Shown here: positions 1 to 64,000 of the stretch, in pieces | Position numbering within the stretch: position 1 is the stretch's first letter | Layout: each line of letters opens with the position of its first letter | DNA from: Zingiber officinale | Taxonomy: Eukaryota; Streptophyta; Magnoliopsida; Zingiberales; Zingiberaceae | Direction: 5' to 3' | DNA length: 64,000 nt | Assembly (NCBI RefSeq): GCF_018446385.1 | Contig: NC_056001.1 | Coordinates: forward strand, 106,432,436 to 106,496,435 | The notes under the pieces: model-generated | Told to the model about the DNA's origin: nothing | Database searches by the model: none | The model's input: the letters and a program-made list of their open reading frames with translations, nothing else | Translations under genes and position numbers: made by a program

Positions 1-1029
1 CTTGTGTATATAAGAAGTGTAACGGAAACATGGTGGTATTTCTTGTACTATCGTAGATGATATTTTGTTAATTGGCAACAATGTCAAGGTATTATCGAGG
101 TAAGGGTATGGTTGTCCAAACAATTTGATATGAAGGACTTAGGAGATTGTGCACACATTCTTGGGATCAAAGTTATAAGGGATCGTAAGAAAAGAATATT
201 GTGTCATCCCAAGCTTCATATATAGATACAATCCTTGCTCATTTTAGCATGCAGGATTCCAAGAAAGGTTTCTTACCTTTTAGACATGGAGTAGCTCTAT
301 CTAAAGAGATGTCTCCAAAGACATCGAAAGAGATAGAGGACATGAAAGTAGTTCCTTATGCTTCAGGTGTAGGAAGCCTAATGTATGCAATGCTATATAC
401 GAGACCTGATATCTGCTTTGCCGTGGGCATGGTCAGCAGATATCAGAGTAACCCTGGACAAGGACATCGGACTGCGGTAAAGCATATATTAAAGTACCTA
501 AGAAGGACTCGAGATTATATGCTAGTTTACCAAGCAGACGCTCTGCTTCATGGGTTTTGATTTCCAATCAGATAGGGATAACAGTAAGTCTACATCAGGC
601 TATGTGTTTAATTTAGGAGGTGGAGCCGTTTCATGGAGGAGTGTTAAGCAGAAATGCGTTTCGGACTCAACCATGGAAGCAGAATATGTAGCAGCCTCTA
701 AGGCAGCTAAAGAAGCAGTATGGCTCAGGAACTTTCTAATGGACTTAGATGTGATTCCTGGTTTTCCCAAAATCATCACAATTTATTGTGATAATAGCGG
801 TGCAGTTGCAAACTCGAAGGAACCACGAGCTCATAAGGCAAGTAAACATATAGAGTGCAAGTACCACCTGATACGAGATATCGTGAAGCGAGGAGAAGTT
901 GTCATCGCCAAGATTGCATCAGCGGATAACCTGGCAGATCCTTTCACTAAGGCCCTTCCGGCGAAAGCTTTCGATCGGCATGTGGAGGGAATGGGAATCA
1001 GATGTATGGTAGAAGATATGGCAGCTTAG
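1..1029 (+). pseudogene. Ty1/copia reverse transcriptase end and RNase H (3' end of a pol)
   Basis: C-terminal part of a copia polyprotein entering from the left edge. Near position 50 the YVDD box is recognisable but frame-broken by a missing base compared with the related copy at 7,003. Positions 201-560 hold the RT-RNase H connection (a PDICFAVG-like motif). Positions 550-1,029 hold RNase H, with [25 protein letters not shown] and an HI-x-KYH-x-IR box, ending at a stop at 1,027-1,029. The frame changes around 540-560, so the copy is dead. It is followed at once by a polypurine tract (1,041-1,050) and an LTR, which fixes its orientation. The family looks Angela/TAR-like; that subfamily call is tentative. 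Confidence 0.85.
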
Positions 1030-1050
1030 TCATTAGTATAAGTGGGAGAT

Positions 1051-3459
1051 TGTTGGAGTGTATACTGAAAGCCTAAGCTTTGTAAACATTCATTATGAAT
1101 AAAGAATCACATTTGGTCTAATTGTCTACATTTGTTTGTAGTTGTTCATTTAATTTATATTGTAGATAACATAGTATGTGGTGTCACATGCAGAAGATGA
1201 TGTTATCAGTACCTTATAAATTATAAACAGTAGCTCACGACTAAAATGGAAAGGAACAAACCATTAGAAGGTCGTAGTGTAATTAGGTATTAGTTTATCT
1301 TGACTATATAATTACACTAGTACACTTAGAGTGTATTGAGTAGGACCATTAGAGGTCGTTTCTTTTATACTGACTTTATAAAGGAACAAAGACCTCGGTT
1401 ATTATGGAAGTGTGTGCACTTAATCCTAATATAATAACAAGCACATATGTTTGATATTTATTTCTTTAATTTATCAATGGGTGAGATTTAGTTCGATGAA
1501 TCAATAAACTCGATAAGTTGGGAAATGGTATCACTTATAGTGTGTGTTGTTGATTATAGAAGGAAACTGTGTCCTAGAGATACTAGGTTGATAATGTCCT
1601 CAAGAGGAGCTCATAAAGATTGTCATGTTAAACCCTGCAGGTGGACTTAGTCCGACATGATAATAAGGTTGAGTGGTACTACTCTTGGACTTAGATATTA
1701 ATTAAATGAGTTGTCAGTAACTCACTTAATTAGTGGACATTCGACATCTTAAACACAGGGAGACTAACACACTCATAATAAGAAGGAGCCCAAAAATGTA
1801 ATTTGGGATTGGTGCGGTAGTTCAATGATAGTTCTCTAGTGGAATGAATTATCATTGATAAAATTAAGTTGTGTGTTCGGGGCGAACACGGGATGCTTAA
1901 TTTTATCGGGAGACCAAAACCAATTCCTCCTCTCGGTCCCTATCGTAGCCTCTTATTTGTAGAGTTCTATACCCACCTATACCCACCTTCTATACCCACC
2001 CAATAGGGGTCGGCCAAGCTAGCTTGGGAACAAGCTAGGGCCGGCCTAGGTATGAGATTGGGTGGCCGGCCCTAGCTTGAACCCAAGCTAGTAGGGCCGG
2101 CCAAAATAAATTTAAAAAGAAATTTAATTTTAATTTTTATTATTATGTGGAAGATATAATTTAAAGAGAATTAAAATTAAAATATCTCTCTTGTAAAAGA
2201 TCTACAAAAAATTAAAGAAAGAGATTAGATCTCTTTCCTTATTTGTAGATTGGAGAGATGTTTTATTTTCTCTTTAAAAATTATTCACATGTTGATAAAA
2301 TTAAAATTATAGAAATTTCCTTTTATCAACCATGAAGATATTTTAAAGAGAAATTTTATTTTTTAAAATTTCCGGAAACAAATTAGGAAGTTTTAATTAT
2401 TGATTAAAACTTGTCCAATTTGTTCTCCAATGATGTGGCCGGCCATTGAAGTTTGATTTGGAAAATTTATTTTATTTTTCTAAATTAAATCATGTCAAGG
2501 AAATTGAGGAAATTTTATTGTAATTAAATTTCCTAATTTGCCTAGGCCAAGGAATATAAAAGAAGGGGTGAGGGTGCCTTCATGAGACACAAGATCTATT
2601 ATTTCTCTCCCTCTTTTGTTCCTTGGTGTGGCCGGCCAACCTCTCCCTCTCTTCCTCTTGTGGTGGCCGAATCTCCCTCTTCCATTGGAGCTCTTGTGGT
2701 GGCCGGATACTACTTGGAGAAGAAGAATAAGAAGGAGAGAAAGCTAGCATCTCTTGGAGCTTGGTTAGGATTTTGGTTTTCCTCCTTGGTGAAGTTTTTC
2801 CTTTGTGGCCGAACCTTGCTTGGAGGAGAAGAAGGTGGTTGGTGTTTTCTCATCTTGGTAGATCGTTGCCCACACAACGTCCGAGGTTAGAAGAGGAATA
2901 CGGTAGAAGATCAAGAGGTCTTTCTAGAAGGTATAACTAGTAGTTTTTCCTTTTCCGCATCATGCTAGTTATTTATGGAAATAATACCAAATACAAGAGG
3001 CTTACGTTCTAGTATTTCGAATATGTTTTTCGATGTTGTGTTCTTTTTTTTCTTTCTTTTCCTTGTGATTTGATTGTTCTCTTTGGTTAACCTCAAGTTA
3101 TTTTAGGAAATTAAATATTAGCTTTCTATTAAAGGTTTTGTCTAGTCGGTGGTGGTTGCTCCCATATCCAAGAAGGTCATGTGCCTCACCACGTCAGTAC
3201 TGGGAACCTTTTATGGAAATTAATATTTAATGGAATTAATAACTTAAGGAGACTTGGGTCGAACGTGTTAAGTTCCGCAGGAGATCCAAGTCAAAACCTA
3301 AAAGAACAAATAGATTAAGTTTTGGATCAAACGTGTTAAGTTCCGTAGGCGATCCAAAATTTAATTTAAAAGAACACATGGTAGCTAGGAAAAGGTTCAG
3401 ATCTTTGTACAAAATTTTTGTACAGTGGAACCTATAGGTTTTCCGAGTAGCAACCAACA
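1051..3459 (+). repeat. Long LTR 1 of copia family A
   Basis: Starts TGTTGGAGTG directly after the purine tract agtgggaga and ends ...CAACCAACA, so it has TG...CA-type ends. It is 2,409 bp, long for copia. It recurs at 7,971-10,573 and inverted at 22,099-24,502. Inside are several GGCCGGCC boxes (about 2,040-2,110, 2,440, 2,632) set in inverted AAGCTAGCTT-type sequence, a hairpin around 1,872-1,888 (GTGTTCGGGGCGAACAC) and a GTAC...GTAC palindrome near 3,408-3,423. A 102-codon open frame at 2,582-2,890 lies inside the LTR and is not regarded as a gene. Confidence 0.85.
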
Positions 3460-4880
3460 TGGACATGTCAAGGGCATTATTTTCTGTGTGCATGATTGTA
3501 TGTAACTAATACAGAAGGAGCTGTATTAGCCCTAGGATTTTAGAATTTTATTTTCGATCTATATTACATGTACATTCCCTCGAGGAATATAGGATCGATA
3601 TATGTAAAATTCTATTTTTGTCGCGGATCGGATGCTTGCAAGGCGTGGTACTTTTGGAGCACCAGAGGCGCAGCGGAATAAGAAGCAAGATGGATACGAC
3701 GATTCTACCCAATTGCGGTGGCTAAAGATGGCAGCAGCTGGGGTTGAAGCATACAGAGGACAGTGATGGAAAAAGGCCATAATAGTTGGAAAATAATTTC
3801 CATATTTATTGTTTTTATTTACTGTGATGTGTGTGTATGCATGTGATGTATGCTAGGATAGTTTAAAATTCCTCACTCTAAATAACTAAGTAGGAGAGGG
3901 ATTTATTTTAATAAATTCCACGGTCTCCATTACTAGTTTGTAAGTGATGCAAAAAAACTTGCGCGTTGGCTCTGAGTGCCTTCCTCCATATCGGATGAGT
4001 TTGTTTGCGGATCACTAGATCAAACTTCCATTTAGGATGACTATAGGAAATTAATTAAGAGCGTGTGATCTTCCCCATCGGAAGGGCACAATCTTATTAA
4101 TGGACTTAGTGTCAAGTAATGGTATATACTTAGGTACGTCTAATAGTATCCTCCCCATCGGAGTCACTGCTATTATTTGTGTGACCAAAGGAAAACCAAC
4201 TATTAATTTGTCAAAAAGATAAGTTGACAAGATATTAAAATTAAAACCCCCTCTTACAAATGTCGAGTTTTTGTATACGTCCACACTATCGTGGCATACA
4301 AAATTCACGGTTTATGAGGTAATTTTATTTGTCAGGATGACAAAAAAATAAAATTAATGGGAAAAACTCCTCTTACAAATGTTTGGTTTTGTATACGTCC
4401 ATACTATCGTGGCATACAAAATTCACGGTGTTTGAGGTAATTTTATTTGTCATAAAGATTTATTGACAAGATAATTAATTGGTAAAACCCTCCTCTTACA
4501 AATATTCAAATTTGTATATGTCCACACTATCGTGGCATGCAAAATTCTCAGTGTTTGAGGTGTTGGTGAATTTAAATAATATTGTTTGAGGAATCAATGT
4601 TATTTTAAATTCAAAGTTTTGACCAAATTTTTTGATCAAAGATAGACCAACTATTTATTTTATTTGTCATGAAGTTAGAATGACGAGATAATAAAATTAA
4701 TGGACAAAATCTCTTTTTGTATACGTCCACACTATCATGGCATACAAAATTCACGGAATTTTAAAGTGTTGGTCTTGATCAAATATTTTTGTGATTCTTA
4801 GGATTTTAAATGTTTGTCAATCCCCTAGTTGTTATACTATAGAAAAGACTTAGTAGTCCCAATTGTAATGATTGGAAATA
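3460..4880 (+). repeat. Untranslated leader / decayed gag region of copia family A
   Basis: Follows LTR 1 without a recognisable tRNA-Met PBS. No gag domain is readable. From about 4,190 to 4,757 there is an imperfect repeat series: the motif GTATACGTCCACACTATCG-TGGCATACAAAATTCACGG begins at 4,273, 4,391, 4,514 and 4,719, spacing 118, 123 and 205 bp. The same motif marks the inner end of the family A copy at about 27,760-27,779. Confidence 0.6.
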
Positions 4881-4884
4881 GGAC

Positions 4885-7800
4885 TTGGACATTAAGGTAG
4901 ACTGTCTTCTTAGAACTGAGAACAATATAGGTGTAGTTGTCGAAACATGTTTAGTGGTGTTATCTACCAGTACTTGGAGTGTAGATACAGATGCCACTAA
5001 TCATGTCTGCAATTCATTGCAGGGTTCTAGGAAACCTGATAGCTATATGAAAAAGGAAAACACTCTCTACATGGGCACTACTGCAAAAGTAGCAGCTGTT
5101 GCAGTGAGAGATGTTTATCCTCTGATAGGAATAAAATATGGATTTTCAGAAATTATCTTTACGTACTAAGTTTAGAAAGAACCTGATCTCGGTTTCTAAA
5201 CAATTAAAGAATAGATATTCTATCTATTTTGATAACAAACTTGTTATTAAGAAAAATAGGGAAGTTATCTATTCTGGTACGTTGGTTGAAAATTTATAAT
5301 CCAATAACTCCCACGATGCAATAAATGGAAATTAATAACACATTTTCTAACTTTAATAAGAGAAAGTAACCTTCGGAAATGAACCAATCATATTTTTGAC
5401 ATCTAAGGCTAGGTTATATTAACTTGAGTAGGATTCAAAGGATAATAATCAATGAACTCTTGGGTTCATTGGTAGTGGAAATCTTTCCAACCTGCGAGTC
5501 TTACTTGGAAGGAAAAATAACCAAGAAGCTTTTAAGTCTAAGGGGTATGGAGCCAAAGATATGTTGGAATTAGTTCATTCTGATTTGTGTAGACTTTTGA
5601 CTATCTAGGCAAGAGGTTGTTATCAAATATTTCATCTCTTTTATAGACGATTATTCGAGATAAGGATACATTTACTTGACACACCGCAAGTCTAAGTGCT
5701 TTGATTAGTTCAAAGAGTACTAGGCTGATGTGGAGTAACGTCAAGATAAAAGTATCAAAACACTACGGTTAAATCATAGTGACAAGAACCTCTTAGGAGA
5801 GCTTAGGAGTCACTTATCAAAAGACGGGACTCAATCCCAATTAACTGCACCTAGTACACCCCAACAGAATGGTATAGAAAAAGAAGGTATAGAACTCTTA
5901 TGGAAATGAGTAGATTGATGATGAGTTATTCATAAAATTACCAAATTCATTTTAAGGATATACTCTGAAAATGAAAGTGAACATAGTACATTCCAAGTCA
6001 GAACTCTATACTCATATAGAATTGCTGAATAGGTGTAAGTCTATTTTGAAGCATATTCAGATTCGGGTAGTCTAACACATATGTTGAAGAGAGACAATGA
6101 TAAGTTGGACAGGAGTTCACTTATTTGTGGGTTATCCTAGATAAATGAAAGTAGGTTTATAGTCTTAAAAATCAGAAGGTCATTGTTAGCATCAATGACC
6201 GATTTTTAGAAGAGGACTATATAATAAACCACAAGCCCATAAGTAAATTTATTCTTAAGAAAATAATAAAGGACATGTCTAATCTAGTACCAACTGTACA
6301 AGATGAAATATCACAAGAAACTACAACATGTATCACAATTGATACACAATTATAGACAGTACCTTATCGTAGTGGGAGGGTTGTCAAACAATCTAAAAGA
6401 TTCATGTTTTGGGATAGTCTTTGGACTTGATCCAAAATGAGTCCAAAGATCCAAAATGAACATGAGCTTGATCCCGGACACATGATGAAGCACTCCAAGA
6501 TAAAGATGCAGCATCTTGGCAAAGAGCAATAAATACAGAATTAGAATATATATTCTAGAAGCTTGTAGAACCACCAGATGGTGTAAAAGCCATGAGGTGT
6601 AAAAGGTCTACAATAGGAAAAGAGGATAGACGGGAAGGTAGAAACTTTCAAAGCAAGGTTTGTTGAAAAAGGAAACTTTTTCACCGGTAGTCATGCTTAA
6701 GTCTATCCGGATTCTTTTATCTATTGCTACTCATATAGACTATGAGATTAAACAAATGGATGTCAAGACATCTTTCTTTTATGGAAGTCTTGAAGAATGC
6801 ATTCATATAAAGCAACCAGAGAGGTTCATTGCAAAGGGCAAAGAGCATCTAGTATGTAAGCTCAATCGGTCTATGGACTGAAGTAAAGCTTCAAAGTCTT
6901 GGTTCATCCGGTTTAATGAAGTAATCCAGTATTATGGATTTAGTTACTAGATAAGTCTTGTGTATACAAGAAGTGTGATGGAAACGTGGTGGTATTTCTT
7001 GTACTATACGTAGATGACATTTTTGATAGTTGGAAACAATATCAAGGTGTTATCGGAAGTAAGGGTATGGTTGTCCAAGCAATTTGTCATGAAGGACTTA
7101 GGAGAGTGAGCACATATTCTTGGGATCAAGGATCGCAAGAAAAGAATATTATGCTTATCCCAAGATTCATATATCGATACAGTTCTTGCTCATTTTAGCA
7201 TGCAAAACTCCAAGAAAGGTTTCTTACTTTTCAGGCATGGAGTAACTTTATCTAAAGAGATGTCTCCAAAGACATCAAAATAGATAGAGGACATGAAGGC
7301 AGTTCCTTATGCCTCGGCTGTCGAAAGCCTAATGTATGTAATGTACGAGACAAGATATCTATTTTGTCCAGGGCATAGTTAGCAAATATCGAAGTAACCA
7401 GGACCGGGACACTAGACTGTCGTAAAGCATTTGCTAGGCAGATAATTTGATCCCTATGGGTTACACGAATTTTGATTTCCAATCAGATAGGGACAATAGT
7501 AAATCGACCTCGGGGTTTTTGTGTTTAATTTAGGAGGTAAAGTCATAACTATGGAGAAGTGTTAAGCATAGGTGCTTTTCAGACTCCACTATGGAAGTTG
7601 AGTATATGACAGCCTCAGAGACAACCATAGAAGCTGAATGACTCAGTAACCTCAAGATGGACTTAGATATGATTTCTGGTTTGTCCAAAGATTATTACAA
7701 TTTATTGTAATAATATTGGTGCAATAGCAAATTCGAAGAAACCATGAGTCCAAAAGGCAAGTAAACACAATAGAGCACAAGTACCACCCAATATGAGACA

Positions 7801-7968
7801 TCGTATAACGAGAAGAAGTTGTTGCCGCCTATATTGCATCAAGTGATAACCTGTAGATCTTTTCACTAAGGTCCTTAAGGCAAGAGCTTTTGATGGACAT
7901 ATTGAAGGGTTGGGAATCAGATGTATGGCAGCAGATATGACAGCTTAGTCTTTAAGTATAAATGGGAG
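4885..7968 (+). pseudogene. Decayed copia family A pol
   Basis: Order protease, integrase, RT, RNase H on the plus strand, broken by many stops and frameshifts. Protease is at 4,885-5,169 (WSVDTDATNHVCNSLQG), where the catalytic D-S/T-G-A reads D-T-D-A. The GAG-pre-integrase and integrase traces run about 5,390-5,900, ending in a PQQNG-like box. RT is at 6,660-6,881 (LLSIATHIDYEIKQMDVKT) and 6,986-7,060 (FLVLYVDDI). RNase H traces run 7,440-7,947. It is flanked by LTR 1 and LTR 2 in the same orientation, so with the upstream copy it makes a tandem LTR-internal-LTR array, probably by unequal recombination. Confidence 0.8.
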
Positions 7969-7970
7969 AT

Positions 7971-10573
7971 TGTTAGGATGTATACTAAAAGCCTAGCTTT
8001 TGGTATAAACATTTATTTAGAAATAAGAATCGCATTGGTCAAATGTCTACATTTATGATAAATGTAGTTGTTCAATTAATTTATATTGTAGATAACATGG
8101 TGTGTGGTGTCACACATAGAGGATCATGTTATCAGCACCTTATAAATTATAAACAGTTGCTCACGACTAAGATGGAAAGGAACGAACCATTGGAATAGTC
8201 GTAGTGTAATTAGGTATTAATTTATCTTGACTAATAAATTACACTAGTACACTCTAAGTGTATTGAGTAGGACCATTTTAGGTAAGTTCTTTTTATACTG
8301 ACTTGATAAAAGAACCAGACCTTAGTTATTATGGAAGTGTGTGCTCTTAATCCTAATATAATAACAAGCACATATATTTGATATTTATTTCTTTAATTTA
8401 TCAATGGGTGAGATTTAGTTCAATAAATCAATAAGCCCGATAAGTTGGGAAATGATATCACTTATAGTGTGTGTTGTTGATTATAGAAGAAAATTGTGTC
8501 CTAGTGATCTAGGTTGAGAATGACCCCAAGAGGATCTCATAAGGATTGTCATGTTAAACCTTGCAGGTGGACTTAGTCTGACAAGACGATAAGGTTGAGT
8601 GGTACTACTCTTGGACTACGATATTAATTAAGTGAGTTGTCAGTAACTCATTTTATTAGTGGACATTCATTATCTTAAACACAAGGAGACTAACACACTC
8701 ATAATAAGAAGAAGCCCAAAATGTAATTTGGGATTGGTGCGGTAGTTCAATAATAGTTCTTTAGTGGAATGAATTATTATTGATGAAATTAAGTTATGTG
8801 TTCGGGGCGAACACAGGATGCTTAATTTCATCGGGAGACCAAAATCAATTCCTCCTCTCGGTCCCTATCGTAGCCTCTTGTATATAGAGATTTATACCCA
8901 CCACATACCCACCTTCTTATCCATCCTAATGGGGCCGGCCAAGCTAGCTTGGAACCCAAGCTAGGGTCGGCCAAGACCAAGTGGATGAGCCAAGTTAGTG
9001 GCCGGCCAAAGCTTGGGTCCCAAGTTTAGGTGGTCGGCCACTAGAATATTAAAAAGTGTTTTTATTAAAATTATTTCTTATGTGGATATCATGGTTTTAA
9101 AAGACAGTTTAAAATTTAAATCTTTCCTTTTATAGCTTTCTACAAAAGATTAAGAATAGATTTGAAATCTTTCCTTATTTGTAGATTGAAAGGAGATTTT
9201 AATTTTGAGAAAACTTTCCTTTTTATCCATGATCATAATTTAAAAGAGAGTTTTAAAAATTAAATATTCTCTTTTATTAGTTTCTACAAAAGATTAAGAA
9301 AAGATTTGATATCTTTTCTTATTTGTAGATTGAAAAGAGATTTTAATTTTTAGAGATAACTTTCCTTTTTGGAAATTATCCACATGTTTAAAAGAAAGAT
9401 TTTAATTTATAAAATTTCCTTTTTATAATCCATCATGAAGGGAAAAATTATTGGAGAAATTTTTTATAAATTTTCAGAAATAAATTAAGAAGTTTTAATT
9501 TTTGTTTTAATTAAAACTCTCCTTGTTTTGGGGAAATAAGTTGTCGGCCATGTAATAATGAAAAGGAAAATTATTTTTGATTAAATTAATTTTTCCTTTT
9601 CATGGCAAAAGAATTAAGGAAGTTTTTAATTAAATTTCCTTATTTGCCAAGACCAAGGAATATAAAAGAGGAGGTAGAGATGCCTTCATGGTGAACGACT
9701 CTATTATTTTTCTTCCTCTCTTTTCTTCCTTGGTGGTGGCCGGCCCTATTATTTTCCCCTCTTCCTTTTCTTCTTCATTGGCCGGACCTTGTAATCTCAT
9801 GGAGCTTGAAGATGGCCGGATTTTAGTATGGAGAAGAAGGAGAGAAAGGAAGAATCCCTTGGAGCTTGGTGGTGGTGACCGAACCACATCTATTCATGGA
9901 ATATTTGTGGTGGCTGAATCATGCTTAGAGAAGAAGGTGGATTAGGTGGATTCTCATCTCGGTAGATCGTTGCCCACACAATGTCCGGGATAAGAAGAGG
10001 AATACAGTAGAAGATCTAGAGGTCGTTGTATATAAAGGAAGGTATAATTAGTAATTAATTTTCGCATCATAATATTTGTATTTCTTTTGTATGAATTCCA
10101 AACACAAGAGGCATTAGATTCTAGATTTTCGGATTTGTTTCGAAGATGTGTTTCTTTTTGTTTTGTTTTTCGAATTTGTGATTCGATTGTTCTTTTTGGT
10201 TAACCTAGAGTTATTTAAGGAAATAAATATTAACTTTCCTTAAAAGGCTTTGCCTACGCGGTGGTGGTTGCTCCCATATCCAAGAAGGCCATGTGCCTCG
10301 CCATGCAGTCCTGGAAGCCAATTTTAGAAATTAATATTTATGGAATTAATAACTTAGGTAGATTTGAATCAATAGTGTTAAGTTCCACTTGCGATTCAAA
10401 TCTAAACCATTAAGAACAGATAAGTTAAATTTGGAATCAATGATGTTAAGTTCCGTCTGCGATTCCTAATTTAACTTCTAAAGAACACAATAGGTTATTT
10501 AAGGAAAAGTTCGACACTCGTACAAAATTTTTGTACAGTGGAACCGGTATGATTTTTCTAGGACTAGCCAACA
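7971..10573 (+). repeat. Long LTR 2 of copia family A
   Basis: Begins TGTTAGGATG after the purine tract aatgggaga and ends ...GACTAGCCAACA. It is 2,603 bp, about 200 bp longer than LTR 1, and over the first 400 bp clearly diverged from it (roughly 85-88 % by eye), while its start is closer to the inverted copy at 24,502. It contains the same GGCCGGCC boxes (8,933 onward), the GTGTTCGGGGCGAACAC hairpin (8,799-8,815) and the terminal GTACAAAATTTTTGTAC palindrome. Open frames at 9,630-9,945 on both strands are within the LTR and are discounted. Confidence 0.85.
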
Positions 10574-11363
10574 GTCCGATCTCCAAGGAGCGTAACAACT
10601 CTATCAGCTCAGTATGACGGACCCGGTCATCCTCTCGGAAGCTGGATAGGTCACGTCGAATGCCACACCCCAGAGGAGTCCCTACCAGCTCCCTTGTACC
10701 GGTGACAATATGAAGTATAAGTACATATAACCACAGACATACTCATCAGCAGTATACAACATCCCACACGGTTGGATAAATAACACAACCACGCAGTTTT
10801 AATAGCAGCCCACATGGCTAGATAAATAACACAACCACGCAGTTTTAATAGCAACACACACGACTGAACATAACACAGCGGAAATAACAAAATAAGGAAC
10901 ATAAAATAACAGAACAACTAACTGCGAGCCGGCTTGGCTTGACATAATATTAACAAACCAAACACTAGATACCACAACCAATACTCCAAATAATAGAATA
11001 CACAAATACAAGCACAAGTATAAAACCAAAATACAAATAGCGGAAGGAATACCAAAATCATAAGATCATCCTCGAATGTGACGTGGGACTGGCGGGCAAG
11101 TTCTCCAGGCGACTCCATAACTCCTTTACCTGCTACTTGGCGAAATAACTAGTTTACGGGGTGGTCAGTATAAAGACTCAGCGGGTAATAGACAGATAGT
11201 GCATGAACATAATGCAGAACTAGAGATACAAAAGTATACAGTCTCGTTGAGAAAATAGCAGATACAATAGTGAAATCATAATAAGTGTCCATACCTGAAA
11301 CCATATCAATTCGAGAGTAGTGGTAGCTGGAGGTCAATTTAAAACTTCATCCAAAACGTCATA
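10574..11363. other. No gene seen; unclassified repeat-like DNA
   Basis: No coding signature. A perfect-looking 46 bp tandem duplication lies at 10,765-10,810 and 10,811-10,856, sharing the core GATAAATAACACAACCACGC. Small minus-strand open frames here are hydrophobic low-complexity strings without domain character. The sequence resembles LTR or UTR material but I cannot assign a family. Confidence 0.5.
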
Positions 11364-11789
11364 TTGAGAATAGTAACCTCCCTACATATTGACGTCACCA
11401 GAGGTGATATCCGAGTCCTGACTCAGTTTGACATCGTAGGATCTAGGAACTTTTCTCTAGGAGGTATCCAGATAGATGATGAGGGTGCCATATCTTGGCG
11501 GAGGGGGGCACAGCACCAGCCTGACCCAGATGCCCAGGAGGAGGCAGAGCAAGATGAGTTTATGGTCGCACTATTCGACGAGGCCGCACTGGCCCCGACA
11601 CCACCTCCAGCCCGAGCACCACGTCCCACTCCTCGCACTCTAGGCATCCGAGTCGCCGGACTTGAGCTATCTATGATGAGTCTCCATCAAGAGGTCTCTG
11701 ATTTTCATCGAGGTATGCGGCAGGAGGTCACTGACCTACGATGGGAGATGCGGCAGGAGGTCTCCGACTTGCGACGGGACGTGCAATAG
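11364..11789 (+). CDS. Uncharacterised 141-codon open frame with C-terminal coiled coil
   Basis: Unrecognised. The middle is acidic and rich in Ala, Gln, Glu and Pro (residues 45-95). The C-terminal 45 residues carry three near-repeats of a heptad-like unit, RQEVSDLR / RQEVTDLR, typical of a coiled coil. Similar coiled-coil tails end the 3' ORFs of plant LTR retrotransposons, including the one at 40,959-42,419, so this is more likely a transposon ORF fragment than a host gene. It is cut off just before a Cassandra LTR at 11,808. Confidence 0.35.
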   Translation: MRIVTSLHIDVTRGDIRVLTQFDIVGSRNFSLGGIQIDDEGAISWRRGAQHQPDPDAQEEAEQDEFMVALFDEAALAPTPPPARAPRPTPRTLGIRVAGLELSMMSLHQEVSDFHRGMRQEVTDLRWEMRQEVSDLRRDVQ

Positions 11790-11807
11790 GAGATCTCTGA
11801 CCTTCAA

Positions 11808-12418
11808 TGTAACGCCTTAGCCCGGGTGGGTCCACTCGGACCGAACCGGGAACGCCACCAGAATTGTCCATCGGTTGACGACTAGCTCCACAAACCACCG
11901 AAAATCCTTTCAGCGTGCTTTGTCCTCACTCGCACACACCCTGAGAAACTTCCCAGGAGGTCACCCATCCTAAGATTTCTCCAAGCCAAGCACGCTTAAC
12001 TTTGGAGTTCTTAAGTTTGGGCTTCCAAAATAGAAAGTGCACCTTAGTGATATGGATAATACCATCTAACCTTTTAAGCCATACTTAACCAGAATCTCAG
12101 AATCGGGGTATTACAATCACCCCCACTTAAAGACACAACGTCTTCGTTGTGTAACCACAAATCACACCACAGACAAATCCCATAATCTCCTTCGCTAGGT
12201 GGTGCCCTGGGTGCTCCTACCACAGGCACACTCACGGTCGCAAGGTCACTCTGATACCATCTGTAATGCCCCGGCCCGGGCGGGCCCCACCCGGACCGAA
12301 CCGGGAATACCACTAGAATTGTCCATCGGTTGACGACTAGCTCCACAGACCACCGAAGATCCTTTCAGCGTGCTTTGTCCTCACTCGAACACACCCTGGG
12401 AAACTTTCCAAGAGGTCA
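11808..12418 (-). mobile_element. Cassandra TRIM retrotransposon, 5' LTR truncated
   Basis: On the minus strand: a truncated 5' LTR at 12,262-12,418, PBS TGGTATCAGA at 12,250-12,259 (tRNA-Met type), an internal region of only 146 bp with no coding capacity, a purine tract (AAGTGGGGGTGAT) next to 12,116, and a complete 308 bp 3' LTR at 11,808-12,115 with TGTAAT...TTACA ends. The tiny internal domain and the 5S-like stretch in the LTR identify Cassandra, a non-autonomous terminal-repeat retrotransposon in miniature. The right LTR stops inside the 5S-like segment, at the junction with Sirevirus gag sequence. Confidence 0.88.
11947..12009 (-). promoter_or_regulatory. 5S rRNA-like internal promoter region in the Cassandra LTR
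   Basis: On the minus strand the sequence reads AACTCCAAAGTTAAGCGTGC, then TTGG, and further on GGATGGGTGACCTCCTGGGA. These match box A and box C of plant 5S rRNA genes, which bind TFIIIA and recruit RNA polymerase III. The spacer between the boxes differs from a true 5S gene and the 5' part of 5S is missing, so it is not a functional rRNA gene. Confidence 0.88.
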
Positions 12419-14313
12419 AAATTGATGGGATGAGAGAGTATGGACCTAACCTACTATCATCCAAAACTTCACCAGTTCTGTAGGTCAATTTAAACTTTGT
12501 CCCTTTTTATTCTAATCCTAATTACCCTGTCGGGTATGTTAGTTTTGATTACCCTGTCGGGTAGATTATTTTTGGATGTGTCAGCTATTCTGAAGTCTCC
12601 TCCTGAATTATTGGCCTATATTTTTAAGTTTTAGTTCTAGGTTTATGTCTGTTACTTTTATAATTATATTTAACTTGATGATAATTTGATTTTTGATGGG
12701 TTCTAAAATTTTTCAATTTTGATTTTGTTGATCTAGGTTTATGTTTTGATTTTTGATTTGGTTTATCAAATTTTATAGAGTATATTTTATTTTTAGGTAT
12801 ATAATATTGGTTAATTCCTAACGTGGTTAAGCATGCTTTCGGAACCCAGGCTTTATTTTGTTGTTTATGTTGGGTTATTAGTGATTTAAACGTTTTATTT
12901 GAACTTGACTTGTAGCCAAACCCAGTTTTATTGTAGACTGCTTTTTTGACTATTTAAAATAAGATCTAAATTTTTAGATCTTGTTGTAAATTTTTCTAAA
13001 ATACTTCTTAATTTATTATTTTCTGTTTTTAGTGTTAGATTTTTCTCATCAAGTGTTAGGTCTTGAGTTGGATTAGTATTTGTGATTTGTTCCTTGAGGT
13101 TTTGGTTTACCTCAAGGAACAATTTATCATTAGTTTCAGTTGTAGTTAATTTTCTTATTTAAACAAGCAATAATTTTTAAAAATTTCTTGTTCAAATTAA
13201 AATATACCTCTTCGGGACCTTCGGAAATGAGTACGGACTCGTGGCTCGATTCGGGTTCGAACTCATCTTCCAATTCATCCTCCGATTCTACTTCGCGGGC
13301 CATCAACGCGAGGTAGCTTTGATTCTTTTGATCTTCGGCCTCCGATTCTTCTGAGGATGAGTCGTCCCAGGTCGCTTTGAGAGCCTTCTTCTTGGATGTC
13401 TTCAACTTATCGTTCTTCAATCTCAGACACTCGTTCTTGTAGTGACCTTTCTTATTGCACCCGAAGCAAGTCACGTTCCTTGGTTCAGTCGGGGAGTTGA
13501 TGTTCTGCAGGTCCTTCTTGCTGAAGCTTTCTTCCTCCTGGTGAACATCTTCCTTACCAGGTTCACCAGGTACTCTTCGTCTTCAGAATCTTGATCAGAC
13601 TCATCTTCAGGTTCAGGTTTGGTCTTTGTCCTTTCCTTGGAGGAACCTGCAAACAAAGCAATACCTTTCTCGGTTCTGGCGTTAGTCTGCTCGTGTAGTT
13701 CAAGTTCGTAGAATAATTCGTCTAGTTTTAATTTAGATAAATTTTTTTAAAATTTTGTAGGCATCCATGATAGATGCCCACAATGTATTTCGCGGAAAAG
13801 CATTTAATACGTACCTGATTAAGTCATGATTTTCCATTTGGTGGCCTATCGCGTGGAGTTCGTTGAGGATGTCTTTGATCCTCGCATGGAGTTGACTCGC
13901 TGTTTCTCCTTCCTTTATTTTAATATTAAATAATTTATTTAACAGAAGGGCACGCTTTGTTACCTTGGCATCGCTCGTTCCTTCATGTAGTTCGATCAGC
14001 TTGTCCCATAATTCTTTCGCATTTTGGTGCGGTTTCACTTGGTTCAACTCTTCCTTCGTCAACTCGCATTACAATGTGTTGAGAGCTTTGAAGTCCGTCG
14101 AAGATTTCTTTCTCATATCCGGAGTCCACTGTTCCGGGTCTAGTGGATTTTCGGAGTTCTCGACTGGCACCTTGTAGCCTCTGGAGACGCTGAACCACTA
14201 GTCAAAGTTGGTCTTTCAGTAAACCTCCATTCGCTTCTTCCAGTAGGGGAAGTCGTCCCCGTCGAATAGGGGGGATGAGCTGTGCTGAAGCCTTCAACTT
14301 GAGACATTTTATC
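12419..14313 (-). pseudogene. Sirevirus-type copia gag, truncated
   Basis: Minus strand. The reading frame starts near 14,309 (MSQVEGFST), just downstream of the PBS. A UBN2-type gag domain is clear at 14,062-13,733 (PHQNAKELWDKLIELHEG). A CCHC zinc knuckle lies at 13,474-13,430 (C-FG-C-NKKG-H-YKNE-C). An acidic Ser/Glu linker and a coiled-coil segment (13,122-12,928) follow. Frameshifts or stops fall near 14,200, 13,730, 13,470 and 13,130. Sequence continues degenerate to 12,419, where the element is cut off against the truncated Cassandra LTR. Protease, integrase and RT are absent. Confidence 0.85.
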
Positions 14314-14563
14314 CTGCACACAAATAAATAAAGAAACGAGGAATCCTAAGACTTGGTCTTGGATTAGTAGTGCGGTATAAAATTAGAAAGAATCTAAAAC
14401 TGAATTGGTGTTGCACCAATTCAGCTTAATTAGTACGAAAAAGATTTCCAAAAAGGTAACGATACAAATTTAGATTTATAACGTAAAACTAAAAATTGGA
14501 AAGAAAATTAAAAAAATTTCACCCCATGTCTAACTGGTGGTTGCACTAAATTAGAGCGGTACA

Positions 14564-14576
14564 TGCTCTGATACCA
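14564..14576 (-). other. Primer binding site (initiator tRNA-Met) of the Sirevirus fragment
   Basis: The minus strand reads TGGTATCAGAGCA two bases after the LTR end CCAACA. This is the standard copia PBS complementary to initiator tRNA-Met, and it fixes the LTR end at 14,579 and the element's orientation. Confidence 0.9.
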
Positions 14577-14578
14577 CT

Positions 14579-15672
14579 TGTTGGATCGAGTAATTCACTA
14601 GAGGGGGGTGAATATCGATTTAAAAATTCGAACAGAAGATCGAGTACACAGCGGAAAAATCAAAAATAGAACAATGCTAACACAAGTAATTTTTTACTTG
14701 GTTCGGAGCCTTCGTCGATTCCTACTCCAAGGCTCACACTCGTTGAGTGCTTTCGTTGAGCAATCCACTAGAAATTCAAAAGAGTAGTTACAGAATGAAA
14801 GTACAGGAATGCTAAAAGAAATGAAGTACCGACAATAATTAAGAAAAGAAAAAGATAGCGCGTTTGTCGGAGAAGCTTCAGCGTCGCAGGAGCACAATAC
14901 GGCAGAGCAAGCATTGGAAGGCTTTGTTGTCAGTTGATTCTTTGCTCCAGGGTGCATCCTCCTTATATAGGAGGCTCCGGGTGCCCGGATCCCTTCCGGG
15001 CGCCTGGAGTGTGACGTAACCCAACTAACCATGAAGCTCCACGTGGAGACACAGCGAGGGGATAAAGTTTGCATTCCAGGCGCCCAGATCCCTTCCGGGT
15101 GCCTGGACTTCTGTTTTCCAGCAACCTGCAAGAAAAGGTTAGTCTGAGGCAAAACGCAAAACTACCCTGCAAAACAAAGTATTAGTATAGAACAGTTATA
15201 ATAATAAAAAATAGTAATTAGATTTCGTCTCACCGAGCCCAGAATCTAGTCAAGATCTCAACTTAGAATTCTGAAATGGTTCTAAGTTAGATCGGCACCT
15301 AAGTTCTCTTCCTACGAACACGTCCTCACAGTCACTCCCCTCCGGTAGTTTACCTTAACTTACTTGTCAGACGTCCGGTCAGCCCTTCGACCCATCTGGA
15401 CTTCGTGCCAGTTATTAGGTCAGCCCGTTGACCTAGCTGGATTTCATGCCAGACATCCGGTTAGCCCGTCGACCTATCTGGACTTTGTGCCAGCTATCCG
15501 GTCGACTCGTCGACCTAGCTGGGCTTCGTCCCAGCTATCCGGTCGGCCCGTCGACCTAGCTGGGCTTCTTCTGCACACTTGGTCACAGTGTTAGATCACA
15601 ATGAAACTAACTTAATTTACTTTGTCATTCATCAAAACTTGAGTTAGACTGTTAGTGCTAACCGCACCAACA
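14579..15672 (-). repeat. 5' LTR of the Sirevirus-type copia fragment
   Basis: A 1,094 bp LTR with TGTTGG...CCAACA ends on the minus strand; it starts TGTTGGTGCGGTTAGC at 15,672. It contains direct repeats of a CGTCGACCTAGCTGG-type unit (about 15,380-15,560, four to five copies) and paired CCGGGCGCC-like boxes around 14,975-15,110. No 3' LTR partner is present in the window. Confidence 0.85.
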
Positions 15673-16489
15673 ATTATAACATATGTAAATTTATGCCATG
15701 AGCATACCATATTGTATGCCATGTAGATGTATTACTTATAATATGATTAGATGTGCCATGCGTGTGATGTGATTAAATCTTATCATATGTATGATGTGTC
15801 ATGCTATACCATGCGTGTGATGTGTCATGTCATCATTTATGCCATGCATGTGACATGTCATGTCATCATTTATACCATGTGTATAATGTCATATAGATAG
15901 AATTTTGCATGATGTAGATGAGACATAAATCCCTTACTCAATATTAAAACCTACACCTTCCATTAATATGGTAAGAACTAGAGTTTAAGTTCTTGTTTGA
16001 GTTGTTGGCTAAAGTCAAGCTCAACTTAGAATTAAACATATTCAAACCATAGAGATGCAATCTCATGATTAACGGGTTGATTTTAAACTTGAAGCGTTGA
16101 TTTGTTGGGCCAAAGCCATGATCAATGTGAATAGAGATGAAGTTGGGTGATGTGTATTTGATGTATACTTGTTAATGTGTTAACAACTCGATATTTATGC
16201 AAAGATCAATTAGTTGCTAGCATAATGTGATAGTTGCATATAAGTGATATACAATCAATACCGCTATAGCTAAAAATGACTTGTTGGCCAAAGTCAAGGT
16301 TATTTTTATCTATGCTGGATTTCAACTCATTTGGAGAAAACCTACCATCTCCTGAATTCAAAATAATGGTATTTGAATTTGATAAATAAGTGGGCTTTTA
16401 TGTAAATTATATACAAATAAAATCATGTCTCTTATACATTATCGTTTTTGTATTTCTAAGTTAATCGTTTAATTATGATTTCTATTAAT
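15673..16489. other. No gene seen; AT-rich repeat sequence
   Basis: Positions 15,690-15,870 hold imperfect repeats of ATGCCATGYRTGTGATGTG. Further on, a CTTGTTGGCYAAAGTCAAG-like motif occurs three times (about 16,000, 16,097 and 16,280). It is probably LTR or leader sequence of the copia fragment that follows. Confidence 0.45.
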
Positions 16490-17165
16490 ATGCGTTCGAT
16501 TTTGGACTCGAACAAACTGACTGAGCCAAACTTCTTAGACTGGTTTTGAAATTTGAGAATTGTTCTCAAAGCTGAGAAGCTAGCTTATGTCCTTGATCAA
16601 CCTCTTCCTACCAGTCTTGATGCTGATGCAACGCGGACCAACTGTTGGTCGTTCAGAAACATAAGGATAATTCTGTACTTACTAGTTGCATCATGCTAGC
16701 CACTATGACTTCCGAATTACAGAAATAACATGAGCATTTGAATGCTTATGATATTGCCTATCATCTTCATGAGCTATTTGATGAGCAAGCTAGATCCGAA
16801 AGGTTCGAGGTCTCCAAGCTTCTCTTTTGCTCAAAGATGCAGGAGAGTTCGTTTGCAGTACAATACGTATTAAAAATGAACGGCTACATAGAGCGTTTAA
16901 CATCTCTTTCATTAATGATCACTCTCGTTATGGGTATGTGTATCTAATGAAACACAAGTCTAAAGCCTTTGAAAAATTTGGAGAATTCAGAAGTGAAGTA
17001 GAGTAACAACTTGGTAAAAATATTAAGATACTTCAATCCGATCGAGGTGGTGAATATTTAGGCCAAGAGTTTCTAGATTATCTAAGGGATAATGGTATAT
17101 TGTCTCAATGGACTCCACCTTATACGCTACAACAGAATGGTGTATCGGAAAGGCGTAATCATCCA
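16490..17165 (+). pseudogene. Internally deleted copia gag-integrase fragment
   Basis: 16,490-16,900 encodes the N-terminal UBN2/gag part (NAYDIAYHLHELFDEQARSE). At about 16,905 the sequence jumps into the integrase core: a NDHSRYGYVYL-like stretch, LQSDRGGEYL with the second catalytic Asp, and QQNGVSERRNH with the catalytic Glu, ending at 17,165. Everything between gag and mid-integrase (zinc knuckle, protease, first catalytic Asp) is gone. In-frame stops are present. Confidence 0.75.
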
Positions 17166-17635
17166 GATACTTCAATGGACTCCCTCGACATACCCTGACA
17201 CCCGACATCCTCTGGCAGCGATCAGGCTTAAAAGGCTGGCAGAGTCTTATAAAAAGTGGAATCCTCTTCATTAGCCAGGCATGCGCACATTCGCACGCAT
17301 CTTTAACAGGTCTTTTTTCCTTCCTTCATTCGTACACTACTTTTCCGGGGAAAAAGGACTTGACTTGAGCGTTGGAGGGTCTGCACCGGGGACTTTTTCC
17401 CTGGTTTCTGGTCTCTAATGTTTCGTGTGCTTGTTTGAGTGTGCGCAGGACCCAAGTACCACCGGCTTTGTTACTATAGACCTTTAGTACCATGTGGGGG
17501 TTCGCTTTTCCGACGTACATACATAGGGTGCGTCAAAGTTGTCTTTCCATCAATATTGACGCCACCTTCGTTGCCCTCCATCTAACTCAGATTTTGGACA
17601 GGATTATCAGCGTTGACGGAGTACGAGTGTCAGGC
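17166..17635 (+). repeat. Gypsy LTR-like fragment
   Basis: Carries GACTTGAGCGTTGGAGGGTC-type sequence at about 17,359-17,378 followed by a CCGGGGAC-like box. The same signature lies in the 3' part of the Tat-type LTRs at 21,671 and 32,039. There is no coding frame of substance. Confidence 0.5.
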
Positions 17636-18420
17636 AGTGAGAGTGTTCTTCGTCGCGATGCAAAGTATACATAAAATAATGATTTTTGAAATTAATATAA
17701 TAAAATAGAGATAAAATTGGAACATAATTTTTTTTAGTTTCCCTTACCCTTCTTTACACTCCAAACCGTGATGTAAGAAATTTTTTCGTTTCATGGATAA
17801 GGAAGGTTAAAGCTTATCCTTCCTTACCTTTCCTTTTTATAGCTCAATTCCTTCCAAACAGAGTTTCAAGTCTCCCTTCTCCTTCCCTACCCTTCTCTCT
17901 CCTTCCCTCATCTCGTCCCAAACAGTGCGTAAGGGATGCTGGCAAGTGTTTCCCGATTTATCTTAGTGATCGATGGAAAATTTTCGTAGGACCAGATTAA
18001 TTACCCAAGCTCGACGTTACCTTATCTGAGTAATTATTTTTTAGATACCTAATATCAAATAAAATAGAAGAAAAAACAAATTAATGAGGGGATCTAATGG
18101 GTTAAGCATGTTCTTATTATTAAGTCTAGAAAAGAAAAATCAAATTGTGTTATATAAATGCAATGTTAATTAGATGCATTTTTAGTCTAATATAATTAAC
18201 TCAATATTATCCAATGCACATAAACACTCAAATAAGTTATAGTAGATTTTTCATTAATTTAATCACAGTATACTTTTTCATTTAGTTATTTAAGTAATTT
18301 GTGAAAATATATCTAGAAAATGTGAAATATTTTTAATGTATTTAGAAGAATTAATTGCTAAATTATTTATATTAAATAGATAAATAATTATGTAAAATGG
18401 CGTCAATGAGTGACTAAAGT
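17636..18420 (+). repeat. Third copy of the block found upstream of both diterpene synthase genes
   Basis: Runs parallel to 34,441-34,990 in the left arm and, inverted, to 55,130-55,970 in the right arm. Shared landmarks are TCGTCCCAAACAGTGCGTA (17,914 onward), GACGTTA followed by AATAAAATAGAA, and the AT-rich stretch ending GGCGTCAATGAGTGACTAAAG. The right arm shares extra sequence (17,636-17,900) that the left arm lacks. It is non-coding. Whether it is a transposon or a dispersed segmental copy is not clear. Confidence 0.75.
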
Positions 18421-18983
18421 TGTAGAAGGTGGTCGACGGCCGAGCGATGATGCTACGAAGGAGGTCGATGGCCGAGAGGGATCATTCGGCAAGGGCGAAG
18501 GAATTCGAGGAAGCAGGCGTTGGTGATGGCTATTGCAGGCGGATACGGAGCGTGTCGAGTGGATAGTTGAAGGTGACCCCGACCATGCCATTGATGCCCC
18601 CAACTATTCGCCAAGAACTCCATCCAAAACTCCATAATCTTCTACTCTCATGTACACCTCCCTCTTGCCCTAAAAAAACATGCACACCCAAAAGGGAGAC
18701 GATCCTGAAACCTACCAAGGAGGTAGCTTTGTGCTCAATCGCTTACTTGTACCCAAAGACGGGCAAGGATGGAGATGAATGAGGAAGGGGGGTGGAAACA
18801 TTGGTTCTCCTCCTCCTGCGCTTGTGCTGGGATGGAGAAGTTGACGGAGACGGAGATAGAGGTGGAGCTTAGGGTTGGTGGTTTCGACGAAGGGAGTTCG
18901 CATGAAAGGAGATCGCGAGTTAGGAGGCCAGATTGCTAGTTTAGGTTTCGGTGGGTGAGGGTTTTCTATTTTTGGCGTGAGGC
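18421..18983. other. No gene seen; GC-richer unassigned stretch
   Basis: Contains short overlapping open frames on both strands without recognisable domains. It sits between the recurring block and a CACTA-type terminus. The GGAGGTCGACGGCCGAGCG-like sequence is reminiscent of decayed coding DNA but gives no identifiable protein. Confidence 0.4.
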
Positions 18984-20833
18984 CACTACAACAAAAATGG
19001 CTTTTCGCAGCACGCAAATTCACTTTTCGCAGCGCGCATTGTGCGCTGCACAGTTAAAAGCTGTTGAAAGTCATAAATTATTCGCGGCGTGCTTTTGCGC
19101 GCTGCGAATAGTATTTTCCGTAGCGCGCAAAGCACGTCGCGAATGCTATTATCCGCGGCGTGCTTTGCGCATTGCAGATAGTATTTTTCGCAGCGCACAA
19201 CGCACACCGCGAATACTATTATCCGCGGCGTGCTTTGCGCGTTGCGGATAGTATTTTCCGCAGCGCGGAAAGCACGCCGCGAATAATAGTATCCGCGGCG
19301 TGCGTTGCGCGCTGCGAAAAATACTATCGACAACGCGCAAACGTATGCTGTTAATGGTCTTAACTATATTAAAAAAAATTGACAAAAATAATAAATTAAA
19401 ATTTTACAACAAATTTAGTACAAATCAAATCCATACAGAATTAATAAAAGTCATAGCTTTTCATTATACCACAAAAACTCAAAACATCTAAAACAATATA
19501 TGAAATCTCTAACAAACTAGCAATTACATAACAACAATTCAACTTACAATCCAAACAAATTAGTATAATATGTATCAATCACACAATACTATAAATTTAG
19601 ATAATCATGCGACCGTGCTTCCTATTGCATCATCGAGAAACTGCATTTCATCATTTGGTCGAATTAGGTCCACCTGAAATTGAACACATGTACCAACTCA
19701 CAAGTAAAAAATAGCTTGAACACATGTACAAGGAGGTACAGAAAAAACATTTTAGGCTGTATAAATAGAGATCTTAAGTATAAATTCTTATGAAAAACAA
19801 GATCAGTGAAATAAAATACTAAAGGAATCTAAAATGAGTGGACATGCTTACTATTTTCTCTCCAACAGCTTGAGTACTAGGCTCCCCATTTTTTTTCTTG
19901 TGACCTTCAATCCAAACTTGCAATCTTGTAATTTTTGTATCTACCGAACTTGTCTTTTCCTTAAATATAGAAATATATACAAAATCATTACGACACAATT
20001 CAAAAGATACATATATCATTACTTATTACTTAAATTATAAAAAATTAAAAATAATTATCATAATGTGAGTCAAACGAGCATAACCTACCTGAATGGAGAA
20101 GTCTCAAATCCTGTTAAGGCACTACCACAACAAATCTACTGATATTTTGAGCTGGAAAATCCAAATTGGATACGCTTCAACTGTTACCGATAAGAATTAA
20201 ATCCACATAATTATTTAACAAAGAACATACAAGAAACTAAGACGGAAAAGTGAAACTGTTCGACCAGAAGGAACAACAATTACATAATATCTTTCCGATC
20301 TTGTAGCAGCAAATCAAACTCGGAAAAGCAAGTAGCATGGAAGTTCCATCTCAGATATGCTCATTGAGAAGAAATACCTTAGCACAAATCATGGAGCTTT
20401 CTAGATATGTAGCAAGCCAACAGAGACCAAGCCAACACTCAGACGCCATCACAATGCAAGACCAAACACTACTGTGCGGAAAAGAATTAGTGCTATCAAT
20501 TCAACAGTACATCACAATGCAAGCCAGCTTTGTTGCGCGTGGGAGGATGTGTGGCGGAAAAATAATTGGGGAAGTGAAAAGTTTTAATCAAATATCAATT
20601 GGTGGTTTAAAGACTAATAAAATTGTTAATAGACAACGCTTTTCAAAAAATATTGTCTTTGACCCATAAAAATCACTAATAGACAACAGTTTTTAAATAA
20701 GTGTTGTCTATTAGTTAGAAAATGAATAGATAGACAACACTTTTCACTAAAAAGTGTTGTTAAAAAAAAGATAACGCTTTTTAAAAAAAATGTTGTCTTT
20801 TAAGTGTTGTAAAATTTAATTTTTCTTGTAATG
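18984..20833. mobile_element. CACTA (En/Spm)-type non-autonomous element(s)
   Basis: Left end CACTACAACAAAAATGGC at 18,984. The right end read inward from 20,833 is CATTACAAGAAAAATT, a one-base variant of the CACTACAA-AAAA terminus. The left subterminal region (18,998-19,345) is packed with GCGGCGTGC / GCAGCGCGC-type repeats in both orientations. The right one (about 20,625-20,820) is packed with AGACAACRCTTTT / GTGTTGTCT repeats. No transposase is visible in the AT-rich middle. The flanking trinucleotides (GGC left, GCA right) do not match, so these may be ends of two elements. Confidence 0.6.
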
Positions 20834-20963
20834 GCAGGTAGTCACAACCAAGCATGAGGATCTTAGCTACATTGAATTATGCGCGGCATAAATCAGAGAG
20901 CATATTCAGGCATCTATTATTTTAAAGTGTATTCATATGCATAGCTTGGTTAATAAAGTAGCC
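20834..20963 (+). pseudogene. C-terminal RNase H (RVT_3-like) scrap; outer end of the left palindrome arm
   Basis: Inverted match of 57,616-57,744. It encodes the tail of a non-LTR retroelement RNase H (VTTKHEDLSYIELCA). It begins at the right CACTA-type terminus and ends at the target site duplication TAGCC of the gypsy insertion. The longer version of the frame lies on the minus strand at 57,745-58,541. Confidence 0.75.
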
Positions 20964-21814
20964 TGATCCGGAGGTAAGGATGGGGGATCACTCGTTGACG
21001 GGAGGTCAATGACACGTGGAGGTCAATAGTCAAGAGGGTCAATCCCAAGGTCATGCCGAACGGCCAGAGGTCGTGCCGAGCGGAGTGGCGGACCGACTGA
21101 GCATCTAGCCGACCGGACATCTAGCCAAGGGTCTCCCGGACCGGACGAAAGACAGCCCGACCAGGGGTCGGGTTTCTGATGCTCAAGGTAAAAGGGTCTA
21201 TGGGCCGGGCGGACAGACCGCTCAGCCGAGCCACAGGACAATAAGGCGCAATTCCATCCGAGCACATGAGCAGGGCTTCCCAGAGGCCATGAGCGTCGAG
21301 CGGCTAGTCCGCTCGGCCCGGGAACAAGTAAGAGCGCTAGGAGACAAAAAAGGACAACTGGTAACTTCGTCCTCGAGACACCTGCCGCCGACAAACAGCA
21401 CGGTCGGCGTCCGGAGCGGACAGAGTATCGTACGGTGGAAGCTTCCACCGTCACATCCGGGATATGCTCGGACGATTGCGGAATGGCGTCAGGCATGCTT
21501 TTCTGACACAGCCTACTGATGTATGTTTGGGGAAGCGTACACACATCAAGAAACGTGCCCGCGCCTCCCCGGGGTCCTATATAAGGACCCCCAGACTTCG
21601 ACGAAGGTATGCAATTCTCATAACTGTAGCCACAGTAGCATTGCCTTGCTCTTCTTTTTCTTCACTGCCTGACTTGAGCGTTGGAGAGTCATCGCCGGGA
21701 AACCCCTCCCGACTTGGCTTCTTTGCAGGTTCGCCGGAGACCCACATCACCAGTTGAAGACAGCGTAGAGTGCCACGTCCCCAGTGTCCATCGACTCAGC
21801 GCTCGGACAGAATC
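20964..21814 (+). repeat. 5' LTR of the Tat/Retand-type element
   Basis: An 851 bp LTR, TGATCCGG...GAATCA. Against the 3' LTR it shows several substitutions per 100 bp in the first 180 bp plus a 15 bp insertion near 21,010, so the insertion is not recent. A GGGTCCTATATAAGGACCC-like TATA region lies at 21,571-21,590, the likely LTR promoter. Confidence 0.88.
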
Positions 21815-21861
21815 AAATTGGCGCCGTCTGTGGGAAACGTACTTGAATCCGAGCAAAGACG

Positions 21862-22098
21862 ATGGAAGAAGTTGGACCCCAACTCACGGTGACACTCTCT
21901 CCCGAAGAACTAGACACGCTCATCCAAGTGCGGGCAGCGAAGATGGTGGAGCAGCAGCAGAAGACTCAAGCCGAGCGGATTGCATGGCAGGCGACTTCCG
22001 CGTCGGACGGTAGGGCAGCACCAGAGGACCGACCGGAACAGCTCTCGATATGGGGGCAAAACAAAGGTCTGACCAGCACTCAGATGGAAGCGCCGCCC
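21862..22098 (+). pseudogene. Truncated gag start of the Tat/Retand-type element
   Basis: Starts ATG 21,862 (MEEVGPQLTVTLSPEELDTL), 47 bp after the 5' LTR and just past the PBS. This short charged, Gln-rich N-terminus is followed at 22,099 by the end of an inverted copia LTR. The rest of gag and all of pol are missing. Confidence 0.75.
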
Positions 22099-24502
22099 TG
22101 TTGGTTGCTACTCGGAAAACCTAGAGGTTCCACTGTACAAAAATTTTGTACAAAGGTCTGAACCTTTTCCTAGCTACCATGTGTTCTTTTAAATTAAATT
22201 TTGGATCGCCTGCGGAACTTAACACGTTTTATCCAAAACTTAATCTATTTGTTCTTCTAGGTTTTGACTTGGATCTCCTGCGGAACTTAACACGTTTGAT
22301 CCAAATCACCTAAGTTATTAATTCCATTAAATATTAATTTCCAAAATTGGTTCCCAGTACTGATGTGGCGAGGCACATGGCCTTCTTGGATATGGGAGCA
22401 ACCACCACCGACTAGACAAAACCTTTTAAGGAAAGCTAATATTTAATTTCCTAAAATAACTTTAAGTCAACCGAAAAGAACAATCAAATCACAAGGAAAA
22501 GAAAAACAAAAGAACACTATATCGAAAACAAATTCGAAACACTAGAATCGTATGCCTCTTGTATTTAGTATTTTTTCCAAAAATAACTAGTATAATGCGG
22601 AAAGAAAAATTACTAGTTATACCTTTTAGAAAGACCTCTTAATCTTCTACCGTATTCCTCTTCTAACCTCGGACGTTGTGTGGGCAACGATCGTCCAAGA
22701 TGAGAACCACCTAGGCACCTTCTTCCTTCTTCCTTCAAGTTTCGGCCAAGCACAAGAACTTCCAAAGGATGAAGAATTTTCCACCAACCAAGCTCCAAGG
22801 GATGCATGCTTTCTCTCCTTCTTCTCCTTCCTTGATCCGGCCACATCCTCCAAGCTCCAAGAGATGATAGATTTCGGCCACAACAAGAGGAGAGAAGAGA
22901 AAGGGAAGGGTCGGCCACCACACCAAGGAAAAGGGGGAGAAAACAATAGAAGTTGTGTCAATGAAGGCACCCCTACCCCTTCTTTTATATTCCTTGGCTT
23001 TGGCAAATAAGAAATTTTATTTATAATAAAATTTCCTTAACTTTCTTGACAACAATTAATTAAGAAAAATTAAATAAATTTTCCTAATTAATTGTATGTG
23101 GCCGGCCATCTCATGTAGAGCAAATAAGATAATTTTAATCAACAATTAAAACTTCCTTATTTGTCTTTGGAAATTTTTTAAAAAAATAAAATTTCCCTTT
23201 ATAATCCCTTCATGGTTGATAAAAAGAAATTTCTATAATTTTAATTTTTCAACATGTGAATAATTTTTAAAGAGAAAATAAAATATCTTTCCAATCTACA
23301 AATAAGGAAAGAGATCTAATCTCTTTCTTTAATCTTTTGTAGATCCTTTTAAGAGAGATATTTTAATTTTAATTCTCTTTATTAAAATTATATCTTCCAC
23401 ATAATAAAAATTAAAATTAAAATTCTTTTTTAATTTAATTATGGCCGGCCCCCTCTAGCTTGGATTCAAGCTAGGGCCGGCCACCCTAAACCATGCTTAG
23501 GCCGACCCTAGCTTGATTCCAAGCTAGCTTGGCCGGCCCCCTTTTAGGTGGGTATAGAAGGTGGGTATAGGTGGGTATAGTACTCTATAAATAAGAGGCT
23601 ACGATAGGGACTGAGAGGAGGAATTGGTTTTGGTCTCCCGATAAAATTAAGCATCCCGTGTTCGCCCCGAACACACAACTTAATTTTATCAATAATAATT
23701 CATTCCACTAGAGAACTATTATTGAACTACCGCACCAATCCCAAATTACATTTTTGGGCTCCTTCTTATTATGAGTGTGTTAGTCTCCCTGTGTTTAAGA
23801 TATCGAATGTCCACTAATTAAGTGAGTTACTGACAACTCATTTAATTAATATCTTAGTCCAAGAGTAGTACCACTCAACCTTATCATCATGTCGGACTAA
23901 GTCCACCTGCAGGGTTTAACATGACAATCCTTATGAGCTCCTCTTGGGGACATTATCAACCTAGTATCTCTAGGACACAGTTTCCTTCTATAATCAACAA
24001 CACACACTATAAGTGATATCATTTCCCAACTTATCGGGCTTATTGATTCATCGAACTAAATCTCACCCATTGATAAATTAAAGAAATAAATATCAAATAT
24101 ATGTGCTTGTTATTATATTAGGATTAAGAGCACACACTTCCATAATAACTGAGGTCTTTGTTTCTTTATAAAGTCAGTATAAAAAAAATGACCTCTAATG
24201 GTCCTACTCAATACACTCTAAGTGTACTAGTGTAATTATATAGTTAAGATAAACTAATTCCTAATTACACTACGACCTTCCAATGGTTTGTTCCTTTCCA
24301 TTTTGGTCGTGAGCTACTGTTTATAATTTATAAGGTACTGATAACATGATCCTCTGTGTGTGACACCACACACCATGTTATCTACAATATAAATTAATTG
24401 AACAACTACATTTATCATAAATGTAGACATTTGACCAATGTGATTCTTATTTCTAGATAAATGTTTATACCAAAAGCTAGGCTTTTAGTATACATCCTAA
24501 CA
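22099..24502 (-). repeat. Copia family A LTR 3 (3' LTR, inverted, nested in the gypsy element)
   Basis: 2,404 bp, reverse complement of LTR 1 and LTR 2. On the minus strand it starts TGTTAGGATG at 24,502 and ends CAACCAACA at 22,099, with the GTAC palindrome near 22,135-22,152, the GGCCGGCC boxes (23,100; 23,445-23,540) and the GTGTTCGGGGCGAACAC hairpin. The polypurine tract lies just above 24,503. Open frames at 22,613-23,010 on both strands fall in the LTR and are discounted. Confidence 0.87.
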
Positions 24503-27500
24503 ATCTCCCACTTATACTAAAAGACTAAGCTGCCATATCTGCTACCATACATCTGATTCCCAACCCTTCAACATGCCCATCAAAAGCTCTTGCCTTAAGG
24601 ACCTTAGTGAAAGGATCTATAGATCATCACCTGATGCAATCTAGGCGGCAACAACTTCTCCTCGTTTATACGATTTCTCGTATTGGGTGGTACTTGCGCT
24701 CTATTATGTTTACTTGCCTTATAGACTTATGGTTTCTTCGAGTTTGCTACTGCACCAATATCATTACAATAAATTGTAATAATCTTTGGACAAACCAGAA
24801 ATCATATCTAAGTCTATCTTGAGCTTATTGAGTCATTCAGCTTTTATGGCTACCTCAGAGGCTTGCCATATACTAAACTTCTATGGTAGAGTCCAGAAAA
24901 ACACCTATGTTTATCACTCTTCTATAGTTATGACTTTACCTCCTAAAGTAAACACAAAACCCCGAGGTTGACTTACTATTGTCCCTTTCCGATTGGATGT
25001 TAAAATCCATGCAACCCACAGGAAACAAATTATCTGCCTTATAAGCTAGCATATAATCTCTAGTGCCTCTAAGGTACTTCAATATATGCTTTACCGCAGA
25101 TCAATGTCCTTGTCCAGAGTTGCTTTGATATCTACTAACTATGCCCACGGCAAAATAGATATCCAGTCTCGTACACAGCATTTCATACATTAGGCTTCCC
25201 ATAGCCGAATCATAAGGAACTACCTTCATGTCCTTTATCTCCTTTGATGTCTACGGAGACATTTCTTTAGATAAAGTTACTCCATGCTAAAAATGTAAGA
25301 AACCTTTCTTGGAGTTTTGCATGCTTAAAACGAGCAAGGATTTTTTTCGATATATGAAGCTTGGGATAAGTAAAATATTCTTTTCTTGCGATCCCTTATT
25401 ACTTTGATCTCAAAAATATATACATTCTCCCAAGTCCTTTATATCGAATTATTTGGACAACCATACCCTTACTTCTGACAACATTTTGATATTGTTTCCA
25501 ACTACCAAAAATGTTATCTACGTATAGTACAAGAAATATCACCACGTTTCCATCACACCTTTTGTATACACAAGACTTATCCGTTTACTCAATAAATCCA
25601 AAGGTCTGGATTACTTTGATAAATCGGATGTTCCAAGACCTTGATGCTTTGCTTCAGTCCATAGACTGATTGAGCTTGCACATAAGATGTTCTTTGTCCT
25701 TTGCAATGAACCCTTCTGGTTACTTTATATGGATGCTTTCTTCAAGACTTCCATAAAGGAATGCTGTCTTGATATCCACTTGCCAAATAGATAAAAGAAT
25801 CTGGATAGACTTAAGCATAGCTACCAGTGAAAAAGTTTCCTTTTTCATCAAGTCTTGCTTTGAAAGTTTCCACCTTCCTGTTTATCCATCTTTTCCTATT
25901 GTAGACATATTTTCACCCAATGGATTTTACACCATCTGGTGGTTCTACAAGCTTCCAGATTTGATTAGAATACTTATATTCTAATTCTGTATTCATTGCT
26001 CTTTGCCAAGATGCTGCATCTTTATTTTGGAGTGCTTCATCATATTTCCGGGATCAGACTCATGTTCATTTGGGATCAAGTCCAAAAACTTTCCCAAAAC
26101 ATGAATCCTTTTGGTTGTTTGACAACCCTCCCACTACGATGATGTACTATCTATAATTGTGTATCAATTGTGATACGTGTTGCAGTTTCTTGTGATATTT
26201 CATCTTGTACAGTTGGTACTAGATTAGACATGTCCTTTATAATTTCTTTAAGAACAAATTTACTTATGGGCTTGTGGTTTATTACATAGTCCTTTTCTAA
26301 AAACGATCATTGATGCTAACAATGACCTTCTGATTTTTAAGACTATAAACCTACTTTCATTTCTCTAGGATAACTTACAAACAAGTGAATTCCTGTCCAA
26401 CTTATCATTGTCTCTCTTCATCATATGTGCTGGACTACCCGAATCTGAATATGCTTCAAAATAAGCTTATGCCTATTTAGCAATTCTATATGAGTAGAAA
26501 GTTCTGACTTTGGAAGGTACTATGTTCACTTCTATTTCCAGAGTATATCCTTAAAATGAATTTGGTAATTTTCCAAATAACTCATCATTAATCTACTTAT
26601 TTCCATAAGAGTCCTATACCTTCCTTTTTCTACACCATTCTGTAGGGGTGTACCAGGTGCTGTTAGTTTGGATTGAATCCCTACTTTTGATAAGTGACTC
26701 CTAAATTCTCCCAAGAGGTACTTGCCACTACGATCTCACCGTATTGTCTTGATACTTTTACTTTGACGTTTCTCCGCATCAGGCTTGTACTCTTTGAACT
26801 AATCAAAGTACTTAGTCTTGCGGCACATTAAGTAAATGTATTTGTATCTTGAATAGTTATCTATAAAATAGATGAAATATTCGATACTACCTCTTGCCTG
26901 GATAGTCATAGGATCACACAAATCAGAATGAACCAATTCCAACATATCTTTGGCTCCATACCCCTTAGACTTAAAAGCTTCTTGGTTATTTTTCCTTCCA
27001 AGTAAGACTCGCAGGTTGGAAAGATTTCCACTACTAATGAACCCAAAAGTTCATCAGCTACCAATGAATCCTACTTAAGTTAATATAACCTAGCTTTAGA
27101 TGCCAAAGATATAATTGGTTCATTTCCGAAGGTTGCTTTCTCTTAAAGTTAGAAGATGTGTTACTAATTTTCATTTGTTGCATCGTGGGAGTTATTGGAT
27201 TATAATTTGTCAACCAACATACTAGAATAGATAACTTCCCTATTTTTCTTGATAACAACTTTGTTATCAAAATAGACACAATATCTATTCTATAATAGTT
27301 TAGAAACTGAAATCAGGTTCTTTCTAAACTTAGTATGTAAAGACAATTTCTAATAATCCATATTTTATTCCTATTAGAGAATAAACCTCTCCCACTGCAA
27401 CAGCTGCTATTTTTGCAGTAGTGCCCATGTGGACGGTGTTTTAATTTTTATTTAGTTATCGGGTTTCCTGGAACCCTACAATGAATTGCAGACATGATTA

Positions 27501-27779
27501 ATGACATCTGTATCTACACTCCAGGTTTTGGTAGATAACATCACTAGACATGTTTCAACTAATGAATTAAATACACCTATATTGTTATTAGTTCTAAGAG
27601 GACAGTCTACCTTAATGTCCAAGTCCTATTTCCAATCATTTCAATTGGGACTACTAAGTCTTTTCTATAGTATAACAACTAGGGAATTGACAAACATTTT
27701 AAATCCTAAGAATCACAAAAATATTTGGTCAAGATCAACTCCTTAAAATCCCCATGAATTTTGTATGCCACGATAGTGA
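24503..27779 (-). pseudogene. Decayed copia family A pol, nested, 5' end missing
   Basis: Minus-strand remnant in the order, from high to low coordinate, protease traces (about 27,540-27,360), GAG-pre-integrase (27,279-27,058, LYLWHLKLGYINLSRI), integrase end (26,714-26,532, TPLQNGVEKGRYRTL), RT (about 25,960-25,480) and RNase H (about 25,000-24,540). Many stops break it. Homology to the 4.7-7.97 kb copy ends at about 27,779 in the GTATGCCACGATAGTG motif. The 5' LTR and leader are lost and gypsy 3' sequence follows directly. Confidence 0.8.
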
Positions 27780-28100
27780 AGACCCTCGAGCGGCGACATT
27801 AAACTCTAGTTTTGGACCGACGACTATAAACCCTCTGGCTTGAAGACCGTCAAGCGGCGACATTAAACTCTAGAGTCGGACCGACGACTATAAACCCCCC
27901 CCCCCCCCGGCTTGATGACCGTCGAGCGGCGACGTTAAACTCCAGAATTGGACCGACGACTATAAACCCCCCGAACGGGACAGCGTCGCGCAGATAGACT
28001 GAGGCCCAGCATCTAGGGTCGATGATCAACAAGCCTTGATCCTAAGGACAGGGAGAAAACAATGGCGTGCGCTTACCAACGTCGATCAACGAAAAACTAA
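27780..28100. repeat. Tandem repeats in the 3' region of the gypsy element
   Basis: Three units of about 65-72 bp (from 27,780, 27,846 and 27,917), each with GACCGTCGAGCGGCGAC, then TTAAACTC and GGACCGACGACTATAAAC. The second unit carries a run of 14 cytosines (27,895-27,908). Such repeats upstream of the antisense ORF region are usual in Tat/Retand elements. Confidence 0.75.
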
Positions 28101-28440
28101 CGGAAGTTCCATGTGGAATGAAGATCGTTAGACCGAGCGGCGCAGTCGAGAAAGACACTTCTAACAAAAAAACTAACGGAAGTTCCATACGGAATGAAGG
28201 TTGTTTCACCGAGCGAGGAAGTTAAGAAATTACATGCGGAAAAAAGGTCGATCGACCGGTCGGCACAGTTACAAGGAGCACTCAAACGAAAGGCTAACAT
28301 AGCAAAAGTTGGCATTCCAAAGTTACATTTAAAAGTTCGCCGACCGGGGGCAAAGTTACAGATGTAATTCATTAGAATTAAGGTTAGCCGATCGGGAGAA
28401 TTGCAGAAAATACTTCATTTAAGGTAATCGAAAACATGCT
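28101..28440. other. Non-coding 3' region of the gypsy element
   Basis: Degenerate copies of AACTAACGGAAGTTCCAT followed by GGAATGAAGRTCGTT (about 28,095-28,200) and gypsy-type sequence containing CGACCGGNGGCA-like boxes. No gene is seen. Confidence 0.5.
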
Positions 28441-29873
28441 TCGGAATGGTGGTGAGAAGCGCCGCATGCTCCGTAGCAGGGATGACCACGGATTCGGGAA
28501 GCTGACCCTTGGACTTCAGATAGTCCACCGTGGCGGTGATGGCCAACTCGAAGGCGATGACCATCCGGTCGCAAACCTTCTCCACAAATTCCGCGAGCGG
28601 ATGTAGTTTTGCCTCAAGGTGGCGACGCAGTCTGGTTCTGCCTCTTGGTACTCCTTGAAGGCGGCACGGGAAGCATCAAGAGCCTCCTATAAGGCCTTCA
28701 AATCGTTCTTGAGTTTAGTCACCTCCTCCGAGTAGCCTTTCTGCTCTCCTTCTAGTAGCTCGGCCATCTCTTTCACACGCTACTCCAGAGCTCGGGCTTC
28801 CACATTCTTTTTATCTAGATCAGCGATAGCAGTGTTCTTCCGAGTGGTGGCGAGCTCAATCTTGCGGTCATAAGTTTTGACCTGCTTGTCAAGCTGGTCC
28901 AGCATGTATGCCTGGTCGGCCGTCTTCTTCCTCTCGGCCTCCAGCAGGCCCTTGGTCTTTGCGAGCTCCTTCTGCAGCTCGGCATATGAAAAGCCTTAAG
29001 AAGAAGATGGGCTGCCCGGACCCTTCAGTCTCTTCAACTCCTCCTCCACTAAGGCCAAGCGGCTGGCGACGATAATGTCTTCCACCCATCTCTGAAATGC
29101 ACAGAAATGTTAAAATGCCGACCGGAAAGACTACATAAAAGAGCAGGAGTGAAGCTTACCCCTGTAGCTTGCTGCATGCGGCCGTCAGCCAGTTTGTCAA
29201 GTGGTATCATAGCTACGCGGGCGTCCACCCACATCTCAGCAAGGGGCCCCTTGATAGTGATCATGTGTTCAGGAGCCGTCGGCAGATCTGACTCAGCCAT
29301 AAACGCCTCGGTGGGGAGGTGCAGGGTGGCCCTAATAGTGCGGCGCCGCCCCGGAGTCGTGTGAGCGAACGCCGAAGGATCGGAGGTCGGGCTGGACATT
29401 GTGGACAGAATGCCTAAGCGGCGGACTCGGTGGGGTACAGGAGGAAGGGAGCTGACCGGTACCACTTCGATGGGGGCCGCAGGCGGATCCAGTTGGGAGG
29501 GGGTCCGGTCGGAGGAGAGCGCCTTGACCGATGGCGCTTTGCCGCGTGGAGATGTGGTGCCCATCCGCTCGGACGCTTGCACTGCGGAGGTGGCCGAACG
29601 GAGGGGAACCTCCACCCGGCGTCGCTTCTGATTGAGGGGAAGTTCGTCGTCCGGCTCCGAGTCATCCTCCCGAACGGAAGGGCCCTTGCTGGAAGTTGCA
29701 CCACCAGTCGCCTCCGCGGGCGAAGCCTGAGCGGCCGACTCCCCTGCATTTGTCGCGCTCTCACCCTCGTGAGAGCCGACCGGAGCGATGCCCAACTGCT
29801 CCATTTCCTTGGCCGTTGTCGCCTCGAGCGCGGCCGCTTTCTTCTTCAAGATCCTGAACAACACGGACTCCAT
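28441..29873 (-). CDS. Antisense ORF of the Tat/Retand element, C-terminal coiled-coil part
   Basis: Minus strand. An open frame of 274 codons (29,873-29,049) starts MESVLFRILKKKAAALEATT, passes through an acidic/Ser-Pro-rich middle with a basic KRRRVE patch, and ends near a splice-like junction. The strand then keeps coding-like heptads to about 28,441 (for example KGLLEAERKKTADQAYML, ALEWRVKEMAELLEGEQ), interrupted by single stops near 28,995 and 28,690. Antisense ORFs with coiled coils between pol and the 3' LTR are described for Retand-like Tat elements. The role is unknown and it is not a host gene. Confidence 0.7.
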
Positions 29874-30092
29874 TACGATGTTCGCTGCAAGAAAAAAAAG
29901 AAGAAAATCAGTTAGAACTCAAGGCAAATGCACAAGTAAATTTCTTACCAAAGTTGCTCGGGAGGGGGGTCCAGCTTGGACTCAAACCGAATATATACAT
30001 CACTCCTTCAGGTAGGAGCTTGTTGATGTCGAGCTTCAGACCGGCTAGCATATTCGCTGCTTAGAGGTAGTCCGGTCGGGTTTTATACTTCT

Positions 30093-30989
30093 TCAGCTCG
30101 AGAGAGATGGGCGGTCCGACCTGCCATTTGGTCCGGAAAGGAAGCCGACCGGGGATACGAAGAAAAAAGTAGTTCTCTTTCCAATGTTTGTTGGAAGAGG
30201 GCAATTTATCAAAAAAGACCAAACCAGGCTGAGCCTGAAATAGATAAGTGTCCGGCTCAGACTGCTTGGAATAATAAAAATAATAGAAAACTTCCGGGCG
30301 GAGGGGAATGTTGTGTACTTAAATAAGACCACAACTCCGCACAGAAGGTGAAAAGTGTTGGGAACCAATTGGGCGAGCGGAATGCCAAAGAAGTTGCAAA
30401 CTTCAACGATGAAGGGGTGGAGGGGAAACCGCAGACCGGCTACGAATTGGTCACGGAAAAGACAAAAGGCGCCGCGCGGAGGTTTGTGCGGCCGAGCGGA
30501 AGGTGAAGGTAAAATCAGTTCGAAATCTGAAGGAATATCAAAAGCGTTTAGCAGGCTCTCGACATCGCGTCTATCGAACCGCGACTCCATGGTGGTATAC
30601 CATGGGCCGAGAGCGAGGTCCGCGGGCTGAGAAGAGCCTGCCATCGCCGGAATAACGGAGGAGGCAAAAGTCAAAAGGAAAAGCAAAGGCGCGAGCGAGA
30701 AGATGAGTGAGACAGTACCCGAAAGGCAAGAACGCGGCCAAGAACGAAAACACGGGAACCAACGAGAGAAAGGCAGAAGAACCTTACAGAAAAGATAATT
30801 GAAGGAAGAGGGCGAGGGGTCGCCGGAATGCCGGGGAATAAGATCACCGGAGCGAGGAGTGCAAGGAGAGGCTTCTGAGCACGCAAAGACAAAGATGCGG
30901 CGGTGGAAGGCGGCGAAAGCCTTATAAGGGTGGACTCGATCCGCCCAAGCCGTCGGATGCAGGTCACATAACCCGAGGCCTGCATCCAA
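30093..30989 (-). CDS. Antisense ORF of the Tat/Retand element, putative gypsy-type transposon domain
   Basis: A 298-codon open frame. The conserved part begins near residue 115 with MAGSSQPADLALGPWY, then an LRFPLHPFIVEVCNFFGIPL block typical of the plant 'putative gypsy type transposon' domain (Transposase_28-like, by recognition). The N-terminal 110 residues are Ser/Pro-rich and may not be translated. After about residue 225 the frame departs from the family pattern, suggesting an intron or frameshift before the 29,873 frame. It lies antisense to the element's gag. Confidence 0.65.
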   Translation of the reverse strand: MDAGLGLCDLHPTAWADRVHPYKAFAAFHRRIFVFACSEASPCTPRSGDLIPRHSGDPSPSSFNYLFCKVLLPFSRWFPCFRSWPRSCLSGTVSLIFSLAPLLFLLTFASSVIPAMAGSSQPADLALGPWYTTMESRFDRRDVESLLNAFDIPSDFELILPSPSARPHKPPRGAFCLFRDQFVAGLRFPLHPFIVEVCNFFGIPLAQLVPNTFHLLCGVVVLFKYTTFPSARKFSIIFIIPSSLSRTLIYFRLSLVWSFLINCPLPTNIGKRTTFFFVSPVGFLSGPNGRSDRPSLSS

Positions 30990-31350
30990 CCGTCCATTTC
31001 AAACCGACGGACGTCGCATCGGGCGTAAGGCGGCGGTCGTACAATGACGTCGACAGTGCCACGTGGCACTCGGTCAGAGGAAGACATTTAATGAGATCCA
31101 TCACGAGGCAAAACTCGCGTGCTCAACCATAAGGGCGGAGATTTGCACGCATTCCGAGAAGATCCCGAGGACATCATCACAGGCCAGTGGGGCAGCCCTC
31201 GGCAATTAGCCAACCGACTCTATTCGACCCCATAGGGGCCGAGCGGAGGTACACTTTCGGGAGTGGCGGGTCGGCTATTGCTCGGCCAAACTCATAGTCC
31301 AGACAGTCAGACTTAGCGCCTCTTTCGACTAGACTTGAGGGGGAGGCATG
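30990..31350 (+). other. Gypsy 3' untranslated region and polypurine tract
   Basis: No gene. It ends with TTGAGGGGGAGGCA (31,335-31,349), a plus-strand purine tract immediately before the 3' LTR, which confirms the element's plus orientation. Confidence 0.75.
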
Positions 31351-32179
31351 TGATCCGGCGGTAAGGACGGGGGATCACTCGTTGGCGGGAGGTCAATGGT
31401 CAAGAGGGTCAATCCCAAGGTCGTGCCGAGCGGCCAGAGGTCGTGCCGAGCGGAGTGGCGGGCCGACCGAGCATCCGGCCGACCGGACATCTGGCCAAGG
31501 ATCTCCCGGACCGGACGAAAGACAGCCCGACCAGGGGTCGGGTTTCCGATTCTCAAGGTAAAAGGGTATATGGGCCGGGCGGACAGGCCGCTCGGCCGAG
31601 CCGCAGGACAATAAGACGCAATTATATCCAAGCACATGAGCAGGGCTTCCCAGAGGCCATGAGCGCCGAGCGGCTAGTCCGCTCGGCCCAGGAACAAGTA
31701 AGAGCGCTAGGAGACAAAAAGGACAATTGGTAACTTCGTCCTCGAGACACCTGCCGCCGACAAACAGCATGGTTGGCGGCCGGAGCGGACAGAGTATCGT
31801 ACGGTGGAAGCTTCCGCCGTCACATCCGGGATATGCTCGGACGATTGCGGAATGGCGTCAGGTATGCTTTTCTGACACGACCTACTGAGGTATGTTTGGG
31901 GAAGCGTGTACGCATCAAAAAGCGTGCCCACGCCTCCCAGGGGTCCTATATAAGGACCCCCAGACTTCGATGGAGGTATGCAATTCTCATCATTGTAGCC
32001 ACAGTAGCGTTGTCTTGCTCTTCTTTTTCTGCACTGTTTGACTTGAGCGTCGGAGGGTCGTCGCCGGGAAACCCCTCCCGGCTCGGCTTCTTTGCAGGTT
32101 CACCGGAGACCCACATCACCAGTCGAAGACAGCGGATAGTGTCCCCAGTGTCCATCGACTCAGCGCTTGGACAAGATCA
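31351..32179 (+). repeat. 3' LTR of the Tat/Retand-type element
   Basis: 829 bp, TGATCCGG...AGATCA, matching the 5' LTR with scattered substitutions and small indels. The TATA region GGGTCCTATATAAGGACCC is conserved at 31,940-31,958. Directly followed by the target duplication TAGCT and then left-arm sequence CATAATTTCTTCTTCTCC, which is uninterrupted in the right arm. Confidence 0.88.
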
Positions 32180-32572
32180 TAGCTCATAATTTCTTCTTCT
32201 CCTTCCTCCTTTGTGCGGGTGAATGGTGTATTTTCTTCTTGGTTAGTTAAACTTGTAATGGATAATTCTTTGCAATAAGGTTATGAGTTTTTATTGTAAA
32301 AAAATGGTTATGATTATTAACATTTAGACATAAACCTATCATCATCAAAGTTGGGTGATAAATTATCAGTTTGATATAAATTTTTAAAGTATATAAATTA
32401 ATTTGCAAGGCAAAGAAGCTATGAAGAGACCTAATAAGATTATGTTAATTATTGTTGGTGGACGAATTAATCGCGTGATGTAAGCACTAGAATGCGCCGT
32501 ACCGATCCGCCGTACAAATTAGAAAATGAACCACGGCTAGTGATTAAACATTTCTCAATTTTTATTTTTTTT
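32180..32572. other. Left-arm intergenic DNA, no gene
   Basis: AT-rich sequence matching inverted 57,250-57,615 with about 4 % differences by eye, including an 8 bp insertion (CGATCCGC near 32,503). No coding or RNA signature seen. Confidence 0.7.
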
Positions 32573-33280
32573 ACGCCAATTTACCAAAGGTGCGCATGAA
32601 AATTTAAATTTATCAAAAGACATACACTACTTTGGTATTTATCAAAGAGCGCACTTTTATAAAAATATTTCCTATTTTACCCTCCTGATAATTTGATTTT
32701 TTCTACTGTTTTTCTTTTCTTCACCATATTTCTCTCTCTTCTCTCTCTTCTATGTCGGCAGAAGATAGAAATAACATTAGTCAATTTTTAATCATATTTT
32801 AATACATTTGAAGAAGTCAAAATAAATAATGGACATCATATTTGAACTCCTTGTAATTTTAGAAATCCATAGAAATTGAAATGAGTGCAATCGGAGCTCT
32901 CTAGGTCCATCAGTGGATTTTGACCGAAACCCACTGATCGACCTAAAAAGCTCCGATTGCACTCATTTTAGTTCCTGTGGATTTCTAAAATTGTAAGGAG
33001 TCCAAATTTGATGTCCATTATTTATTTTGACTTCTTCAAATATATTAAAATGTGATTAAAAATTGACTAATGTTAATTCTATCTTCTGCCGACAGAGAAG
33101 AGAAAGAAGAGAGAGAAATATAGTGAAGAAAAGAAAAATAATAGAAAAAGTTAAATTATCATGAAGATAAAATAAGAAATACTTAAAAAAAAAACGTACA
33201 TTTTTTTTTTAATAAATACTAAATAATATGTATCTTTTGATAAATTTAAATTTTCACACGTGTGCCCTTTGATTTGTCGT
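32573..33280. mobile_element. Foldback MITE, left arm only
   Basis: About 710 bp long hairpin. The first half, from GCCAATTTACCAAAGGTGCG, is mirrored by the second half, ending in GTGTGCCCTTTGATTTGTCG. The loop is near 32,915-32,930, around paired CCATCAGTGGATTTTG / CCCACTGATCGACC sequences. The matching right-arm position (about 57,225) has only an uninterrupted A/T run, so it is an insertion specific to the left arm. The A/T-rich flank hides the exact target duplication. Confidence 0.82.
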
Positions 33281-33344
33281 TTTTTAAAAATCTTTACCCA
33301 TTCAAAACAAAGAAGCTAAGAAACACGAGACCATAACACAGGAA

Positions 33345-33562
33345 CTATCGTTGGACTTTTTCTCGTCAACGATGTGTATTTGTTTTGTAAAAAAAAATAA
33401 ATAAATAAAATAAGGTTTTTTAGTCAACGCAGAAATCCAGTCGCCAGAATCGTTGACGGACGTTGCAGCATGGAAAGCTCCTAAACGCCGGCGGAGGTTG
33501 TTTGGCAGCGCGCGCGGTGTCGCACGTGCTCCGCCATCGTGTCTTATTGACGCATCACTTCT
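33345..33562 (+). promoter_or_regulatory. Upstream duplicate of the diterpene synthase promoter (left)
   Basis: Parallels 35,205-35,422: TTTTCTCGTCAA, GTGTATTTGTTTTG, then GACGTTGCAGCATGGAAA, GGTTGTTTGGCA, the G-box GCACGTGC (CACGTG at 33,523-33,528) and TTGACGCAT with CACTTCT. It lacks the downstream TATA box and gene. The same duplicate exists in the right arm at 56,945-57,165. Confidence 0.8.
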
Positions 33563-34209
33563 GCCAATAGCGAGTAAACGGATAAATTTTTCTCAATTGA
33601 GTTAGGAATACTGATAACGTCAATTGCTTGGGATCAAATTTATCATTTCAGAATTAGTCAAGGTAAGTTATAAGCTAATACCTAATATTAATTATAATAT
33701 ATTTATAAAAAAAAATTTACATGAGACTTATAACTAATCCTTTGTTTTGAATAAAATGAGCAAAGTTCATTAATGAAAGAAAAAGAGAGGAGAAAAGAGA
33801 GATGTATTTATATTTTTCTTATTTGAAAGGGAGCGAAGAGTAATTAATAATAATATTTGTTATTTTGTTTTTGAGAAAAATAAGGATAATAAAAATTAAA
33901 TATATAAACTTATAAAATTATCTTTACTTTTGTTAAAGTTAGATCCATTACTTTAATGACCCTCCTAATGTCGGTCCCACGGATATGGAGGAAGGTATAT
34001 GCAGATACACAGGTCATAGGCGCATGATGGAGTAAACTCCAGGTTATCAGTTCATAAGAATCGACTCATAACTATTATGTTAGATATGTCATGCGTCCAC
34101 CGTCTGCATTATGTCTTGGGGAACCCTCACTTTTGTTAAAAACTTAAGCATTCAATAACCTAGTGTATCTTGCATATATTTATTAGTTAAGACTTACGCA
34201 CTTAAGCAA
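33563..34209. other. Left-arm intergenic DNA, no gene
   Basis: AT-rich. A segment at about 33,945-34,140 (with TCGGTCCCACGGATATGG) is absent from the right arm, where the position instead carries a 46 bp tandem duplication (56,293-56,384). No coding sequence seen. Confidence 0.6.
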
Positions 34210-34440
34210 TTATAATTTATTTGTTAAAGTTGACATCGACGTTGTCATTGAAGTATACGTCGGTGTCGAAGTCGGTGTTGGCATCAAAGTCCGCGTCGAC
34301 ATCGAAGTTAGTGTCGACATCAAAGTAAAAGTCGGCATCGACGTTGGTGTCGAAGTCAACATCAATGTTAAAGTCCATGTCGATGTCGAAGTCAGCATCA
34401 GCGTTGAAGTCAGCGTCGTCGTCGAAGTTGGCGTCGGGCC
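34210..34440. repeat. 18 bp minisatellite, left arm
   Basis: About 12 imperfect units of 18 bp (minus strand GACGCCAACTTCGACNNN-like). On the minus strand it reads as acidic six-residue repeats of the form F-D-x-D/N-x-D. The frame stays open because the unit length is a multiple of three. The counterpart is at 55,987-56,220 in the right arm. Confidence 0.8.
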
Positions 34441-35204
34441 ACCTGTCATTCTCCTTCCCTACCCTTCTCTCCCCTTCCCTCACCTCGTCCCAAACAGTGC
34501 GTATGTATTTTCTTGATTTATTCTAGTGACTAGTGGAAAACTTTTATAGAGTCAGGTCGATCACCCAGGCTTGACGTTAGCGAGTAATCAATTTTTAATA
34601 CCTAATATCAAATAAAATAGAAAAAAAATCAAATTAATGAGGGATCCAAGCGGTTAAGCATGTTAATAAGTCTAGAAAAGGAAAATCAAATTGTATTATA
34701 TAAATTCTTTGTTAATTAGATGCATTTTTAGTTTAATATAATTAACTCAATATTATCCAATGCACATAAACACTCAAATAAGTTATAGTAGATTTTTTTC
34801 ATTAGTTTAATCACAGTGTACTTTTTCATTTGGTTATTTAAGTAATTTGTGAAAATATATCTAGAAAATATAAAATGTGAAATACTTTTCATAGGAAATA
34901 TTTTTAATGTATTTAGAAGAATTATTTGATAAATTATTATATTAAATAGATAAATAATTATGTAAAATGTCGTCAATGAATCACTAAAGTTGCAGAAGGA
35001 CAATTATATATTAAATAGCAATCAGTTCATAAAATTGATAACTTATAGGAGATTCCTCCACCATCATTAGGTGAATAATTTTTCTCTCAAGTGCTTTAAA
35101 ACATCTTCTTTTTGAGTCCGAACCATCTTAATTAGTCAAAAATTAGTTTGACAACGAGTGTTTAAATTCAAAATTAGTCATCAATTCTTCTAATCATAGG
35201 AAAT
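34441..35204. repeat. Recurring block between the two promoter copies (left)
   Basis: 34,441-34,990 matches 17,900-18,415 directly and 55,130-55,710 inverted. It is followed by sequence shared only by the two arms (34,990-35,204). AT-rich, with no coding frame of interest. Confidence 0.7.
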
Positions 35205-35555
35205 CATTATTTTGACCTTTTCTCGTCAATAATATGTGTATTTGTTTTGAAAAAAGATATATAGAGAGAGAGAGAGGGAGAGAGCGCCTACATCGTTGAC
35301 CGACGTTGCAGCATGGAAATTACCTCGTCAACGCCGGCACTCTGCGGTTGTTTGGCACGGCGGTGAGTCGCACGTGCTCCCCCATCTCCCCCTGTTGACG
35401 CATTCACTTCTTCCAGTAGTCCAAGTTCAACGCCGCCACGCTGCTCTCTTCAGTTATAAAGAAGCTTGCTCGATCGTGTCATCGCAGCCAGTGAAAGCCA
35501 AAGACGAGCTCAAGTAGTTGACCTTACGAGGCAGAACAGAGAGAGATCAGAGATC
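35205..35555 (+). promoter_or_regulatory. Proximal promoter and 5' UTR of the left diterpene synthase gene
   Basis: TATA-like TATAAAG at 35,455-35,461, about 95 bp before the ATG. G-box CACGTG at 35,371-35,376. Several TTGAC W-box cores occur (for example in CGTTGACC near 35,295, TGTTGACGCA near 35,392, AGTTGACC near 35,516). A GA-rich microsatellite lies near 35,264-35,284. G-box and W-box elements suit bZIP and WRKY control of defence terpenoids; that link is inference. Confidence 0.6.
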
Positions 35556-38500
35556 ATGGAAGGCCTTTGCCAGCTCTCTTCCGCTTCGAGGAGCCTGATA
35601 AGCTCTCGCCGGAGCTCGGCCGCTGTGAGGATCAGCAATGGCGGCGCAAGCTTCGGCCAGGGGAGCCAGACGTTTGCCATTCAATCGCAGAGCAAGAGGC
35701 GTGCCAGGAATATCTCTCTCAGAGCAACGCAATCTCCACAAGTCGAGCTGCTGAAAAAGGGTTCCGATCGGCTGCCGGCCATTCCGGTACCGCTCCGTGA
35801 TCTGAAATCGGACTGCGTTTTTCTTCTTACGGTTAGATAATTGTATAAACTTAATTTCAGGCGGAGAAGGATGAGGCGAAGAACGAGAGGTGGGAGACGC
35901 TGGTGAAGGAAATCAAACAGATCTTCCGGTTGATGGACGACGGAGAGACGAACGCCTCGGCTTACGACACCGCGTGGGTGGCGAGGATTCCGTCGACAGA
36001 GGACTCGAGCAAGCCCCATTTCCCGCAGACTATCGATTGGATTCTCAAGAACCAGTTGGAAGACGGCTCCTGGGGCGAGCCCACGTACTACCTCGTCTTC
36101 GATCGCTTGGTCTGCACTCTGGCGTGCGTTCTTGCACTGAAAACTTGGAATATAGCAGAAGACCAAATCGAGAAAGGTACTGACCAAATCGATCGACCTT
36201 GATATTGATTAATTAATTAATTAATTACTTTAAATTGATCATGCGACTTCATCTTGCAGGTCTAAATTACCTGAAGAACCATGTGGATGAAATAGAGACG
36301 GCGAGCGAGAGCCTGATAACAAGCGGGTTCGAGATTGCGTTCCCTTCCATGTTGAACGAAGCCAAGAATATGGGGATTGATCTTCCTTATGATCGTCCGT
36401 CCATTCAAAAAATCATCAAATTTAGGGAAAAGAAGATGGGCAGGTAGGTAATCGATTGATCATAGTAACGATCTATAACCGCCGGCAATTGAATCCTCAC
36501 AAACTACAACTCTGTGGCAGAATCCCAGTGAAAGTGATGCATTCAGTGCACACGACGCTGTTATACACGCTAGAAGCCTTGCAGGAGGTCGTGCAATGGG
36601 ACGAGATTCTCAAGCTTCAATCCGCAGACGGGAGCTTCCTCAGCTCGGCTTCTTCCACCGCCGCTGTCTACATGAACACCGGCGACAAGAAATGCCTTGA
36701 GTTCTTGCAATCTGTACTAAACAGATTTGGAGATAACTGTAAGTTAATATATTCTTCGACTGCTTAATAATTACTTTTAAATTGATTCATTGAACGTGGT
36801 GAATCACAGTGCCCTGCCAGTACCCGATCGACCTCTTCGAGCGCATCTGGGCGATCGATACGATCGCAAGGCTTGGAATCGACCATCTCTTCAAGAAGGA
36901 GATCATCGACACTCTTGATTATGTTTACAAGTATGCACGATCAGTACACCAGCATTTCATCTCAGATTAAAACGAGACTAGCTATTAAAAATTCGTGTTA
37001 ATTTAATTTGAACAGATATTCTGGGAAACAAGGCGTTTCTTGGGGCAGAGACAACACAGTTCCTGACGTTGACGATACGTGCATGGCCCTCCGTTTGATG
37101 AGGCTGTATGGTTACCCTGTCTCCTCAGATATGATCGAGTTTTTCAGAGACGACGATGGCAATTTCATATGCTTCCCCGGCCAAACGCACCGTGGAGTCT
37201 CGGACATGTTCAACTTGTATCGCTTCTCCCAAGTCGCCTTCCCCGGCGAGAAGATACTGAAAGAAGCCAATGCCTTTGTGGAGTCCTACTTGAAGGACTG
37301 CGTGAAGAACAACAAAGTGGACGACAAGTGGTCCTGCAAGAAGGCACTGGGCAAGGAGGTTGCTCGTGGCTTGGAGTACCCATGGAGGAGGAGCTTCCCC
37401 AGGCTCGATGCCAGGGAATACCTTGACCACTACGGAGACAACGATGTCTGGCTCGCCAAGACCATTTACTTGTGAGTGATTGATTGTTCATTCTTCGATC
37501 TTCATTGATTGATTGATTACTATGAGAATTTAGCTGATCATTCTTCTTGTGCCTTCAATTTTAGGATATACAACGTGACGAATCCAAAATACCTAGAACT
37601 CGCGAAGTTGGAGTTCAACAGGCTGCAAGCAATATACGAAAAGGAGATCGGCTCCATTGTAGAGTACGTCGAGCTTGCTTCCTCACTGTTGTCAATTTTG
37701 GGGGTTTTGAAGTAGTTAAAACCCTAATTAATGTCGTATATGATCTTAACAGATGGTGGAATAGCTGTGGACTGGAAGCCACCTCTCTGTCTCCGGAGCA
37801 GCTTCACTTTGCCATTGCTTCTACTCTGCCTGAGCCGGAGTTTGCAAGGAGCAGAATTGCCTACACCAAATCGAACTCCATCGAAAACGTTCTCGTAGAT
37901 CTGTTTTACAAACATGAATCCACTGAGGACTTGAAGAATCTGTGCCGAGCAGTCGAAGAGTGAGTATTTAATTTGATTTGGAATGCAATGCAATGCAATG
38001 CAATGGAATGGAATGGAATCGCTGAGTGATCGAGCTTGTAATTTGTTTGCAGGTGGAATCCCTCGCTGGCTCTTTCACTTCCATCTCAGTTGAAAACAAC
38101 ATTCAATGTTTTGTACGAGACTCTGAATGAATTAGCAGGGGAAGCCAGTAAAGTCCAAGGGAAGGATGTGTTCCCCTACTTCCATGAACTCGTAAGTACC
38201 GAGAACAGTTGGAAGAAATTAAATTTACAGACTTCGATTCAATTCGAGTAAAATAACTGAAATAAAATGATGAAAACAGAGGAAGAAGCAAATGGAGATG
38301 TACATGAAACTCAGGGAGACTAAATTGGGAGGACAAAGCGGGGAGTACTCATTGAAGGACTACATCGAGCATGGTAAAACCGAACTGGGCGTCGCCGTCA
38401 GATTGCTACCTTCCGTGTTTCTGATGGGAGAGCGTCTCAGGGATCTGGATCTGCTTTGCTTGAACGAGAAATCCAGGATCCAGGAGATGCTCTCGGTGTT

Positions 38501-38920
38501 CTTGAGACTCTACGTCGATCTCCAAATGCACAAGGTACGTACTATCGATCGATCGATCGATCGACTTTGAATATAATTGAATTTTTCTGAATGGATCATG
38601 ATTCGCGTCGCTGCTTGCAGAACTCGCTGGCGCAGGGTGGGATGAACGCGGTGGCGGTGAGCATGGAGGTGGGGAAGCGGAGGGAGGAGGAAGCGTTGGG
38701 CGACGTGGAGGCGCAGATGGAGGAGGCGTTCGACGAGTTGGTGCACGAGAGCCTGAAGCCGAGCTTGGTGCCTCGCAGTTGCCGGAGACTGATGTTCGAG
38801 CACGCCCGGATCACGCAGTTCTTCCTGCACGACGACTTCACCTCGCCGGCGCACCGGCAGAAGATTGCGGACGCCATGGAGCGGTTCCGCACGCCCGTTC
38901 CGATCGACAGTACGGCGTGA
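35556..38920 (+). CDS. CPS: Class II diterpene synthase, copalyl diphosphate synthase-like (left copy)
   Basis: Intact 11-exon gene, exons 35,556-35,786; 35,861-36,176; 36,260-36,443; 36,521-36,738; 36,810-36,930; 37,016-37,471; 37,565-37,663; 37,753-37,959; 38,053-38,191; 38,280-38,534; 38,621-38,920. All introns are GT-AG. The joined frame is 2,526 nt, 841 codons plus stop, normal length for the family. Class II enzymes cyclise GGPP to a copalyl-type diphosphate by protonation. Seen: Ser/Arg-rich plastid-type leader (1 to about 60), SAYDTAW (110-116), QLEDGSWG (142-149), the DxDD acid motif as DVDD (374-377). No class I DDxxD was found in the C-terminal domain. The ent-CPS dyad positions read Tyr259 and Cys319, and the regulatory His position reads Arg328, which points to specialised metabolism. 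The start sits in AGATCATGG. Product stereochemistry cannot be read from sequence. Confidence 0.95.
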
Positions 38921-39153
38921 AACGGAGAAATAATTTTAATTTAATTTAATTTAATTTAATTGATTTTGTTTTTTTTTTGAAAAAAAAAATGTAGAAATAA
39001 GATAAATGGGCCATGAGATGGGCCGAGTTTCAAATCGAACGTATCATAAAACACGTGTATCATATCATAATATAATATTACGGATCTTTCTTTATTTAGA
39101 ATGAGTGGATGAATTAGCTAATTAATACATTCTTAAAGTCTTAATGACCATGT
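38921..39153 (+). other. 3' untranslated region and flank of the left gene
   Basis: Begins with an AATTT pentanucleotide microsatellite (about 38,933-38,961), then T10 and A10 runs. Identical in the right copy. The Sirevirus LTR begins only 233 bp after the stop codon, so the natural polyadenylation region may have been displaced. Confidence 0.6.
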
Positions 39154-40518
39154 TGTTAGGATCGGTTGAGATAGAGGAGGAGGAGTGGGGTGAATGGCTC
39201 ACTTCGTTTTCTTGATAAATTTGATCTTTCGCAGCGGACACTTGAAGGCAATGCTAACTCTTGTATTTACTTGGTATCCACCTCCTCAAGGAGATGACTA
39301 GTCCAAGGATCCACACTACCGTCACCCTTTCCACTATCAAACTTCTTCTTCTCAGACTAACACCGAAGGTGGAGAAACCTTACAAGACTTACAAGCCTCC
39401 CTTTCCAAGAGAAAAGATCACACTCACAACAATGAGGAAGAAAAGAAATATTACAAACTTGAAATGCTTCTTCCTTGTGACGTGAATCTTGAAAACGTGC
39501 GGAAATGGAAAGCTTGATCTTCAATCCTTTGAGAGATCTTGAGCACTTCAAAGATTGATCACACTAGAGCAATAGAACAGTAGTTTTCTCAAAAGATAAT
39601 CCGTTTCTTTTTCTTCCAGCTTTTTTAAACGATGTGAAAACTAGCCGTTTCTCACATAACCGTCGCCGTGAATCGATTGGGTTTGTATCCCAATTGATTC
39701 ACAAGTATCCGTTGGAGGTCATCCCGTAAAATCAACGGTGCAGATTCTTTCATTTAACTTGAATCGATTGGGGGCAGTGCTTGAATCGATTCAGACACTT
39801 GCTCGTGAAATCACAGCTCGGTGAATCGATCGACTGATCGATTCAGGGGAAATCTGTGCTTCGTACAGAACCTTCTTGGATCGATCGCTTGATCGATTGG
39901 ATTACCCCAATCGATCGGCTGATCGATCAAGAAGCATTCTGTGCTTCGCACAGAACCTTCTTGGATCGATCGCTCGATCGATTGGATTACCCCAATCAAT
40001 CGGCTGATCGATCCAGAAGCATTCTGTGCTTCGCACAAAATCTTCTTGGATTGATCACTTTATCGATTGGATTACCCCAATCGATCGGCTGATCGATCCA
40101 GAAGCATTATGTGCTTCGCACAAAATCTTCCCGATCGATTGGCTTACTTTGAATCGATCGGTTGATCGATTCAAAGGCATTCTGCCTCATAGCCATGTCT
40201 AAATCGATTTACCAATCGATTCTTGCTAAGTGAGCTTAACACGCATCCAGCCTTCTGACTTGCAAGAACTTCTCTTGCCAAGAATCCAGTCCTCGACCTT
40301 CTTGGACTTCTCTTGCCTTGCATCCGGTCTTCTGACCTGCAAGGACTCTTTTGCCAAGAATCTGATCCTCCACCTTCTTGGACTTCTCTTGCATCTGATC
40401 TTCCGACCTGCAAGAAACTTCCCCTGCAAACTCACAATGCATGTTAGATCCAACGTATTAACCTAAACTTAAGCAATTGTCAACACATTGAAACTCTCAG
40501 GGCATGATTGCACCAACA
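39154..40518 (-). repeat. Sirevirus 3' LTR, left copy
   Basis: 1,365 bp, TGTTGGTGCAATCATG...CCTAACA on the minus strand, preceded by the purine tract AAAAGGAGGAGA at 40,519-40,531. Inside, 85 bp tandem units start at 39,856, 39,941, 40,026 and 40,111, each with GATCGATNGG-type palindromes and GTGCTTCGCACA. A second set of short repeats (TTGCAAGGACTTCTCTTGCC-like) lies at 40,250-40,430. The right copy is at 49,276-50,640. Confidence 0.9.
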
Positions 40519-40958
40519 ATCTCCTCCTTTTTGATGTTTGACAATCTATTTAAGTTTAGAGTAATTTTCAATACACCATAATAATACAATGATAAATAAT
40601 ACTTGTAACTACGCTGAATATCACCTGAACTGCGTAGTAATTCAAGGTAACACATGAACATAAGCAGTTTTTTTTTTAATTTTAATTAAATTAAGTATAA
40701 TTAAGCATACAATTCAACATATATCTCCCCCTTTGTCAAAGATCAAAACAAAACTTCCCCTCAATATGTGCACTAAGCAATTACGAGAAATCCGAGGGGT
40801 ACTCCCCCTAAAACACACATATATTAGCATAATAGAACAACCATGATTTTAGAAATAAAATAAAATATAGAACAAGTAGTATTTCATACACCCAAAATAA
40901 AGTGAAGTTCACAGGAGGACTCCACAACAAGCATCCACATAACGTACAATAACACGTG
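40519..40958 (-). other. Sirevirus 3' UTR with polypurine tract (left)
   Basis: Purine tract at 40,519-40,531. On the minus strand a second purine-rich AAAGGGGGAGATATATGTT run lies near 40,720-40,738, a feature often seen upstream of Sirevirus 3' LTRs. No gene. Confidence 0.65.
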
Positions 40959-42510
40959 TCATAAGGGAACATAGAACTCAACGAGATCATCTCCCGGAGG
41001 AGTGGGATCAAGATCAACAGAAGGAGCAGACATAATAGTTGGATCAAGATCGACTGCAGAAGCAGCAACAGGAACATCCTCAGCAGGTGGGACGGGATCC
41101 GTGGATGGAACAGACCGAGACGGAGGCCCCGTTACCCAAGAGCTCACCAAATCCACCAATGTGTCCATAGTCGCCTGCATCGTAGTCTGTCGATGGACCA
41201 TGGTATCCATTGCAGTGCGCAAGCTGGCAACCTCCATGGTCAACTCCTCAAGGCGGGTATCGACAGTCTCCTCGAATGTCAGAGAAATTGGCTCGGGGAT
41301 ATCCTCCTCAGCATCACCGGCCGCAGGAACCAAAGCCTGTGCATTCCCCCTGCGACGAGCCCGGGGTCCCTCACCAAGGGCACGCCCATCGCGCCAACGA
41401 ACTCCCCCTGGACCGCCTGCTAAGCCCGTCTTCGTGAAGGAACGGGAAGAAATCCGAGAGTAGGCGACAGTCATGGTTTCCAGCCGTCCTCGAGAGACAT
41501 CGATCTTCATAAACTCCAGCCAGTCAGTGATGAGATGACCGTAAGGCATGTGAATCGACTCCTGCACTGGCTGAGTAAAATGAATGATGCAATGAAAGAT
41601 GTTCAGGGCGATCTTGATGTCAAGGGAATGCCGAATGGCATATAATGCAAACATGTGAGGAGGTCGAAGAGCAGCTAAGGCGCGTGAGACAATAGGAAAG
41701 AGACAGTTAATGATCACATTAAACAAGGCAGCATTCTCAGCCGATAACTCAAGAGAAGAGAAACTAGTGATGTGAGCATCCTGCCCGTCCGGACGAGGAC
41801 GATCAAAAAGGAACTGATACATAGATGCAATGCTGAGATGCTGAAATGGTGGAGGCAACTCATCAGGAAGCGTGGGATAGAAAACAAAATCATTGGTGGA
41901 TGGTAGACACCCTAGAAAGGATTGAAAAAGATCATAGGAAAAATCCAAGGTCCGCTTCGCAACACGAGTGCGATAGTTTATACCATCAGAGGTGTGCAGA
42001 TTGTTGTAGAATTCAGAGACAAGACCGACATTGACACTCCTCTCACAAGATAACATCAACTCAAGTTTATAGTGTCGGAAACGAGAATAGGTATCAAAGC
42101 AGGAGGTTCTGTAGAATTGGAGATCAACGGACCTAGGGGTTATTAGCTTGAAGGTGTGTTTGCTAAAGGCCTGCTGCATAGCAGCATTAGGGAATCTCAT
42201 ATCAGTAGGAGGTAATGGGCGTGATGGAGGTACGGACGATCCTTCGCCCGATTCATGAACTTTTTGTTTCTTTCTATTTGAGAGAACATGAAAGACAATG
42301 GCAAACGATGTTGCAGTGCAACAAAAAAAATGAAGGAACGAGATATAAGAAAAATGCAAGAACAGTGCATGCAATGCAATGCATGAGGAGAAAACAAGGC
42401 AACACACAAAAACACACAAGGCACATGTAGATTAGTTCAAGTATAGGAGCAAGAATAAAAAAAAAAATGAGAAGAGTGTAAAGAAAATACTTAGGGTTTT
42501 GAGTCCGCAT
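40959..42510 (-). CDS. Sirevirus 3' ORF, putative plant transposon protein (left, intact)
   Basis: An open frame of 486 codons runs 42,419-40,959. A better model splices a 20 nt first exon (42,510-42,491) over a GT-AG intron (42,490-42,274) into the frame, giving a basic start (MRTQNPKRKKQKVHESGEG) instead of a hydrophobic one. The core (about residues 70-330 of the open frame) resembles the 'putative plant transposon protein' family (VGLVSEFYNNL block). A coiled-coil stretch follows (LEELTMEVASLRTAMDTM), then a Pro/Ser/Asp-rich tail. Function unknown. The right-arm copy is frameshifted. Confidence 0.7.
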
Positions 42511-42876
42511 TTGGAGTGGGCGACGCGGAGAAGAAGAAAAGAGGGCTACCCTGGTCGTCGAGAGAGGAAGAAAGAAGTGGGAGGAAGATGGAAGAACTCC
42601 CTTCGCCGGAGAGACCGTCGGAGAGAACGGTCGATGTCGGTGGGAGAATCGCCAGGAAAATCGCCTAAAAGCTAGGGCACGGAAAGAGTCGGGAGATGCA
42701 AGAGGTGAAGTGAGAGAAAACCTAGGGTAATCGGGATTTAAGATGGGTTTTAAATCCCCAATCAATTCATCGATCGATTGAGAACACATGAATCGATCGG
42801 GCGATCGATTCACTGGACTTCTGTGAAATCTGAATAGGCGTCTCAATCGATCCATTGATCGATTCAAATGCCTTCT
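42511..42876 (-). other. Region between Sirevirus pol and the 3' ORF; inner end of the left arm
   Basis: Contains palindromic AATCGATC-NNNN-GATCGATT motifs (42,762-42,870), the same type as in the LTR. The last shared base with the right arm is 42,876 (...AAATGCCTTCT). Open frames here (such as 42,274-42,909) are not considered genes. Confidence 0.65.
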
Positions 42877-43476
42877 GTGAAAATTGAAGAATGCGTCCAA
42901 TCGATCCATTGATCGATTGAAATGGTATGAATCGATCCATTGATCGATTCAGATGCTCTTTGTGGGGAAACGCCAGCCTCCCAATCGATCAACCGATCGA
43001 TTGGGAGGTCTGATATTACTGCACTTTCGAAAACTTTTAGATCCAAGTTTCAGAAATGCACAAACAATTACACACAACTCTAAAAATCACGAAATTTTAT
43101 GTAAATACTATAGATATCTCATATTATCAAGGAAAAATAAAATTCGACAAAAAGTGACACCCCCTAAAGAAGACTTACACAAAATTAAAAATTGTCAAAA
43201 ACTTCAATGATTCGAGTGAGTACGTATCGAATTGTCCAATGATTTGAGTGAGACTTACCAAGGTTTCAAAAATAAGTTTTATGCATATGGTGAGTTTAAA
43301 AAATTTCCAATCATAATCGTAGGGCAATGTGCACATGATTTGTACACTTGCTTTCCCTATGATTGGACAAATGAATGTTTCATATGAATACCATTTTTCT
43401 TGACCAAAATAATGCATGATAACAAGCATTATAACCAAGAGAAATATACCTATAAAGTGATCATGGAGGATGTGAT

Positions 43477-46400
43477 TTATTCAATACAACACATTCCCAA
43501 TTCTCTTATAAGAAAGCTAAATTCAACTTCGGGAAGAGGTTTAGTGAAGATATCGGCTAAGTTTGATTTCGACCCAACATAATTTAAAATGATATCACCC
43601 CGAGTTACATGATCACGAATAAAATGATGTTTAACCTCTATGTGTTTCGTTCTTGAATGGTGGACGAGATTTTTAGTCAAGTTAATCGTACTCACATTAT
43701 CACAAAGAACTTGAACATTGTTGTAGGTGAGTTTATAGTCCTCTAAAGTATGGATCATCTACAATAATTGTGATACACACTCTCCCATAGCAATATATTC
43801 TGCTTCGGTTGTGGAGAGAGCTACACAATGTTGTTTTCTACTTCACCAACTTACTAGAGAGGATCCTAGAAATTAACAACTATCACTAGTACTCTTGCGA
43901 TCCAATTTGTATCCGGCATAATCGGAATCGGTATAGCCCACTAGGTCAAAAGATTCGGTTCTAGGATACCAAAGACCAACATTTTGAGTTCCCTTAAGAT
44001 ATCGGAGAATTCGCTTAACGACACTCAAATGAGACTCCTTGGAGTAAGATTTATACCTTGCACACATTCCTACGGCAAAAAATATATCGGGTATACTAGC
44101 CGTAAGATAGAGAAGGCTTCCTATAGCACTACGATACACCTTGGAGTCAACCTCTTTCCCTTCAATGTCTTTATCCAATTTAGTACTAGTGGCCATGGAA
44201 GTAGATATTTCCTTTGCATTTGCCATTCCAAACTTCTTAAATAGCTCTTTGACATATTTTGATTGATAAATGTAAATGCCCTCTTTTGTTTGCTTGATTT
44301 GTAACCCTAGAAAAAATGTTAACTCCCCAACCAAACTCACTCTCCATGTGACTAATGAATTCATTTAAAAAATCTTTATTTGTGGAGTCACAAATAATGT
44401 CATCTACATATACTTGGGCCACAAACATATCATTACCACTATTTTTTAAGAATAATTTGGGATCAATTTTCCCTCTATGAAATCCTTTTGATACTAAAAA
44501 TGTTGACAATCATTCATACCAAGCTCGGGGAGCTTGTTTTAGCCCATATAAGGTCTTTTTAAGTTTATATACATGGTTTGGACACTCCAAATTTTCAAAT
44601 CTCGGTGGTTGCTTAACATATACTTCTTCTTTTATAACACCGTTTAAAAACGCTGATTTTACATCTATTTGGTACAATTTGAACCCCTTGTGGGCGGCAA
44701 AGGCCAACATCATCCTAATAGACTCCAATCTTGTTACGGGTGCATAAGTTTCATCATAATCTAATCCTTCTACTTGATTGAAACCCCTAACAACCAATCT
44801 AGCTTTGTTTCTCACAACTATTCCCTTATCATCAAGTTTGTTTCTAAAAACCCATTTCGTATCAATAATTGATTTGTTGGTAGGCCTAGGAACTAAATCC
44901 CAAACTTGACTTCTTTCAAATTGAGATAATTCATCTTGCATTGCTAAGATCCACTCCGGATCGAACAAGGCATCATCAATGGTTTTTGGTTCTATTTGAG
45001 ATATTAAGGCGACTTGGCTTCCTTCATTTCTAAAGTAAGATCGAGTTCTCACTCCTTGAGTGATGTCTCCCACTACTTGATCCAAGGGATGATTTACATG
45101 AATCCTAGTAGATCTTGATTCTTGATTTGTTATAATTTCGGGTTCAAGTGGCAAAGGTTCATTTTTCTCACCACCACTCTCTTGGTATTCTTCTCCTTGA
45201 TATTTACTTCATTTAGTGTTAGTTTCTCTAATTCAAATTGTAATTCTTCATCGTTTGCTCTTGTAGAGTTCAAAGAAGGATTTTCTTCAAATACATTTAG
45301 TGTTTCTTCAACTAATTTTGATCTTTTGTTGTAAATTCGATATGTCTTACTGTGACTTGAGTAGCCTACAAGAATGCCCTCATCCGCCTTAGCGGAGAAC
45401 TTCCCCAAATGATCTTTGGTGTTTAGAATATAGACCTTACACCCAAACACTCTAAGATGCTTAATTGTAGGTGGTTTACCAAACCACAACTCATGAGGTG
45501 TTTTTCCAAGAAACCTATGAATTAATGTTCGATTTTGCACATAACATGCCGTATTAATTGCTTCGGCCCATAGGAAACTATGAAGTGAATATTCATTTAA
45601 CATGCTCCGAGCGGCCTCTTGCAAAACCCTATTTTTTCTCTCAACAACTCCATTTTGTTGAGGAGTCCTAGGGGTGGAAAATTCATGTTTATAACATTTT
45701 TCCATACAAAAACTTGTGAATCTATCATTTTCAAATTCACCTCCATGATCACTTCTTATCTTGTTTTTCTTATGACTCTTTTCATTTTCTACTCTATTAC
45801 AAAAAGCAATCAAGGTATCTAGAGTTTGATCCTTATGTTTCAAGAAAAACACCCATGTATACCTAGTGTAATCATCCACAATCACAAAACAGTATCTACT
45901 ACCATTTAAAGAAATATGTCTACTACTATCAAATAAATCCATGTGAATGAGCTCCAAAGCATTTGAGGTACTTACTATGTTTTTACCTTTATGAATAGCT
46001 TTGGTTTGCTTACCCATTTGACATGCATCACATATTTTGTCTTTTTGAAACTTCAATTTTGGCAATCCTTGCATCAACTCCTTCTTTGAAAGTCTTTTGA
46101 TATTCCTCATGTTGGTGTGAGCAAGTCTTCGGTGCCAAAGCCAAGTCGCCTCCTCTTTAGACATGAGACACTTAGCAAACACATTAGTAGCACCAAATAG
46201 TTCAACTTGATAAATATTTTCTCTTCTATGGCCTATGAGAATATTTGTGTTTAGTTCACTATGCTTGATTAGGCATTGAGATGAGTTGAACTCAACTCCA
46301 TAACCCGAATCACATAGTTGACTAACACTTAAAAGATTAAAGACCATGTCTTTCACTAACAACACATTTCTTATCACAAATTTTTCAGAAATTCTAATAT

Positions 46401-46671
46401 CTTCTATTCCTATGACTTTTAATTCACCACTATTACCAAAAGAAACGGTACCTTTACCTTTGTGTCTAAATGATGAAAATTTTGAAGAGTCCCCCGTCAT
46501 ATGCTTAGAACATCCACTATCTACAAACCATGTTGTTGGATACTCCCCCTCGACGCATGTCTGTTTACACACGATGAACCAAATGTTTTGGTACCCAAAC
46601 TTTGGGTCCGGTAGCATCAATAACAAAATGCTTGGGCACCCAAGCTTAAACAAACTTAACCCTTGAAGCAT
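43477..46671 (-). pseudogene. Sirevirus pol (protease, integrase, RT, RNase H), frameshifted
   Basis: 46,671-45,130 is one long frame: protease WFVDSGCSKHMTGD with D-S-G intact, GAG-pre-integrase WLWHRRLAHTNMRNI, and integrase with VDDYTRYTWVFFLKH, SDHGGEFENDRF and PQQNGVVERKNR, so the catalytic Asp-Asp-Glu positions are recognisable. RT occupies 45,154-44,510 (IDTKWVFRNK, YQIDVKSAFLNG) and 44,509-44,370 (QVYVDDIICDS). The connection and RNase H follow at 44,364-43,873 and 43,758-43,477 (HHSRTKHIEVKHHFIRD). Frame breaks near 45,150, a stop at about 44,510, and shifts near 44,340 and 43,870-43,760 make it inactive. Confidence 0.88.
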
Positions 46672-46917
46672 GATTTCAACTAATTAGAGACATGAATTTA
46701 ACTTCTTTATCTTGTGATTTAAAACCTAGTCTCGTTTTATTGTACACACCCCTTTGAGCTCCTAAAATCATGTCTAAATATTTTGAGTTTGAAGTAAATT
46801 TTTCTAGGGCACCTCTAAGATCAACAACTTGTAATTTCAACGATGCATTTTCCCTTTTAAGATCATCAAAATCATTTTTGTCATTTTCATGTAGTCAACG
46901 TGTTTCTTCAACGTATT
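46672..46917 (-). pseudogene. Sirevirus gag C-terminal part, cut at the palindrome junction
   Basis: The minus strand encodes a charged coiled-coil segment (ALEKFTSNSKYLDMILGAQR) like the one in the other Sirevirus fragment at 13,050-12,928. The sequence stops at 46,917, where the inverted arm begins; the remaining gag and 5' LTR are absent. Confidence 0.75.
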
Positions 46918-47283
46918 AGAAGGCATTTGAATCGATCAATGGATCGATTGAGACGCCTATTCAGATTTCACAGAAGCCCAGTGAATCGATCGCCCGATCG
47001 ATTCATGTGTTCTCAATCGATCGATGGATTGATTGGGGATTTAAAACCCATCTTAAATCCCGATTACCCTAGGTTTTCTCTCACTTCACCTCTTGCATCT
47101 CCCAACTCTTTCCGTGCCCTAGCTTTTAGGTGATTTTCCTGGCGATTCTCCCACCGACATCGACCGTTCTCTCCGACGGTCTCTCCGGCGAAGGGAGTTC
47201 TTCCATCTTCCTCCCGCTTCTTTCTTCCTCTCTCGACGACCAGGGCAGCCCTCTTTTCTTCTTCTCCGCGTCGCCCACTCCAA

Positions 47284-48835
47284 ATGCGGACTCAAAACCC
47301 TAAGTATTTTCTTTACACTCTTCTCATTTTTTTTTTATTCTTGCTCCTATACTTGAACTAATCTACATGTGCCTTGTGTGTTTTTGTGTGTTGCCTTGTT
47401 TTCTCCTCATGCATTGCATTGCATGCACTGTTCTTGCATTTTTCTTATATCTCGTTCCTTCATTTTTTTTGTTGCACTGCAACATCGTTTGCCATTGTCT
47501 TTCATGTTCTCTCAAATAGAAAGAAACAAAAAGTTCATGAATCGGGTGAAGGATCGTCCGTACCTCCATCACGCCCATTACCTCCTACTGATATGAGATT
47601 CCCTAATGCTGCTATGCAGCAGGCCTTTAGCAAACACACCTTCAAGCTAATAACCCCTAGGTCTGTTGATCTCCAATTCTACAGAACCTCCTGCTTTGAT
47701 ACCTATTCTCGTTTCCGACACTATAAACTTGAGTTGATGTTATCTTGTGAGAGGAGTGTCAATGTCGGTCTTGTCTCTGAATTCTACAACAATCTGCACA
47801 CCTCTGATGGTATAAACTATCGCACTCGTGTTGCGAAGCGGACCTTGGATTTTTCCTATGATCTTTTTCAATCCTTTCTAGGGTGTCTACCATCCACCAA
47901 TGATTTTGTTTTCTATCCCACGCTTCCTGATGAGTTGCCTCCACCATTTCAGCATCTCAGCATTGCATCTATGTATCAGTTCCTTTTTGATCGTCCTCGT
48001 CCGGACGGGCAGGATGCTCACATCACTAGTTTCTCTTCTCTTGAGTTATCGGCTGAGAATGCTGCCTTGTTTAATGTGATCATTAACTGTCTCTTTCCTA
48101 TTGTCTCACGCGCCTTAGCTGCTCTTCGACCTCCTCACATGTTTGCATTATATGCCATTCGGCATTCCCTTGACATCAACATCGCCCTGAACATCTTTCA
48201 TTGCATCATTCATTTTACTCAGCCAGTGCAGGAGTCGATTCACATGCCTTACGGTCATCTCATCACTGACTGGCTGGAGTTTATGAAGATCGATGTCTCT
48301 CGAGGACGGCTGGAACCCATGACTGTCGCCTACTCTCGGATTTCTTCCCGTTCCTTCACGAAGACGGGCTTAGCAGGCGGTCCAGGGGGAGTTCGTTGGC
48401 GCGATGGGCGTGCCCTTGGTGAGGGACCCCGGGGCTCGTCGCAGGGGGAATGCACAGGCTTTGGTTCCTGCGGCCGGTGATGCTGAGGAGGATATCCCCG
48501 AGCCAATTTCTCTGACATTCGAGGAGACTGTCGATACTCGCCTTGAGGAGTTGACCATGGAGGTTGCCAGCTTGCGCACTGCAATGGATACCATGGTCCA
48601 TCGACAGACTACGATGCAGGCGACTATGGACACATTGGTGGATTTGGTGAGCTCTTGGGTAACGGGGCCTCCGTCTCGGTCTGTTCCATCCACGGATCCC
48701 GTCCCACCTGCTGAGGATATTCCTGTTGCTGCTTCTGCAGTCGATCTTGATCCAGCTATTACGTCTGCTCTTTCTGTTGATCTTGATCCCACTCCTCCGG
48801 GAGATGATCTCGTTGAGTTCTATGTTCCCTTATGA
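47284..48835 (+). pseudogene. Sirevirus 3' ORF, right copy, frameshifted
   Basis: Same predicted spliced start (ATG 47,284; intron 47,304-47,519). The open frame 47,374-48,480 ends early because an extra C near 48,430 shifts the frame. The C-terminal coiled coil continues in a second frame (48,404-48,835). The left copy lacks the extra base. Confidence 0.75.
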
Positions 48836-49275
48836 CACGTGTTATTGTACGTTATGTGGATGCTTGTTGTGGAGTCCTCCTGTGAACTTCACTTTATTTT
48901 GGGTGTATGAAATACTACTTGTTCTATATTTTATTTTATTTCTGAAATCATGGTTGTTCTATTATGCTAATATATGTGTGTTTTAGGGGGAGTACCCCTC
49001 GGATTTCTCGTAATTGCTTAGTGCACATATTGAGGGAAAGTTTTGTTTTGATCTTTGACAAAGGGGGAGATATATGTTGAATTGTATGCTTAATTATACT
49101 TAATTTAATTAAAATTAAAAAAAAAACTGCTTATGTTCATGTGTTACCTTGAATTACTACGCAGTTCAGGTGATATTCAGCGTAGTTACAAGTATTATTT
49201 ATCATTGTATTATTATGGTGTATTGGAAATTACCCTAAACTTAAATAGATTGTCAAACATCAAAAAGGAGGAGAT
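48836..49275 (+). other. Sirevirus 3' UTR with polypurine tract (right)
   Basis: Mirror of 40,519-40,958. AAAGGGGGAGATATATGTT lies near 49,059-49,077 and AAAAAGGAGGAGA immediately precedes the LTR at 49,276. Confidence 0.65.
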
Positions 49276-50640
49276 TGTTGGTGCAATCATGCCCTGGGAG
49301 TTTCAATGTGTTGACAATTGCTTAAGTTTAGGTTAATACGTTGGATCTAACATGCATTGTGAGTTTACAGGGGAAGTTTCTTGCAGGTCGGAAGATCAGA
49401 TGCAAGAGAAGTCCAAGAAGGTGGAGGATCAGATTCTTGGCAAAAGAGTCCTTGCAGGTCAGAAGACCGGATGCAAGGCAAGAGAAGTCCAAGAAGGTCG
49501 AGGACTGGATTCTTGGCAAGAGAAGTTCTTGCAAGTCAGAAGGCTGGATGCGTGTTAAGCTCACTTAGCAAGAATCGATTGGTAAATTGATTTAGACATG
49601 GCTATGAGGCAGAATGCCTTTGAATCGATCAACCGATCGATTCAAAGTAAGCCAATCGATCGGGAAGATTTTGTGCGAAGCACATAATGCTTCTGGATCG
49701 ATCAGCCGATCGATTGGGGTAATCCAATCGATAAAGTGATCAATCCAAGAAGATTTTGTGCGAAGCACAGAATGCTTCTGGATCGATCAGCCGATTGATT
49801 GGGGTAATCCAATCGATCGAGCGATCGATCCAAGAAGGTTCTGTGCGAAGCACAGAATGCTTCTTGATCGATCAGCCGATCGATTGGGGTAATCCAATCG
49901 ATCAAGCGATCGATCCAAGAAGGTTCTGTACGAAGCACAGATTTCCCCTGAATCGATCAGTCGATCGATTCACCGAGCTGTGATTTCACGAGCAAGTGTC
50001 TGAATCGATTCAAGCACTGCCCCCAATCGATTCAAGTTAAATGAAAGAATCTGCACCGTTGATTTTACGGGATGACCTCCAACGGATACTTGTGAATCAA
50101 TTGGGATACAAACCCAATCGATTCACGGCGACGGTTATGTGAGAAACGGCTAGTTTTCACATCGTTTAAAAAAGCTGGAAGAAAAAGAAACGGATTATCT
50201 TTTGAGAAAACTACTGTTCTATTGCTCTAGTGTGATCAATCTTTGAAGTGCTCAAGATCTCTCAAAGGATTGAAGATCAAACTTTCCATTTCCGCACGTT
50301 TTCAAGATTCACGTCACAAGGAAGAAGCATTTCAAGTTTGTAATATTTCTTTTCTTCCTCATTGTTGTGAGTGTGATCTTTTCTCTTGGAAAGGGAGGCT
50401 TGTAAGTCTTGTAAGGTTTCTCCACCTTCGGTGTTAGTCTGAGAAGAAGAAGTTTGATAGTGGAAAGGGTGACGGTAGTGTGGATCCTTGGACTAGTCAT
50501 CTCCTTGAGGAGGTGGATACCAAGTAAATACAAGAGTTAGCATTGCCTTCAAGTGTCCGCTGCGAAAGATCAAATTTATCAAGAAAACGAAGTGAGCCAT
50601 TCACCCCACTCCTCCTCCTCTATCTCAACCGATCCTAACA
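49276..50640 (+). repeat. Sirevirus 3' LTR, right copy
   Basis: 1,365 bp, the exact length of the left copy, with only a handful of substitutions (for example the positions matching 40,212, 40,431 and 40,488). It carries the same 85 bp ATCGATC-rich tandem units (about 49,655-49,938). It ends 233 bp from the right gene's stop codon. Confidence 0.9.
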
Positions 50641-50873
50641 ACATGGTCATTAAGACTTTAAGAATGTATTAATTAGCTAATTCATCCACTCATTCTAAAT
50701 AAAGAAAGATCCGTAATATTATATTATGATATGATACACGTGTTTTATGATACGTTCGATTTGAAACTCGGCCCATCTCATGGCCCATTTATCTTATTTC
50801 TACATTTTTTTTTTCAAAAAAAAAACAAAATCAATTAAATTAAATTAAATTAAATTAAAATTATTTCTCCGTT
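50641..50873 (-). other. 3' untranslated region and flank of the right gene
   Basis: Reverse complement of 38,921-39,153 with identical homopolymer and AATTT-repeat lengths, which is notable because such runs normally change fast. Confidence 0.6.
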
Positions 50874-53800
50874 TCACGCCGTACTGTCGATCGGAACGGG
50901 CGTGCGGAACCGCTCCATGGCGTCCGCAATCTTCTGCCGGTGCGCCGGCGAGGTGAAGTCGTCGTGCAGGAAGAACTGCGTGATCCGGGCGTGCTCGAAC
51001 ATCAGTCTCCGGCAACTGCGAGGCACCAAGCTCGGCTTCAGGCTCTCGTGCACCAACTCGTCGAACGCCTCCTCCATCTGCGCCTCCACGTCGCCCAACG
51101 CTTCCTCCTCCCTCCGCTTCCCCACCTCCATGCTCACCGCCACCGCGTTCATCCCACCCTGCGCCAGCGAGTTCTGCAAGCAGCGACGCGAATCATGATC
51201 CATTCAGAAAAATTCAATTATATTCAAAGTCGATCGATCGATCGATCGATAGTACGTACCTTGTGCATTTGGAGATCGACGTAGAGTCTCAAGAACACCG
51301 AGAGCATCTCCTGGATCCTGGATTTCTCGTTCAAGCAAAGCAGATCCAGATCCCTGAGACGCTCTCCCATCAGAAACACGGAAGGTAGCAATCTGACGGC
51401 GACGCCCAGTTCGGTTTTACCATGCTCGATGTAGTCCTTCAATGAGTACTCCCCGCTTTGTCCTCCCAATTTAGTCTCCCTGAGTTTCATGTACATCTCC
51501 ATTTGCTTCTTCCTCTGTTTTCATCATTTTATTTCAGTTATTTTACTCGAATTGAATCGAAGTCTGTAAATTTAATTTCTTCCAACTGTTCTCGGTACTT
51601 ACGAGTTCATGGAAGTAGGGGAACACATCCTTCCCTTGGACTTTACTGGCTTCCCCTGCTAATTCATTCAGAGTCTCGTACAAAACATTGAATGTTGTTT
51701 TCAACTGAGATGGAAGTGAAAGAGCCAGCGAGGGATTCCACCTGCAAACAAATTACAAGCTCGATCACTCAGCGATTCCATTCCATTCCATTGCATTGCA
51801 TTGCATTGCATTCCAAATCAAATTAAATACTCACTCTTCGACTGCTCGGCACAGATTCTTCAAGTCCTCAGTGGATTCATGTTTGTAAAACAGATCTACG
51901 AGAACGTTTTCGATGGAGTTCGATTTGGTGTAGGCAATTCTGCTCCTTGCAAACTCCGGCTCAGGCAGAGTAGAAGCAATGGCAAAGTGAAGCTGCTCCG
52001 GAGACAGAGAGGTGGCTTCCAGTCCACAGCTATTCCACCATCTGTTAAGATCATATACGACATTAATTAGGGTTTTAACTACTTCAAAACCCCCAAAATT
52101 GACAACAGTGAGGAAGCAAGCTCGACGTACTCTACAATGGAGCCGATCTCCTTTTCGTATATTGCTTGCAGCCTGTTGAACTCCAACTTCGCGAGTTCTA
52201 GGTATTTTGGATTCGTCACGTTGTATATCCTAAAATTGAAGGCACAAGAAGAATGATCAGCTAAATTCTCATAGTAATCAATCAATCAATGAAGATCGAA
52301 GAATGAACAATCAATCACTCACAAGTAAATGGTCTTGGCGAGCCAGACATCGTTGTCTCCGTAGTGGTCAAGGTATTCCCTGGCATCGAGCCTGGGGAAG
52401 CTCCTCCTCCATGGGTACTCCAAGCCACGAGCAACCTCCTTGCCCAGTGCCTTCTTGCAGGACCACTTGTCGTCCACTTTGTTGTTCTTCACGCAGTCCT
52501 TCAAGTAGGACTCCACAAAGGCATTGGCTTCTTTCAGTATCTTCTCGCCGGGGAAGGCGACTTGGGAGAAGCGATACAAGTTGAACATGTCCGAGACTCC
52601 ACGGTGCGTTTGGCCGGGGAAGCATATGAAATTGCCATCGTCGTCTCTGAAAAACTCGATCATATCTGAGGAGACAGGGTAACCATACAGCCTCATCAAA
52701 CGGAGGGCCATGCACGTATCGTCAACGTCAGGAACTGTGTTGTCTCTGCCCCAAGAAACGCCTTGTTTCCCAGAATATCTGTTCAAATTAAATTAACACG
52801 AATTTTTAATAGCTAGTCTCGTTTTAATCTGAGATGAAATGCTGGTGTACTGATCGTGCATACTTGTAAACATAATCAAGAGTGTCGATGATCTCCTTCT
52901 TGAAGAGATGGTCGATTCCAAGCCTTGCGATCGTATCGATCGCCCAGATGCGCTCGAAGAGGTCGATCGGGTACTGGCAGGGCACTGTGATTCACCACGT
53001 TCAATGAATCAATTTAAAAGTAATTATTAAGCAGTCGAAGAATATATTAACTTACAGTTATCTCCAAATCTGTTTAGTACAGATTGCAAGAACTCAAGGC
53101 ATTTCTTGTCGCCGGTGTTCATGTAGACAGCGGCGGTGGAAGAAGCCGAGCTGAGGAAGCTCCCGTCTGCGGATTGAAGCTTGAGAATCTCGTCCCATTG
53201 CACGACCTCCTGCAAGGCTTCTAGCGTGTATAACAGCGTCGTGTGCACTGAATGCATCACTTTCACTGGGATTCTGCCACAGAGTTGTAGTTTGTGAGGA
53301 TTCAATTGCCGGCGGTTATAGATCGTTACTATGATCAATCGATTACCTACCTGCCCATCTTCTTTTCCCTAAATTTGATGATTTTTTGAATGGACGGACG
53401 ATCATAAGGAAGATCAATCCCCATATTCTTGGCTTCGTTCAACATGGAAGGGAACGCAATCTCGAACCCGCTTGTTATCAGGCTCTCGCTCGCCGTCTCT
53501 ATTTCATCCACATGGTTCTTCAGGTAATTTAGACCTGCAAGATGAAGTCGCATGATCAATTTAAAGTAATTAATTAATTAATTAATCAATATCAAGGTCG
53601 ATCGATTTGGTCAGTACCTTTCTCGATTTGGTCTTCTGCTATATTCCAAGTTTTCAGTGCAAGAACGCACGCCAGAGTGCAGACCAAGCGATCGAAGACG
53701 AGGTAGTACGTGGGCTCGCCCCAGGAGCCGTCTTCCAACTGGTTCTTGAGAATCCAATCGATAGTCTGCGGGAAATGGGGCTTGCTCGAGTCCTCTGTCG

Positions 53801-54238
53801 ACGGAATCCTCGCCACCCACGCGGTGTCGTAAGCCGAGGCGTTCGTCTCTCCGTCGTCCATCAACCGGAAGATCTGTTTGATTTCCTTCACCAGCGTCTC
53901 CCACCTCTCGTTCTTCGCCTCATCCGTCTCCGCCTGAAATTAAGTTTATACAATTATCTAACCGTAAGAAGAAAAACGCAGTCCGATTTCAGATCACGGA
54001 GCAGTACCGGAATGGCCGGCAGCCGATCGGAACCCTTTTTCAGCAGCTCGACTTGTGGAGATTGCGTTGCTCTGAGAGAGATATTCCTGGCACGCCTCTT
54101 GCTCTGCGATTGAATGGCAAACGTCTGGCTCCCCTGGCCGAAGCTTGCGCCGCCATTGCTGATCCTCACAGCGGCCGAGCTCCGGCGAGAGCTTATCAGG
54201 CTCCTCGAAGCGGAAGGGAGCTGGCAAAGGCCTTCCAT
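50874..54238 (-). CDS. CPS: Class II diterpene synthase, copalyl diphosphate synthase-like (right copy)
   Basis: Intact second copy, exons in order 54,238-54,008; 53,933-53,618; 53,534-53,351; 53,273-53,056; 52,984-52,864; 52,778-52,323; 52,229-52,131; 52,041-51,835; 51,741-51,603; 51,514-51,260; 51,173-50,874. Same 841-codon length, DVDD at 374-377, Tyr259, Cys319, Arg328. By eye the protein differs from the left copy at only two residues, Pro8 for Ser8 (leader) and Thr80 for Lys80 (just after exon 1). I found no difference in exons 3-11. No indel falls between start and stop. Predicted role is the same: plastidial GGPP cyclase of specialised diterpene metabolism. The two genes face each other tail to tail. 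Confidence 0.95.
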
Positions 54239-54516
54239 GATCTCTGATCTCTCTCTGTTCTGCCTCGTATAGTAAGATCAACTACTTGAGGTCGTCTTTG
54301 GCTTTCACTGGCTGCGATGACACGATCGAGCAAGCTTCTTTATAACTGAAGAGAGCAGCGTGGCGGCGTTGAACTTGGACTACTGGAAGAAGTGAATGCG
54401 TCAACAAGGGGCGATGGCGGAGCACGTGCGACTCACCGCCGTGCCAAACAACCGCAGAGTGCCGGCGTTGACGAGGTAATTTCCATGCTGCAACGTCGGT
54501 CAACGATGTAGGCGCG

Positions 54517-54597
<81 letters not shown>
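54239..54597 (-). promoter_or_regulatory. Proximal promoter and 5' UTR of the right gene, microsatellite expanded
   Basis: TATAAAG at 54,344-54,338 and CACGTG at 54,423-54,428, as in the left copy. The 5' UTR has an extra CTAT. About 2 % substitutions separate it from the left promoter. The short GA tract of the left gene is here a long (GA)n at 54,521-54,548 plus (TA)n at 54,549-54,596, directly abutting a MITE. Confidence 0.6.
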
Positions 54598-54599
<2 letters not shown>

Positions 54600-54849
54600 A
54601 AATGTTAGCATGCGGTGCTTATGATGCGGAGTGTCTTCCTGATCGATCTCTGGACCGATCAGGGAACCTCCTGATCGGTCTACGGACCGATCAGGAAAAC
54701 TCCTGATCGGTCAGGGAACCTCCTGACCGATCAGGGAAATTCCTGATCGGTCTACAGACCGATCAGGAGGTTCCCTGATCGGTCACCAGACCGATCAGGA
54801 AGGTAACCGCACCAAAATCACACGAAATGCATCGCAGGAGAGCATTTCT
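54598..54849. mobile_element. MITE in the right gene's promoter
   Basis: 252 bp absent from the left arm. Imperfect terminal inverted repeats AGAAATGTTAGCATGCGGTG and, from the other side, AGAAATGCTCTCCTGCGATG. The inside is a series of CTGATCGGTC / GACCGATCAG palindromes (about 54,638-54,802). It is flanked by TA repeats, so the target duplication is obscured; TA-type insertion is plausible. It sits about 360-610 bp upstream of the ATG. Confidence 0.8.
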
Positions 54850-55986
54850 CTATATATATATATCTTTTTTCAAAACAAATACACATATTATTGACGAGAA
54901 AAGGTCAAAATAATGATTTCCTATGATTAGAAGAATTGACGACTAATTTTGAATTTAAACACTCGTTGTTAAACTAAAATTTGACTAATTAAGATGGTTC
55001 GGACTAAAAAGAAGATGTTTTAAAGCACTCGACAGAAAAATTATTCACCTAATGATGGTGGAGGAATCTCCTATAAGTTATCAATTTTATGAACTGATTG
55101 CTATTTAATATAATTGTCCTTCTACAACTGTAGTCACTCATTGACGCCATTTTACATAATTATTTATCTATTTAATATAAATAATGTAGCAATTAATTCT
55201 TCTAAATACATTAAAAATATTTCCTATTAAAAGTATTTCACATTTTATATTTTCTAGATATATTTTCACAAATTACTTAAATAACCAAATGAAAAAGTAT
55301 ACTGTGATTACATTAATGAAAAATCTACTATAACTTATTTGAGTGTTTATATGCAATGGATAATATTGAGTTAATTATATTAAACTAAAAATGCATCTAA
55401 TTAATAAGGCATTTATATAACACAATTTAATTTTTCTTTTATAGACTTAATAATAATAAGAGCATGCTTAACCCCTTGGATCCCCTCATTAATTTGATTT
55501 TTCTTCTATTGTATTTGATATTAGGTGTCTAAAAAAATAATGATTAATCAGGTTGGGTAACGTCGATCCTGGGTGATCGGTCTGATCCTATAAAAATTTT
55601 CCACCAGCCATTAGGATAAATCAGGAAACATTTACGATAGATAGCCCAGAAGTCAAGCATCTTTACGCATTGTTTGGGACGAGATGAAGGAAGGGGAAAG
55701 AAGGGTAGGGAAGGAAAAGGGAGACTTGAAATCCTATTTGGGAAGAATTGAGCTATAGAAAGGAAAAGTAAGAAGGGTAAGCTTTAACCTTCCTTATCCA
55801 TGAAACGAAATAATTTCTTATATCCCAATTTGGGGTGTAAAGAAGGGTAAGGGGAACTAAAATAATTTATGTTCTAATTTTTATCGCTGTTTTATTATAT
55901 TAATTCTAAAAATTATTATTTTAAGTATTCTTTTGTGTCGCTATGAAGAACATTCACACTTCATGACACTCGCACTCCATCAACGT
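54850..55986. repeat. Recurring block between promoter copies (right)
   Basis: Inverted match of 34,441-35,204, extended to about 55,970 with sequence that the left arm lacks but that the 17,636-17,900 copy has. Non-coding, AT-rich. Confidence 0.7.
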
Positions 55987-56220
55987 AGACTTCGATGCCA
56001 ACGGCGACTCGACGCCAACGCTAACTTCGACGCCAACGTGGACTTTGATGCCGACATTGACTTTGATACCAATGTCGATGCCAACTTCTACTTCAATGTC
56101 AACACCGACTTTGATGCCAATACCGACTTTGATGCCGACACTAATTTTGATACCGACGCTAACTTTGATGCCAATACCAACTTCGACGCCGACGTATACT
56201 TCAATGCCAACGACGATGAG
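55987..56220. repeat. 18 bp minisatellite, right arm
   Basis: About 13 imperfect 18 bp units, plus strand of the form GACGCCAACTTCGATGCC. In one frame it reads F-D-A-N-x-D style repeats. Unit number and sequence differ from the left arm copy. Confidence 0.8.
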
Positions 56221-56553
56221 GTTATTAACAAATGAGCTACAATTACTTAAATGAGTAAGTCTTAACTAATAAATATACGTAATATACATTAAATTATTGA
56301 ACACTTACATCTTTAACAAAAGTGAAAGTAATTTTATAATTATTGAACACTTACATCTTTAATAAAAGTGAAAGTAATTTTATAATTTTATATATTTAAT
56401 TTTTATTATTCTCATTTTTTTTTTCCAAATAAGATAACACATAATAGATTAATAACCTTCCTTCTCTTCCAAATAAAAAAAAATATAAATACTTCTCTCT
56501 CTTCTCCCCTCTTTTTCTTTCATTAATGAATCTTTACTCATCTGTTCAAACAG
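56221..56553. other. Right-arm intergenic DNA, no gene
   Basis: Contains a right-only 46 bp tandem duplication (56,293-56,338 and 56,339-56,384). Otherwise AT-rich and matching 33,760-34,200 inverted. Confidence 0.6.
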
Positions 56554-56724
56554 GGGCAGAGATCTCCTGGTCCGCAAATTGCGGATCAGGGGATGGTCCA
56601 TTGATCTGGACCTTTCATTTGAATGGACCCCATCTTTAAATAAGTGGGGTTCATTCAAATCAAAGATCCACATGTAGTGGACCATCCCCTGGTCCGCAAT
56701 TTGCGGACCAGGAGATCTGCTCTC
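56554..56724. mobile_element. Foldback MITE, right arm only
   Basis: 171 bp hairpin (GATCTCCTGGTCCGCAAATT near the left end, mirrored at the right end). It is flanked by a perfect 9 bp duplication TTCAAACAG (56,545-56,553 and 56,725-56,733), the size made by Mutator-like transposases. The left arm has a single related sequence at this place. Confidence 0.88.
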
Positions 56725-56944
56725 TTCAAACAGAGGACTAGTTAAGTTTCCATTTTATTGTTTTTATAAATATATCATAATTAATATTAGGTATTAGCTT
56801 ATAACTTAGGTTTTCTAATTTCATAAATTTGATCCCACGCAATCAATTGACGTTATCAATATTACTAACTCAATTAAGAAAAAATTACCCGTTTACTCAT
56901 CAATCTATTATTCTAGGGGCAATTTATTATTTTTTTTTCTCTGG

Positions 56945-57165
56945 ACTATTGGCAGAAGTGATGCGTCAATAAGACGCGATGGCGGAGCACGTGCGACACC
57001 GCGCGCGCTGCCAAACAACCTCTGCCGGCGTTTAGGAGCTTTCCATGCTGCCACGTCCGTCAACGATTCTGGCGACTGGATTTCTGCGTTGACTAAAAAA
57101 GCTTATTATATTTTCTCTTTTTTTTTTTTCCAAAACAAATACACATGTCGTTGACGAGAAAAAGT
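56945..57165 (-). promoter_or_regulatory. Upstream duplicate of the diterpene synthase promoter (right)
   Basis: Inverted counterpart of 33,345-33,562, with CACGTG at 56,988-56,993, CATGCTGCCACGTCCGTCAA and GTTGACGAGAAAA. No gene follows it before the recurring block. Confidence 0.78.
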
Positions 57166-57615
57166 CCAACGATAGTTCTTGTGTTATGGTCTCGTGTTTC
57201 TTAGCTTCTTTGTTTTGAATGGGTAAAGATTTAAAAAAAATAAAAATTGAGAAATGTTTAATCACTAGTCGTGGTTCATTTTCTAATCTGTACGGCGCAT
57301 TCTAGTGCTTACATCACGCGATTAAATTCGTTCACCAACAATAATTAACATAATCTTATTAGGTCTCCTACATAGCTTCTTTGCCTTGCAAATTAAATTA
57401 ATTTATATACTTTAAAAATTTATATCAAACTGATAATTTATCACCCAACTTTGATGATGATAGGTTTACGTCTAAATGTTAATAATCATAACCATTTTTT
57501 TACGATAAAAATTCATCATCTTATTGCAAAGGATTATCCATTACAAGTTTAACTAACTGGGAAGAAAATTCACCGTTCACCCGCACAAAGGAGGAAGGAG
57601 AAGAAGAAATTATGG
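57166..57615. other. Right-arm intergenic DNA, no gene
   Basis: Uninterrupted counterpart of 32,185-32,572 plus 33,281-33,344. It lacks the left-arm foldback. AT-rich, no coding sequence. Confidence 0.65.
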
Positions 57616-58541
57616 GCTACTTTATTAGCTGAGCTACGTATATGAATACACTTTAAAATAATAGATGCGTGAATATGCTCTTTGATTTATGCCGCACATA
57701 ATTCAATATAACTAAGATCCTCATGTTTGGTTGTGACTACCTGCACTGTCAACAGAGAATCGGATGCCACTTAAATGGCTCGAAGATCTTTCTTATACAG
57801 AAGCTTGATCCTTTCTCGGATCACCAGAAGCTCATCATGCACTACCAAGATAGGTTGATTGATTTGTTTTCCAAATGCTAGTAACAAATGGCCTTGTGAG
57901 TCTTGAACAACCCAACCCCACCGACGCTATATTGATGTCGGTCCTCAAACACAGTTGCATTCACATTGAGCTTAAGGGCGCATGAACTTGGCGATTTCCA
58001 CATCTTCTCCTGATTACTCTTCTCAATTTGAGAAGCAATTTTCTCTTTTATTCGGGCCTTTCTAAAATCATCAAGCATTGTAGAGCTCCAAAAATACTTT
58101 GTGCCATCACTTTTCTCCTATCCTCATGGAGAAAGTTTTGTTTTTCAGTCCCGATTGCCCACATGTGGATCGCAAGGTACTCAAACTCCTTTTTGAATAT
58201 TTGTTCTTTCAACCATATGCAAAACCTCTGAAGTGCTAGTCTATCTAGCCCCCTTAAAAATATGGGCAAAAGGGGTGTTCTTCCATATGTGTTTTATGCA
58301 ACACAGAAGAAAAGAGCATGGCAGATCGAATCCATAGGAAAACTACACAGACAATAAGATTCACTAACAGAGACATGGTGTAGGTGGAACAGAAAGATCC
58401 CATATAAATGCTCACAAAGATTCGATGGATATTCTGATTGGTTCTCTGAAGGGGAGAACAACCCATATTGGAGACGACACCCATCATGCACCATATACTT
58501 ATCCTTGGCATGGAACCTCTAGAAAAGCGAATCACACACAA
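57616..58541 (-). pseudogene. Decayed non-LTR retroelement C-terminus (zf-RVT and RNase H-like)
   Basis: The minus strand from 58,541 gives a zf-RVT-like region (MDSICHALFFC), then a linker, then an RNase H domain of the RVT_3 type (LKLNVNATVFEDRHQYSVGG; further on RAI-VASDSLLTVQVV and TTKHEDLS). Stops and frameshifts occur at about 58,300, 58,040 and 57,790. The last 129 bp are shared with the left arm (20,834-20,963). No RT domain is seen upstream. Confidence 0.75.
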
Positions 58542-58869
58542 CTGCTTCCTAGATTGGGACCTTCACAATTTCACCAGCGATATATGAGTTAAAACTGGTT
58601 GAAATCAAATCTGTATCTCATACTTCTTCCTTTATTAATGTAATCATAGTATTCTCATTTTCTCAAGGAATCATCAACGTAACCTACCGATTTTTGACTA
58701 TATGGTAGGAATCCCATTCTCCTCAAATATTTTAATAGATTTTCCATCCCCAACTTGCCATAATAACCCACGCACCAGAATTTCTTTGCTCTAGAGGATC
58801 AATCAACATATATGATGTAGGGGTATTCCCTAAGGGCCACGTGCCTAAAAAAGTTACTAATTGAGTCAG
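58542..58869. other. No gene seen
   Basis: Probably further decayed upstream sequence of the non-LTR element, which I could not align to a domain. The start of the next gypsy LTR lies somewhere in 58,850-58,910. Confidence 0.4.
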
Positions 58870-59445
58870 GATGGAAGACATGGTCAATAAGGCCCAACTC
58901 TCAACTCCCGATTACTCCTGACTCCCGGCTACACTCGACTCCCTGTTACTCCTGACTCTCAACTCCCGACTCCCAGCTACGCCTGATCCCTGGTGTCGGA
59001 CCACCATCGACTCCTGGTGATCCTTAGATAAACTGTCGTGTATGCATGCGTCATGGCGAAAGCGATGGAAATAAATGGGCAATGGTGACCCTTTATGTGG
59101 GAGAACATAATAACACTGAGGAGTAATGGGGAAAACATGGTAACGTTTGTGGATAATGCGAAGGACATGCCAAAGCCACCCATCCCTACAAAAAGGTAGG
59201 TGAATTCCATGGAAAAAGGTAGGCATACATAACTTTCTAAATCATAATTTCCAGCAATTACTTTATTCTTCATTGAAAGCTTACTTGAGCATCGGAATGG
59301 AGTCAACGAGGACATCCTTGGTCGTCACTCTAACCCACCTTCTTTGAGTACTTCCTCGCAGGTTGAGAGTCATGTCACCCTCCTAACAACCACTAAAAGT
59401 AGCGTGTTACCGGCGAGTCAAACGTCTTCGTTCTCAGACAGGACA
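58870..59445 (+). repeat. 5' LTR of a Tat-lineage gypsy element (start approximate)
   Basis: Ends ...CAGACAGGACA at 59,445, followed by AAATTGGCGCAGTA, a degenerate form of the PBS region TTGGCGCCGTCTG seen at 21,817. It contains ACTTGAGCATCGGAATGG, the typical ACTTGAGCGTCGGAGGG box, and a run of degenerate CTCCCGACTCCCAGCTAC-type repeats at 58,899-58,985. The exact start is not determined. Confidence 0.65.
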
Positions 59446-59461
59446 AAATTGGCGCAGTAAA

Positions 59462-60400
59462 ATGGATGGCACCGGAAGATCCAGCGCGAAAGCTAACAAA
59501 AAGTCAAATGTTATTACCATGACAACAAAAGAATTCAACAAACTTGTGGTGGCTACCGTACAAGTAGTGTTGCAGGGGCAACCTCGACCGTCAACAATCC
59601 CAGGAATTGTACCCCCACATGAGCAGCTACCCCAACCCGTTAAGGTGACACCCACACTATAGCAAAGGTCGAACCAGTTAGGAGAAACCCTCAAGGAAGC
59701 GCTCCAGACCCCGGCTAGTATTTCTACTATGAAAGAGGAATCTTTGGGATCTTTAGGGGAAATTCCCCATCAGAGTACCCCCAAGAGAAAAGGTGTGCAT
59801 ATTGAGTAAAGTTCCTGATTCTAAAGGTCCCCTTTCTCATTGGGAGTCTTTAGAGATGAATTGTCAAAACATTTTCGAACCCTACAAATTGGAGAATATA
59901 ATGGCGCAATGGATCCCAAGGATCATCTTTGTAAATTTGAGAATGTCGTCTTATTACATCAATACAGAAATGGGGTTAAGTGTCAAGTTTTTCTAACGAT
60001 GTTATCAGACTCAGCATAGGGGTGGTTCAATCACTTTCCAGCATCCTCCATACGACCTTTTGAGGACTTTAAGGTAGCGTTTATGAGGTGTTTTGCTACT
60101 AGTAGAAAGTATCAAAAGACTCCTTATAATCTATTCGCCCTTAGACAAAAGCGTAAAGAGTCCTTCAAAGACTATCTACAAATGTTCAATCGAGTGGTCA
60201 TAGTTGCACCCTTAGTTACTTCAGAAGTGCAGGTCAGTGCATTTTCTCATAGCTTAATCGATGGAGATTTCTTTATATCCTTGGTGAAAAATCCCCTGAT
60301 CGATTTCAACTAGTTACAAGCTCGGGCTATTAAATATGTCCAAATAAAAGAAACTCAATTTGTCAAAAGGAAGAAAGTACCGACTCAAACATCGGCACCC
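59462..60400 (+). pseudogene. Gypsy gag, decayed
   Basis: Starts MDGTGRSSAKANKKSNVITM at 59,462. Retrotrans_gag signature sequence is at 60,010-60,330 (FKVAFMRCFATSRKYQKT, LFALRQKRKESFKDYLQMFN). Stops fall near 59,660, 60,018 and 60,313. Confidence 0.8.
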
Positions 60401-61560
60401 ACTCAAGCAGATCGAAAAGCGCCTCTTCCTCCCTTGTGGAATTAGGATTTCATGAATCGTAAAAGGGAGAGAACTGTGCAGGCAATGGAAACTAACCCGA
60501 CTAGAGGACCCATTTGAGAGTTTATAATAGAACCCTACTGTGAATTTCATTGGTTGAATACTCATTCCACTCGAGAATGGCAACAGTACGCTAGAGAACT
60601 GTGACTTATGGCCGATCAAAGGAAGGTGGTTCGTAATCCATCAGCCACAAGATTTGTAGAACCTTACTATCACCCATAGCATGGTGGACCAAAGATGAAT
60701 GTGGGGTGGGGATTGCAGCACCATTCTCGTTCGTCGACGCATAGTCATGATGACATTCAACTACAATGAACCTCGATAGACCAGGAGAAAAATAATGACA
60801 AGGCAAGGGTCAGATCGATTCTCTGGGGATGATTAACATGATTTTTAGAGGATCAACAAATAGTGATTCCAATCAGGCCAAGAAGGCCCATGGACGTTGA
60901 TTGAAAAATTATGTGATCAATTCAAGTCAGGGTATCGATCTTGATCCAACGATCAACTTCGGCCTTAATGATCTGGAGGGAGTAGAAGTCTCTCATGAAG
61001 ATACCTTTGTAATTCAGACCCTTATAGCTAATTACATAATCAAACAGGTATTCATGGATACAGATAGCTCTGTCAATATCCTTTTCAAAGATGCCTTTGA
61101 TAACTTGCAGCTAGATAGAGAAAAATTGCATCATGTAAACACCTCTTTATTCGGGTTTACTGGGCATCAAATATAGCCTATAGGGCAAATTGAGTTTTCC
61201 CTTTTTTAGGGGAAGAACTAAGGAGAACTAGATGCATATCCTTCTTGGTGGTGAATACCGAGTCAGCTTACAATGCTATACTAGGGAGACCAGTGGTAAA
61301 TTCTTTTGAGGCTGTGGTAACCACCTTCCATCAAAAAATTAAATTCCTAGTGGATGGCCAGATCAGGGAGGTGAAAGGGTGTCAATTGGTGGATCAAAAA
61401 TACTACGTAGATATAATCCGGGTAGATTCCTGAAAAGCTCGCCGCACTCAATATACTTTCTTTCAAGGCATCAAGAAGTCACCAATAACTCAGCCCGAGG
61501 AAGGTCATCGGGAGGTACAAATTCATCCTACTCAACCTAGGAGAGTTGTTCAGGTAGCCA
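60401..61560 (+). pseudogene. Gypsy protease region, decayed
   Basis: After a degenerate linker, 60,901-61,176 gives FVIQTLIANYIIKQVFMDTD followed by SSVNILFKDAF. The active site D-T-G reads D-T-D, so the protease would be dead. Continues to 61,433 (AYNAILGRPVVNSFEAVVTT). No CCHC zinc knuckle was recognised. Confidence 0.78.
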
Positions 61561-62870
61561 CCAATCTTGAGTCATTGCTTAGAGACAGACTGATTGCTTG
61601 TCTCTCTCGCTATCATGACATCTTCGTCTGGTCACCCAAAGAGGTTGCAGGAGTCTCCCCTTCGGTGATGGTTCATAGTTTGAATAATTTGCTGGAGGCT
61701 CGACTAGTGTGGCAGAGGAAGCGAAAATTCTCACCTGAGCAAAGGCAAGTGATCCAAGCAAAGGAGGATAAACTATTAGGAGTTGGACATATACGGAGGT
61801 TCAGTTCCTGACCTGGCTATCCAACGTGGTGTTGGTTTCCAAATCGGGAGGCAAGTGGTCGGTCTGTATCAATTTATGAGATCTTAACAAAGTTTACCCA
61901 AAAGACTGCTATCCATTTACTTGTATTGACCAATTGGTGGATGCCACTACTAGCTGTGAGATCATATGTATGTTGGACGCCTACCAGGGGTATTACCAAA
62001 TCCCTTTCGCTCAGGATGCTCAAGAAAAGCTCAATTTCATTACTCTCAATGGAACATTTGCTACACCGTTATTCCTTTCGGTCTGAAGAATGCGAGAAAA
62101 ACCTACCAACGATTCATGGATAATGTTTTCAAGCATCAGATTGGGAGAAACTTGGAGGTTTATGTTAATGATATCTTAATCAAATCTACACGCACTGATA
62201 TATACCCTCATCTTGGATATTGAGGAGACATGCGCCACCCTCAAGCAATACAGTCTTAACCTAAATCCTTACAAGTATTTATTTAGAGTCAAGAGTGGGA
62301 AATTTCTATGGTATATTGTCATTAAACGGGGAATTGAGGTCAATCCAGAGAAAGTTTAGGCCCTTCAGAACATGTGTCCCCTCGTAATCTTAAAGAAGCT
62401 CAGTAGTTAGTGGGTCGTATCACAACATTATCCTGATTCATATCCCACTTAGCTAGTCGAAGTCTGCCTTTCTTCAAGGTATCAAGAAAAGTGGCCAACT
62501 TTGAATGAGATGATCAAGCCTTTACAAAGTTGAAAGAATATCTATCTAGACTTCCCCTACTCTCCAAGATGGTACCAAGAGAAATGATGTGGGTATATTT
62601 GTCAGCCTTTGAGGGAGCAATTGTCATAGTATTGCTAAGATAGGAGGATAAGGTATAATACTCCATCTACTTTTTTGGTCATATACTAAAAGAGATAGAG
62701 AGAAGGTACACAAATCTAAAGAAGTTGCATGGAGGTTTACCTTAGCTGCTCAGAGGCTAAGATCATACATTTTAACCCACCCAATTACTATCCTAATGAA
62801 TAATAACTTGGGGCGAGTATTGACCAACCAAGAGGTCTCGGGATGATTGATCAAATGAAGCACTGAGTTA
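61561..62870 (+). pseudogene. Gypsy reverse transcriptase and first RNase H, decayed
   Basis: RT start at 61,575 (RYHDIFVWSPKEVAGVSPS). The finger and palm continue in shifted frames (MLDAYQGYYQIPFAQDAQEK around 61,975). At 62,160 the catalytic box reads YVNDILIKS instead of YVDDILIKS. The RNase H1 traces run about 62,480-62,830. Multiple frameshifts and stops. Confidence 0.8.
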
Positions 62871-63420
62871 AGCGAATATGATATCCAATACCAGTCGATC
62901 GAGGACCGCTATCAAGGTTCAAGGCTTGGCTAATTTTCTTACGAAAGTACCAAAGCAAATGGTTGAAGGCATCTGGAGAATTTATGTGGATGACTCCTCC
63001 AACAGACAGGGTAGCAAAGTCAGAGTTCTATTGATATCTCCTCAAGAAGAAACATTGTCTCTTTCTATACGGCTAGACTTCCAGATGTCCAATAATGAGG
63101 TCGAGCATGAAGCCTTGCTGTCGGGGCTTTAAGCTAGGAACAAGTAGGAGCTTCTCGAGTCATAATCCACTCGGACTCCTAATTAGTGGCTCAACATATA
63201 TCTGAGAATTTTGAGATTAGAAGTGAAAAGTTACAAGGGTATGCCAAGGATTTTGAAAAACTCTGAGCTCATTTCCAAGAGATTAATCTTCATAAAATAT
63301 CTAGAGTGGAAAATCAGAAGGCAGATGAGCTGGCTAAGTTAGTCAGTGTTTTGTCAAGCTAGACAATCAAAGATTGAATATCCCAAGTACTGTTAATATT
63401 CTAGATTAATCAAATCACAA
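62871..63420 (+). pseudogene. Second (archaeal-type) RNase H of the Tat-lineage element
   Basis: 62,965-63,132 gives WRIYVDDSSNRQGSKVRVLL and MSNNEVEHEALLSGL, the pattern of the additional RNase H domain that defines the Tat lineage (normally D-G-S-S-N...G-S-G-A-G and NNEAEYEAL). A stop follows at 63,130 and the domain continues degenerate to about 63,360. Confidence 0.78.
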
Positions 63421-64000
63421 ACCCAGATATATCACCTGAATAGAGGGCACCTATCAGGGCTTACCTGGAGCAAGGAATTCTTCCTGTCGACTCAGCAAAG
63501 GCCCAATTGCTTAAGATGAGGGAGCCCCAATTCACTTTTATCGAGGACACATTGTATAAACAGTCTTTTTCTTGACCCCTTCTTAAATGCTTAGGTTAAG
63601 AAGATGTCAACTATGTCATGTACGAAATTCATGAAGGCATCTATGGCAATCATGCAGAAGGAAGAACATTAGCATGGAAAGTATTGCTCGTAGGGTATTT
63701 TTAGCCAACCTTATAGATGGACACAACCTGATTTGTTGCTACCTGTCCCCATTGTCAAAAGCATCAAAACTTATCTCATCGTCCCACAGAGTTCTTAAAA
63801 ACTTCCATAATGACCTGCCCCTTTGATCAGTGGGGTATGAATATTGTAGGCCCTTTTCCCATCGACAGACAACAAAAGAAGTTTCTATTGGTGACCATTG
63901 ACTACTTTTCCAAATGGGTGAAAGTTGTGCCTCTATCTCGTATAACGGAGTAGGAGGTTATGAAATTCTTATGGCAGAATATCGTTTGTCGATGTGGCCT
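63421..64000 (+). pseudogene. Gypsy integrase, decayed and cut by the window edge
   Basis: The zinc-binding N-terminus is recognisable (EIHEGIYGNHAEGRT, then ATCPHCQKHQN: H...H...C-x2-C). The catalytic core begins with PFDQWGMNIVGPFPI and TIDYFSKWVKVVPLS. Stops are present near 63,570, 63,705 and 63,950. The element leaves the window on the right. Confidence 0.82.

Follow-up and report, generated by a model that had tools for sequence, protein, structure and literature searches.

A near-identical inverted pair of predicted class II diterpene synthase genes beside a truncated Copia element in the ginger (Zingiber officinale) genome

Gene-bearing palindromes have been described from sex chromosomes, among them palindrome P6 of the human Y chromosome (PMC3723533) and the palindromes of the willow W chromosome (PMC7023750). 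In the cited sections of those reports, they have inverted arms that are more than 99 % identical, with rare inversions, and contain multi-kilobase stretches that vary between lineages and not between arms. Conversion tracts in P6 have a mean length of 2,068 bp and a maximum of more than 9 kb (PMC3723533, section cited), and a 3-kb region without arm differences is reported from Salix purpurea (PMC7023750, section cited). Long inverted gene pairs of Caenorhabditis likewise consist of convergent or divergent homologues in an inverted structure that outlasts the divergence of the sequence (PMC1803023, section cited), and the soybean I locus carries a specialised-metabolism gene family, chalcone synthase, in an inverted repeat (27 kb), for which down-regulation by siRNA is reported in the section cited (PMC3804491). 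The ginger pair described here shares the features named above for the sex-chromosome palindromes and the Caenorhabditis pairs, and like the soybean locus it belongs to a specialised-metabolism family. It differs from the sex-chromosome palindromes in being far smaller, in not being known to be sex-linked, in having been compared between two haplotypes and in having arms that end in a broken Copia element. The ginger comparison is made between haplotypes of one plant, whereas that in Caenorhabditis is made between species, and down-regulation by siRNA is a feature reported for the soybean locus. The locus is ordinary in kind and informative, and is best placed among the gene-converting inverted gene pairs already known.

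The window, the whole stretch of DNA that was analysed, comprises 64,000 nucleotides of ginger chromosome C16 (106432436-106496435). Self-comparison of the window gave two near-identical inner arms, at 35263-42876 on the plus strand (the gene B1 and the 3' part of a Copia element) and at 46918-54536 on the minus strand (its mirror, carrying the gene B2), which are 99.46 % identical over 7,620 columns, with 34 mismatches, 5 gap openings and a score of 13,838 bits, far above chance. The arms mirror each other around a coordinate sum of 89,794, a value given in the preliminary description of this DNA and confirmed by the arm self-comparison and by the exon positions, of which nine out of 11 fit letter for letter and the first two, each with a mismatch, fit through their 3' ends. 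The two genes are 11.5 kb apart, and the spacer between the arms (42877-46917) measures 4,041 bp. A palindrome, taken as arms of more than 99 % identity around a spacer that is not repeated in them, is thus formed by the 7.6 kb arms. Outside these the mirror symmetry continues as an older, diverged inverted duplication, with a left outer arm at 32180-35262 (plus strand), pieces of which match 54537-57640, and a right outer arm at 54537-57744 (minus strand); in this outer part of about 3 kb, to about 32180/57640, the BLAST pieces are 74-95 % identical and contain indels. The inverted duplication ends on its outer side at 57744, beyond which the sequence is syntenic with the flank of a gene copy (A2) on chromosome C15. 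On the left, the outermost 130 bp of the arm (20834-20963, plus strand) are 91.5 % identical to 57744-57615 and are cut off from the rest by a nested LTR element of 11.2 kb (about 20964-32179, no strand assigned), which has LTR pieces 92-94 % alike, a target duplication TAGCC/TAGCT and an open reading frame (30093-30998) with a gypsy-type Pfam match (PF04195). The corresponding site is empty in the two copies checked, A1 on C15 and B2. Near-perfect mirror arms of about 10.8 kb had been claimed: the mirror arrangement and its coordinates stand, near-perfection extends over only about 7.6 kb per arm, and the start at 20834 is a real arm end represented by a piece that the nested element has split off.

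Intact gene models are present in both arms, in agreement with the two complete diterpene synthase genes, tail to tail in an inverted repeat, of the preliminary description. B1 (35556-38920, plus strand) has 11 exons, encodes 841 amino acids and has GT-AG borders at all introns; B2 (50874-54238, minus strand; start at 54238 taken from the coordinate sum) also has 11 exons and 841 amino acids and differs from B1 by S8P and K80T. The copies A1 and A2 on C15 encode the same protein, with 13 residue differences from B1, and the reading frames of all four genes are intact. Broken fragments, extending from part of exon 6 to exon 11, occur on C15 (A0) and C16 (B0). The top match among solved structures was AgAS of Abies grandis (PDB 3s9v; E 1.9e-225, with residues 84-826 in the alignment). 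Both terpene synthase Pfam domains, N-terminal and C-terminal, were found in an NCBI protein that is 99 % identical (P0001) and in two exon-bearing B1 open reading frames, the C-terminal match in the latter lying below the Pfam cut-off; an NCBIfam scan of P0001 and a plasmid search gave no match. In the alignment, the class II motif DxDD is present as DVDD, the DDxxD position reads VDLFYK and the NSE/DTE position reads YVDLQMHKNS, so that the class I signatures of a bifunctional abietadiene-type enzyme are absent. The DxDD motif is common to the ginger gene and the abietadiene/levopimaradiene synthases, of which AgAS is one, but the latter are bifunctional and the ginger gene is without DDxxD. 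This loss rules out the bifunctional isopimaradiene synthase after which a near-identical NCBI entry is named, and because of it the B1-type protein is predicted to be a class II (CPP-type) enzyme, with a copalyl-type diphosphate as its expected product. In the Abies enzyme, changes at a tyrosine and a nearby histidine switch the product from (+)-CPP to 8-hydroxy-CPP (PMC6779861, section cited). In the alignment, B1 retains a tyrosine (LLYTLE) and has a glutamine where Abies has a histidine (PCQ versus PCH), and these positions probably correspond to the residues of that study. A tree built from two ginger translations together with 36 proteins chosen among 120 listed of 143 found (38 rows in all), which is unrooted and does not fix the attachment point of the angiosperm branch, placed the gene in an Amborella-and-monocot branch, in the examined rows of which the class II motif alone is kept; by score the gene is most like conifer-type synthases. 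P450 or class I synthase genes next to the pair, as in a diterpenoid biosynthetic gene cluster, were sought by a Pfam scan of seven of the 15 listed flank open reading frames, none of which gave a match.

Behind B1 lies a 5'-truncated Copia element on the minus strand (39154-46891), whose 3' LTR faces the gene (CATGT, then TGTTAGG.. at 39154) and is followed by an env-like open reading frame of 490 amino acids (40959-42431; PF20167 match, below the Pfam cut-off), pol open reading frames (43477-46683) and a break in gag at about 46891. Domains rve and gag_pre-integrase (45130-46683) and RVT_2 (44510-45208) follow the Copia order, and the LTR is shared with L019, a Copia element on chromosome C3 whose own two LTRs, over the part retrieved, are 97.1 % alike. 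An extra env-like open reading frame between pol and the 3' LTR is characteristic of Sirevirus-type Copia elements. Positions 40131-46891 of the window align in a single piece to L019 920-7695 at 96.3 % identity, and the end of the left arm and the spacer therefore belong to a single minus-strand Copia element, the spacer being its gag-truncated pol region with integrase and RVT_2 domains. A spacer of 4.04 kb had been described earlier; the size is right, and the spacer is not DNA of its own, since it continues the element whose 3' part makes up the inner 3.7 kb of the arms. A complete LTR element inside a perfect palindrome is ruled out for the spacer, which has no flanking LTR pair and continues the arm. 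The inverted Copia copy behind B2 (46918-50640, plus strand) consists of the env-like open reading frame and part of the LTR, with 46920-49663 matching L019 3662-920 in reverse at 95.8 % and 49749-50641 matching the LTR at 91 %. Between the gag break and this copy lies a filler of 23-26 bp (46892-46917, no strand assigned) that matches neither Copia nor arm and of which one 13-mer is also found at 45300. Eight Copia copies were examined at the break: homology ends at 46891-46894 in all four that cover the site, three others have no match there, and the remaining one (L022) ends earlier. Genome-wide, at least 109 matches to 39160-42876 were found at E <= 0.001 (40 scored of 4,166 candidates). 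At the gene side, the LTR begins at the identical nucleotide of the gene 3' flank in B1 and B2, which rules out two independent opposite insertions, and A1, A2, A0 and B0 have a different sequence at this position. The 22 mismatches in 40131-42876 are divided 11/11 between the arms, and 17 of them are C>T or G>A relative to L019. An excess of such changes is expected from real mutation in a methylated element, and Nanopore miscalls at methylated cytosines could mimic some C>T differences.

Further copies were sought in the 3.09 Gb genome, with 10 candidates scored, so that the counts are lower bounds. Chromosomes C15 and C16 appear to be homologues of the haplotype-resolved assembly. On C15, A1 (plus strand) and A2 (minus strand) lie in the same order and orientation as the genes of the window, with about 238 kb separating the points at which their shared 3' flank ends, a spacing that differs about twenty-fold from that on C16. 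The window is syntenic in pieces with the outer A1 flank at 16201-20962 and with the outer A2 flank at 57744-63113, and over 35869-39154 the identity between the C15 copies and those of the window is 98.4-98.5 %; no large Copia match was found in the 9-12 kb behind the C15 copies. Because both homologues share this order and the syntenic outer flanks, the inverted pair is probably older than the separation of the haplotypes. C16 may have lost about 230 kb, rather than C15 having gained the interval. The structural instability ascribed to the locus in the preliminary description is backed by this comparison, through the distance between copies (about 238 kb versus 11.5 kb) and through an exchange of flanks suggested by one segment.

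Within 35869-38920, all 42 variable sites of the four-way alignment (gap columns excluded; 22 exonic, 20 intronic) join B1 with B2 and A1 with A2, and no site separates the copies within a haplotype. Divergence between B1 and A1 in this stretch is 2.69 % in introns and 0.96 % in exons, so that sites at which copy differences could have been revealed were available. Such differences between lineages with none between arms are the pattern that would be left by gene conversion, and the argument follows the same logic as for the willow W palindromes (PMC7023750, section cited). A1 and A2 are 100 % identical over 35869-37419 (1,547 columns) despite their separation by about 238 kb; in 38921-39154 they differ at six sites and B1 and B2 at none. 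In a global alignment, 12 of the 35 mismatches between B1 and B2 lie in 35263-35868 and 23 in 39513-42876, which leaves 35869-39512 as an empty block with P = 4.7e-8 under uniform spread. Part of this block is accounted for by a lower mutation rate in the gene than in the element; the LTR stretch 39157-39512 on its own is unsurprising in having no mismatch (P = 0.10), and within the element alone only one of the 23 mismatches falls in 39157-40205 (P = 0.005). In the flank at 34771-35263, pairing of B1 with A2 and of B2 with A1 is favoured by eight sites, versus two for positional pairing and one for pairing within haplotypes. This crossed pairing is the reverse of that shown by the unique outer flanks, as an exchange of arms would produce, and rests on one segment, since the three segments further out gave 1 versus 1, 0 versus 0 and 1 versus 0. 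Two pairs in direct orientation at a paralogous locus on C9 and C10 were also compared: the one on C10 (C10a-C10b), about 101 kb apart, is 99.34 % identical over 3,787 columns, and the one on C9 (C9a-C9b) is 96.9 % identical in its longest piece. As shown by the direct C10 pair, high identity within a haplotype needs no inversion, and the inversion may not be the cause of the homogenisation; recent duplication is a serious alternative, as is homogenisation that does not depend on orientation.

The locus is probably an old inverted pair that has been homogenised by conversion and was tightened on C16 by repair of the copy-and-join kind, in which the near identity of the arms is in keeping with copying, and the truncated Copia element with its filler is in keeping with end joining. 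A course of events, with a proposed repair route and a later tract, is reconstructed as follows. The inverted diterpene synthase pair would have arisen before the ginger haplotypes separated, and within each haplotype ectopic conversion from arm to arm would have prevented the gene bodies from drifting apart, even as the two haplotypes became different. On C16, a Copia element would then have inserted just behind one gene copy. Once the DNA between the copies had broken, the B2-side end may have invaded the matching B1 gene, copied through it into the Copia element as far as 42876 and been released, to be joined through the filler of about 26 bp to the other broken end in the Copia gag (46891). 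This would leave two arms that are nearly the same, a spacer made of the continuing Copia element and a distance of 11.5 kb between the copies. Conversion over a later tract, from 35869 to 39512 and perhaps to 40205, would have erased the remaining differences in the gene. A more far-reaching version, in which both haplotypes independently keep the pair identical inside, the arms trade places and ginger, a largely sterile clonal crop, has autosomal palindromes that act as repair templates as on the Y and W chromosomes, is for the present doubtful.

Separate recent inverted re-duplications of the gene core, made independently in each haplotype and not followed by continuing conversion, would also yield identity within and difference between haplotypes, and the direct pair on C10 is near-identical as well. 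They are unlikely, as the shared inverted order, the syntenic outer flanks and the older diverged outer arms indicate that the pair already existed, and a replacement confined to the core of such a pair would itself amount to conversion; the block free of mismatches, moreover, spans the border between gene and LTR, the LTR part of which has P = 0.10 alone. The palindrome is present in the assembly, and it may still reflect an assembly error other than a join of haplotypes. A wrong join or a duplicated consensus on C16, with a true spacing like that of C15, would explain the large difference in spacing between the homologues, and the assembly was made from Nanopore reads with repeated short-read polishing, which could smooth near-identical copies (PMC8342452, section cited). 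Yet 35 aligned positions differ between the arms, a second Copia-bearing arm cannot have come from the C15 copies, which are without the Copia element at the site, the outer flanks are syntenic on both sides, the junction carries a filler, and C15 of the same assembly also has an inverted pair; such an error is accordingly considered quite unlikely. Fold-back read artefacts should produce arms that are nearly identical and have no spacer between them, and are ruled out here by arms that differ, a spacer that is present and outer arms that diverge. Two haplotypes joined head to head during assembly, the scenario by which the palindrome was to have been refuted, are contradicted by C15 copies that differ in sequence from those of the window and have no Copia element at the site, and by outer C15 flanks that are syntenic with the left flank of B1 and the right flank of B2. 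A very improbable reading is that the pair is a silencing locus, in which convergent read-through would form hairpin RNA and siRNAs would damp the gene family. The genes are inverted, convergent and near-identical, and the soybean I locus provides a precedent (PMC3804491, section cited), but both reading frames are intact, read-through would have to span 11.5 kb of Copia sequence, and the formation of the structure would be left unexplained.

Terpene synthases, diterpenes, palindromes, inverted repeats and gene conversion are not mentioned in the main texts of the two ginger genome papers, and no published description of the locus was found among the titles and beginnings of abstracts listed; a literature search for CPS in Zingiberaceae listed two reviews and one fungal paper. 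The palindrome had been called unusual, which is overstated in that the section cited of the genome paper gives 16,787 inverted duplications between haplotypes (PMC8342452), so that inverted copies as such are common. If the arrangement is borne out by reads, the formation of a palindrome, by one-sided homologous copying and end joining inside a retrotransposon, would be readable from one locus, and its upkeep by conversion tracts would be readable at the same locus, with the homologous chromosome as comparison. It would also be a warning that haplotype-resolved assemblies of crops contain inverted gene pairs so alike that studies which pair alleles or measure expression may confuse them.

Two broken 3' fragments of the same diterpene synthase gene as B1 (window 35556-38920, plus strand) lie on the minus strands of the chromosomes taken as homologous, A0 at C15:130280933-130282634 and B0 at C16:106392773-106394480. 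Their end points fall at approximately the same place in the 3' flank as those of the full copies, and the two fragments are probably allelic to each other. Sequence adjoining B0 is 75 % similar to window positions 63234-63997. To the left of the palindrome, positions 1-10545 and 22099-27778 of the window hold a second group of repeats, some inverted and some direct (74-89 %), with relatives in the examined C15, C10 and further C16 loci. On C15, the A2 unit, the minus-strand full-length counterpart, is followed approximately 0.9 kb past its 3' end by a FAR1/MULE transposase-like ORF (positions 7085-8185 of L011, the stretch on the inner side of A2).

Another diterpene synthase locus, approximately 80 % identical to that of B1 and its mirrored partner B2, is found on C9 (133910000-133919900 and 133981000-133986000) and C10 (123729000-123738900 and 123831500-123838500). 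The gene pairs are direct-oriented on both homologues, and identity is 99.34 % for the C10 pair versus 96.9 % for the C9 pair.

An unrooted FastTree phylogeny was built from 38 rows, comprising two ginger translations and 36 proteins picked from the best 120 of 143 homologues. B1 groups with Amborella and monocot proteins (database homologues P0002-P0010, P0012, P0028, P0030 and P0036), and a split with a support of 1.000 sets this branch apart from the other rows, the usual CPS of angiosperms (TPS-c) included. Outside the branch, conifer-type bifunctional synthases are nearest to B1 by score among the matches listed; a 2021 orchid survey (PMC8268431) terms TPS-d gymnosperm-specific. Within the Amborella and monocot branch of this 38-row set, the class I motif DDxxD is absent from all 15 rows, and the class II motif DxDD is kept in 15 of 15.
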